This document shows, piece after piece, positions 1 through 64,000 of a DNA stretch of 64,000 nucleotides. Source of the stretch: Xestospongia muta. Taxonomy: Eukaryota > Porifera > Demospongiae > Haplosclerida > Petrosiidae. The position numbers were made by a program, and so were the translations under genes. The notes beneath the pieces are model-generated. The model was not told where the DNA came from, ran no database searches, and saw only the letters and a program-made list of their open reading frames with translations. Position 1 is the first letter of the stretch; the number at the start of each line of letters is the position of its first letter. Location: positions 6,345,842 to 6,409,841 of the forward strand of contig OY848924.1 in assembly GCA_963693285.1 (NCBI GenBank). The letters are read 5' to 3'.

Positions 1-835
1 TCATTATTGTCACTTGAATGGGCATTGAACCAGTGGTTATAGGTTCCTTATGAACATGCTATTATTGTCACTTGAGTGGGCATTGAACCAGTGGTTATAG
101 GTTCCTTATTAACATGCCATTATTGTCACTTGAGTGAACATTGAACCAGTGGTTATAGGTTCCTTATGAACATGTCATTATTGTCACTTGAATGGGCATT
201 GAACCAGTGGTTATAGGTTCCTTATGAACATGCTATTATTGTCACTTGAGTGGGCATTGAACCAGTGGTTATAGGTTCCTTATTAACATGCTATTATTGT
301 GGGGATTGAACCAGTGGTTATAGGTTCCTTATTAACATGCTATTATTGTCACTTGAGTAGGCATTGAACCAGTGGTTATAGGTTCCTTATTAACATGCCA
401 TTATTGTCACTTGAGTGAACATTGAACCAGTGGTTATAGGTTCCTTATTAACATGCCATTATTGTCACTTGAGTGAACATTGAGCCAGTGGTTATAGGTT
501 CCTTATGAACATCTCATTATTGTCACTTGAGTGAACATTGAGCCAGTGGTTATAGGTTCCTTATGAACATCTCATTATTGTCACTTGAGTGAACATTGAA
601 CCAGTGGTTATAGGTTCCTTATGAACATGTCATTATTGTCACTTGAGTAGGCATTGAACCAGTGGTTATAAGTTCCTTATTAACATGCTATTATTATCAC
701 TTGAGTGAACATTGAACCAGCGATTATAGGTTCCTTATGAACATGTCATTATTGTCACTTGAATGGCATTGAACCAGTGGTTATAGGTTCCTTATGAACA
801 TGCTATTATTGTTACTTAAGTAGACATATCAAAGA
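1..835. repeat. Minisatellite, about 14 units of roughly 59 bp
   Basis: Fourteen head-to-tail copies of a unit of about 59 bp. Each contains the recognisable cores ATTGTCACTTGA, ATTGAACCAGTGGTTATAGG and TTCCTTATGAACATG. Units differ by point changes such as TGAATGGGC against TGAGTGAAC, and one unit near 300 is shortened. The array begins before the window edge and decays near 825. There is no coding signal in it. Confidence 0.95.
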
Positions 836-1500
836 CACTATCAATGTCATATATCCAGTAATAAGTCAACTCTTCATCATGGCAGATATTCAACAGTGGG
901 TGCGATCTTGATGCAATGTTGTCATAAGTTCTTATTTCAAACTAACATTTGATTATTGAGGCATAAGTAACTACAGAAAGGTCTCTAATACTTTTAGGAT
1001 AGAAATTGCTGTGCTAAAAAGTAACAATAAATCAGACAAGGTATCATTTGATCGGGTGCTTCTTGGTGTAACCTGACTGATGATGTAATAACATCTCCTA
1101 TGATGACATCATTATGTGTCATTTCATTATGATGTCATCATAGTCAAGTTACACCAAGAACCACCCCATTTGATCTCATGCATTACAAGGAGTAAACATG
1201 AAAGGCACGGTCTTAAAGCTGATAAGCATTCAGCTTCACCTCATGTTTTATTAGCCACGTGACCACACCCACATTAATTTTTATTATACATTCCAACATC
1301 ACATTATCCACATCACTTGTTTACTAAGTAGAAATAAATGAAGCACTTTAATGCTAAGATTCATGAAAGTATTACACAACTTGAGATTTGAAATATACAG
1401 TAATACAGTACAGTAACAATAGATAGTGACTATATCACAAAAACACATGCTTTCTATATAATGAGTAAGACATACTCTTTTTTATACAACACTCTTTGTA
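836..1500. other. Non-coding stretch holding one small MITE
   Basis: No exon was recognised here apart from the small inverted-repeat element listed separately. The missing downstream exons of the TMEM129-like gene would lie in this direction but could not be identified, so they are either here and diverged or beyond the window. Confidence 0.5.
1046..1175. mobile_element. Short MITE with 8-bp target duplication
   Basis: A 114-bp element at 1054-1167 has imperfect terminal inverted repeats of about 33 bp (left GGGTGCTTCTTGGTGTAACC; the right arm is its near reverse complement). It is flanked on both sides by ATTTGATC (1046-1053 and 1168-1175). An 8-bp target duplication is typical of hAT-type transposons, but no transposase is present and the family is not established. 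Confidence 0.8.
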
Positions 1501-1571
1501 CATGCATTATTTTAACCTTGGCCTCAAAAATAACAGATAAAGAATAACAGGATATATAGTATTTTTGATAC

Positions 1572-2719
1572 CTGATATAAATTTATCAACTCTTCGATAT
1601 TCAGTATTAATAGTTGCACCAATCATCCTCCAATTTTGACCATATTTGGATAACACCCTGGCCAATGGATGTCGGCTCCAATTGTCTCTAGAATAAACCA
1701 CACCCAATGCCACACCTGCTAACAGACTGACTATAGAGAACAAAAGTAGTCTTTGTATTGTGGGCGGAGCTGACCATATGAACAACTGCAATAAAGCAGA
1801 ATATTATAAAATGAATTACCAAAAAAATTTGGCTAAGTAGATTTTCTCATAGTAATTTTAAGGGTGAATTTTAGAGGTAAATTCAAACATTTATCATCTG
1901 AATAAACAATTTCACAAAATTAGAGGGGTCACCACTTCAAAAATTGAAATGTAGATGTACTTAGTATCAATGTTTGTCAAGATATTAAGCTGTACTTTTA
2001 AAAGAAATCATACCAATAAACACAACTGGAAGCTCCATATCTGAAATAGACCTCAATAGATTTGGAAAACAATCCCAAATATGACAGGCTCATATCCTCT
2101 ATTATCTTCATTAGCTATAGACAATATTTGGTTAAAATTCTTTGGCATTTTTTCAGTGTTTAGAGGTGTGGTTTTAGTATTGGAGGACTAAATACTTCCT
2201 TGCAGACAATTGCTTGTTGTCTCCATGTACTGTTTAGTTTTATAATATACAATAATTTTTACCTATTATATATTTTAATAATGATCAGTTACCAGGTTGA
2301 AGTGAGGATAAACTAATTGCAGTCCCAATATATAGAGAAGAGGAAGAGAGGAATGTATAATAATGGCAGCTGTCGTCTTCTTCATGTAATAGTTAACAAA
2401 ATCAAGTTCCTACATTCAATAATAATAAATAGTATTAATCATTGATGAATGACCCCGCCCACTTAGTCTGGGTATCTATTCCTTATTTCGCAGTGCCCAA
2501 ATTATGCCTCCACTACAACATTACATGATTGTAATGATTACATTTCCATTAATTTCAGTACCTACTCTCCCCTACGCTTGCCTCATCTCCATAGTAACGA
2601 GAGAAAAATGACGTCAAAGTTAGTCCAGCACTTCTTATTTCTTGAGGTAAAGAGCCTGTCACTTCGAGACACGAGTAGAAGATGAACACAACAGTGTATA
2701 AAGTAACTGAGCTCTCCAT
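1572..2719 (-). CDS. TMEM129: TMEM129-like ER membrane protein, 5' exons only (partial)
   Basis: Exons read on the minus strand: 2719-2576 (ATG, then MESSVTLYTVV), 2409-2293, an optional 27-nt exon 2040-2014, and 1785-1572. Exons 1-3 join in phase 0 at GT-AG sites. Recognition rests on three segments that line up with the animal TMEM129 family: SAGLTLTSFFSRYYGDE, FVNYYMKKTTAA and YSRDNWSRHPLAR followed by NTEYRRVDKF. The visible part holds about three hydrophobic segments. In the known family TMEM129 is an ER membrane E3 ubiquitin ligase with a cysteine-rich C-terminal domain. That domain is not in the visible exons, so the gene is either cut by the window or its later exons were missed. The exon 1 donor is uncertain: GTAGGG at 2575 is the only nearby site that keeps frame. 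It lies 375 bp from the stop of R1, on the same strand, and is unrelated to the receptors. Confidence 0.7.
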
Positions 2720-3094
2720 TATTATTTGAGAATAGAAAGAGTTAAAAAAATTAGCTCCTCCTTTAAAATTAATTCTACAGTCAGTAAAAATTGTAATACA
2801 AAGTTAAAATTTAAAACTACAAAAGGGAAAAAGTGCCCAAGATAATATTTTGACAATAATTTACTCAAACAAAAGACAACTTCAACAAAAAAAGAAACAC
2901 TGTGCTATAGTCCTAGCAGAAAAGACAATACTTTAATGCAAATTAATACTATACTATAGACACTAAACACTAAACCTTGGAACCTATCTGTATTAAATTC
3001 CCAAAAAGTATCTGCTAGGACTCTAGTCACAGTAAAAGAAAATATCTATAATATTCTAATTGCCAAAAACTGACGGTATTATTTGCAAATGTTG
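2720..3094. other. Intergenic, nothing recognised
   Basis: AT-rich spacer between the TMEM129-like start codon and the R1 stop codon. It should contain the R1 3' UTR and the promoter of the TMEM129-like gene, but no defined element was seen. Confidence 0.4.
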
Positions 3095-6000
3095 CTAGTT
3101 TTCCAAATGATCTGCTTCTTCTACATCTTCATGCACAGATATCCATCTTGTAAGTACACAAACTATATTTGTCATTGTTTTAACTTCACATTCGGTATTT
3201 TCTCCTTCTTGCACAGCACCTCCATCTGTGTCTTCAATCTCCAAGTTTTCTAAAGCCATTTCATTTGTCCTGTTCATTCTTTCTGCTGTATCATCTAATG
3301 ATTCAAGAGAACAACTGCAATTCTCACTATTGCAATTTCTACTAGAAATTGTTGTTTGGCGTGAGAACCCACCACGGCGTCTTTGTTCCCTAAATTTATC
3401 AGCAAAATCCATAATTTCATTGCGAAGGTGTTTGACACAAGTCATTGCATCATCGTTTGAAATTACCTCTGGCTCATCTAAAACTTTTATAAGAATTTGT
3501 TGGAGTGAACTTAAAAGTGTAGTATCTGATACCTCAGCATTCCAGTACAAATATCCAATGTTTAGAAGGATAGCAGATATAGGATTGGGACATTGGCCTG
3601 GTGCTGGTGGGAGAGGAGAAGGAACAATGGTGCAATTGGTGCTGGAGAGAGGATGACAAAATGTCATGTATGGATGAGGATATGGTTTTGATGGAACGTA
3701 GGCAGGTACAACCGAATTCCCTCTTACAATGTTAGGCGGCGAAATTGTTATAGTTGGGGGTTGTGGTTGTGGAATAGAATCGTCACTGCTATTGGAACTC
3801 TGAGAATCTAAAGGTAATAGTTTGTGTTTGCACTTGTTACACATCTTATTATTGTGTCGGAGATAGCAGACAACACAAGATAAAATCATCACGATGAGAA
3901 GTAAGAATAAAGACAGGGCACCAAGAACAGCAATAACAATAATTAAGTCTATCTCTCCCGTGTTTGCAGGCTCTAATATGAGGAGGAAAACAGTGGGTCG
4001 TAAAGAAGACAATATAGTTACATCTCTCATAATGGTACTTAGGATTATAGGTATACTTTAGTGTACCATTAAAAGTCTACACAATGACTAAAGAGTAATG
4101 AATAAAATCGTATAGCAACTCAGATTGCTTATAAATTTGGAATAGAAAACACTGATGAAACCACTCCCACAATAATTAGAAATGACACAAACAACATGGC
4201 TTCCTTATACTGGATTCTTATAACCACACATATATATGCTATTATAGATCAAATAATCAAACTTCGATCTCTACTATAGATTATAAGAATTAGATACTGG
4301 CATTTTATTGACTCTATACATTGTATATGATTATTACCTGCAGGAACTGATCCAGTAAAACGACTATCATTACGACAAGGGAGTGGTGACATTGTTGGTG
4401 TGCTTTCATAGTGTAATAAAAACCCTGTCTTAGATATTACAAATTGTCCTTTAGTGCCATCTTCATTTGATACTATCACTGATAACTGACATGTCTTGCT
4501 TGGAAGACTAGGTAATTTTATTTCACTTCTAATTTTTACTACATGTCCATCTTGACTGGAGATCTCTCTCTGTACTGAACCATTTAAACGGTTTGTGTTG
4601 AGATACCATTTAAAAGACAAAGGTTGAGTTCCTCGAGCATTAATACGAAATATATGATTATTGTTTGTGTCTTGAATATGTGTAATGTCCGTTAAGAATT
4701 GAGGAGATTCTAAATATGAAAGGAATTTAATAACTAATAATTAATAGATTGGTGGTTGGATGGATAGATGGATGGAAGAATGGATGAAGAGATGGTGGAC
4801 AAACAGATGAATGGATGAATAAATCAATGGGTAGATTGACAGATGAACAGTTTAATGGATAAATGAATATGTGAATGAATGGTCAAACACTTACCATGCT
4901 TTCTTTGTACAATAAGATTAACTTGAGGTCCAGTTAATGAGGAAGAGCCGCCAGACAACATTTTACTACGAGCAGTACATAAATAAACTCCACTACTTAA
5001 TACAGTCACATTGGAGAGAGTCACACTGTAATCTTCATTGACAGGCTCAGGAATTTCTATAATTTGACCAAAGATATTTCTTCTCCACAAAATGTTTAAT
5101 TGGTCAAAATAAGACACGTCCATAGGACATGGTAATTCAACATCATCTCCTTCTCTAGCATGTAATGTGATGGGAGTCCGACTAGTGTTGGGTAGAAGTT
5201 GAGGATATGCTGAAAAGAAAATTGAATAGTTTACTTAACATATACTAGTATACAAAAGTGTATGTACAATCTCAAAATTTCAATGGGGTCACTCTGGTTC
5301 AAGGCTAGACTGTGTACATATGTAATATGGAAAGTAATTGTCAGGTGTATTATTTTTAATATTTGTAGACAAGACTTTATTAAATAATAATAAATATCTT
5401 GGTCTGATAGAATTCTTGGCATTTACTATATAATGCATGTACATATATAACATAATGATCAACAAACAAAAATTTCTGTGTAGAATGCTATGTATAGTGA
5501 TTACAAGAGCATGATTTTGTGGGCAATTACAAGCATGAAAAGAATCTGATTATTGTGCATTACAGAGCATTAACAAGTAGTGTTTCCTTCTCGGCCAATC
5601 ACTTTATGTTCATTGTGGTTAGAGTTCATAGTAAAGATGATAATACTGTTATTATAGCCAGGCATGTTAATATATTATCATTATAGTATATAATAGTTTC
5701 ATTGACACAGTAAAAATGTGAATACTTCTAATTTAATACTGTTAATAAGTAGATTACTAACAAAATGTTGTCTTATTAGAGCTGTGTCCTTAAAGTTGAC
5801 ATCACTGTTATCATATCTAAATTATTGGTTTGCTGTACCAAATAAACTTGAGGACAAAATAAAATACTAGTATAGACAGTCATTTATTTGTAGGGACTAG
5901 TTTCTGCATTGTGTTTATAAGATATGCTTCTACAAACTACAATATAATGTAGCCTATATGCAGTGTTTATTTGTTCAGCAGGAAGTCAATTCAGTGTTTA

Positions 6001-7106
6001 GTATAAACTGAACCCACATCCTAAACCCTAAACATAAACTATACACACTAAAGTATTGGCTTCCTGCTAGATGAATAAACACTTTGTAGTTTATATTCAA
6101 ACCACACCTTTTCATTTAATAATTTTAATATCCTCTTATCTCTGTAAACTTTTCATAGTATTCTAGTTACTACATAATTACTATTTATTCTGAAATAAGG
6201 AATGATATCATAGTTCTAAGTACAGAGGTTATACTACAGAACTGCTTTAGACAGAGAATTCTGTCAACATATCAGAAAATGTCCCCTTTACTACTCTTTC
6301 TTGAAAGTTTAACATCATACAACGACCTTAGTTATCATTATGTATTGTAGTATACACAAGGAAATGAATACAATGTGGCTAATGTAAATAGAAGCTACAA
6401 AGAACTACACTATTGATGACAACTTAATTATAAACTAAAGCCATTAATGTTGTTGTGTTATATAATACACTAATTAGTACTATTACACTTCAATGTTTTA
6501 TATTTAATGCATTTAGGCTTTACTTACCTAATTAACATGGCCCTGTGTATAGCTGATTAAATTTTGTGTCGTTGTGACATTAAACCAATTACAGTACTAA
6601 AAGTGTTGTGTATTAACAATGCAAATCTTGTACATTATGTCCACTAAAAGAGTCTAGTTAGAGAGCGTAACAGTTCAAGTTGAATGATCAAATATTTACT
6701 CCTACACACACTGTGCAATACATTGTATAGCCTTATTATAAGGCTATACAATGGCCTTATACAGAATTTTTTATTTGTTAGAATTGACCTTTTAAGGATT
6801 TGGCATGTCTGAAATAAAACAAGACATACAGGGACTACAATAGGGAATACCCCTGGGTTAATCCACATGAACTTTGCTAAATATACACATACAACAAAAT
6901 AGAGTCATATTTCAAAATGCAACTACACATCAGCACAATAATTTTCCAATAGATTAGTCAATAAACAACATTCAAAACGTGTCGTGTTAACATCTAAACT
7001 TGACATGTATTCATTCCAAATAGTTAAACACAATAAATTAAACGATGTCACTTTTGAAACACCATTGAATAACATCATAGTGAAATCTTATTAATTGTGA
7101 ACAGTA

Positions 7107-7144
<38 letters not shown>

Positions 7145-7507
7145 TTATTGCCATTCATGTGCTTACAACTATTCTTACTTACCATATACTTCAACAGGCC
7201 TGGACAATATGTTACTGTGACCACATTGATAATAACCTTCACATGAAGGGATCATGCGAAGGTGGATGGAACCGTTTGAGAAAATTGAAGCATAATTCTT
7301 CAAACATTCATCTTTACTTAATGAAGCCCCATTTCTGTAGAAAGCTGCATTTGATACAAATGAACCACCTCCATTACTTTGACACCGAAGGAAGAACGTG
7401 TTCTCTCTTGGTCCTGTTCTGGTTGTAGTTGTCACAATGTAAGGTTGTGCTTGAGTAACAACTCCTGTATTACTGGAGAATAACAAGAGAATAATCCAGA
7501 ACATCAT
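3095..7507 (-). CDS. R1: three-domain Ig-like type I receptor, long tail (629 aa)
   Basis: Exons 7507-7183, 5209-4895, 4709-4338 and 3972-3095, all joined in phase 1, give 630 codons with the stop. Exon 1 starts MMFWIILLLFSS (signal peptide) and carries Ig1 with cysteines in FFLRC, DEC, PSC and YYQC plus the FYRNG motif (residues ~25-108). Exon 2 is a V-like domain with LPC, ILW and GVYLC (~109-213). Exon 3 is the third domain with FKWYLN but no Ig disulfide pattern (~214-337). Exon 4 has the transmembrane helix at ~348-375, then CVVC and, nine residues on, CNKC close to the membrane. A 240-residue tail follows, with a proline-rich segment and a helical block starting NPISAIL. It ends with a VLTRWIS motif. 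Its closest paralogue is R3. Intron 1 (1973 bp) is unusually long for the cluster. Surface location is inferred; the ligand is unknown. Confidence 0.87.
5962..6083. mobile_element. Foldback/MITE-like inverted repeat in R1 intron 1
   Basis: Arms of about 29 bp face each other: AGTGTTTATTTGTTCAGCAG at 5962 onward, and its imperfect reverse complement ending at 6083 (both contain CAGGAAG/CTTCCTG). The interior carries a short telomere-like CCTAAACCCTAAAC run. No convincing target duplication was found. Confidence 0.55.
6721..6753. repeat. Perfect 33-bp palindrome
   Basis: CATTGTATAGCCTTAT and its exact reverse complement are separated by a single T, inside R1 intron 1. The transcript would form a 16-bp hairpin stem. 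Confidence 0.9.
7112..7140. repeat. (TA)n microsatellite
   Basis: About 14 uninterrupted TA dinucleotides, just inside R1 intron 1 next to the exon 1 donor. Confidence 0.95.
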
Positions 7508-7835
7508 AAAAAGAGATAGGAAGCTGATACTACTTCTAAAGTAACAGAGATCTCTTCACTGTAATATATATGCCAGGACTAACCCTTATGAAGTAACCAG
7601 GTTATGAAGCCAAGCAACGCATGGTTATTAACTAACTAATTACTGCCTACTATGTAAACAGTTGTATAAGATGATGATCTGCAGTGTACACTACCCCAGC
7701 TTATGACTTATGGTGTCAAACAATCTAATAGCTGTCACTTAAACAATGTAGTACGTGTCCTAGCTGTCGATACTTGGATAATGTCAATACTAACTCTGTC
7801 CTTATAATTATATATATAATATATGATTAGAATGC

Positions 7836-8790
7836 ACTGATGCCTCTGTTCAGTTTAGGTATCCCTGTTTCTCCACTGACCACATTGTTATTATTACAAG
7901 AGGCATGTATGTAGTATGTTTAATTACCATACATTTAAATTTACTGATACTTCTGTTCAGTTTAGATATCCCTGATTCTCCACTGACCACATTATTATTA
8001 CAAGAGCCGTATATGTAGTGTGTTTAATTACCATACATTTGAATTTACTGATACCTCTGTTCAGTTTAGATATCCCTGTTTTTCCACTGACCACATTATT
8101 ATTACAGGAGCCGTATATGTAGTGTGTTTAATTACCATACATTTGAATTTACTGATACTTCTGTTCAGTTTAGATATCCCTGATTCTCCACTGACCATAT
8201 TGTTATTATTACAAGAGGCATGTATGTAGTATGTTTAATTACCATACATTTGAATTTACTGATACTTCTGTTCAGTTTAGATATCCCTGTTTCTCCACTG
8301 ACCACATTATTATTACAAGAGCCACGTATGTAGTATGTTTAATTACCATACATTTGAATTTACTGATACTTCTGTTCAGTTTAGATATCCCTGTTTCTCC
8401 ACTGACCACATTATTATTACAAGAGCCATGTATGTAGTGTGTTTAATTACCATACATTTGAATTTACTGATACCTCTGTTCAGTTTAGATATCCCTGATT
8501 CTCCACTGACCACATTGTTATTATTACAAGAGGCATGTATGTAGTATGTTTAATTACCATACATTTGAATTTACTGATACTTCTGTTCAGTTTAGATATC
8601 CCTGATTCTCCACTGACCACATTGTTATTATTACAAGAGGCATGTATGTAGTATGTTTAATTACCATACATTTGAATTTACTGATACTTCTGTTCAGTTT
8701 AGATATCCCTGTTTCTCCACTGACCACATTATTATTACAAGAGCCACGTATGTAGTATGTTTAATTGCCATACATTTGAATTTGGTCTAT
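7836..8790. repeat. Minisatellite, about 9 units of ~105 bp
   Basis: Tandem ~105-bp units each contain CTGTTCAGTTTAGATATCCC, CTCCACTGACCACATT and ATGTAGTATGTTTAATTACC. Two sub-variants differ by GTTATTATTACAAGAGGC against ATTATTACAAGAGCC. The short plus-strand reading frames across it arise only from the repeat. It sits between R1 and R2. Confidence 0.95.
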
Positions 8791-9675
8791 TCTCATTTCA
8801 CCTACACCCCAACTCAACTCCTCCTATTTTGTCAAATACTGTAAATTTAGAGTGAACGAGTCTTGTTGGGAACAGACAATATTCACTAATGAATGTTGCA
8901 CCAGGTAGATTAAAAGTTGGAGGGAGCTCTTTTATGAAGGGAATGGTGACTGTGTTCAGCTCTATAAGCTGCCGAGTTGATTAGTTGCCATAATCTATTC
9001 TAAACAAATCTAGACCCAGCCATTTCATCTAATATTTTTTAACAGACAGCTTGTAGAGACCTGGCAACAGGTGCCATGCTTTAATGGGAAAATAATACTA
9101 TATGATAAGTCCAAAACCATTGTGTAAATATATTAATTTTACTTTGAAATACATCATTTCAATTACCTGGCTCCCCATCCACTTTGCATTTAATAAACAC
9201 ACTAAGAAATACTATATGGTAAACGTTATGGACAGATAACCTTTTTGGACTGATGGAAGATGCTACAATCACTTAGACTTTCCTAGGCTTTACTGTAGAC
9301 ACTAACTGTTATAACTTGTATTATTCTGTGTGTTCTGGTTGTTACTGTATGTGTAGAGTGCTCTGAAATAATGTAGAATCATATTAGGCACATTTAAGTA
9401 TATTTATAAGTATATTATATCTGATCATAATAATATTTTGATAGCACACTGATAATTGTTTGTCACTACTTCTGCTCTCTCAAGTAACCAAAAATATCCT
9501 AAAATAACTTCAGTATATTATGAACTGAAAAAACAAACTATTATATAGCACTAGTGCATGGGTGTATCTTTTATAAAGCTAGCCTATAGTATGTCATTAT
9601 TCAAATATAATGGCCTGAGTATGAATACAAAATTAATCTGCATACAATACAGTATGTCAGCTCAAGGTAAATATA
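8791..9675. other. Intergenic between R1 and R2, nothing recognised
   Basis: AT-rich sequence downstream of the R2 stop codon. No exon, RNA or mobile element was recognised. The R2 3' UTR should lie at the right end. Confidence 0.4.
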
Positions 9676-12669
9676 TTATTCCGGATCAATCTTTGTGAGT
9701 AGTTGTAGTTGACTAGACATATTGTTCAAAATTTTCATTAGGCCCTCTTCCTCTTCTTTTGTGAGCTCTCTTTCTTCTTCTTCTTGTAGTTCGTGATCAT
9801 CTACTTGAACTGTATGAAGTAATGGTTGATTGATGGTTTCTACAAATGAGATAGATTAAATGCTTGTAGACAAACACTAGTCATGATCAGTGGAGTAGGA
9901 AAGGGGGCAGGGGAGCAAGTGCCCCCCTCCCCAATAATTATAGGTGAAGGACACACATACTCTCAAATTGAATACTATAGTAATTTATTGAACATAACAA
10001 CAATTAACAAATCCAAGTAAAATCTAACTGCTCCTCCCTTCCTGTTTTTTACCTACTCCACTGTTAATCTGTTACTATTTATGTTTTATTTAATAATATT
10101 CTATTCTCTCATCCCTTTCTCCCTCAATCCATCCATCCCTTCCTTTCATACATGATCCATTTATCTATCCATAGCATACTATTAACCACACTCACCATCA
10201 CCAATTACTTCACTTTTGGCAGTTGAACTAGACTGATCCTCCAAACCTCTGCACTCGATATCAAAAGAAGGTTGGCTTGTATTAGGAACAAAATCTGATA
10301 GAAACTGTTTCACTGTTGCAGTAGGTACATTATACTTTATATGTTCAATTTGTTCCATTACTTGAATTGCCATATGGCGAAGTGCTGTGTGGCATTGTTG
10401 CAGTTGTGCTAAACGAGTGACACTCTGCAATATAATAGCAAGACCATTAAGGAGTTCCATGTCGGTGTGTTCAAAATCGGATATTGTTTGAGCAACTTCT
10501 ACTAATATGTTAGACATAGGATTAGCATACTTGGTCTCAGAAGGAGCAGACAAGTTATCAGATGTGGAACGTTTCATATAAATTGTCTCTGACTTAGTTG
10601 ATAATGTCACACTTGCTTCTCCATGAGATACCTGTCGTAGGACACGAATACATTGGATTTCTTTGCTGTTAGATATTGTGGAGAGTTGGGTTACATAAGT
10701 TGGCTGTTGTTCCCGTGGTATAGAGTCACAAACAAAAAGATCTTTGCTTCTGTTAACAGATTGCCTAAATTTGTAACAAGTCACTGTAAGAGTAATACAG
10801 AATACGATATTAAAAACCAGAGACATCACGAGTGCAATAATAACTGTTACTTGAGGTGACTCCAACATTGATGAAACATAGAATCTTATGATAGAATTTT
10901 CTAGAAAAACAAAATGATAAATTAAACTTGTATACAAAATGTCTTTTTTGTTACAAAAATAGCTAGATGTGTGCCATGTTTATATCACTAAAAATTAATC
11001 ATTTCAACCAATTTATAGTTTACATCAGCAGATTTCTATAGAATCTAGAATTCATAAGTCACAGGACTATTACAAACCTATACAGTGTGAACTTCACATG
11101 TGTTTTGGATTCCTACAAATTAGTTGGTTAAATTAATTTTTATAGTAAATTAATGTTTCGACCAATCAGAAAGGTGTGTTTATTATTCAGTTTATATAAT
11201 ATTATAATTATCTAAATAAGTATGAGTGTCTAGTTTAGTAGTATAGTTGAAATAATTATCAGTTTATATCTTACCAATGTAATAAGGATTAACAACAAAT
11301 ACTTGTTTCTTCTCATGACGGGTACCACTGTAATCATTATTCCACACCAGATACTCCACTTTCAATGTTCCATTCCATCTTCCATTTAACTTTAAATGTC
11401 TCTCATCTTTTTTAACAACTCTCTGAGTGGTACCATTAACAGCTGTGTTATTAATTGACCATTGATATTGTAAATTAGTGCCTGTAGCGATTATTCTTAG
11501 TTCACTGGAACCATCAGAATTGTTAACAATGATCATACCAGTAGTAATAATGGGAGATTCTAAGGAATAAAAGAGCTCAAATGTGTTTGTGCCCTCTTGT
11601 ACATGACATTGTTTTTAAATGAGCATACAGATTGTCTAGTCACTATTCATGAAATAATGTATGGAACGCTTGGTCTAAACATTTAAATAAAAACTTAAGT
11701 CTATACTATAGTTACTTGTATACCAAACACCCATTCACAAAGTATAGTAACTTATTTTTAAAAACATATTTGTTTCTCATTATTCCATATGCTGTTTCCA
11801 CTTGTGTATCTACTGTATCAAAACAAATACTGAAAGTAATTTTATCTCTAAGTGTTTGCAAAATCCTAGACTGTCAAAATCAATACATAGGTTTATTATA
11901 ATAATGTTTAAGTTATATATTTACTTACTGTAAGTTGTGTTGACAATTAAATTAAGATTTGGTCCATTTGAAGGACTAAACCCACCAGGAGGAAATGTAG
12001 GACGTAATTGACATCTATAAAAAGCCTGATCCATTAGCTGTAAATTGTTAATAGTATGATCGTGGATTTTACCCTCGTAGGTTGCAATCTCATCTATTAT
12101 ACTGCCTACTATTTTGAACCATTTGGTAACGTATGAATTGATTGGTGAGTGAGCAAAGTCACATGGTAAAGTAATGCTTTTGCCTACTACTCCAGTTATG
12201 TTACGATTTGATCCTACTTTAACTGGATAAGCTGAATGTACAGATCAATAGATAAAATGGATGCATACATTAGAGTGATGGATGAATGAATAATAGAGGG
12301 ATGGCAGAAGGTGGGGATTCTTACAAACTCACCATAAACTGTTATAGGTTTTGATAAAACAACACCATTGCCATTTCTAGCACCACACATATAATGTCCA
12401 TCACATTCAGGAGATATAGTGAATCGAAGTTTGTTTGTGGCAAAACTCACTGAAGAATTGAAACACTCATCATTTGTATTTAAGACACCATTACGATAAA
12501 ACACAGCATTAGGTACTGGATTTCCAAATTCATCCATACATTGTAGAGTCAATGTGTTATCATTGTATTCTCTACTGGTTAGACTTAGTGAGTACAGTGG
12601 TATTTGACAGTTAGTAGGAAATATTCTTAGATACAAAAGGAAAACTAAAGCAAAATCGCAATATTGCAT
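9676..12669 (-). CDS. R2: Ig-like type I receptor with acidic C-terminal exon (597 aa)
   Basis: Five phase-1 exons: 12669-12333, 12231-11929, 11559-11275, 10900-10196 and 9839-9676 (598 codons with stop). Exon 1 encodes a signal peptide and Ig1 (LTLQC, FYRNG, DEC, PEC, YMC). Exon 2 is an unsplit V-like Ig2 (LPC, TKWF, FYRC). Exon 3 is the third domain (YQWSIN, several N-glycosylation sites, no cysteine pair). Exon 4 carries the transmembrane helix (about residue 252 on), TIYMKRST, and a helical block beginning NPMSNIL with D-x-x-x-LLNGLAIILQ. Exon 5 is very acidic ([14 protein letters not shown]) and ends KIDPE. The exon 4 donor is a good GTGAGT, unlike the weaker ones in R4, R7 and R8. It belongs to the R2/R4/R7/R8 tail class. 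Confidence 0.88.
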
Positions 12670-12982
12670 GGTGGAAATACAATCCAGTCAGAGGCGACCA
12701 AAGGCTAGAAGCCCGAAGAAATTTAACCCCTTATTAGTAGAGCACGAAAGACGAAGTCAATACTAGGAGTTAAATTTAATGTGTACGTGACGTCCTTTCG
12801 AACTTTGTAAATAAGGGTGTAGTTTACTTTGGGGCATAGTGATGTACATATTTATACTGTGACAAAAGTAAACAAGAAGGGAGGATTGCCAAAGTCAGCA
12901 TTTTACAAAAAATTATAGTACAGATGGTTTGAAAAAAAATCAATTCTTTGCTAAATTAAGTATTAAATTCAAAATATATATA

Positions 12983-15900
12983 TTAGGTTTTAACTTGATC
13001 TGGTTCATCAACATTATCATGTGCAGATATCCACCTTGTAAGCACACTAACTAAATGTTTCATTGTTTTTATGGTATCTTCTACTTCATGTACACCACCT
13101 CCATCTGTCTCATCTTCAATCTCCAAATCTTCTATAGTCACTTCACCAATCTCTTGACTAAGACAGTCAATTGGTCTATCTTTGTCATCTTCAGAAATAT
13201 TAACCTGACGTTTTAGTATAGATCTTGCACAAGTTTTTGTAACATGTTGTGGTTCTGTGAAGAGGTCTCTTTCTTTAGTTTTTCTGCGCATGTTCTGATT
13301 GCCATTTTCTTTACTTAGCTCATTCACACAATTAGTGCCACCTTTAGACTTGTTTTGTTGAAATTTTACTCTTTCATTGCTTGACTTTTTCATCCTTTCT
13401 GCTGTGTCATCTACTAATTCAATATGGTAACTGTTCTTATCAATAAAATCGTTACTAGAAATTGTTGTTTGGTGTGAGAACCAACCACGACATCTTTGTT
13501 CTCTCCATTTAACAGCAAAACCCATAATTTCATTGTGAAGGCGTTTGACACAAGTCATTGCATCATCGTTTGAAATTACCTCTGGCTCTTCTAAAACTCG
13601 TATAAGAATATGTTGGAGTGAACTTAAAAGTGTAGCTACTGTATCTGATGCCTCAGCATTCCAGTACATGTATCCAACAAGTAGAAAAATAACAGAGACA
13701 CGATTAGGAGATTGGCCTGGTGCTGAAGATAGAGGAAAAGGGATAATTGTACAATTGGTAGTAAAGAGAGGATGATTGAGTGTCATATGCGGATGAGGAT
13801 ATGGTATTGATGGGTTTTTGACAGGTACAACTGATCTTGTGTAAGGCAGTGGTGATGGATCTGGATTGGGTGATAAATCTGAAGTGGATGTGGGTTTTGG
13901 ATCCCGTGAATTAGAATCTGGGCTTAATACTGTATGTCCTTCTTTGCAATTTCGGCACATTTTTCCAATGCGTCTCTGATAGCAGACAACACAAGATAGA
14001 AATATCACAAGAAGAAATAAGGTGAAAGATACAATAGCAAGAACAGTAATAATAATGATTTGGTCTTTCTCTCCCAGCATTGTATGTTCTAAAATAATAA
14101 CAGTGACTTGTGATCCAAGTGTGTAATGAAATCTTTTATATTGGACAACCAATATTAATATTAATGATATTCTTTATATATTCAGGTTATATTCAGAATA
14201 TTTCTTTTATTTCATACTAATAATATTCAACCTTTAAACTTCTGTATTATCGATAGCTTCCATGCAATGTCTCAATGTGTGCATTATTAATTAAGATAGT
14301 TCACTAAATTCATTCCTACATTTTTTAAAAAAGGATGTTTAGAGGAATCTGAAGAACTAAAATGTACTGAAAATCTCAAAACGATTCAATGCTGATGCAT
14401 ATGACTAATACAATTAAAATTTGGCTTTTTTGTTCATCTATATCAACCATATTTGTGAGGTGACATTAAATACTCATCCCCATTTCAAAGTAAATAGTTA
14501 AACACAATAGCAATAAAAAGCAAATAGTACAGGCACATACAAAGCATTAATACATTATATCGAGTAACTGTATACATTGTATACGGTTATTACCTGTAGC
14601 AACTGATCCAATAGAAGGACTATCATTACGACAAGGGAGTAGTGACATTGTTGATGTGCTTTCATAGTGTAATAAAAACCCTGTCTTAGATATTACAAAT
14701 TGTCCTTTAGTGCCATCTTCATTTGATACTATCACTGATAACTGAGATGTCTTACTTGGAAGACTAGGTAATTTTATTTCACTTCTAATTTTTACTACAT
14801 GTCCATCTTGACTGGAGATCTCTCTCTGTACTGAACCATTTAAACGTTTTGTGTTGAGATACCATTTAAAAGACAAAGGTTGAGTTCCTTGAGCATTAAT
14901 ACGAAATATATGATTATTGTTTGTGTCTTGAATATGTGTAATGTCCGTTAAGAATTGAGGAGATTCTAATACATGAAAGGAATTTAAATTAATGTAATAT
15001 GAATAGATGGGTTGAACAGCAGCTGAATAAATGAATGAACTTATAGATGAATTGATGAATGGTAAAACACTTACCATGCTTTCTTTGTACAATAAGATTA
15101 ACTTGAGGTCCAGTTAATGAGGAAGACCCTTCAGTCAATATTTTACTACGAGCAGTACAAAAATAAACTCCACTACTTAATACAGTCACATTGGAGAGAG
15201 TCACACTGTAATCTTCATTGACAGGTTCAGAAATTCCTATAATTTGACCAAAGATATTTCTTCTCCACAAAATGTTTAATTGGTCAAAATAAGACACGTC
15301 CATAGGACATGGTAATTCAACATCATCTCCTTCTCTAGCATGTAATGTCATGGAAATGCGACTAGTGTTGGGTAGAAGTTGAGGATATGCTGAAAAGAGA
15401 ATAATGTGGTGTAGTTATTTATTATTTATTAATACAGTTATGTGTTTGGTGCAGTCTCAAAGGCAGCCATTAAATTAATTAATATCTTCTCTTCTTAAAG
15501 CTCTCAAAGATTCATTGCTATTATCATAGTTTAGTTAATTACTTAGTCAACACTAGGTTATAGTGGGCATATAAAGTTGACTGTTTCTTTCTTATCTACT
15601 GGTAAAAGTTTTTGCATAGAGTGCTATACATATACTTAATACAAACATCATAATTTGTGGTTAGTTAAAAACATAACAAGAATCTAATGAATGATTGTTA
15701 CACACTCTAGAATGAAGGAAACACGAAGGAAACACTAAAATCACATACATCTGGACTCCAGGTGTATGTGATTTTAGACAAGTCATAGTATGATATATCA
15801 CCAACACATGTACAAATAGTGAATATTATTTTATTTTAATGGTTTTTGCCAGTAAACCAATATACTGACTGTTTGCTTACATCAGTATAGACTAACAATG

Positions 15901-17132
15901 TAGTTTAAAAATGAATTAGTAGATAGTATAATACAGGCCAACAAAAGAATGGCTTATCTATTATTGTCAGCAATTTCAAAATTAAACTATTTGGATTTCT
16001 GTGATAGTCTTTGATATGCCTCTTCACTCAAACTAGGAATATTATGATATTTCTGTAATGAATATATTACTACTAGGCACTCTGTATAATACTATAGCAC
16101 TGACTACAGAGGTTAGACTGAGTTACGTCTGTGTCAACATGGACAATATGAAGTTAGGAACTCTATTATATCATCTTTCTTGATAAGAATCCTTCTACAA
16201 CATCAGTTAATCAACTACATTGTAGTAATGGTAATGTGTTATAGGTTAGGACAAAAGTAATTGCTCCATGCAGCAGTGTAGTGAGCATGAAAAGATAAGC
16301 GATTAGTTTTGTCCAATTGTCTGTTAAATATTGAAATTCCTTTCAAAAGGATTATTTAATATCTTTAGCTAGTTCAGTGACGTTGTATGGACCTTGATGG
16401 AGTCAGATTAATTAGTGTTGATTGACCACGACAAGACCCAATCTACCATAGGAGAAAGGGCTACCATATGTGTTTCCCCCTTGGCTAGAAATGCACTAAT
16501 CAGACATTATGTACAAAATAAGACGAAATATTGTCTTTTGATTTTGATTAAAAATACAACCACACCACCCAATAAATCTCCAAAAACTTATAGTAGGTAA
16601 ATAGTCAAAGATAAAGGCTTCATGATCTATACCTCTCTGACATGTATCAACTACAATGCAGTGTAATACAAGTACATTTAACATTCTATCTTTGGAAAAA
16701 CAGTAATTAAGATAGTATCAGCAAAAGGTGAAGAAAAATTACTGATATTATCAATAATTTTAATAAATATAATAAAAAGTTTTAAAGTGCTTACAACTTA
16801 CCATACACTTTAACAGGATTGGACAATAAGTTACTGTGACCACATTGATAATAACCTTCACACGAAGGGATCACATGAAGGTGCATGGAACCATTTAAGA
16901 AAATTGTAGCGTACTCTTTCAAACAATCATCTGAGCCTAATGGAGCCCCATTTCTGTAGAAACTTGCATTTGATACAAATAAACCTATTCCAGCTTTTTG
17001 ACATTGCAGGAAGAACGTGTTCTTTCTTGATCCTGTTCTGGTTGTACTTGTCACAATGTAGGGTTGTGCTTGAGTAACTATTTCTTCATAACTGCAGATA
17101 ATAGCCAGTAAAAGAATAATCCAGAACGTCAT
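12983..17132 (-). CDS. R3: Ig-like type I receptor, longest tail (707 aa)
   Basis: Exons 17132-16802, 15389-15075, 14965-14594 and 14088-12983, all phase 1, total 708 codons with stop. It is the close paralogue of R1: the same MTFWIILLL signal peptide, Ig1 with FYRNG, V-like Ig2 (LPC, ILW, YFC) and third domain (FKWYLN). The tail exon has a transmembrane helix, then CVVC and CRNC close to the membrane. A helical block beginning near GYMYWNAEASD follows, then an extra polar, basic insert absent from R1 (around 13200-13400). The C-terminus is VLTRWISAHD. As in R1, the first intron is long (1412 bp); the others are 109 and 505 bp. No ITIM-type tyrosine motif was seen. It lies 313 bp downstream of the R2 start codon. 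Confidence 0.88.
15735..15777. repeat. Hairpin-forming inverted repeat in R3 intron 1
   Basis: Arms CTAAAATCACATACATCT and AGGTGTATGTGATTTTAG (18 bp, one mismatch) are separated by a seven-base loop. No function is evident. Confidence 0.85.
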
Positions 17133-17574
17133 GATGATTAAGAAAAGACACAGACTAAATTAGTAACGAATAGACTGATGCTATATATCTGAAGTCACAG
17201 AAATTTCTCTATGAAGCCATTTCAAATCAAACACATTACTAATAATAATCATTGGCTGCCTAATTAGTCTTGTTCATTTGGTTGCTATATAAACTGTTAC
17301 AGACTTTGAACATAGTAATGGAATTCCTTTTGATTATAATAAAAGATTAGTTATTGAAGGAGCATGTAGTAAAGGCAGCTGTAATTTAGCATTCAAGGTG
17401 TGGTCTAGGCTTGGTGATTTGTAATGTTAACTTTGAATGTCCATCCAAGTATATTTACTAATTTTAAAGTTATTTTGTTTGCATGAATACATAAAAATCT
17501 ACAAGCATAAAACAATCTATAAACCATAACAAATCTATACATTTATATACAGAATATCTGATGCTCAAAGTATG

Positions 17575-20500
17575 CTATTCCATCTTTAAAAATGGTTCTA
17601 GTTGACCAGACATAGCATTTAAAACTTCCATTAGCTCTTTTTTCTCTTCTTTAGTAAGCTCTCTTTCTTTTTCTTGAGGCTTATGGTCATCCGTTTGAAT
17701 GTTAGAATTGACTACACCTAATGGTAGTTGATCTATAAAATGTAATAAATGAATTGATGTATCTGTTTATGCTATAATATATTTATATACAGTTATCCAT
17801 CCATCTTAGCCTCCTTCTCTCATCCATCTATCCACAATACACTACTGACCATTGCCACTACCATCTGCCACATAAATGTCACTTCGGTCATTTGAACTGG
17901 ACTGTTCCTCTAAGCCGTGGTATCCTGTATCAGATGGTTGTGGTCCTTTGTTACCAACAACAGGATCAGAAAAATAGCGTTTCATTAATGTTGCAGTAGG
18001 TACATTATATTTTATGTTTTCAATCTGTTCATTTATACGAATTGACATATGTCGAAGTACTGCATGGCACTGCTGCAGTTGTGTTAAACGAATGACCCTT
18101 TGCAATATAATAGCAAGACTGTTGAGAAGTTCTATATCAGTGTGCTCAAAATTGGATATTGATTGAGCAACTTCTACTAATATGTTAGACATGGGATTAG
18201 TATACTTGGTCTCAGAAGGAGCAGACGAATTTTCAGATGTTGTACGCTTCATATAAATTTTCTCTGACTGAGTTGATAATGTCACACTTGCTTCTCCATG
18301 AGATACCTGTCGTAGGACACGAATACATTGGATCTCTTTGCTGTTAGATATTGTGGAAAGTTGAGTTGTAAGGGATGGTTGTTGTTCCTGTGGCGTAAAT
18401 ACACCAGCTTGTACCCGACAACGAACACCTTCACTAGTAGATTCTTTCTGTCTCTTTTTTTTCCTTTTGCAACAAGTTTTTATTATAAGGATAATACAGA
18501 ATACAACATTGAGAGCCAATGATATCATCAAAACTGTTACCACAATGATAATAACTTCTTTTTGATGGGATGTATCAACGTCCCCTTCAATGTTGCTAGA
18601 ACATCCTAAAAATAAAAATAAAAAATCTTTGGAAGTACTAAAATATTTGTGGTTACTAATTTATTAATTATGCACATTTTCTTGTATATTGTCTCCTTTT
18701 TATTTTTAAATTGTATTATAGAAAAACAATTAGAGTCTCATTTGTTTTCAAAAACTTGTAATATTTTGTTAAACATACAAAACAAACATATTTGGAACAT
18801 AAACAAATTTTAAAAAATCCTGATTAGGCGGTGAAAATAATGTGTGATTATTTGTTTTACAAACAATGAGGTTGGGTTTAGTAAAGAAAACAAATGTACA
18901 AAAGACTAAAATTTGAACAATTTACGTAGTACTCATTAATCTTATGCCCAAAAATGGAAACAAATGTATCCAAAAAATGCAGAATGTAAAGTAGTTACCA
19001 TATTATTAATTGAAGAATATTAAACATTACTCTTTTGCTTATTGAATCCTCGTACTAATTTTAACAATTTTATTGAATTAGTAATATTTGTATGAACAAA
19101 ATTAAACATCATAAGCCAAATTAATAGGTTGAATTGTATATGGCTGGGAATGACTACACAGAGTTTTTAAAATAAATAAATTTAGCTGACACAATTAATT
19201 ACTAATGCTCTAGACCCAAAGAACATGCAAAGATAAGAGAATCTAGAACACTTGAATACTATAGTCAAATATTACCAATGTGTCAAAGGTTTATAAATGG
19301 CTACAGGAGATTTCCTATGAGATTTAGTTGACCATATTGATCGTAGTAATTAGTTCTAATACAGATAGTTATCAGTTTATATCTTACCAATGTAATAAGG
19401 ATTAACAACAAATACTTGTTTCTTCTCATGACGGGTACCACTGTAATCATTATTCCACACCAAATACTCCACTTTTAATGTTCCATTCCATCTTCCATTT
19501 AACTTTAAATGTCTCTCGTTTTTTTTAACAACTCTCTGAGTGGTACCATTAACAGCTGTGTTATTAATTGACCATTGATATTGTAAATTAGTGCCTCTAG
19601 TGATTACTCTTAGTTCACTGGAACCATCAGAATTGTTAACAATGATCATACCAGTAGTAATAATGGGAAATCCTAGGGAGAGTAACAAAAAGTTAATTAA
19701 CCTACTGTATGCAAATGTACACTGGTACGTGCAGTATGTTTTCCTTTAATTTGTTATAATAAATGTTTGCACACAGTTGACATTACTCGAATAACTAAAT
19801 ACTTATAACTTTAAACAATAAGAAATTCTGCATAATTGTTTTTTCTTACTTCAAACTTTCATAAAAATCAATAACATAGCATTTATTGTTTCATGCAAAA
19901 TCTTCAACTGAATACGCTACCTTTAGTATTCATAGTTAGTACAAAGTTATATATAATTAATTACTTACTGTACGTTGCATTGACACTCAAGTTAAGGACT
20001 GGTCCATTGATAGCATTGGACCCATCAAGAGGCCGTAATTGGCATCTATAGAAACCCTTGCTTATCTGACGTAAACTCTCAATAACTAAATCACGAATTT
20101 CACCCTCGTAGGTTGCAATATCTTCTGTTAGACTGCCTAATACATTAAACCATTTAGTGGTGTAAAAATTGATCGGTGACCGTTCAAAGTCACATGGTAA
20201 AGTAATACTTCTACCTTCTTCTCCAACAATGTTTCTATCTATTCCTGTTCGAACTGGATAAGCTAGAAAGAGAGATAATAAGTGAATATTGATTAGATGG
20301 ATCTATAGATCAACGACAGAGGAGAGAATACTTGCATACTCACCATGAATTGTAATAGGTTCTGATAAAATAACACCACTACCATTCCTAGCACCACACA
20401 TATAATGTCCATCACATTTGGGAGATATAGTGAATTGAAGTTTGTTTGTAGCAACACTTACTGAAGAATTGAAACAGTCATCATCACTTGTATTTAAGAC

Positions 20501-20677
20501 ACCATTACGATAAAACACAGCATTAGTTACTACACTCCCAGATTTATCCATACATTGTAGAGTCAATGTATTGCCATTTCTATCAGTTTTAGTCAGTGAG
20601 TATGGGAGTGTTTGACAGTCAGTAAGAGATACTCTTAGATACAAAAGAATAACTAAAGCAAAATTGTAATATTGCAT
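17575..20677 (-). CDS. R4: Ig-like type I receptor with acidic C-terminal exon (604 aa)
   Basis: Exons 20677-20344, 20262-19969, 19672-19388, 18605-17862 and 17732-17575, all phase 1, give 605 codons with stop. Ig1 has LTLQC, FYRNG, DDC, PKC and YMC. Ig2 has LPC, TKWF and FYRC. The third domain has YQWSINNTAV. The tail exon runs from an ectodomain stub through a transmembrane helix (about residue 316 on) to [19 protein letters not shown], the NPMSNILVEV helical block and YVADG. The last exon is read in the frame conserved with R2 and R8 ([19 protein letters not shown]). Its donor, GCAGATG|GTAGTG, is inferred by alignment to R2. If that intron is kept, the protein ends nine codons past YVADG's glycine region at a TAG. 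The 3' half was copied to make the tail of R8. Confidence 0.86.
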
Positions 20678-21984
20678 AATGGAAGAGGTACACTGATGCT
20701 ACACTCCAGTACGTGCTCCCTCCAAGCTTTTGAGACAGAGATTTGCTTTCCTGTGTAATAATTGTATAGTTAATTAATTTATATTTAAACCAGTCTTAGA
20801 CTTACTATTTCTGCACTTCGCTTTAAACCTCCAAACAGCTTAGAGAACAGTACCAACTCTAACTTTATTCTCCCTATCTCTGTGACTATTTATTACGTGA
20901 GTATACTTAAAAAACATACTATAACTCCACCTATAACATTTCAATGAGTTATGTGTGATGTCATGATGATATAATAATGTAAACAAATACCATACTTAGT
21001 TGATATAGTTTTTAATGTCATTCTTTGATGTGTGTATATGCCTTCCTTAATTAAGGATATTGAACATAGTGGCCTTTTCCTTTGGGAGGAAGAATACATA
21101 TGTCATGAGGACGTAAAAGACTCGTTGATCTCATAACAACAGACTTATGACTTAGGTAATGATATTATTCAATGAACAGTTACACATGTGGAAACAGCCC
21201 CTAAATCTGAATCTACACAACCTCTTCCTGTGTAACATAAAATCACCAATGTACCCGTCCCTACTTTGCCATTCGTTAAGCCGTGGCTGTCCAATCTTAG
21301 ACTTCCTTGAACTTGAATTATGATTAGTCTGAAAATGAGATCATTATAACATTCAACAACAATACTATTAAATGTTCCCATTCTGAACACTAGTGGACTA
21401 TACACTCCACTAATTTTTAAGTTCAAATTTAACCTTCATTAATTAATAGATTTCTCTCATTTAATTGTACACGTAACAACACTCTTTAAGGTATGAATCT
21501 AACTATAACAACTGTATTAATAAAACACTACTTTTATTCATAAATAAATGGTTAAATTTGTCAAAGAGAATCACTACAAATTCTTGAAGACAAACTAAGC
21601 TATGAATGACACATTAAAGAAGGTAGCTGGATTTCCCTTTAATATCCTATCAGCTTTCACAATGCATTCATTGGATTCCTAAGGAATGCATTGTGAAAAT
21701 TGATGATCTACTATTGCACAATATACAAACCATTGTATGGATAACAATTTTCTACATCATTAATGTTACCTACTATGGAGCATAAACCTTGTCACTTTAA
21801 GTATTCAAGATGTTGTACAATTCTATATACAGACAATACAGGCAAATTCTTGGAAGATATTGTAGCATCGCATCTTCCTGTATTTCAATGTCATTAAGGA
21901 ATGGGTTGACAGTCCAATTACCATATTTGTACCTAATGGTACTTTCCCAATGTTTCCCATATGACCAATTTGAGCATCACATGG
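20678..21984. other. Intergenic upstream of R4
   Basis: The first ~90 bp, including CTCCAGTACGTGCTCCCTCC, are nearly identical upstream of R7, so they probably hold the R4 promoter. Beyond ~20760 the R7 copy is missing about 1.2 kb. A perfect 15-bp-arm hairpin (TTTCACAATGCATTC) spans 21655-21698. A minus-strand open stretch at 21169-21426 is discussed in the findings. Confidence 0.6.
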
Positions 21985-23039
21985 ACTATTTAGGGAGAAA
22001 AGGGACCACACCTGATTAAACTTTTGATGAATAAGACATCATGAATATTATTAAATGGATGCTAGGGATTTTTTTCTGTTGCTATACAGTTTTATTACAG
22101 TAGTATATGAATAAAGTTGCATTCACTGTGACAATAGTAATTACTAGGTGATCACTGACTAATCATATGTGCTATTTAATTAGTTAAACGTTAAAACAAC
22201 CGATCTTTCAACAAAGAGAAATTAATAAAAATTGTATACCACAACATCGGACATTGACATTGTATAACAATAATATACCATTTATTTATTGAAACTACAT
22301 AGTTTTAGGTATAAAGAAATTAATATACCACTGACTAACATCTTCCAAACTTATATACACAGTGTCATCACTATATAAGCATAATAAGGTATAGCTGAGG
22401 TATGTCTGATTGAATTATTGACAACTTCTTAATCCCATGTGACTGTTTTGTTGCTTAAATTCATTTTAACTGAGTTCAAATATGCAGGTGTTAGCAGTCA
22501 TTAATTTATTTATGACATGTAGGAGTGATTATACTAACATGACCAACCATCCGGTCTCAATTTCTAGTGATTAGTTGCTAAGTGATGTCAACTTTTTTTT
22601 AAATTTCTGAAGAATTTCTTTTATCCTTAATAAATACACTATATTTACTATAATTAGATTTGCGTACTTTAAATAAGGTAATTATGATATATTTTTATCA
22701 TTATTATGACTGTTAATAAACACTGGACCTATAAGTGCATATTTATGTGCATTGGCCTACTTGTATTGTAATAATTACATTTGTATGCCTCGCATCTAGA
22801 ACCATTTTACTAATTGGTATCTGATGTTTGATTTAATACACTAATTTGTATGTCCTCTCCTAGTAATAATAATTTAATTATGGATAATATAGCTAGCTAA
22901 CTTTATACCAGTAGCTGTAAAAGAGGTGAGCTCTGTATTTGTATTATAACACAATAGCTAATTCAAGTGCTAGTTGAATGTATTAATAACATAATTAAAG
23001 TGACAAGATAGTGTCTAGTAAATACATCCATTAATACAT

Positions 23040-24710
23040 GGTATCCCTCTATTCATCCATCCATCCATTCATCTATCCATCCATACATTCATTCATCCAT
23101 CCATCTATTCATTCATTCATCCATTCATCCATTTATTTTTCCATCCATCCATTCATTTCATCCATCCATCTATTCATCCATCCATCTATCCATCCATCCA
23201 TCCATCCATCCACCCATCCATCTATTCATTCATCCATCCATCTATTTATCGATCCATCCATCTATTTATTCATTTATCCATCCATCCATCCATTCATCCA
23301 TCCATCTATTCATTTATTCATCCATCCATCTATTCATTCATCCATCCATCCATCATTCCATCCATCCATCCATTCATTCATCCATCCATCCATCCATCTA
23401 TTCATTCATCCATCCATCCATTCATTCATTCATTCATCCATTCATCCATTTATTTTTCCATCCATCCATTCATTTCATCCATCCATCTATTCATCCATCC
23501 ATCTATCCATCCATCCATCCATCCACCCATCCATCTATTCATTCATCCATCCATCTATTTATCGATCCATCCATCTATTTATTCATTTATCCATCCATCC
23601 ATCCATTCATCCATCCATCTATTCATTTATTCATCCATCCATCTATTCATTCATCCATCCATCCATTCATCCATCCATCCATTCATCCATCCATCCATCA
23701 TTCCATCCATCCATCCATTCATTCATCCATTCATCCATCCATCCATCCATCTATTCATTCATCCATCCATCCATTCATTCATTCATCCATCCATCCATCA
23801 TTCATCCATCCATCCATTCATTCATCCATTCATCCATCCATCCATCTATTCATTCATTCATCCATCCATTCATTCATCCATCCATCCATCCATCTATTCA
23901 TTCATTCATCCATCCATTCTTTCATCCATCCATCCATCCATCTATTCATTCATTCATCCATCCATCTATTCATCCATTCATTTATTCATCCATCCATCTA
24001 TCCATCCATCCATCCACCCATCTATCTATTCATTCATTCATCCATCCATCCATCCATTGATCCATCCATCTATTTATTCCTTTATCCATCCATCTATTTA
24101 TTCATTCATCCATTCATTCATCCATCCATCTATTCATTCATCCATCCATCCCTTCATCCATCCATCCATCATTCCATCCATCCATCCATTTATTCATTCA
24201 TCCATCCATCCATCTATTCATTCATTCATCCATCCCTTCATCCATCCATCCATCATTCCATCCATCCATCCATTTATTCATTCATCCATCCATCCATCTA
24301 TTCATTCATTCATCCATCCATTCATCCATCCATCCATCATTCCTACCATCCATTCATTCATTCATCCATCCATCATTCCATCCATCCATCCATTTATTCA
24401 TTCATCCATCCATCCATCTATTCATTCATTCATCCATCCATTCATCCATCCATCCATCATTCCATCCATCCATCCATTTATTCATTCATCCATCCATCTA
24501 TCTATTCATTCATTCATCCATCCATTCATCCATCCATCCATCATTCCTACCATCCATTCATTCATTCATCCATCCATCATTCCATCCATCCATCCATTTA
24601 TTCATTCATCCATCCATCCATCTATTCATTCATTCATCCATCCATTTATTCATCCATCCATCTATTCATTCATTCATCCATCCATTCATTCATTCATCCT
24701 ACCATAATAT
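23040..24710. repeat. Large (TCCA)n/(TTCA)n tetranucleotide array, 1.67 kb
   Basis: Almost pure mixture of CATC, CATT and TTAT tetranucleotides with higher-order units; for example a ~90-bp block ending ATCATTCC recurs at 24170-24600. Because most steps are multiples of four or twelve, long spurious plus-strand frames (S-I-H-P-F repeats) arise. They have no start context, no conserved neighbours and no splice logic, and are not called as genes. Confidence 0.97.
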
Positions 24711-25059
24711 ACTCACTACATTAATTAATGTAGTCAGTCAGACTGACTATTTCTATCACTACAGTATACACAAGTACACCCATATATCACAAATCTATAA
24801 GCACCCATTCATATGATACAGTACAAATACAGTCACTGTTCTGAAGGGTTATATAAACCCATTGACCTTGTGTTACTATAGTAACAAATAGTCTATTACA
24901 ATGTTACAATATAGACATATAGCTTGCATTAACAGCCTGTCAAAGTTATTTTAACACACCCCTTATTTGAATGTAATGGCTTTGTCATCATTTAGGAGGT
25001 GAATACAGTTGTTATAAACAGCTATTTATGGTGTGCCATTTGTTTTATTGATGTATCCT

Positions 25060-25265
25060 ATAATATCTTGATACAATATTGACCCGACCAATTTAATATT
25101 GAAGTGATTGATTCAATATTGTAGCAATCAATTCAATATTGAATTGATTGATTTAATGTTGGATTGATTGATTCCATATTGAATCAATCACTTTGATATT
25201 AAATTGATCAAGTCAATACTAGATCTATCGATTTTATATTAAATTGATCAAGTTGATATTGCGTT
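25060..25265. repeat. Degenerate tandem array of palindromic TTCAATATTGAA-type units
   Basis: Roughly ten repeats of about 20 bp alternate ATTGATTGATTCAATATTGA and its own reverse-complement-like form. The unit is self-complementary. A shortened version lies in the duplicate block at 38385-38510. Confidence 0.8.
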
Positions 25266-25918
25266 GAGATATTGCAGTAAGCATCAATGCCTAAATTAAA
25301 AACAACAGCACATTGTAACTATTCTAAGTATATTTTAACTAACAAAAAATACCAACTGGTATTAACAAAGAACATAACAATAAATACAAACAAATCATAT
25401 TACCAAACAATTTCATAATATCAGTTTAAAATTATTATAACAATTGTACACAATACACTAAATATGTGTTTAAATAAAAGAAAGACTCAATTTTAACCTC
25501 ATTCAAGTCACCTGATGTAGATCGAAGCATTCATTACATTTTTTGAAAGATGATACATTGTGGATTATTGATAATCCTAATATCCCTACCTAATGGCATT
25601 GTGTCTGTGTGTTTATGTACTAGTAGAAAAATAAATTCTGGGAAACTCACAACACTATTAATTACTTCCTTGTAGTAACCACAAGTAGGACTTTGATGAT
25701 CTAATACATGTTCATGTGTAGTATATATAACTGATTAGAATTAATTGAGTTAATTATATGAGGAAACTTATAAATATTTATAACTGCTTTTGTTCAGGTT
25801 AAATCATGTGGTAGCACATTGATGAACCATTCTCTTGAGACCAGGCATTTCTAGAACACTTCGTATAAAAGGGAAAATGTTGCTAGTTCATGAATTATGT
25901 GTCATGTTATGATTTGAC

Positions 25919-26442
25919 GCAACCTATATTCCTATCTGATTATGTCATTGCTCCTTCAAGTTGACATAGCCATTGATCGCTTCTAGTATCGTACATATAT
26001 TGCCCTTCATATATCAACTAAAGACTGTTTACAGCAACACTTACTTAAGAATACTGAGTAGTAAATACTTTTAGCCATGCAGCCAAATAGACTCACATTA
26101 AAATGTACACAATTGTACTCATAAAGGGATAAAGGAGTAATGACATAATCAGATTTGAATGTGAGTGTGATGCTAGAAGTGGTTAGTGTCTGTGACAATT
26201 AACAAGACTCACTATCAATTATCTGTTTACTTTATCATACACACTACGTCATCTCACTGTTGTTATGACAATAGTCCACTCATAATAAAGTAAAATTGAA
26301 ATTCCTATTTTGAAGGGTCATACAAAACAATGATCTTGTGTTACTGTATCAAGTAGTACAACATAAAAGTTTATACACAAAAAGAAACTTTTAATTATTA
26401 AAAACACTGAAACTAAAAGATGAAAGGCTTTATGTCAGCCTA
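25919..26442. other. Intergenic downstream of R5, nothing recognised
   Basis: No exon or mobile element was recognised. The R5 3' UTR must lie next to 26442. The minus-strand open stretch around 26007-26198 has no domain or splice support. Confidence 0.4.
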
Positions 26443-28088
26443 TTACTGGTTCCCAGAGATAGTTTGAAGCTCTTTATATGTTTCTGGAAGATTGTCTCTC
26501 AAAAAGTTCACAAGTACAGGATGAGATGTAATTGTGTCATCAGCTGTTTGATTACGTGAACAGTTGTCTGCTACAACAGGATTATGACTGCTTAATGTAT
26601 CTTTCTGCAAATCTAGAAACTGTTTCATAAGTTTATTGATCTCCTTTTTGACAGCTGGATCACAGCTTTCTTGACAATTAAGATTGGCATAGAAACGAAT
26701 CATTTCAGTTGCAAATGTTTGTATATTCTTCAAACTTGTTTTAGCCTTGTATATTTTAATGAAGTATATTAGTATAATGATAAAAGTTAGGACACAGCAA
26801 AGTAGGAACAATACAACAGCTACAATTATTATCACTGCAACAAAGACATCTTTGAACGGACCACAATCTAAGGAAGAGAAATAATAATATGATAATACAT
26901 TCTTTCAATAGTAAATTTAATATTCTTAATTTAAATATTAAAATAATGTATTCTAACTAAACATAGATAAGGAATGATTAGTAAAGTATTTTAACTACAA
27001 AATTTGCACTAAATATGATGTATCACTTAGATAATGTATGAATGAATGGATGGATGGATGGATGGATGGATGGATGGATGGATAGATGGATGGATGGATG
27101 GATGGATGGATGGATGGATGGATGGATGGATGGATGGATGGATGGATGGATGGATGGATGGATGGATGGATGGATGGATGGATGGATGGATGGATGGATA
27201 GATGGATGAATGGATGTGTAATCTAACATACCATGAATATCAGTGGTATTTGGTGATCCTTGTGTTAATACTATAGTGTTGTTCACTTGAAATAACCATC
27301 CTTCGTGAGAATCGCTTTGATTATTATTATAAATATCTTTGTTAGTGACAACCACTTTTAATCTCTTGATGTGACCATTAAAATTCAATTTCTGTAACTC
27401 AAGGCTCAAAAATCCAGTATGCATATTAAAATGTGAAAATTTATCAAGCCGTACTACTAACTCATTATCAAGTTTCAATTGTTTCTCATTCAGAAACCAA
27501 GTGAATTTAAAATTAGAATTACTTCCTGTGGCTGTTAAATTGAATTCTATTAGTCCATTAGTTCCAGTTTGAGCAGACATTTGTAAAATTGACGGAGGAA
27601 CTATAAAATCACAAATACATTATTAATGAATTACCCATCCATCCATCCATCCATCCATCCATCCATCCATGCAAACCCCCATCCATCTATCAATCCATGC
27701 TTACTGTATTCAAAAACAAAAAGATGTGTAATTTGACCAATAATTTTCAACGGACCAGATACAAACTTTTTAGATCGTACACGGCATATATAAGTTACTG
27801 AAAAATAATAAGTGCAATAGTGTTATCAATTCTATTATTTACATGAGTCTTTTAATGCATCCAAATTTGTCAACGTCAAAGAATAGTCAGAATTATGGGA
27901 CTTAGTTATTTTACGCCTTTGATTACGTGAATTTCTTGTTATCCAGTTAACTGTGTACCCATTAAGAGCAGATACTCGTACATGACAAGGGAGAGTAATT
28001 GATGTACCAGCAACAATTCTTAATGATTGCTTAGTACCATTGTAATTAGATGTATGTTCCGGATAAGCTGTAACCAATAAAATTAATG

Positions 28089-28130
<42 letters not shown>

Positions 28131-28504
28131 CTTGGGCTAGGGAGGTTACTTACAAACTCACCATAAATTGATATAGGCTCCGATAAAACAACACCATTGC
28201 CATTTCTAGCACCACACATATAATATCCTTCACATTCAGGAGATATTGTGAATCGAAGTTTGTTTGTGGCAATACTAACTGAAGAATCAAAGCACTCATC
28301 ACTTGTATTTAAGACACCATTACGATAAAACACAGCATTAGGTACTGGATTTCCCGATTCATCTTTGCATTGAAGAGTAAGCGTATTATTCGGCACTCTA
28401 TTAGTTGTGGTCAGAGAGTAAAGAGATACTTGACACTCAATGGAGGATACTTTTAGAAACAACAGGAGAGCAAACACAATCAAAGGAGAACACAGACACT
28501 CCAT
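26443..28504 (-). CDS. R5: Ig-like type I receptor, short tail, split Ig2 (484 aa)
   Basis: Five phase-1 exons: 28504-28162, 28067-27843, 27797-27705, 27600-27232 and 26867-26443 (485 codons with stop). Ig1 has LTLQC, FYRNG, DEC, PEC and YMC. Ig2 is split by a 45-nt intron (27842-27798), so LPC and VNW are in exon 2 and YIC in exon 3. The third domain has FTWFLN and GWLFQV. The transmembrane helix lies around residues 351-380 ([16 protein letters not shown]). The tail of about 105 residues has a short helical block ([13 protein letters not shown]) and ends [14 protein letters not shown], a motif shared with R6 and R11. Intron 4 contains a ~170-bp (TGGA)n array and intron 1 an (AT)n run, both of which read through as spurious coding. 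Confidence 0.87.
27035..27208. repeat. (TGGA)n microsatellite in R5 intron 4
   Basis: More than 40 nearly pure TGGA repeats on the plus strand directly after the exon 4 donor (minus-strand sense). A short (TCCA)n run also occurs at 27632-27670, in intron 3. Confidence 0.97.
28091..28128. repeat. (AT)n microsatellite in R5 intron 1
   Basis: About 19 AT dinucleotides within the 94-nt first intron of R5, so it makes up nearly half that intron. Confidence 0.95.
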
Positions 28505-30152
28505 GATAAATCCTAGGAGTTCTGCACGTCGGCTAACACTTGATTTGAGTTTTTAGCTTGTCCTTTATATATCTGCGTAGCCATTTTTCGGTAAATACCT
28601 CTACATTCTTCCAATTCCTAAGGATGGATGAATGAGAAAAGAAGTGTTTAGTACCGCCTGTACGTCCTATTAGATCTAATATTTTGTAATATATAGGAGT
28701 GTCAGTAACGGAACACCATACTTTAATGTGAAATCAATTCATTTAGGTTCCAGATTTTGTTAAATTCTCATTAAAGTACAGCATTCTATTACTAGCACTC
28801 GATACACTGCCTTCATAATAGACAGTGTACCTCCAGGAAGTGTTTTCCTTTATTGTCTATATATTATAAAGATCCACTAAACTCCAAACACTCATCTATT
28901 GATATATAAACAGTTCGTCTATAATAAATAATTGAATCAAACATTTAGCTCAAAAAATAACACCGACATGTAAATTTGATTTTAACTACATATAAATATA
29001 TACATTACAAACAGTATGGCAAGAAGCTCTTTAATTGAGGAAGTGTAGCCACAAAGTCATAGAGTGCTATCTTGTGGTTTGTCATTCAGACATACTCCAT
29101 TGATTGTTCTAATGTGTTGTTATTACGGTGATTTACCTTTTGATAGTAGTACTTCTCATGATAAGTCATATACCTCTATTGTTATTATAGTGTGTATTAT
29201 TATATAGGTTGTTTTAATAACATCAACGGATATCACTGTAGTCGATAAAGAATTAATAACATTGACATTGTGTCATTTCAACTGAGGCCTTTGTTACTGT
29301 AGATTCATCAACATGATGTATACCTAATACTGAGTTACTCAATATGTATAAAGGCAGCTAGAAGGCAAAAAGTAATCTTTTTAGTATATTGCCCAGTGAT
29401 TGAAGTCATGAACAGATACTGTTTCAACTGAACTAACCAGGCTTACATCGTGTTGACAAAACTGTGGTAACCAAGATCATTGGTGAAATGACACAATGCT
29501 GAAGAGGGTAACTTTATCACTTTCACAAGATACAGTGAACCAATAAACTTCAAATTCAGACCCATCCACATACACCATCAAAACGGTTCAATGAGATATT
29601 GTATGATAAATTCTTCTACACACTGGTAGAACTAACTTTCAGTTTCCAAATGGAATTTAATATCCCCCACTCAGTCAGGGTATAGACAGCAACAGTGACA
29701 TCATCACAGAAATACTATTTAAGGTAATAATTCTCTCCCTCTCTCTTTAATTGTAAATCAATGATATCATTACTAATTAAATGGACTCATACAGTCACTA
29801 AATTGACATGGACAATGCCTTTAGTCACTACACTATTCTATAGAGATTAAATTTGATGAAATTATTGTGACATTGAAATGGCATAGACAATGTTAAATAT
29901 TATATCAAAAGTCTATATGTGTTATTTTATCATACCTTTAGCTAATTTGTCCGTTAATTGTGTTAAATATAAGAAAATTTTAATAAACAGCAATAAAACA
30001 GATAAACATCTAAAATATTATCACCAATAACAACAACAACTGCAAAACAAAATCATACTACTAAGTTACCTTGTACTACCAACAAGTGAATACTAACTGG
30101 ACATAAGTCATAAGTAAACAAGGAAGAACAGAATGTTAATTTAGTTCTTTCT
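28505..30152. other. Intergenic between R5 and R6, nothing recognised
   Basis: 1.65 kb with no exon, RNA gene or obvious repeat. The R5 promoter should lie at its left end and the R6 3' UTR at its right end. Confidence 0.4.
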
Positions 30153-32042
30153 TTACTGCCCATTTTGATATACTTCATATGTTTCTGGAAAGTTGTCTTT
30201 CAAGAACTTGTCAAATACAGGATCAGGTGTTTCTGCGTTAGCACCATCTGCTACATATACTGGCCCTCTATTACAACATATATTTATACGATGATCATGG
30301 TGCTCATGCATAGATTGTTTTAAATCTCTAATAAACCCTCTTTGCCTGTCAGCAGGTTGTTGCTGGATTGTTGAATCTACAACTGCTCTAATTCTTTTGT
30401 CTTTATTTGCTTTACAACACATTATTACAAGAAGAACAGTTAAAACACAGCATAGTACGAAAAGTATAGCCACAATTATCGCGAAGACAGTAACTTCATG
30501 TTTGAATAATGTGAAATCTGAAGAAAAAAAAATACACATTCTAATTAACAAACATATCAAAAAACTACCCAGTCACATTGAACACAATAAAACACACACT
30601 AACCACATTAGTAACCACTTAGATAGTAATACATTGTAATAATGTCAATAGACATTAAATGTTATCATGACTGAAGAAACCCTTTCATCATGACATGTTT
30701 TGTCATAACACAATAAACATTATATTCACAGTTGATAACGTTACCATAGTAACAAACATTGTACATTATATATACTACCTTTGCACATTTGATTAGAATC
30801 AGCATTGTTTACTAATAGCCATCCTTCATAAGAAGCAGTCTGATAGTTTCCATGAATATCTTTGTTAGTTACAACGACTTTTAATCTCTTGCTTTGACTG
30901 TTAAAGTTCACATTCTGTGATTGGAGACCAAGAAATCCAGTCTTTCCTTGAGGAGATTGATGCAAATACATGTACTCTACTTGTTCATCACTTAAATGCA
31001 GCTGTTGATTGTTCAAAAACCAAGTGAAATTTAAATCACTTCCAGTAGCTGTGGAGTTGAGTTCTATTAGTCTATTAGTTCCAGTTTGAGCAGAAACTTG
31101 TAAAATTGACGGAGGAACTATAAATGAATGTCCCAATGTTAATTAGATCCTCTATCAGACCACCCATCCATCCATCTATCTCAGTCTTAATTAGATCCTC
31201 TATCAGACCATCCATCCATCCATCCATCCATCCATCCATTCATCCATTTATACTCACTGTATTCTATAACATAAAGTCTTGTCTTTTGACCTTCAATTTT
31301 ATAAGGACCATTATAAAAAATTCTAGATTCTACTTGACAAGTATAAATTACTATAAAAGAGATGATATAATACTTTGTACAAAAGTAGTTATACTTACAA
31401 GAATCCTTTGAGTCATTTAAATTTGTCAATGTCAAAGAATAGTCTAAATTATGGGACTCAGATCGTTCACCGTATGTACCTTTAACTGGATCTTTTATTT
31501 TCCATTTCACTGTGTACCCATTAAGAGCAGACACTTTTACATGACAAGGGAGAGTAATGGATGTACCAGCAACAACTCTTAATGATTGTATAGTAGCATT
31601 GTATTCAGGCGTACGTTCTGGATAAGCTGTAAAAGATAAATAATTATCTTGGAGTATACACTACTGACAGGAAAGGGAGGAGGAAGAAAGTGTACTCACT
31701 ATAAATTTTTATAGGTTTTGATAAAACCACACCGTTACCATAGCTACCACCACATGTAAACAGTCCTTCACATTCAGGAGATATAGTGAAATTAAGTTTG
31801 TTTGTGGTAACACTCACTGAAGAATTGAAACATTCATCACTTGTATTTAACACACCATTACGATAAAAAACAGCATTAGATACTGGATATCCAGGTTCAT
31901 CTGTACATTGTAGAGTGAATTGGTTAATAACTTTGTTAGTTATGGTCAGTGAGTATGGAGGTGTTTGACACTCAATGGAGGACACCTTTAGCAACAATAA
32001 TAAAGCAAACACAAACAAAACGACATGACAGCACAGCTGCAT
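30153..32042 (-). CDS. R6: Ig-like type I receptor, short tail (455 aa)
   Basis: Exons 32042-31700, 31626-31399, 31350-31258, 31117-30779 and 30517-30153, all phase 1, total 456 codons with stop. Ig1 has FTLQC, FYRNG, DEC, PEC and FTCGG. Ig2 (LPC, VKW) is split before YTC by a 48-nt intron. That intron is in frame and stop-free, so retention would insert 16 residues. The third domain has FTWFLN, a diverged [11 protein letters not shown] stretch and EGWLLVNN. The transmembrane helix ([22 protein letters not shown]) is followed by a short tail with VYVADGAN and the C-terminal [14 protein letters not shown]11, on the opposite strand, is the closest copy, including introns 3 and 4. Intron 3 holds two copies of a ~48-bp minisatellite unit plus (TCCA)n. 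Confidence 0.88.
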
Positions 32043-33239
32043 AGTAAATCCAATAACTTATTTATCTGCCCACACAATTGTAGAAAAACAAGTTCAGGAA
32101 TCACAGACAGAAGTACTACAGAAAAGGGAGTGTCTTTCTTAAATGGGATGTACATTATTGATATAAAAGATATTCATAAGTTGAACTTAACAAACAACAC
32201 TATTATGAATTTTGTTAAATTTAGTGGTACAATTGATAGAAAGATTCCCCACATATTTTCAATAGGAAATATCATTTCTGTTCTCACAAGAGTATGAGTT
32301 ATTTCTTTATTGTTGACTTAAAATTTGTATTAAACTTCAAAGACAAAAACATAAATATTATTTAAAATGTTGCTTTATATCAACTCATGTTAGTTTAAAT
32401 ACTTGTGAATATATTAGTACCAGAAAGAAGCCGTTATTACCAGTCAACTAACCAGTAAAATTCAACTACACATTTCTACATGTATAATGTCTGTTGCCAT
32501 GGATACATAAAATTTGTGCTAAAGTGGAGTTTCCCCAAATTTTTTACTGTAATAACACATTGTACATGTATACATACACATAGATGTAACCACATGACCC
32601 ACCTGATAAACATCTAGGTGCAGCTGGATTACATTTTTTTAAATGAAATAAATGGCTTGACTGGTGTATCTGGTTATTCCAATTGATGAACACTAATACA
32701 CATTACATATTGGGTGGTTGGGTGAAAGAGAGACAATAACAAACAATACTTATTCATCCCAATATGATCCTATGAAGATGGTTCAACTTTGTCAACAGGA
32801 AAGAGGTTAGAAGATGGTTGCTTTAACTTATTTGTCATTCACTGATTGCAGAAAGAACTAATAGTGTGAATGAAGCATGTTCTATTTTTGGACATGTTGT
32901 TGGTAGGCTAGTTTTTTGATGTTCTCATGTTTAGTTTGTAGGCAGGAGTTACTATTTGAGGGTGGGGTCATGATTGAAGGTTGAAGTCTTTGACAACAAA
33001 ATAAATCTTGTCTTCCCAGAGTTCACCCACTACTATATTGAGACATGTCCTGTCTTGTGAGTAATTGAGGTAGCTTCTGAAAGTGCCCAACTGGTGATAA
33101 ACTAGTGATAGATATCAATAAATATTCTTTCAACTATAAATATATAGTATGGGACTTTCCCATTATCACATTTTTTTAGTTTATATACATATATGGAGAT
33201 CATTGTGTCATCACGTTATTTGTAGTAGGGAAATAATGA
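32043..33239. other. Intergenic upstream of R6, nothing recognised
   Basis: No exon was recognised. From about 33078 rightward the sequence belongs to the block duplicated at 39107-40252. Confidence 0.4.
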
Positions 33240-33830
33240 GTTGTATTGTAGTATTAGTATATTAGTATATTAGTAGTAATGTAGTATTAGTATATTAGTA
33301 GTATTGTAGTATAGTATATTAGTAGTATTGTAGTATTAGTATATTAGTATATTAGTAGTATTGTAGTATTAGTATATTAGTATATTAGTAGTATTATAGT
33401 ATTAGTGTATTAGTATATTAGTAGTATTATAGTATTAGTATATTAGTATATTAGTAGTATTGTATATAGTATTAATATTTTAGTAGTATTATAGTATATG
33501 TATTCTTCAAATCTATCTATTATGACTAGATAATCAAATGGTAATGTCACCTAATGACAATACAAAAATACAATATTATGTATATTAATGGCTATTATAA
33601 ACTATTACAATCTATTAATATTAATTATATACACCATATCAGCACAAGTTATACTATTTCATCTATAAAAATGGTTCTAAATGACTAGACATAGCATCTA
33701 AGAGTTTCATTAGACCATCTTTCTCTTCTTCTGTAAGTTTTCTTCCTTCTTCTTCTTCTTCTTCTTCTTCTTCTTGAGGCTCATGGTCATCCGTTTGAAT
33801 GTTAGAATTGACTACACGTAATGGTAGTTG
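33078..33830. repeat. Segmental duplication, source copy of 39107-40252
   Basis: Begins at CCAACTGGTGATAAACTAGT. It continues through the TAGTATTAG minisatellite and AATCAAATGGTAATGTCACC into the last coding exon of R7. The second copy carries a longer minisatellite and a broken copy of the exon. Confidence 0.85.
33240..33500. repeat. TAGTATTAGTATATTAG minisatellite
   Basis: Tandem units of about 28-33 bp, built from TAGTATTAG, TATATTAG and TAGTATTGTAG words, lie downstream of the R7 stop codon. The duplicate at 39260-39925 is about 2.5 times longer. Confidence 0.93.
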
Positions 33831-36055
33831 ATCTATAAAATGTAATAAATGAATTGATGTATCTGTTTATACTATAATATATTTATCTACAGTTGTTCCA
33901 TCCATCTTAGCCTCCTTCTCTCATCTATCTATCCACAATATACTACTGACTATTGCCACCACCATCTGCCACATAAATGTCACTTTGGTCATTTGAACTG
34001 GACTGTTCCTCTAAGCCTTGGTATCCAGTATCAGATGATTGTGGTCTTCTATTAACAACAACAGGATCAGATAATGAGTGTTTCATTAATGTTGCAGTAG
34101 GCACATTATACTTTATTTGTTCAATCTGTTTCATTATTTGAATTGCCATATTGTGAAGTGCTGTGTGGCATTGTTGCAGTTGTGCTAAACGAGTGACACT
34201 CTGCAATACAATAACAACACCATTGAGAAGTTCTATGTCAGTGTGCTCAAACTCAGAGATTGTTGTAGCAACTTGTACTAGTATATTAGCCATAGGATTT
34301 GCATGCTTGGCCTCAGAAGAAGCAGAGGAACTCTGAGATGTGGAATGTTTCACTTGCACTTTTTCTGATTGAGTTGACAGGGTAATGCTCATCTCTCCAG
34401 AAACTTGTCGTAGCAGGTGAATACATTGGACCATTTTGCTGTCAGACATTGAGGAGAGTTGGGTTGTAAAGGATGGCTGTTGTTCCTGTGGTGTCGATAG
34501 ATTACCTCCATTAGTAGATTCTTCCTGTCTGTTTTGTTTCCTTTTGCAACAAGTAATTATAAGAATAATACACAAGACAACATTGAGAGCCAATGATATT
34601 ATCAAAATTGTCACCACAGTGGTAATAGCTATTCCTTGTGGTAACTCCAAGTCCTGTGATTTCATAGAACATTCTAAAATAAATACATAAAAATATATAT
34701 AAATAAAATAAATGCTAAAACATATTTCCAGGTACAGATAGTTATCAGTTTATATCTTACCAATGTAATAAGGACTAATAACAAATATTTGCTGCTTCTC
34801 ATAACGGGTACCACTGTAATCATTATTCCACACCAAATACTCCACTTTCAATGTTCCATTCCATCTTCCATTTAATTTCAAATGTCTCTCATCTTTTTTA
34901 ACAACTCTCTGAGTGGTACCATTAACAGCTGTGTTATTAATTGACCATTGATATTGTAAATTAGTGCCTGTAGTGATTACTCTTAGTTCACTGGAACCAT
35001 CAGAATTGTTAACAATGATCATACCAGTAGTAATAATGGGAGATCCTAGGGAGAGTAACAAAAAGCTAATTAACTTACTGTATGCAAATATACACTGGTA
35101 CATGCAGTATGTTTTCCTTTAATTTGTTATAATAATTGTTTACACACAGTTGACATTACTCAAATAACTTAATACTTATAACTTTAAACAATAAGAAATT
35201 CTGCACAATTGTTTTTTCTTACTTTAAACGTTCATAAAAATCAATAACATAGCATTTATTGTTTCATGCAAATGTTCAATCGAATACGCTACCTTTATTA
35301 TTCATAGTTAGTACAAAGTTATATATAATAAATTACTTACTGTACATTGCATTGACACTCAAGTTAAGGAGTGGTCCATTGATAGCATTGGACCCATCAA
35401 GAGGCCGTAATTGGCATTTATAGAAACCCTCGCTTATCTGACGTAAATTCTCAATAACTAAATCACGAATTTCACCCTCGTAGGTTGCAATATCTTCTGT
35501 TAGACTGCCTAATATTTTAAACCATTTAGTGGTGTAAAAATTGATCGGTGACCATTCAAAGTCACATGGTAAAGTAATACTTCTGCCTTCTTCTCCAACG
35601 ATGTTTCTATTTATTCCTGTTCGAACTGGATAAGCTAGAAAGAGAGATAATAAGTGAATATTGATTAGATGGATCTATAGATCAATGACAGAGGAGAGAA
35701 TACTTGCATACTCACCATGAATTGTAATAGGTTCTGATAAAATAACACCACTCCCATTCCTAGCACCACACATATAATGTCCATCACATTTGGGAGATAT
35801 AGTGAATCGAAGTTTGTTTGTAGCAACACTCACTGAAGAATTGAAACAGTCATCATCACTTGTATTTAAGACACCATTACGATAAAACACAGCATTAGTT
35901 ACTACACTCCCAGATTTATCCATACATTGTAGAGTCAATGTATTGCTATTGGAGTCTCTATCAGTTTTAGTCAGTGAGTATGGGAGTGTTTGACAGTCAG
36001 TAAGAGATACTCTTAGATACAAAAGAATAACTAAAGCAAAATTATAATATCGCAT
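33663..36055 (-). CDS. R7: Ig-like type I receptor with acidic C-terminal exon (599 aa)
   Basis: Exons 36055-35716, 35634-35341, 35045-34761, 34673-33963 and 33832-33663, all phase 1, total 600 codons with stop. Exons 1-3 are nearly the same as R4 (Ig1 with FYRNG; Ig2 with LPC and FYRC; third domain with YQWSINNTAV). The tail exon has a short stub (QDLELPQGIA), a transmembrane helix (VVTILIISLALNVVLCIIL), TCCKRKQ, the helical block beginning NPMANILVQV, and YVADGGG. The last exon encodes a run of nine glutamates from a (CTT)n repeat. It stops three codons before its relatives because CTATAAA replaces the lysine codon. The exon 4 donor GATG|GTGGTG is weak and inferred by alignment with R2. If that intron is retained, the product ends at GGGNSQ. 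Confidence 0.85.
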
Positions 36056-36146
36056 AATGGAAGAGGTACACTGATGCTACACTCCAGTACGTGCTCCCTC
36101 CAAGCTACTGAGACAGAGATTTGCTTTCCTGTGTAATAACTGCACT
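36056..36146 (-). promoter_or_regulatory. Upstream region of R7 shared with R4
   Basis: About 90 bp directly upstream of the ATG, containing GAGGTACACTGATGCTACAC and CCAGTACGTGCTCCCTCCAAGC, is almost identical to 20678-20765 in front of R4. The match then stops, which marks the junction of a deletion or rearrangement. A promoter or 5' UTR role is inferred from position only. Confidence 0.5.
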
Positions 36147-39108
36147 ATTAAGGAGAAAGGGACCACACCTGATTAAACTTCTGATCAATAACACATCATG
36201 AATATTATTAAATGGATGCTAGGCGTTTTTTTCTGTTGCTATACAGTTTTATTACAGTAGTATATGAATAAATTTGCATTCACCATGACAATAGTATTTA
36301 CTAGGTGATCACTGACTAATCATTTGTGCTATTTAATTAGTTAAACGCTAAAACAACTGATCTTTCAACAAAGAGAAATTAATAAAAATTGTATACCATA
36401 ATATTGGACATTGACATTGTATAACAATAATATACCATTTCTTTATTGAAACTACATAGTTTTAGGTATAAAGAAATTAATATACCACTGACTAACATCT
36501 TCCAAACTTATATACACAGTGTCATCACTATATAAGCATAATAAGGTATAGCTGAGGTATGTCTGATTGAATTATTGACAACTTCTTAATCCCATGTGAC
36601 TGTTTGTTGCTTAAATTCATTTTAACTGAGTTCAAATATGCAGGTGTTTGTAGTTATTAATTTATTTATTTATGACATGTAGGAGTGATTATACTAACAT
36701 GACCAACCATCTGGTCTAAATTTCTAGTGATTAGTTGCTAAGTGATGTCAACTTTTTTTTAAATTTCTGAAGAATTTCTTTTATCCTTAATAAATACACT
36801 ATATTTACTATAATTAGATTTGCGTACTTTAAATAAGGTAATTTTGATATATTTTTATCATTATTATGACTGTTAATAAACACTGGACCTATAATTGCAT
36901 ATCTATGTGCATTGGCCTACTTGTATTGTAATAATTACATTTGTATGCCTCGCATCTAGAACCATTTTACTAATTGGTATCTGATGTTTGATTTAATACA
37001 CTAATTTGTATGTCCTCTTATAGTAATAATTTAATTATGGATAATATAGCTAGCTAACTTTATACCAGTAGCTGTAAAAGAGATGAGCTCTGGATTTGCA
37101 CTATAATACAATTGCTAATTCAAGTGCTAGTTGAATGTATTAATAACATAATTAAAGTGACAAGATAGTGTCTAGTAAATACATCCATTAATACATGGTA
37201 TCCCTCTATTCATCCATCCATCCATTCATCTATTCATCCATTCATTCATTCATCCATTCATTCAACCATCCGTCCATCATCCATCCATTCATTCAACCAT
37301 CCGTCCATCCATCCATCCGTCCATTCATCCATCCATCCATCCATTCATCCATCCATCCATCCATCCATCCATCCATCCATCCATCTATTCATTCATTCAT
37401 CCATTCATTTATTTATTCATCCATCCATTCATTCATCCATACATCCATCCATTCATTCATTCAATTTATCCATTCATCCATCCATCCATCCATCCATTCA
37501 TTCATCCATTCATCCATTCATCCATCCATCCATCCATTCATTCATTCATCCATCTATTCATCCATCCACCCATCCATCTATTCATTCATTCATTCATCCA
37601 TCCATCCATCCATTCATTCATTCATCTATCCATCCATCCATCCATTCATCCATTCATCCATCCATTCATCCATCCATCCATTCATCTATTCATCCATCCA
37701 TCCATCATTCCATCCATCCATCCATCCATCTATTCATTTATTCATCAATTCATCTATTCATTCATTCATTCATCCATCCATCCATTCATTCATCCATATG
37801 TCCATCCATCCATTCATTCATTCATCCATCCATCCATCCATCCATCTATTCATTCATTCATTCATCCATCCATTCATCCATCCATCCATCATTCCATCCA
37901 TCCATTCATTCATCCATCCATCTATTCATTCATCCATCCATCCATTCATCCATCCATCCATCCATCCATTCATTCATCCATCCATTCATTCATTCATCCT
38001 ACCATAATATACTAATTACATTAATTAATGTAGTCAGACAGACTGACTGTTTCTATCATTACAGTATACACAAGTACACCCATATATCACAAATCTATAA
38101 GCACCCATTCATATGATACAGTACAAATACAGTCACTGTTCTGAAGGGTTATATAAACCCATTGACCTTGTGTTACTATAGTAACAAATAGTCCATTGCA
38201 ATGTTACAATATAGACATATAGCTTGCATTAACATCCAGTCAATGTTATTTTAACATACCCTGAATTTGAATGTAATGGCTTTGTCATCATTTAGGAGGT
38301 GAATACAGTTGTTATAAACAGCTATTTATGGTGTGCCATTTGTTTTATTGATGTATCCTATAATATCTTGATACAATATTGACCCGACCAATTTAATATT
38401 GAAGTGATTGATTTAATGTCGTAGCAATCAATTCAATATTGAATTGATCAAGTCATACTAGATCTATCGATTTTATATTAAATTGATCAAGTTGATATTG
38501 CATTGAGATATTGCAGTAAGCATCAATGCCTAAATTAAAAACAAACAACACATTGTAACTATTCTAAGTATATTTTAACTAACAAAAAATACCAACTGGT
38601 ATTAACAAAGAACATAACAACAATAAATACAAAGAAATCATGTTACCAAACAATTTCATAGTGTCAGTTTTAAAATAATTATAACAACTGTACACAATAC
38701 ACTAAATATGTGTTTAAATAAAAGAAAGACTCAATTTTAACCTCATTCAAGTCACCTGATGTAGATTGAAGCATTCATTACATTTTTTGAAAGATGATAC
38801 ATTGTGGATTATTGATAATCCTAATATCCCTTACCTAATGGCATCGTGTCTGTTGTCTGTGCGATCATGTACTAGTAGAAAAATAAATTCTGGGAAACTC
38901 ACAACACTATTAATTACTTCCTTATAGTAACCACAAGTAGGACTTTGATGATCTAATACATGTTCATGTATATGTAGTATATGTAACTGATTAGAATTAT
39001 TTGAGTTAATTATACAAGGAAACTTATAAATATTTATAACTGCTTTTGTTCAGGTTAAATCATGTGGTAGCACATTGACAAAGTAACACCTGTCATGTTA
39101 TGATTTGA
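36147..39108. repeat. Segmental duplication block, copy 2 (of 21985-25918)
   Basis: Near-identical to the earlier block, with internal deletions in the tetranucleotide array and in the TTCAATATTGAA array. It joins abruptly to a different block at about 39107. No gene is present. Confidence 0.85.
37199..38000. repeat. (TCCA)n/(TTCA)n array, 0.8 kb
   Basis: Second copy of the tetranucleotide array, with the same entry sequence (ACATGGTATCCCTCTATTCA) and the same exit (CCTACCATAATATACT). The long spurious plus-strand frame reflects repeat periodicity only. Confidence 0.97.
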
Positions 39109-40252
39109 AAGTGGCCAACTGGTGATAAACTAGTGATAGATATCAATAAATATTCTTTCAACTATAAATATATAGTATGGGATTTTCCCATTATCACATT
39201 TTTTTAGTTTATATACATATATGGAGATCATTGTGTCATCACATGTTATTTGTAGTAGGGAAATAATGAGTTGTATTGTAGTATTAGTATATTAGTATAT
39301 TAGTAGTAATGTAGTATTAATATATTAGTATATTAGTAGTAATGTAGTATTAGTATATTAGTAGTATTGTAGTATAGTATATTAGTAGTATTGTAGTATT
39401 AGTATATTAGTATATTAGTAGTATTGTAGTATTGGTATATTAGTATATTAGTAGTATTATAGTATTAGTATATTAGTATATTAGTAGTAGTAGTATATTA
39501 GTAGTATTGTAGTATTAGTATATTAGTATATTAGTAGTATTGTAGTATTAGTATATTAGTATATTAGTAGTATATTAGTATATTAGTAGTATTGTAGTAT
39601 TAGTATATTAGTATATTAGTATTATTGTGGTATTAGTATATTAACAGTATTGTAGTATTAATATATTAGTATATTAGTAGTATTGTAGTATTAGTATATT
39701 AGTATATTAGTAGTATTGTAGTATTAGTATATTAGTAGTAATGTAGTATCAGTATATTAGTATATTAATAGTATTGTAGTATTAATATATTAATATATTA
39801 GTAGTATTATACTAGTGTTAATATATTAGTATATTAGTAATATTATAGTATTAGTATATCAATATAGTATTATAGTATTAGTATATTAGTATATTAGTAG
39901 TATTGTAGTATTAATATTTTAGTAGTATTATAGTATATGTATTCTTCAAATCTATCTATTATGACTAGATAATCAAATGGTAATGTCACCTAATGACAAT
40001 ACAAAGATACAATATATTGTATATTAATGGCTATTATAAACTATTATAATCTATTAATATTAATTATATTCACCATATCAGCACAAGTTATACTATTTCA
40101 TCTATAAAAATGGTTCTAGTCGACTAGACATAGCATCAAAGAGTTTCATTAGACCATCTTTCACGTCTTCTGCTAGTTCTTTTTCTTCTTTTCTTCTTTT
40201 TGTTGAGGCTCATGACTATCCATTTGAATGTTTGAATTGACTGCATGTAATG
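39107..40252. repeat. Segmental duplication, copy of 33078-33830
   Basis: Starts at GGCCAACTGGTGATAAACTA, contains the expanded TAGTATTAG minisatellite (39260-39925), and ends inside a fragment of the acidic receptor exon, where a third block begins. Confidence 0.85.
40098..40252 (-). pseudogene. Orphan fragment of a receptor acidic C-terminal exon
   Basis: Minus-strand sequence matches the last exon of R7 (AACTCTTTGATGCTATGTCT; GAACCATTTTTATAGATG). It lacks the acceptor end, has frame-disturbing changes in the glutamate run, and is cut at ~40252 by the junction with the next block. No upstream exons accompany it. It is a leftover of the duplication. Confidence 0.8.
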
Positions 40253-41905
40253 TAATCTCACAGAAATTTCTCTATGAAGCCATTTCAAATCAAACACATT
40301 ACTAATAATAATCATTGGCTGCCTAATTAGTCTTGTTCATGTGGTTGCTATATAAACTGTTGCAGACTTTGAACATAGTAATGGAATTCCTTTTGATTAT
40401 AATAAAAAATTAGTTATTGAAGGAGCATGTAGTAAAGGCAGCTGTAATTTAGCATTCAAGGTGTGGTCTAGGATTGGTGATTTGTAATGTTAACTTTGAA
40501 CGCCCATTCAAGTATATTTACTAATTTTAAAGTTATTTTGTTTGTATGAATAGATAAAAATCTACAAGCATAAAACAATCTATAAACCATAACAAATCTA
40601 TACATTTATATACAGTATATCTGATGCTCAAAATGTGCTATTCCATCTTTAAAAATGGTTCTAGTTGACCGGACATAGCATTTAAAACTTCCATTAGCTC
40701 TTTTTTCTCTTCTTTAGTAAGCTCTCTTTCTTTTTCTTGAGGCTCATGGTCATCAGTTTGAATGTTAGAATTGACTACACCTAATGGTAGTTGATCTATA
40801 AAATGTAATAAATGAATTGATGTATCTGTTTATGCTATAATATATTTATATACAGTTATACATCCATCTTAGCCTCCTTTTCTCATCCATCTATCCACAA
40901 TACACTACTGACCATTGCCACCACCATCTGCCACATAAACTTCACTTTGGTCATTTGAACTTGTCTGTTCCTCTAAGCCGTGGTATCCAGTATCAGATGA
41001 TCGTGGTCTTCTATTAACAACAGGAGAATCAGAAAAACAGCGTTTCACTAATGTTGCAGTAGGTACATTAAACTTTATATGTTCAATCTGTTCATTTACA
41101 CGACTTGACATATTTCGAAGTACTGAATGGCATGGCTGCAGTTGTGCTAAACGAATGACTTTTTGCAATATAATAGCAAGACTGTTGAGAAGTTCTATAT
41201 CAGTGTGCTCAAAAGTGGATATTGATTGAGCAACTTCTGCTAATATGTTAGACATAGGATTAGCATACTTGGTCTCAGAAGGAGCAGACGAATTTTCAGA
41301 TGTTGTACGTTTCATATAAATTGTCCCTGACTGACTTGACACTGTCACACTTGCTTCTCCATGAGATACCTGTCGTAGGACACGAATACATTGGATCTCT
41401 TTGCTGTTAGATATTGTGGAGAGTTGGGTCACATAGGTTCGTTCTTCTTGCTGTGATGTAGATACACCAGCTTGTACCTTTCGAGAATGATCACCTCTAT
41501 CAGGAGATTCTTCTTGTCTCTTTTGTTTCCATTTACAACAAGTTATTATAAGAATAATAATGAAGACAACGTTGACAGGCAATGATATCATCAAAAGTGT
41601 TGCTATAGTGATCGTGGCTATTCCTTGAGTTGAGTTAAAGTCCAGTGATGTCATGATCATAGAACATTCTAAAAATGAAGCGATCTTTTTAAATACAAAT
41701 CATAACACATTTCATGATTACTAGTTTATTAATTATGCACAATTTTCTTCTGTGTTTTCTTATTTTGTTTTTTTTTATTTTTATCATAAACACAATTAGT
41801 GTCACATTTGTTTTAAATACTTGTAATGTTTTGTTAAACATACAAAACAAACTTATTTGAAGCATAAACAAATTTTAAAAACAACTCTATTAATAAAACC
41901 AGATT
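40253..41905. repeat. Segmental duplication of 17190-18835 (R4 3' half)
   Basis: From CACAGAAATTTCTCTATGAAG through the last exon, the tail exon and about 240 bp of the preceding intron (ending near CATAAACAAATTTTAAAAA), the sequence follows R4 closely. This block supplied the tail of R8. Confidence 0.88.
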
Positions 41906-44002
41906 AAGTCATTATTTAGTATATAGACAAATGCACTACAAATTTAAATTGAAATGCGTTATCAAAGAGTTTGAATTGGAGCTTATATTCAAAGTTACTC
42001 TTTATAATATTATTTCTTTTTCCTTCCCCTTTAAAGTAGTAATTTGTTGTTTAGTTTAAGTATACTTAAAACCTATTATTAGAAATCATTAAATCAATGC
42101 TTAAAAATCATGAAAACTGTTCATATTATAGAGGTGTCTTGACTGTCTTCAACCATCAATGATGTTTATTTCAAATTAATGTACAGGATGGACATTAATT
42201 ATGTGAGTAAGTGGTATGAATTCCATGACTCAAAGTCTAAGGGTCCTAAGCATATATGGACCCTTTGATGCTAGAAGAAATGGATCCTTTGGTACTGGAA
42301 GAATTGTTTTCAACTTACAAGATCCATCGTTTGTAATTATTGTACAAGGATATGTATTAAATTCAGTTTATTTCAACATAACTGAACAGTATATGGAGGC
42401 AATAAAATGTAAATAAAAAATGTATCCTCAGTATTATATTACTATTGAAAATACATAATTAGATTGATTGTTCTAACTTTTCCATAATCATTTAGATAGT
42501 ATTCATGCCTTTTAACAACATATAAACTATTTTCATTACTAATTACTATGGAACTGCCATTTAATGTACTTGGGCAACAAATTATTTTTAGAAGGTCATG
42601 TGTGTGATATGTAGGAGTGTCCTGTTCTAAAAATTCCATGGTGATAGCCCTCACACATATATGGGATATAATTTGTGCCAAAATTAGAAGAAAGAATATT
42701 ATCATAAATATAGGCCTGTTTGCCCATGAAAGTTCTTATGCATGCGTTTATATATGTATATGGTTTGTGTGCCAAATCTTACTTGTGTTATTTACTTGAA
42801 ATAACCATCCTTCATGAGAATCACTTTGAGTATTATTATTAACATCTTCATTAGTAATGACTAGTTTTAATCTCTTGCTTTGTCCATTAAAGTTCAATTT
42901 CTGTGGTTGAAGACTCAAAACTCCAGTAGTTCCAGTTGTAGATAATCTCTCAACTCGTTTATCACTTGGTCTTAGTTGTTCGTTGTTTAAAAACCAAGTA
43001 AAGTTTAAATCACTTCCAGTAGCTGTGGAGGTGAAGTCTATTACTCCATTAGTTCCAGTTTGAGCTGAGACTTGTAAGATTGACGGAGAAGCTATAATTG
43101 AATGGGTAAAAAATAAATAATAAATACATTACTGATCTTATCCATCCATCTATCCATCCATCCATCCATCCATATATCTATCCATCCAATCATCCATTCA
43201 TCCATTAATACTCACTATATTCTATAACATAAAGACGAGTCACTTGACCAACAATACTAAAAGGACCACTAACTAGAGTTTGTGATCTCACTCGACATGT
43301 GTAAATTACTAAAACAAACAAACAATAAAATACTTCAATTATATTATATTATTCTCTTACATGAGTGTTCTGATACTTTCAAGTCTGTCAATGTCAAAGA
43401 ATAATCTGGATTATGAGGTTCAGTTCTCTCACCAATATCACCAGTTAGAGGATTTAGTGTTCTCCAGTTAACTGTGTACCCATTAAGAGCAGACACTCGT
43501 ACATGACAAGGGAGAGTAATGGATGTACCACCAACAACTCTTAATGATTGTATAGTAGCATTGTAGTCAGACTTATGTTCTGGATAAGCTGTAAAAGATA
43601 AATAATTATCTTGGAGTATATACTACTGACAGGAAAGGGAAGAAGAAGAGAGACATACTCACCATAAATTGATATAGGTTTTGATAAAACCACACCGTTA
43701 CCATAGCTACCACCACATGTAAACAGTCCTTCACATTCAGGAGATATAGTGAAGTTAAGTTTGCTTGTGGCAACACTCACTGAAGAATTGAAACACTCAT
43801 CACTTGTATTTAACACACCATTACGATAAAAAACAGCATTAGATACTGGATTTCCAGGTTCATCTGTACATTGTAGAGTGAATTGGTTAACAACTTTGTT
43901 AGTTATGGTCAGTGAGTATGGAGGTGTTTGACACTCAATGGAGGACACCTTTAGCAACAACAATAATGCAAACACAATCAAAGAAGAGTAATGACACTCC
44001 AT
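40638..44002 (-). CDS. R8: chimeric Ig-like receptor, R9-type ectodomain on R4-type tail (623 aa)
   Basis: Six phase-1 exons: 44002-43663, 43588-43361, 43308-43216, 43091-42783, 41668-40925 and 40795-40638 (624 codons with stop). Exons 1-4 match R9/R10/R12: signal peptide with [13 protein letters not shown], Ig1 (FYRNG, FTCGG), Ig2 split before YTC by a 52-nt intron, third domain FTWFLN and GWLFQV. Exons 5-6 match R4: transmembrane helix, [32 protein letters not shown] block, YVADGGG and the acidic [14 protein letters not shown] exon. The join lies in a 1114-bp intron. No R9-type tail exon was found in that intron, and the frame is open throughout. The exon 5 donor (GATG|GTGGTG) is weak, as in R7. 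Transcript evidence is needed to confirm the exon 4-5 splice. Confidence 0.8.
41906..42782. other. R8 intron 4 interior, chimera breakpoint zone
   Basis: Not homologous to R4 beyond ~41905, nor to the R9 intron. A plus-strand open stretch at 42216-42416 and a minus-strand one at 42442-42705 have no splice or domain support. The first shows weak similarity to 21169-21426 (see findings). Confidence 0.4.
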
Positions 44003-44056
44003 GGCAAATTTCAGGAGTTCTTAACTTCAATATACCAGCTGCTGGATATATTTAGG
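44003..44056 (-). promoter_or_regulatory. Conserved proximal upstream element of R8
   Basis: Directly before the ATG the minus strand reads CCTAAATATATCCAGCAGCT, then GGTATATTGAAGTTAAGAAC, then TCCTGA. The same element precedes R11 and R12 in their own orientation and is degraded before R9 and R10. It includes an E-box (CAGCTG) and a TATA-like ATATATCC. A core promoter/5' UTR role is inferred from conservation and position. Confidence 0.6.
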
Positions 44057-45260
44057 ACTCCTGGATATAGAAAAACTATTAGGTCTCAAACAATTATAGG
44101 AAAAGTTCAGTATGAGTTCAATAATCACAGGTCTATAGACAGCAACCAGTCTCTCTTTCTGTCTCTTTCTTTGTAGTATTAAGTGATTTCATAGAATGGG
44201 ATTATGAGTTAGAGAAATAGAAAACATATTCATGCTTGATGTTATTAAACAATAATTTTATAATTAAAAAATATTAATAGAAAATATATTCATGGATGAT
44301 GTTATTAAATAATAATTAATTAATTAAATAAATTCCATTGCATGACAAAGAAAATAATTAATTTTATATGTTATTTTATAGGAACATATTATTGAGGCCA
44401 TAAATATTATTATTTAGTGATCATAGAGGGTTTACGTTCGAAATCTCACGAGTGAAAATATGACATTTTACAATAAACATCACATTTTACCTAAGTAAAT
44501 TTGAAAGACAGGAATATATAATATTATGATAAAGTATGGCTTTAAGTTTACTGAGTTTTTATTGGTCTACTTTTGAATTGTTATGTACAGTTACCAAAGA
44601 ACAGGCACACCCACTACTGACCATTAACCCTTTTTATATATGAAATTAATTATTGTGGGCGTGCCCGTTAATACTAAAGGGTTAACTGGTCATAGTATTA
44701 TCCAACTACAGGTTCAATGGCAGACTACTATATTAATGTCTGTTTCCATGGAAACATATAATTTGTCATGTAGTAGACCTTTCCCAAATTCACTTCCATA
44801 TACTACACAGACTACATGTACATATATGTACATGTAGTCACATGACCTCATCTGATAACCACTACATTGGTCATCTGTTTATCCATCCATTCAATTATTG
44901 CTTTATCAACTATTGGAATGTACGATGACAACAATGAATTATTTAACAAAGAATTTAATATTCATACATTGATGACTTATTGTACTGAGGACACTATAGT
45001 TCCTGAATATAATACATCATAAAAGAAAGATTGTGTCATAGTTTAACACACCAATAGTCATTAGTCAGTTCCCCTGTTTATAATATCTTTGACTAATAAA
45101 ATCTGTCATAATAGATAATACATCAGCCTGTAACTTATTTTTAAAAACAATAGCAAAAATGAAAAAAAAAGCAAAAATGTAGAGCAGTAGTCAAGCAAAA
45201 TACTAAAAAACAAATGTACTACAATTATAAAAAAGTCCTTCCATATTTATTATAAGGTTA
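44057..45260. other. Intergenic between R8 and R9
   Basis: A second conserved upstream segment lies near 44085-44210 (TCTATAGACAGCAACCAGTC; GTAGTATTAAGTGATTTCAT); it also occurs before R9 and R10. A complex inverted repeat at 44600-44700 pairs GGCACACCCAC with GTGGGCGTGCC. No exon was recognised. Confidence 0.5.
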
Positions 45261-47840
45261 CTAACTACTGTTAGTTTTTAATTCTAAAAGTTCCATAAAT
45301 TTAACATGAGTTCCCGGAAGTTCAGATTTTAATAGTGTTGTCAACTGTTCATTGGGTTCGTTTCCTATAGTATCATACATTGGATTAGCTTGAGATTCAA
45401 GATATTGTGTGATCTCCTCTTTTGCTGTAGGTTGTGGTACATCATAATAAACAATACTCTTTGTCCTTGCAGCTGGTCTTGGTGATTTAGTAAGATTATG
45501 AATATTTACTGAACGACTACGAGAATCACAAACAACTCGAATTGGATCATTAGAGTGAACAGCTTGAGTGGGTGGTGAGGGTCTTACAGGAGCTGAGAGC
45601 TGATGGATAAGTTTTTGAATGCAATGTTGAATGTTCTTGTTAGTTTCTTCATGTTTACCAATTTGAATAAGTACTTCCATAATAGCCATATTAAATTTAT
45701 CTAAGTTACTTAGAGCTGACTTTTTAATAACCACATTACATGAGTTGTCTTCTATGTGTACAGAAAGTCTATTGTCAGTATCATTGACATCATCGACTTG
45801 AATGCTTGGTACTTCTCTTTTGTCTTTTTTATATTTATATACAGTAATGGTAGCTATGACAACAAGGATTAAGCAAATAATAAGGAGTAAACCAATGACA
45901 ATTGAATTTATAATAACAGCTGTCATTTGAGATTGTCCTTCAGTTGATGTAACTAATAACAAAATAAAATAAATACTAAATTTTATTAAACATAATATAT
46001 TCTTTATAACAATAGGTATTATAAATAGTTTTAAAGATGTTAACATTACAATATCTTTTGTTAAATTTGATATAATATAACACGTGGAGTAACTATAGAA
46101 TGTTATATTAGAAGATTTGAAATATGATCAGTTGTTGAAGTACTTGTAGTAGATAGTACAATATATATATATATATGTATGTATGTGATATGTACAATGT
46201 ACATATTTATATGAGAGTGTGTATATATATAATGTTAGAAGGTTTGAAATATGATCAGTTGTTATGTAGTAGATAGTACAATGTAATATAAATTGGCTGA
46301 TTTCTAGTGTGTGCTGTCAGTTAAAGTTATTTAATACATAGACAGTATATTTATATATGATAAATGCTAATAGATAGATATATAATATTACAGTATTAAC
46401 TTTAATCAACTAATTTATAGCTTACATCATTGGATTTATGTTAATTATAATTTGTTACTTTGTAATAGTATAACATACCTACCAACTAATCATTACAGTG
46501 AGTAATTCACATGTACTCTAGATTCCATAATAATTCATCCATGGATAGATACAAATTAGTTGTTATATGGAAATATATTTTAGCAGTTATTTTATTTATA
46601 TGTATGTATGATATATATAATGTATATAATTATGTATGTATGTATAGTATGGTTTGTATGCCAAATCTTACTTGTGTTATTTACTTGAAATAACCATCCT
46701 TCATGAGAATCACTCTGAGTATTATTATTAACATCTTCATTAGTGATAACTAAATTTAATCTCTTGCTTTGTCCATTAAAGTTCAGCTTCTGTGGTTGAA
46801 GACTCAAAACTCCAGTAGTTTCAGTTGTAGATAATCTCTCAACTCGTTCATCACTTGGTGTTAGTTGTTCATTGTTTAAAAACCAAGTGAAGTTCAAATC
46901 ACTTCCAGTAGCTGTGGAGGTGAAGTCTATAACTCCATCAGTTCCAGTTTGAGCTGAGACTTGTAAAATTGATGGAGAAGCTATAATTAAATGGGTAAGA
47001 AATAAATAATAAATACATTACTGATCTTATCCTTCCATCCATTCATCCATTTATACTCACTGTATTTTATAACATAAAGTCGAGTCTCTTGACCATCAAT
47101 ACTAGAAGGACCACTAACTAGAGTTTGTGATATCACTTGACATGTGTAAATTACTAAAACAAACAAATAATAAAATACTTCAATTATATTATGTGATTCT
47201 CTTACATGAGTGTTCTTCTACTTCTAAGTCTGTCAGTGTCAAAGAATAGTCTGGATTATGAGGTTCAGGTCTTACACCAATATTACTATTCAGAGGATTT
47301 AGTGTTCTCCAGTTAACTGTGTACCGACCAAGAGCAGATACTCGTACATGACAAGGGAGAGTAATGGATGTACCAGTAACAACTCTTAACGATTGACGAG
47401 TAGCATTGTAATCAGAAGTATGTTCTGGATAAGCTATAAAAAGATAAATAATCTTGGAGTATGCAATGACAGAAAAGGGAAGAGGAAAAACGTTACTCAC
47501 CATAGATTGGTATAGGTTTTGATAAAACAACGTCATTGTCATTTCTAGCACCACACATATAGTGTCCTTCACATTCAGGAGATATAGTAAACCGAAGTTT
47601 GTTTGTGTCAATACTAACTGAAAAATGAAAGCATTCATCAGTTATATTTAAGACACCATTACGATAAAACACAGCATTAGTTACTGTATTTCCAAATTCA
47701 TCCATACATTGTTGAGTGAGTTGGTTAACATCTCTATTAGTTGTGATCAGTGAGTATGGAGGTGTTTGACACTCAATGGAGGACACCTTTAGCAACAACA
47801 ATAAAGCAAACACAATCAAAGAAGAGTAATGACACTGCAT
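45261..47840 (-). CDS. R9: Ig-like type I receptor with ITIM-like tail (553 aa)
   Basis: Exons 47840-47501, 47433-47206, 47153-47061, 46980-46672 and 45952-45261, all phase 1, total 554 codons with stop. Ig1 has FYRNG, DEC, PEC and YMC. Ig2 (LPC, VNW) is split before YTC by a 52-nt intron. The third domain has FTWFLN and GWLFQV. The tail exon begins TSTEGQSQM and has a transmembrane helix (AVIINSIVIGLLLIICLILVVI). It then has a helical block LDKFNMAIMEVLIQIG, the tyrosine motif SIVYYDV (fits I-x-Y-x-x-V) and NPMYDTI, and ends LLKSELPGTHVKFMELLEL. R12 on the opposite strand is its closest relative, intron 4 included. An inhibitory SH2-phosphatase-type output is suggested only by the ITIM-like motif. 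Confidence 0.88.
46090..46690. repeat. Intron 4 block of R9, present inverted at 57110-57715 and again at 48600-49020
   Basis: The sequence containing TACAGTGAGTAATTCACATG, TCCATGGATAGATACAAATT and the (TGTA)n run is nearly identical in R9 and R10, and occurs as reverse complement in R12. This marks direct and inverted duplication of whole receptor genes, not only exons. Confidence 0.88.
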
Positions 47841-48397
47841 GACAAATCTCAGGAGTTCTTAGCTTCAATATACTAGCTCCTGAATATACAATTAACTGTT
47901 AGGTCTCAAACAATTATAGAAAGAGTTCAGTACGAGCTCAGTAATCACAGGTCTATAGACAGCAACCAGTCTCTCTCTCTGTCTCTTTGTAGTATTAAGT
48001 GATTTCATAGGATGAGATTACAAGTCATGAAAATTTAGAATATATTCATGAGTTGTTTTCAAACAATGCTTTTATTATTAAATAATTATATGTATGCAGC
48101 TGTAATCAATAAAGCAAAAACTTCCTTGCATAATAATTATTATTCTGTGGGAATGTATTCTTAATTTATCTGACAATGGGAGACCATATGTTATAATCTC
48201 ATAAGAGAATGCATAAGAGTTACCTTCAAGTTCACATAATTATGTAAATATGTGCGCGCATGTGTGTGAAATTTTAATAATGATGAGAACATAGTACTAT
48301 TGTTATTATATATATCAACTGGTTTGTAGAAATTATTACCATGAATACATTAAAATGCAAATTATGCGGTATAATGACTTTCTCAAACTTTCACTCC

Positions 48398-50194
48398 TTA
48401 AACTTTGACATCATCAAGTTGGACATACGGTGCTTCACTTTTGTCTTTCTTTGATTTGTATACAATGACAGTAGTTACAACAAGAAGGACTATGCAAATA
48501 ATAAGGAGTAAACAGATGCCAATTGAAAGTATAATAACAGATGTCATTTGAGATTGTCCTTCAGTTGGTGTAACTAATAACAAAATAAAATAAACACTAA
48601 TGTTTATTACACATAATATATTCTTTAATCAATTTACTGATTTCTAGTGTGTGCTGTCAGTTAAAGTTATTTAATACATAGACATTATATTTATATATGA
48701 TAAATGCTAATAGATAGATATATAATATTACAGTATTAACTTTAATCAACTAATTTATAGTTTACATCATTGGATTTATGTTAATTATAATTTGTTACTT
48801 TGTAATAGTATAACATACCTACCAACTAATCATTACAGTGAGTAATTCACATGTACTCTAGATTCCATAATAATCCATCCATGGATAGATACAAATTAGT
48901 TGTTATATGGAAATATATTTTAGCAGTTATTTTATTTATATGTATGTATGATATATATAATGTATATAATTATGTATGTATGTATTATGGTTTGTGTGCT
49001 AAATCTTACTTGTGTTATTTACTTGAAATAACCATCCTTCATAAGAATCACTCTGAGTATTATTATTAACATCTTTATTAGTGATGACTAGTTTCAATCT
49101 CTTGCTTTGTCCATTAAAGTTCAATTTCTGTGGTTGAAGACTCAAAACTCCAGTAGTTCCAGTTGTAGATAATCTCTCAACTCGTTCATCACTTGGTGTT
49201 AGTTGCTCATTGTTTAAAAACCAAGTAAAGCTTAAATCACTTCCAGTAGCTGTGGAGGTGAAGTCTATAACTCCATTAGTTCCAGTTTGAACTGAGACTT
49301 GTAAAATTGATGGAGAAGCTATAATTGAATGGGTAAGAAATAAATAATAAATAAATTACTGATCTTATGTTTATCCATCCATCCATCCATTCATCCATTT
49401 ATACTCACTGTATTCTTTAACATAAAGATGAGTCACTTGACCATCAATACTAAAAGGACCACTAACTAGAGTTTGTGATCTCACTCGACATGTGTAAATT
49501 ACTAAAACAAACAAACAATAAAATACTTCAATTATATTATATCATTCTCTTACATGAGTGTTCTGATACTTTCAAGTCTGTCAGTGTCAAAGAATAATCT
49601 GGATTATGAGGTTCAGTTCTCTCACCAATATCATCAGTTTGAGGATTTAGTGTTCTCCAGTTAACTGTGTACCCATTAAGAGCAGACACTCGTACATGAC
49701 AAGGGAGAGTAATGGATGTACCAGCAACAACTCTTAATGATTGTATAGTAGCATTGTAGTCAGAAGTATGGTCTGGATTAGTCTGTAAAAGATAAATAAT
49801 TATCTTGGAGTATATACTACTGACAGGAAAGGGAAGAGGAAGAAAGTATACTCACCATAAATTTATAGAGATTTTGATAAAGTCACATTGTTACCATAGC
49901 TACTACCACATGTAAACAATCCTTCATATCAGGAGATATAGTGAAGTTAAGATTGTTTGTGTCAACACTCACTAAAGAATTGAAACATTCATCACTTGTA
50001 TTTAAGACACCATTACGATAAAACACAGCATTAGTTACTGCATTTCCAAATTCATCCATATATTGTAGAGTGATTTGGTTAACATCTCTATTAGTAATGG
50101 TCAGTGAGTATGGAGGTGTTTGACACTCAATGGAGGACACCTTTAGCAACAACAATAATGCAAACACAATCAAAGAAGAGTAACGACACTGCAT
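48398..50194 (-). pseudogene. R10: broken Ig-like receptor, frameshifted Ig1 and truncated tail
   Basis: Exons correspond to 50194-49856, 49782-49554, 49501-49409, 49318-49010 and 48573-48398. Compared with R8, R9, R11 and R12, exon 1 lacks one base at the PEC cysteine (CCTGATATGAAGG instead of CCTGAATGTGAAGG). This shifts the frame and gives a TGA before the exon end. Exon 2 has one extra base right after its acceptor (ACTAATCC for CTTATCC), so total frame is restored downstream. Exons 2-5 are otherwise clean: LPC, YTC, FTWFLN and a transmembrane helix following TPTEGQSQM. The tail stops after VQLDDVKV, lacking the helical and tyrosine motifs of R9, and the following DNA is unrelated. It is probably a pseudogene. 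A sequencing error in exon 1 would leave a tail-less receptor instead. Confidence 0.8.
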
Positions 50195-52030
50195 GACAAA
50201 TCTCAGGAGTTCTTAACTTCAATATACTAGCTCCTGAATATAGAATTAACTATTAGATCTCAAACAATTATAGGAAGAGTTCAGTACGAGCTCAGGAATC
50301 ACAGGTCTATAGACAGCAACCAGCCTCTCTCTTTGTCTCTTTGTAGTATTAAGTGATTTCATAGGATGAGATTACAAGTCAGGAAATATAAGATTTATTT
50401 ATGAGAGGATGTTAACAAACAATGCTTCTATTATTTTAAATTATATAAATGCAGCTGTAATCAATAAACAAAAAACTTCCTTATATGATAATTATTATTC
50501 TGTGGGAATGTATTATTAATTTATCTGACAATGGGAGACCATATGTTATAATCTCATAAAAGAATGCATAAGAGTTACCTTTAATTTCGCACTATTTGTG
50601 TGTGTGACAAATTTTAATAAAGACAAGAACACAATAGTATTGTTACTATATCAACTGGTTTGTAGAAAGTGTTACTATAGATACATTAACATGCATTGTG
50701 ATATAATGGGTCTTTCCCAAACTTTCCTTCCCATACATCAAGACAGACTTCATGTACATATATGTACATGTACCCTACATACCACTCATGAATATTATTA
50801 AGTGTTATTTCAACCATGCAATATGCAATAGCAGGATTATCTCGTTATTTTAAAGTTATGCCCATACATGGACATACACTGTATCGTCACATGATGACAT
50901 AGTAATTTATAGGCTTCTGTTTTACTAAAAATAGTAACGTATTCAATTTTTGTGATGTTCACAGAATTACCTAAATAATGATGATTTCATGGAAGGATTT
51001 TTATAGGGTATTGTATCAGTTCTTTGGTATGATTCAGTTTATCCATCTATCTATCCATCCATTCATCCATTATGAAACAGCAGCTTATTGTCAATATTTG
51101 TTAATACATTCCATAAATCAAACATTAAGATTTCATTTGTTAAACCAAATGATACAGGTCATGTACAAGACCCTTAAATTATCAAGAAACATGTACAGGA
51201 ACCAAAGTTAATTTTTGATATTTTTGTCAGTGTCTCAGAATCATTGAAGATACTGACATGTTATAATAACATATATCAAATGGAAGGTGCTTAAATTGAA
51301 TTTTACTGAGTTTTCCAACAATTAGATTAACACTAAAGCTTTTACTTTTACTTATGTGTTGTGTGTCTTTTCATAGTCACTCCAAAATGTCGTTGTATAT
51401 ATAATTATAGAATCACTGAAAAACATATAAGTTGAAATTATATCAATATATCAATAGTATATTATACTATAATAACTATATTTAACTGTTGGAATGTGTG
51501 ATTGGCAATAATAAAGTTAGTAAGGAATACATTGAGATTATCCTACCCTCAGCACACCTGTGTAGGATATATTATCAGAGAGAAGAGAACTGACCATACC
51601 CACACTGGTAATGTCATTTCACTCAAGGACATTAATCCATTAACTTGACAGACACATCGACTCTCCCCCCTACATTGACTACAGTGACCACTACAGTGAC
51701 CACTACAGTGACCACTACAGTGACCACTACAGTGACCACTACAGTACATCAGAGAGAGGAAAATATTAACTCATTAATATAATACATTATGAAGAAATTA
51801 ACTTTGTTTCTGTAGTATGTCAAAGTTTAACATATCAGCCTTATCAGGAATTCTCTAACCAACACAACTGCTAAAACCACAGACCATTACTATGGTTATC
51901 TTATGAGCATACTTTAGAATTCCAATCTCATCTTATAAAATAATAATAGTACAAAGAGAGAGAGAGACAGAGCAGGATTGTCTGCTGTCTAAGGACCTTT
52001 CATTCTAGAACTCTTTCAATAATTGTGTGA
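50195..52030. other. Intergenic between divergent R10 and R11
   Basis: Contains the R10 upstream region (50195-50380), then sequence at 50600-51630 that is copied in direct orientation at 54170-55335 downstream of R11. No exon was recognised. A 12-bp tandem repeat at 51676-51745 is listed separately. Confidence 0.5.
51676..51745. repeat. Six tandem copies of a 12-bp unit CACTACAGTGAC
   Basis: Uninterrupted dodecamer array between R10 and R11. The unit contains the near-palindrome CACTACAGTG. The reading frame through it is a by-product of the 12-bp period. The copy of this intergenic block at 55000-55335 lacks the array. Confidence 0.93.
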
Positions 52031-52085
52031 TCCTAAATATATCCAGCAGCTGGTATATTGAAGATAAGAACTCCTGAGATTTGTC
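52031..52085 (+). promoter_or_regulatory. Conserved proximal upstream element of R11
   Basis: TCCTAAATATATCCAGCAGC, then TGGTATATTGAAGATAAGAA, then CTCCTGAGATTTGTC directly before the ATG. It has the same E-box and TATA-like core as R8 and R12. The role is inferred. Confidence 0.6.
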
Positions 52086-54024
52086 ATGCAGTGTCATTAT
52101 TCTTTTTTGATTGTGTTTGCATTATTGTTGTTGCTAAAGGTGTCCTCCATTGAGTGTCAAACACCTCCATACTCACTGACCATAACTAATAGAGATGTTA
52201 ACCAACTCACTCTACAATGTATCGATGAATTTGGAAATCCAGTATCTAATGCTGTGTTTTATCGTAATGGTGTCTTAAATACAAGTGATGAATGCTTTGA
52301 TACTTCAGTGAGTGTTGCCACAAACAAACTTAACTTCACTATATCTCCTGAATGTGAAGGACACTATATGTGTGGTGCTAGAAATGGCAATGGTGTTGTT
52401 TTATCAAAACCTATATCAATTTATGGTGAGCATGTCTCTCTTCCTCTTCCCTTTCCTGTCAGTAGTATATACTCCAAGATAATTATTTATCTTTTACAGC
52501 TTATCCAGAATGTACTTTTGACTACAATGCTACTCAGCAATCATTAAGAGTTGTTGTTGGTACATCCATTACTCTCCCTTGTCATGTACGAGTGTCTGCT
52601 CTTGATGGGTACACAGTAAAATGGAAAATAAAAGATCCAGTTAAAGATACATACGGTGAACGATCTGAGTCCCATAATTCAGACTATTCTTTGACATTGA
52701 CAAATTTAAATGACTCAAAGGATTCTTGTAAGTATAACTACTTTTGTACAAAGTATTATATCATCTCTTTTATAGTAATTTATACTTGTCAAGTGCAGTC
52801 TCAAATCCTTTATAATGGTCCCTATAAAATTGATGGTCAAAAGACAAGACTTTATGTTAGAGAATACAGTGAGTATAAATGGATGAATGGATGGATAGAT
52901 GGATGGATAAATGGTCTGATAGAGGATCTAATTAAGACTGAGATAGATGGATGGATGAGTGGTCTAATAGAGGATCTAATTAAGACTGAGATAGATGGAT
53001 GGATGGGTGGTCTGATAGAGGATCTAATTAAGACAGGGACATTCATTTATAGTTCCTCCGTCAATTTTACAAGTTTCTGCTCAAACTGGAACTGATGGAC
53101 TAATAGAACTCAACTCCACAGCTACTGGAAGTGATTTAAATTTCACTTGGTTTTTGAACAATCAACAGCTGCATTTAAGTGATGAACAAGTAGATTACAT
53201 GTATTTGCATCAATCTCCTCAAGGAAAGACTGGATTTCTTGGTCTCCAATCACAGAATGTGAACTTTAACACTCAAAGCAAGAGATTAAAAGTTGTTGTA
53301 ACTAACATAGATATTCGTGGAAACTATCAGACTGCTTCTTATGAAGGATGGCTATTAGTAAACAATGCTGATTCTAATCAAATGTGCAAAGGTAGTATAT
53401 ATAATGTATAATATTTGTTACTATGGTAACATTGTCAACTGTGAATGTAATGTTTATTGACAAAACATGTCATGATGAAAGGAGTTTCTCCAGTCATGAT
53501 AACATCTAATGTCTATTGATATTATTACAATGTATTACTATCTAAGTGGTTACTAATGTGGTTAGTGTGTGTTTTATTGTGTTCAATGTGACTGGGTAGT
53601 TTTTTGATATGTTTGTTAATTAGAATGTGTATTTTTTTCTTCTTCAGATTTCACATTATTCAAACATGAAGTTACTGTCTTCGCGATAATTGTGGCTATA
53701 CTTTTCGTACTATGCTGTGTTTTAACTGTTCTTCTTGTAATAATGTGTTGTAAAGCAAATAAAGACAAAAGAAACATAGCAATTGTAGATTCAACAATGC
53801 AGCGACAACCTGATGACAGTCAGATAACGTTTATTAAAGATTTACAACAATCTATGCATGAGTACCATGATCATCGTATAATTATATGTTCATGTTGTAA
53901 TAGAGGGCAAGTAGATGAACCAGATGGTGCTAACGCAGAAACACCTGATCCTGCATTTGACAAGTTCTTGAAAGACAACTTTCCAAAAACATACAAGAGC
54001 ACATCACGCAAGGGAAAGAACTAA
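52086..54024 (+). CDS. R11: Ig-like type I receptor, short tail (458 aa)
   Basis: Exons 52086-52425, 52500-52727, 52776-52868, 53053-53391 and 53648-54024, all phase 1, total 459 codons with stop. Exon 1 matches R9/R12 ([22 protein letters not shown]). Exons 2-5 match R6, including the VKWKIKD stretch in Ig2 and the in-frame, stop-free 48-nt intron before YTC. They also share the YMYLHQSPQ insertion in the third domain and a transmembrane helix ([18 protein letters not shown]). The C-terminus is FLKDNFPKTYKSTSRKGKN, where the end differs from R6 after PKTY. Intron 3 contains three copies of a ~48-bp unit (GATAGAGGATCTAATTAAGA). It is the first plus-strand receptor. Confidence 0.88.
52881..53040. 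repeat. 48-bp minisatellite in R11 intron 3
   Basis: Three copies of a unit containing TCTGATAGAGGATCTAATTA and AGATGGATGGATG. R6 has two copies of the same unit in the equivalent intron on the opposite strand (31140-31215). Confidence 0.9.
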
Positions 54025-55866
54025 AGCGATGTTCTTTGTTTATTTATAATGTAGTCCCAGTTGGTATTTATTTGTTGGTAGCATTTAGTATTATGATTTT
54101 ATTAGCAACTTTGCATTTGGATTTTTTAAATATAATTTTTTTTTCAAACAAGTTATTTCTGTTATCATACATTAGTAGTAGTATTGTTATTATATCAAGT
54201 GGTTTGTAGAAATTGTTACCATAGATATATTAACATGCATGTGATGTGGTATAATGGGTCTTTCCCAAATTTCACTCCCATACAACACAAACTACATGTA
54301 CATATATGTACATGTACCTGATAAACCACTCATGTATATCATTAAGTTTTTTTCTCAACCATGCAATATGTAATGTTGAGGTTGTACCATTATACACATT
54401 GTTATGCCCATACATGGACATACACTGTATTGTCACATGATAATGTAGTAATTTGTAGGGATCTGTTTTACTAAAACTAGTAATGTTGTCAATTTTTGTG
54501 ACATTCGCAAAGTTATTTATGACTAAATAAATTTATGATGTATATCATATGATGATTTTATGGAAAGGTTTTTATAAGGTATTGAATCAGCTCTTTGGAT
54601 TGTTTTAGTTTATCCATCCATCTATTCATACATCTGTCCATCCATTCATCTATCCATCCATCTATTCAACATCTGTCCATCCATTCATCTATCCATCCAT
54701 TCATCCATTCATTCACCCATCCATCCATTATGAAACAGCTGCTTATTATCAGTATTTGTTAATACATTCCATAAATCAAACATATACAACAAATTACCAC
54801 CTACATTTTGGTTAAGATTTCATTTGCTAAACCAAATCACACAGCTCCTGTACAAGACCCTTAAATTATCAAGAAACTTGCATAGGAACCAAAGTTAATT
54901 TTTAATAATTTTTCTCAGTATCTTAAAATCATTTGAAGATAGGGACATGTTACAATAATACATATCAAATGGAAGGTGCTTAAATTGAAGTTTTGCTGAG
55001 TTTTCCAACAATTAGATTAACACTAAAACTTTTACTTAAACTTATGTGTTTTGTGTCTTTTCATAGTCACTCCAAAATGTCGTTGTATATATAATTATAG
55101 AATCACTGAAAAACATATAAGTTGAAATTATATCAATATATCAATAGTATATTATATTATAATAACTATATATAACTGTTGGAATGTGTGATTAGCAATA
55201 ATGAAGTTACTAAGGAATACGTTGAGATTATCCTACCCTCAGCACACCTGTGTAGGATATATTATCAGAGAGAAGAGAACTGACCATACCCACACTGGCA
55301 ATGTCATTTCACTCAAGGACATTAATCCTTTTACTTAAACTGTGATGTGTGTCTTTTCATAGTCGCTTAGTTACAAATGTACTTGAATTTAGAATTATCC
55401 AATCACTAAAGATATAGTTATTACAAGTTATAATAATGAAATAATACTAAGGAATATGTTGAGATTATCCTACCCTCAGCACACCTGTGTAGGATATATT
55501 ATCAGAGAGAAGAGTACTGACTATACTGACACAATTGGTAATGTCATTTCAGTCATGGGCCATTACTCCATTAGCTGAAGGCACATTGGTTGACCAAAGA
55601 TAATAACTCACGAGTATAATACATTATAAAGGAAATAACAAAGGTTTCTTTATTATGTCATACCTCGAAACATTACAAATTCCAATATATCTACACAATT
55701 GGTAATCTTATTTAGTCACAGGACATATTACTGACATCAGTCATGAATACACTTTAAATTTCCCCGACTAGTAATCTCCTCGTCCTATCCTATGTAATAC
55801 TGCAAAGAGAGACTACCAGCTGTCTATAGACCTGTGATTCCTGAATTGTTGCTATAATTGTGTGAT
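54025..55866. other. Intergenic between R11 and R12
   Basis: 54170-55335 is a direct copy of the sequence left of R11 (50600-51630). 55195-55330 and 55440-55560 repeat TTGAGATTATCCTACCCTCA and AGCACACCTGTGTAGGATAT. No exon was recognised. Confidence 0.55.
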
Positions 55867-55920
55867 CCTAAATATATCCAGCACCTGGTATATTGAAGTT
55901 AAGAACTCCTGAGATTTGTC
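55867..55920 (+). promoter_or_regulatory. Conserved proximal upstream element of R12
   Basis: CCTAAATATATCCAGCACCT, then GGTATATTGAAGTTAAGAAC, then TCCTGAGATTTGTC before the ATG. It is almost identical to R8 and R11 except that the E-box is changed to CACCTG, still a CANNTG site. The role is inferred. Confidence 0.6.
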
Positions 55921-58556
55921 ATGCAGTGTCATTATTCTTCTTTGATTGTGTTTGCTTTATTGTTGTTGCTAAAGGTGTCCTCCATTGAGTGTCAAACACC
56001 TCCATACTCACTGACCATAACTAATAGAGATGTTAACCAACTCACTCTACAATGTATGGATGGATCTGGAGATCCAGTATCTAATGCTGTGTTTTATCGT
56101 AATGGTGTGTTAAATACAAGTGATGAGTGTTTCAATTCTTCAGTTAGTATTGACACAAACAAACTTCGGTTTACTATATCTCCTGAATGTGAAGGATATT
56201 ATATATGTGGTGCTAGAAACGGCAATGATGTTGTTTTATCAAAACCTATAACAATTTATGGTGAGTACACTTTCTTCCTCTTCCCTTTCCTGTCAGTAGT
56301 ATATACTCCAAGATAATTATTTATCTTTTTACAGCTTATCCAGAACATACTTCTGACTACAATGCTACTCGTCAATCATTAAGTGTTGCTGCTGGTACAT
56401 CCATTACTCTCCCTTGTCATGTACGAGTATCTGCTCTTGATGGGTACACAGTTAACTGGAGAACACTAAATCCTCTGACTGGTAATATTGGTGAGAGAAC
56501 TGAACCTCATAATTCAGATTATTCTTTGACATTGACAGACTTGAAAGTATCAGAACACTCATGTAAGAAAATCATATAATATAACTGAAGTATTTTATTG
56601 GTTGTTTGTTTTAGTAATTTACACATGTCGAGTGAGATCACAAACTCTAGTTAGTGGTCCTTTTAGTATTGATGGTCAAGTGACTCGTCTTTATGTTATA
56701 GAATATAGTGAGTATAAATGGATGAATGGATGGATGGATGGATGGATGGATGGATGGACAGATAAGATCAGTAATTTATTTATTATTTATTTCTAATCCA
56801 TTCAATTATAGCTTCTCCGTCAATCTTACAAGTCTCAGCTCAAACTGGAACTAATGGAGTTATAGACTTCACCTCCACAGCTATTGGAAGTGATTTAAAC
56901 TTTACTTGGTTTTTAAACAATGAACAACTAAGACCAAGTGATGAACGAGTTGAGAGATTATCTGAAACTACTGGAGCTTTGAGTCTTCAACCACAGAAAT
57001 TGAACTTTAATGGACAAAGCAAGAGATTAAATCTAGTTATCACTAATAAAGATGTTAATAATAATACTCAGAGTGATTCTCACGAAGGATGGTTATTTCA
57101 AGTAAATAATACAAGTAAGGTTTGGCACACAAACCATACTATACATACATACATAATTATATACATTATATATATCATACATACATATAAATAAAATAAC
57201 TGCTAAAATATATTTCCATATAACAACTAATTTGTATCTATCCATGGATGAATTATTGTGGAATCTAGAGTACATGTGAATTACTCACTGTAATGATTAG
57301 TTGGTAGGTATGTAATACTATTACAAAGTAACAAATTGTAATTAACATAAATCCAATGATGTAAGCTATAAATTAGTTGATTAAAGTTAATACTGTAATA
57401 TTATATATCTATCTATTAGCATTTATCATATATAAATATACTGTCTATGTATTAAATAGCTTTAACTGACAGCACACACTAGAAATTAGTCAATTTATAT
57501 TACATTGTACTATCTACTACATAACAATTGATCATATTTCAAAGCTTCTAACATTATATATATACACACTCTCATATAAATATGTACATTGTACATATCA
57601 CATACATACACATATATATATATATATATATATTGTACTATCTACTACAAGTACTTCAACAACTGATCATATTTCAAATCTTCTAATATAATATTCTATA
57701 GTTACTCCACGTGTTATATTATACCAAATTTAACAAAAGATATTGTAATGTTAACGTCTTTAAAACTATTTTTATAATACCTATTGTTATAAAGAATATA
57801 TTATGTTTAATAAAATTTAGTATTTATTTTATTTTGTTATTAGTTACATCATCTTTCATTACACCAACTGAAGGACAATCTCAAATGACAGCTGTTATTA
57901 TACTTTCAATTGTCGTCTGTTTACTCCTTATTATCTGCTTAATCCTTGTTGTCATAGCTACCATTACTGTATATAAATATAAAAAAGACAAAAGAGAAGT
58001 ACCAAGCATTCAAGTCGATGATGCCAATGAAACTACTGACAATAGAGTCTCTGTACACATAGAAGACAACCCATGTAGAGTGGTTATTAAGAAGTCAGCT
58101 CTAAGTAACTTAGATAAATTTAATATGGCTATTATGGATGTACTTATTGAAATTGGTAAACTGGAAGAAACTAACAAGAATATCCAACAACGCATTCAAA
58201 GACTTATCCATCAGCTCTCAGCTCCTGTAAGACCCTCACAACCCACTCAAGATGCTGACCTTGATGATGCAATTCCAGCTGTTTGTGATTCTCGTAGTCG
58301 TTTAGTAAATATTCATGATCTTCCTGAATCACCAAGACCAGGTGCAAAGACAAAGAATATTGTTTATTATGATGTATCACAACCTACAGCAAAAGTGGAG
58401 ACCACACAATATCTTGAATCTCAAGCTAATCCAATGTATGATACTATAGGAGATGAATCCAATGAACTGTTGACAACACTATTGAAGTCTGAACTTCCGG
58501 GAACTCATGTTAGATTTATGGAACTTTTAGAATTAAAAACTAACAGTAGTTTGTAA
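55921..58556 (+). CDS. R12: Ig-like type I receptor with ITIM-like tail (558 aa)
   Basis: Exons 55921-56260, 56335-56562, 56615-56707, 56812-57114 and 57844-58556, all phase 1, total 559 codons with stop. Ig1 has LTLQC, FYRNG, DEC, PEC and YIC. Ig2 (LPC, VNW) is split before YTC by a 52-nt intron. The third domain has FTWFLN and GWLFQV and is two codons shorter than in R9. The tail exon has a stub (SSFITPTEGQSQM) and a transmembrane helix (AVIILSIVVCLLLIICLILVVI). It continues with LDKFNMAIMDVLIEIG, the ITIM-like NIVYYDV, NPMYDTI and the C-terminal LLKSELPGTHVRFMELLEL. It is an inverted duplicate of R9. The start follows a conserved upstream element shared with R8 and R11. Confidence 0.89.
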
Positions 58557-59283
58557 CCTTGTAGTAAATATGGAAGGACTTTTTTTATAATTGTAGTACA
58601 TTTTTTTAGTATTTTGCTTCACTACTGCTCTACATTTTTGCTTTTCAACATACTATTGTTTTTTTAATGATAAGTTACAGACTGATGTGTTACTGATTAT
58701 GTCATATTTTATTAGTCAAAGATATTGTAAAGAGGAACTGACTAATGACATTAATGAATGTGTGTGTAGTGTCAGATTGTGACATGATCAAGATTAGCAT
58801 CCTTCTTCGTTCGTTTCCATAGTAATTCACTGATATCCAAGCTACAAATCGCTGTTTAAATAATTAATTAATTGTTACAGTGTAATGACACACCCAAAAC
58901 TTGAAATCAATTCTATTGCATGCTTCTGCTTTCTATACATATCAACTCATAACCGGTCAATCTCAAATCTTTCTTAAAATGACTTATTACTGTCATTGTA
59001 CAATCCAATAGTTGATAAACAACAGATGTACAGATGGATGGATGGATGGATTGAAAATGCCAGAGGGGTTCACTATACCACTAAGTATATATGTATCCAT
59101 TGAAACAGACATTAATATAGTAGTCTACCATTTAACCTGTAGTTGGATATATATCTCCCTTCTGACCATTATTCAGTGTTTCTTTGGTAAATAGGTATTC
59201 AAAGAGTAAACAAACATAATTTAGTAAATTTAAATCAATACTTTTATCATGATATTATACATTCTTATGACATACCAACACAA
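58557..59283. other. Intergenic downstream of R12
   Basis: Holds the R12 3' UTR. The first ~200 bp mirror the sequence after the R9 stop. No exon was recognised; a short (TGGA)n run lies at 59033-59050. Confidence 0.4.
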
Positions 59284-59995
59284 TTGGTGATGTCATTTCA
59301 GTCACAGACCATTACTCCATTAGCTTGAAGGCACATCAGCTGATCAGAGATAATAACTCATGAGTATAATACATTATAAAAGAAATGAAATTGTTTTGTT
59401 AATGTGCCATAGCTTGATACATTACAAATTACAATAATTATACCCACACAATTGGTGATGTCATTTCAGTCACAGACCATTACTCCATTAGCTTGAAGGC
59501 ACATCAGTTGACCAAAGATAATAACTCATGAGTATAATACATTATAAAAGAAATGAAATTGTTTTGTTAATGTGCCATAGCTTGATACATTACAAATTAC
59601 AATAATTATACCCACACAATTGGTGATGTCATTTCAGTCACAGACCATTACTCCATTAGCTTGAAGGCACATCAGTTGACCAAAGATAATAACTCATGAG
59701 TATAATACATTATAAAAGAAATGAAATTGTTTTGTTAATGTGCCATAGCTTGATACATTACAATTTACATTAATTATACCCAGACAATTGGTGATGTCAT
59801 TTCAGTCAGAGACCATTACTCCATTAGCTTGAAGGCACATCAGTTGACCAAAGATAATAACTCATGAGTATAATACATTATAAAAGAAATAAAATTGTTT
59901 TGTTAATGTGCAATAGCTTGATACATTACAATATACCCACACAATTGGTGATGTCATTTCAGTCACAGGCCATTACTCCATCAAATTGACATTGA
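59284..59995. repeat. Tandem repeat, about 4.3 units of ~167 bp
   Basis: Units begin ATTGGTGATGTCATTTCAGT at about 59284, 59451, 59618, 59785 and 59944, and include CCATTACTCCATTAGCTTGA and ATAATACATTATAAAAGAAA. Units 2 and 3 are almost identical. A single diverged unit also occurs near 55535-55690 in front of R12. Confidence 0.92.
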
Positions 59996-60736
59996 CATAT
60001 TGACGTATCATCAGAGAGAGGAAGATATTAACTTATAATACATTATAAAGGAATTAACATTGTTTTTTAGTATGTCATATCACCAATTCTTATCCATACA
60101 ACTGGTGATGCTATTTCAGTTGCAGGCATTGTTACTCCACAGACAAATTGATCACTAACTTTACTCTAATTCTTGAAATTATCATTTTCAATTGATTTTT
60201 GTGGTTACTTTGTAACTACAAACAACTTTCTACAACAAACCACAAATTGCTATTATAAATTATATTCATAATTCTTAAAAAACAAAAAACATACAAAAAG
60301 AAATCTTCCATATTCACAGTATTACATATTATGTCAATGTGCATTGTAGACATAGGGATGAGTGTTTTAGCAGAGGTTAGTTGCACACACTCACACACAT
60401 ATATTTGCAAACAAAACATTGCAAATAGTAAATATTACATAATTCAAAGAAGGAAGTCTCCTTCCTGCAACCACAAATTAACTATCCATAGTAGACACTC
60501 ATAACCATATTTAAGTACTATGTGAATATAATATATAGTGTTGTCATGGGAACAACATAAGGTTATAATCTCATAATCTCATAATCAATTGCCCAGTCAT
60601 TTCAATCGATCCTAGTTAAAATATTTTTTTTATAAAAAAAACATGATAATTAAAAAGGTAATAGATATAGAAATTTAAAAATTAAGTAACACCAAACTTT
60701 TAATAGAATATTGAAAACATTCTCTTTACACAAATG
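59996..60736. other. Intergenic between R12 and R13, nothing recognised
   Basis: AT-rich spacer between the converging 3' ends of R12 and R13. No exon or RNA gene was recognised. Confidence 0.4.
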
Positions 60737-63700
60737 TTAGCTGCTATTTAAGTAGCGTGTAAGTTCCATAAACTTATCATAAGTACCAGGAAGTTTAGAT
60801 CGTAAAAGACCTGTCAGCTCATCAGGCTCATTTGTAGAAGTTCCATAAGATGGATTACTTTGACATTCAAGTTCAGATACAAATTCCTGTTTGGCCTCGG
60901 GAAGCCGTGGTATATAACGTGCAATAGGTTCTTCATTATCATTCCTTGTTTGTGGGTTAGTAGGCTCGTCATAAACAGGTTCATATGTGTGACCACGATT
61001 ATCAGGTACAACAACTTCTGCACTTTCAGGTCCTCCATCTGTTCTAACTTTAGGGTTTTTTTGATGGTGTGAAGTTTGGGAGGAAGACGATGTAAAATTG
61101 AGTAAAAGTTTTTTAATATGTTGCTTCACAGTATCACTGGTATCAGGATGTCGATAAGTTTCCGTAAGTACATTTATAATAGCCATATTAAAGTCATCCA
61201 CACTTTTCTGCTCTGATTCTGTAAGCTTGATACCTTGTTTTAGGACAATAGATTCACAGACTTCATTAGGTTCGGTTTTGCGTAGAGCATGTGACAAGAC
61301 AAGAGCAATAAGAAAACCACAGCAACAGAAAACAACAAAAACAATAACAACTATAAGACATATAAACACAACACCTGACATTTCAGGCAAAAGAGGTGTG
61401 CCAGAAGGTGGAGAGTTAACCAATGGAGGTGTAGCAGTAATTGAAACAACTAAGAAAAGAATAAAAAAATAAAATAATATATTATATATACATATATATG
61501 CGTGTGTGTGTGTGACTATAAATACAAAAATGGTACCTAATGCGTAAACAAATCATGAATGAATGCTTGCGTGTGAAGCTTTGCAACATCGCCATATTGA
61601 ACAGGAAGTCATTAAAGTTCAATATTTGACAAGCTCAATGATTGACCTTCATGTTTACCAAATTACATGGACTTCCTTCTCAAGATAGATATATAGCAAC
61701 CATTTATACACAAGCGTTTGTTTAAAATTTGTTTACGCATTAAGTACTATTTTTCGCATTTATAGTCACACACACATACACACACACTGACTTATTTATG
61801 TTTGTTTTATGTTGGTTCTCTTGTGTGTCAATGTACAATTACTTGCTAAGTGTGGCTCTTTTATTAAACAAAAAAGAATACTATTAAAATTATCATTATA
61901 GTTGTTAAATGTTAGTGCAAATTTTAGGGCAATTTTTCACCTTACACATCACAAGAAATCAACTTGTCTATTTCCAAGACAAATTTTTGGATTATTGAAA
62001 TTGAAACATGTCATGATGTAAATGGAGTTTGTGATTCTACTCACTCCAGACACTTGAGAATAATGTAGACCTAGTTATAGTTTCCCATAAGAGACTACTT
62101 ATCAACGTTATTCTAAATTTAAGAATATCCTCTATATCGAGATACTTGCATCGTCTTACATTACATCTTAGTAACACTTCTATAACTACCCTTTACCAGC
62201 AGTCTCCTCTATATGTTTTAGCTAGCATTGTATAATTGGAACCACATGAAGAAGGAAAGGAGGGTCTAATTGCAGTACTATGTTTTCTGCTAAGTCCATT
62301 TGACCATATAAGGAACGATAGTCATTTACATGAAATACTCAACAACCCACAAAGTCTTTAGACATCAGGGTTATAAAGTATACTTAAACTTAGCTTAAAT
62401 ATAACTTGTTTATCTTCTTCCCTGTTTCATTGTTTGGAGACAGACCTACACATAATCTCTGCTTTCTGGCTACAACTGTTATTTTGTGATTACGTGTATA
62501 ATAAAATAATTATTAGACCACTACCACCTTCCATATATGGTAAAAGTAGTAAAGGACTTAGCTGAGTACATGCTACATGTAACTAAATTAAAGTTTGATG
62601 CTATCTCTCTTCCTGCATGTACTCTTGGTATAATATACAACATGAAATAACTACAACACTTGTTACTCAAAAGGTATGGGAAAGAAACAGGTACAACACC
62701 AACTCACCAAGTAGAGTATAATGTATAAAAGTCAGTTGGACAGTCTGAGATCACCATGTTTTAATACTGATTCCTATACCATAAACCCTAAACATTAAAC
62801 TTCAAAGTACAAGGTCTGAAGTTTGGATTGTCCCACTTGGAGGACATGCCCGGAGGTTGGATTGTCCCACTGGACCATGCTTGGAGGTTTAACTGTCCCA
62901 CTGATCTTCCGTAATAATAACTAACTATATGTAAACAATTACGCTCATTGACAAATGGTATGTAGGTTTTATGGAAGTAGTCTATTAAAAAATATTTCGA
63001 TGTACAAATATTTACTATTTGATTAAAGGAACATTACTATTTATCATATTTTGTTTATACGACAACTTACAGGTTGTAATAGTCTTATTCACTTGAAATA
63101 ACCATCCTTCATAAGAATCACTCTGATTATTATTATTAACATCTTTATTAGCGATGACCAGATTTAATCTCTTGCTTTGTCCATTAAAGTTCAATTTCTG
63201 TGGTCGAAGACTCAAAACTCCAGTAGTTCCAGATAATCTCTCAACTCGTTTATCACTTGGTCTTAGTTGTTCATTGTTTAAAAACCAAGTAAAGTTTAAA
63301 TCACTTCCAGTAGCTGTGGAGGTGAAGTCTATTACTCCATCAGTTCCAGTTTGAGCTGAGACTTGTAAAATTGATGGAGAAGCTATAATTGAATGGATAA
63401 CAAATAAATAATAAATATATTACTGATCTTATCTGTCCATCCATCCATTCATTTATACTCACTGTATTCTATAACATGAAGTTGTGTCTTTTGACCATCA
63501 ATACTAGGATTACTAACTAGTGTTTGTGATCTCACTCGACATGTGTAAATTACTAAAACAAACAAACAATAAAATACTTCAATTATATTATATCATTCTC
63601 TTACATGAGTGTTCTGATACTTTCAAGTCTGTCAGTGTCAAAGAATAATCTGAATTATGAGGTTCAGTTCTCTCACCAATATCACCAGTTAGAGGATTTA

Positions 63701-64000
63701 GTGTTCTCCAGTTAACTGTGTACCGATCAAGAGCAGATACTCGTACATGACAAGGGAGAGTAATGGATGTACCAGAAGCAACTCTTAATGATTGCTGAGT
63801 AGCAGTGTAGTTAGAAGTACGTTCTGGATAAGCTGTAAAAGTTGAGAAAAAGTTTTCATAATCGTTTTGAATTAGGAGACTAAAAATTAAATGTAGTTAA
63901 CATTAGTAAAACTCACCGTCGGTTCTATAACTTCTTGAAAGCTCAGTATTGTTTCCACACTGGATGTACCCCTCACATTCTGACACTAACACGAAAGCTA
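60737..64000 (-). CDS. R13: Ig-like type I receptor with tyrosine-motif tail (5' end beyond window)
   Basis: Visible exons: 64000-63917 (3' part of exon 1), 63832-63605, 63552-63463, 63382-63071 and 61449-60737, all phase 1. Ig1 ends SECEGYIQCGNNTELSRS, the familiar C-x-G-Y-x-C pattern. Ig2 (LPC, VNW, YTC) is split by a 52-nt intron. The third domain has FTWFLN and EGWLFQV. The tail exon has a proline-rich stub (TPPLVNSPPSGTPLLPEM) and a transmembrane helix (VVFICLIVVIVFVVFCCCGF). It continues with a helical block VDDFNMAIINVLTETY, tyrosine motifs HTYEPVYDEP and NPSYGTS, and the C-terminal LLRSKLPGTYDKFMEL. The strict ITIM of R9/R12 is absent; YEPV and YDEP could still be SH2 sites. Intron 4 is 1621 bp and holds a foldback element. 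Confidence 0.86.
61505..61793. mobile_element. Foldback/MITE-like element in R13 intron 4
   Basis: Imperfect inverted arms of about 75-80 bp, with shared words GACTATAAAT, GTACCTAATGCGTAAACAAA and CGCTTG. They close on an interior with CATTAAAGTTCAATATTTGA. The outer ends run into (TG)n on one side and (CA)n on the other, so target duplications cannot be defined. No coding capacity. Confidence 0.75.
62815..62905. repeat. Degenerate tandem repeat GGAGGTTGGATTGTCCCACT
   Basis: Three imperfect units of about 30-35 bp (GAAGTTTGGATTGTCCCACT, GGAGGTTGGATTGTCCCACT, GGAGGTTTAACTGTCCCACT) within R13 intron 4. Confidence 0.8.

Follow-up and report, generated by a model that had tools for sequence, protein, structure and literature searches.

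A single-locus family of mosaic immunoglobulin-superfamily receptors with six tail types, a candidate recognition family of a demosponge-like animal

Thirteen paralogous copies of a membrane receptor gene of the immunoglobulin superfamily (IgSF), 12 of them intact gene models and one (R10) a pseudogene, lie at positions 3095-64238 as counted from the start of a stretch of 64,000 nucleotides (the window; C8:6345842-6409841, from one assembly of a genome of 158 Mb in 28 contigs). We consider it probable that they constitute a germline-encoded recognition family of a demosponge-like animal, one whose diversity arose through duplication, conversion and the swapping of modules. The architecture, the mosaicism, the concentration at a single locus and the open reading frames are features of the DNA and of the models predicted from it; expression at the cell surface, ligand contact by Ig1 and Ig2 and signalling by the tails are suggested by the anatomy of the predicted proteins. 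No description of the family was found in the literature searched.

Domain queries in tblastn delineated 13 exon sets (Ig1, Ig2, D3, transmembrane/tail) in constant order between 3098 and 63989 (R1-R10 and R13 on the minus strand, R11 and R12 on the plus strand; Table 1), as a first-pass annotation of the letters had proposed in giving all copies the order signal peptide with Ig1, Ig2, third domain, transmembrane helix and tail. The same annotation counted thirteen type I receptors, a figure that holds for paralogous copies but not for intact ones, R10 being disabled by a frameshift and an early stop. One Ig1 query matches all 13 copies with E values of at most 7.8e-7, and a type C D3 query matches its eight copies with values of at most 3.5e-31, low enough to exclude chance. 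Spliced models, in which GT-AG sites were placed at the module borders and splicing is thus predicted, yield complete products of 455-707 aa for 12 of the 13 copies, each reading signal peptide plus Ig1, Ig2, Ig3 (i.e. D3) and transmembrane helix plus tail; Ig2 occupies two exons in type C genes and is unsplit in types A and B. As intron sites were sought at phase 1, the common phase is partly our own choice, with a fitting site present at every border; since all introns of the models are in this phase, any module could be exchanged with the frame kept. The earlier statement that no other recognised gene separates the copies stands as far as tRNA genes, Rfam families and the listed open frames go: no tRNA gene and no Rfam match at gathering score was found, and the other listed open frames of at least 100 aa overlap receptor exons, adjoin them or fall within simple repeats, e.g. 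(ATCC)n. The region also holds tandem repeats.

Table 1. Receptor copies and the R8 tail-swap junction, in window positions (exons in order of transcription).
Feature	Position	Strand	Product (aa)	Modules and remarks	Exons
R1	3095..7507	-	629	Ectodomain type A, tail A	7507-7183, 5209-4895, 4709-4338, 3972-3095
R2	10182..12669	-	547	Type B Ig2/D3, tail B	12669-12333, 12231-11929, 11559-11275, 10900-10182
R3	12983..17132	-	707	Type A, tail A	17132-16802, 15389-15075, 14965-14594, 14088-12983
R4	17842..20677	-	558	Type B, tail B	20677-20344, 20262-19969, 19672-19388, 18605-17842
R5	26443..28504	-	484	Type C (two-exon Ig2), tail C	28504-28162, 28067-27843, 27797-27705, 27600-27232, 26867-26443
R6	30153..32042	-	455	Type C, short tail D	32042-31700, 31626-31399, 31350-31258, 31117-30779, 30517-30153
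R7	33943..36055	-	549	Type B, tail B	36055-35716, 35634-35341, 35045-34761, 34673-33943
R8	40905..44002	-	577	Mosaic: Ig1 nearest R6, Ig2 nearest R12, D3 nearest R9/R12/R13, tail nearest R4	44002-43663, 43588-43361, 43308-43216, 43091-42783, 41668-40905
R8 tail-swap junction	41931..42748	-		Within last intron, from DNA comparison including introns; R12 similarity ends 34 bp after D3, R4 similarity begins 262 bp before tail exon; R8 locus positions 1854 and 2673	
R9	45261..47840	-	553	Type C, tail E	47840-47501, 47433-47206, 47153-47061, 46980-46672, 45952-45261
R10	48410..50212	-		Pseudogene of R9/R12 kind: frameshift in Ig1; early stop soon after membrane helix cuts tail	
R11	52086..54024	+	458	Type C, tail D; orientation opposite to R6, its relative	52086-52425, 52500-52727, 52776-52868, 53053-53391, 53648-54024
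R12	55921..58556	+	558	Type C, tail E; orientation opposite to R9	55921-56260, 56335-56562, 56615-56707, 56812-57114, 57844-58556
R13	60737..64000 (to 64238, outside window; first exon ends 238 bases beyond it)	-	554	Type C Ig2-D3, own Ig1, tail F	64238-63917, 63832-63605, 63552-63463, 63382-63071, 61449-60737

Membership of the IgSF follows from the Ig-fold domains of the ectodomain, although the three differ in how they are recognised. Profile and structure searches, proposed in the first-pass annotation, identify Ig2, described there as V-like, as Ig both by Pfam and by PDB profile, and D3 as Ig by predicted fold only (I-set-like, its disulfide absent; AlphaFold pLDDT 91.6), with a single Foldseek match at E<=0.001. 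The "third beta-sandwich domain" of that annotation is accordingly present but is better termed an I-set-like Ig domain, and a non-Ig assignment for D3 was rejected on this predicted fold. Ig1 matches the Pfam families Ig_2 and Ig_3 only below their curated cut-offs, and that of R1 and R3 has no Pfam Ig match at E<=0.1. Cysteines are kept in Ig1 (a four-cysteine domain) and in Ig2 (where the F-strand cysteine is seen), and the B-F pair is absent from D3 in 13 of 13 copies; the canonical B-F disulfide is thus not a property of every domain, nor does the Ig fold need it.

Divergence between copies is discordant from module to module, most clearly in R8, which is 82, 92, 94 and 14% identical to R12 in Ig1, Ig2, D3 and tail, respectively, but 90, 68, 65 and 20% identical to R6 and 62, 29, 18 and 73% identical to R4. 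Like ectodomains on unlike tails, as in R8 and R12, are a hallmark of paired receptors. In likelihood tests of pairwise groups, which were chosen after the identities were known and added after the result for R8 held with R2, R4 and R7, the grouping of R8 with R12 was rejected for Ig1 and tail and not for Ig2 or D3, that with R6 was rejected for Ig2, D3 and tail, and that with R4 was rejected for Ig2 and D3; the joins of R8 to R6 (Ig1) and to R4 (tail) are present, unstarred, in the best trees. A constraint joining R8 to R2, R4 and R7 survived the test for Ig2 (p 0.32) and was only just rejected for D3 (p 0.035), a weak outcome that we attribute to the long branch on which those three sit in an unrooted tree, and a constraint joining R13 to type C Ig1 likewise survived (p 0.065). 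The parts of R8 share 86-88% DNA identity with their nearest relatives, with differences throughout, so R8 is no recent fusion of two copies that exist today.

Further copies display the same discordance. The similarity of R13 to R12 is limited to a stretch that opens shortly before Ig2 and closes about 110 bp past D3, besides a weak tail match of 57%; R4 and R7 share 95.7% identity over Ig1 to D3 against 78.7% over the tail. Synonymous divergence between R2 and R4 is 0.05 in D3 versus 0.58 in Ig2 and 0.57 in the tail, and between R1 and R3 it is 0.012 in D3 (one synonymous change) versus 0.42 in the tail. Recombination or conversion within introns would be the simplest cause of such a pattern.

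By sequence, the tails fall into six types: A (R1, R3), B (R2, R4, R7, R8), C (R5), D (R6, R11), E (R9, R12) and F (R13), of which C, D, E and F have in common a short C-terminal motif around L..P.T. None of the 12 tails matches a Pfam family at its curated cut-off, a kinase domain, or TIR at E<=0.05, and kinase, TIR or death-fold tails were rejected on the basis of the Pfam result. The motif scan found no ITAM in any of the 12 tails and an ITIM-like match in two (R9, R12), which is at chance level given that such a match arises in 3-38% of shuffled tails; signalling through ITAM or ITIM was rejected for want of any excess over shuffles. Tails A and B have weak matches only to PDB profiles (best, syntaxin coiled coils, E 0.16), and the one tail modelled reached a pLDDT of 46, too poor for a structure search.

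For pairs picked by hand as the recent ones of each module, pooled dN/dS was 0.69 for Ig1, 0.84 for Ig2, 0.46 for D3 (p 0.006) and 1.05 for the tails; the values for 18 single pairs, on few changes, ranged from 0.10 to 2.9. Positive selection was rejected, as pooled dN/dS exceeds 1 only in the tails and not significantly so, and diversifying selection of the outer domains is not supported because their values lie below 1 without differing significantly from it. The first-pass annotation had read the locus as ectodomain variation and several tail types over one architecture: six tail types are indeed present and, in the pooled chosen pairs, the outer Ig domains change faster than D3, but exchange of modules has contributed as well as divergence. 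That the tails are fast-changing yet open was unexpected. With no stops against about 6.8 expected (three independent pairs, in models that were chosen as open), their ratio near 1 does not look like decay, and could reflect weak constraint.

In the mechanism that we envisage, the outer four-cysteine Ig1 and the V-like Ig2 would probably contact a ligand on another cell or a microbe, the cysteine-poor, I-set-like Ig3 would act as a more conserved spacer beside the membrane, and one of six tail types would relay a signal by motifs distinct from ITAM and ITIM, or by helical segments. The array itself would diversify through duplications, both tandem and inverted, through the loss and conversion of genes, and through recombination within phase-1 introns, by which an ectodomain would acquire a different tail or a different Ig1. 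A part in self/non-self discrimination or in sensing microbes is one for which the genes appear good candidates.

The best-surviving alternative, which we regard as possible but tentative, is that these are innate microbe-sensing receptors in which symbionts or pathogens drive gene turnover and tail swaps, as for Siglec-11/16 and the CEACAMs. KIR and LILR are vertebrate paired receptors. For others, Siglec-11/16 and CEACAM1/3, published accounts describe similar ectodomains on different tails, kept alike by conversion between neighbours; both features recur at this locus, where nearly the same Ig2-D3 sits on different tails (R8 versus R12, R9 and R13), a structural mark of such receptors. The likeness ends at the six tail types, which have no recognisable ITIM/ITAM opposition: the scan of 12 tails found no opposed activating and inhibitory motifs, which counts against microbe sensing of this kind. 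Passages of PMC6208332 place Ig-domain genes among the responders to microbial patterns in two sponges and describe sponge Ig-TIR receptors, which resemble the present proteins in joining an Ig ectodomain to an intracellular part and differ from them in the TIR domain.

Somewhat more doubtful is the proposal that the genes encode ordinary adhesion molecules of fixed specificity, tandemly duplicated, whose mosaicism is neutral conversion between neighbours. It agrees with the nearest solved Ig domains, mostly those of adhesion molecules and titin, with a pooled dN/dS of Ig1 and Ig2 not above 1, and with part of a review that ties sponge IgSF proteins chiefly to adhesion and cell recognition (PMC11999971); in our judgement, however, six tail types, the unlike Ig1 and tail of R13 and the loss of a copy would be unusual for a fixed set. 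Adhesion proteins with fixed ligands might nevertheless present much the same picture as the recognition family favoured here. Sponge surface proteins with Ig-like domains, including adhesion molecules and the Geodia cydonium Ig-like receptor tyrosine kinase, are described in portions of PMC11999971 and PMC12018476, and the Geodia receptor shares such domains with the present family, in whose 12 tails no kinase domain was matched.

Hydractinia Alr proteins consist of three Ig domains and a tail, which in some members carries ITAM or ITIM. Sponges are highly precise in rejecting foreign tissue; the receptors responsible are, to our knowledge, not known, and a polymorphic aggregation factor is the classical candidate for allorecognition in these animals. 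It is unlikely, in our assessment, that alleles of this locus decide fusion or rejection on contact between conspecifics, through homophilic or paired Ig1-Ig2 binding, as do Alr1 and Alr2. Allografts are rejected by sponges, and a family of multi-Ig genes gathered at one locus, mosaic and including a pseudogene, recalls the Hydractinia complex, for which passages of PMC11067881 describe linked IgSF genes and pseudogenes encoding single-pass membrane proteins with polymorphic ectodomains; the present linked IgSF locus, with 13 copies in 61 kb and one pseudogene, is of that build, but ITAM is absent and ITIM no commoner than chance, Ig1 and Ig2 keep cysteines where Ig3 is without the B-F pair, and IgSF genes and clusters are numerous elsewhere in the genome. 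In the main text of an Amphimedon graft transcriptome of 2017 (PMC5450542), the words "immunoglobulin" and "receptor" each occur 0 times, so no such receptor is named there, and adhesion or aggregation-factor genes were reported as not significantly enriched. The aggregation factor is itself a rival candidate that tells against the locus. Less probable still, and speculative, is that the locus is a sponge histocompatibility complex, a combinatorial self/non-self array of receptors that would have arisen independently of Alr, fuhc and MHC/KIR; recombination within its phase-1 introns would go on combining Ig1-Ig2 modules that carry the allotype with interchangeable tails, whose signals would need neither ITAM nor ITIM. 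That the mosaics are artefacts of collapsed or chimeric haplotypes is very improbable: one assembly and the repeats in the region would favour this, but R8 differs from its nearest relatives throughout its parts, and searches of the other contigs turned up no further copy of the locus.

Returning to the favoured reading of a germline-encoded recognition family, the likeness to Alr and paired receptors drawn in the first-pass annotation appears to hold for build and turnover; we file the family in neither, because the signalling motifs tested in the 12 tails fail. A search for homologous proteins at E<=10 gave 0 matches in a collection that may lack this animal. A compact, single-locus family with interchangeable tails offers a concrete marker whose genotypes can be compared with the outcome of grafts and of microbial challenge and, if the demosponge assignment is right, a clear case of module swapping like that of vertebrate paired receptors in an early-branching animal lineage.

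The first-pass annotation called this family the best candidate in the window for an undescribed recognition system; the wider genome does not single it out as the recognition system of the animal. With 150 of 449 candidates scored, at least 86 Pfam V-set matches were counted across the genome, none of those listed being in the window and at least 35 lying within 0.32 Mb (C5:0.99-1.31 Mb); the genome is therefore rich in IgSF genes, and the notion that this is its unique IgSF locus is refuted. Seven module types were queried genome-wide by protein, namely type A and type C Ig1, type B Ig2, type C D3 and tails A, B and E, with tail D and part of its D3 run as DNA; the seven match this locus and four exon fragments on three other contigs, namely Ig1 on C6 and on C2, Ig2 beside the latter, and a piece of tail B on C13. 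The C13 piece is open and in frame after a segment that repeats another about 600 bp upstream, and lies in or beside a gene of which one exon matches the Death domain below its cut-off (E 3.7e-4, 21.0 bits versus 22.6); it is perhaps a tail captured by an intracellular signalling gene. An Ig1 profile located two divergent relatives just right of the locus, at C8:6423184-6423762 (minus strand, E 2.6e-7) and C8:6442946-6443347 (plus strand, E 4.5e-5), the former followed downstream by an Ig2-like exon with an AYP start and a membrane exon.

As to the animal, a silicatein query found one exon on C11 (L033) that reads CGCSYAF, with serine at the catalytic position, and two other matches that read CGSCWAF; a second C11 copy (L031, with its twin L032) reads CCSCYAF and keeps the cysteine. 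Silicatein we take to be a cathepsin L-like protein, linked to sponges, with serine in place of the catalytic cysteine, and this one silicatein-like exon points to a demosponge.

Because the Ig1 profile matches both of the divergent Ig receptor genes that adjoin the array on its right, the receptor genes of the window belong to a wider cluster of ~100 kb. Similar sequence flanks the two (ATCC)n arrays situated between receptor genes, and the region to the left of the window (C8:6325528-6342982) contains a ~8 kb tandem duplication with the helicase-like piece and the two genes tabulated below under the coordinates of that whole interval.

Features within and beside the receptor array (C8, contig OY848924.1)
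Feature	Coordinates	Remark
Divergent Ig receptor gene	C8:6416634-6423762	right of window
Second divergent Ig receptor gene	C8:6442946 onwards	right of window
(ATCC)n array, 1.7 kb	window:23043-24699	between receptor genes
(ATCC)n array, 0.8 kb	window:37200-37999	between receptor genes
Minisatellite, 58 bp unit	window:3-821	beside/between receptor genes
Minisatellite, ~104 bp unit	window:7836-8783	beside/between receptor genes
Minisatellite, 168 bp unit	window:59272-59981	beside/between receptor genes
Helicase-like piece	C8:6325528-6342982	by eye
~348 aa gene	C8:6325528-6342982	coiled-coil in appearance
~520 aa gene	C8:6325528-6342982	unnamed

An open reading frame resembling tail B, the tail type of receptor copies R2, R4, R7 and R8, lies on another contig of the assembly (C13:1525698-1526141; L022:699-1142), with 73% identity to R4 across 123 codons. 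It is preceded, in an in-frame fusion, by a segment that is repeated upstream, and a Death-domain-like exon is found nearby; dN/dS is 1.7 against R4 and 2.0 against R8, values that derive from few changes.

Elsewhere in the genome, a ~320 kb stretch (C5:990963-1313564) holds 35 of the 86 V-set matches listed, and a 10 kb sample of it (L026) appears, by eye, to encode long multi-Ig proteins with EGF-like and sushi-like exons. A further Ig receptor (L027:7368-9834; C6:1194367-1196833), with similar V-set genes in its vicinity, has a pair of Ig-like exons and a membrane helix; its tail is rich in tyrosine motifs (IVYEEL and two NSAYG repeats).
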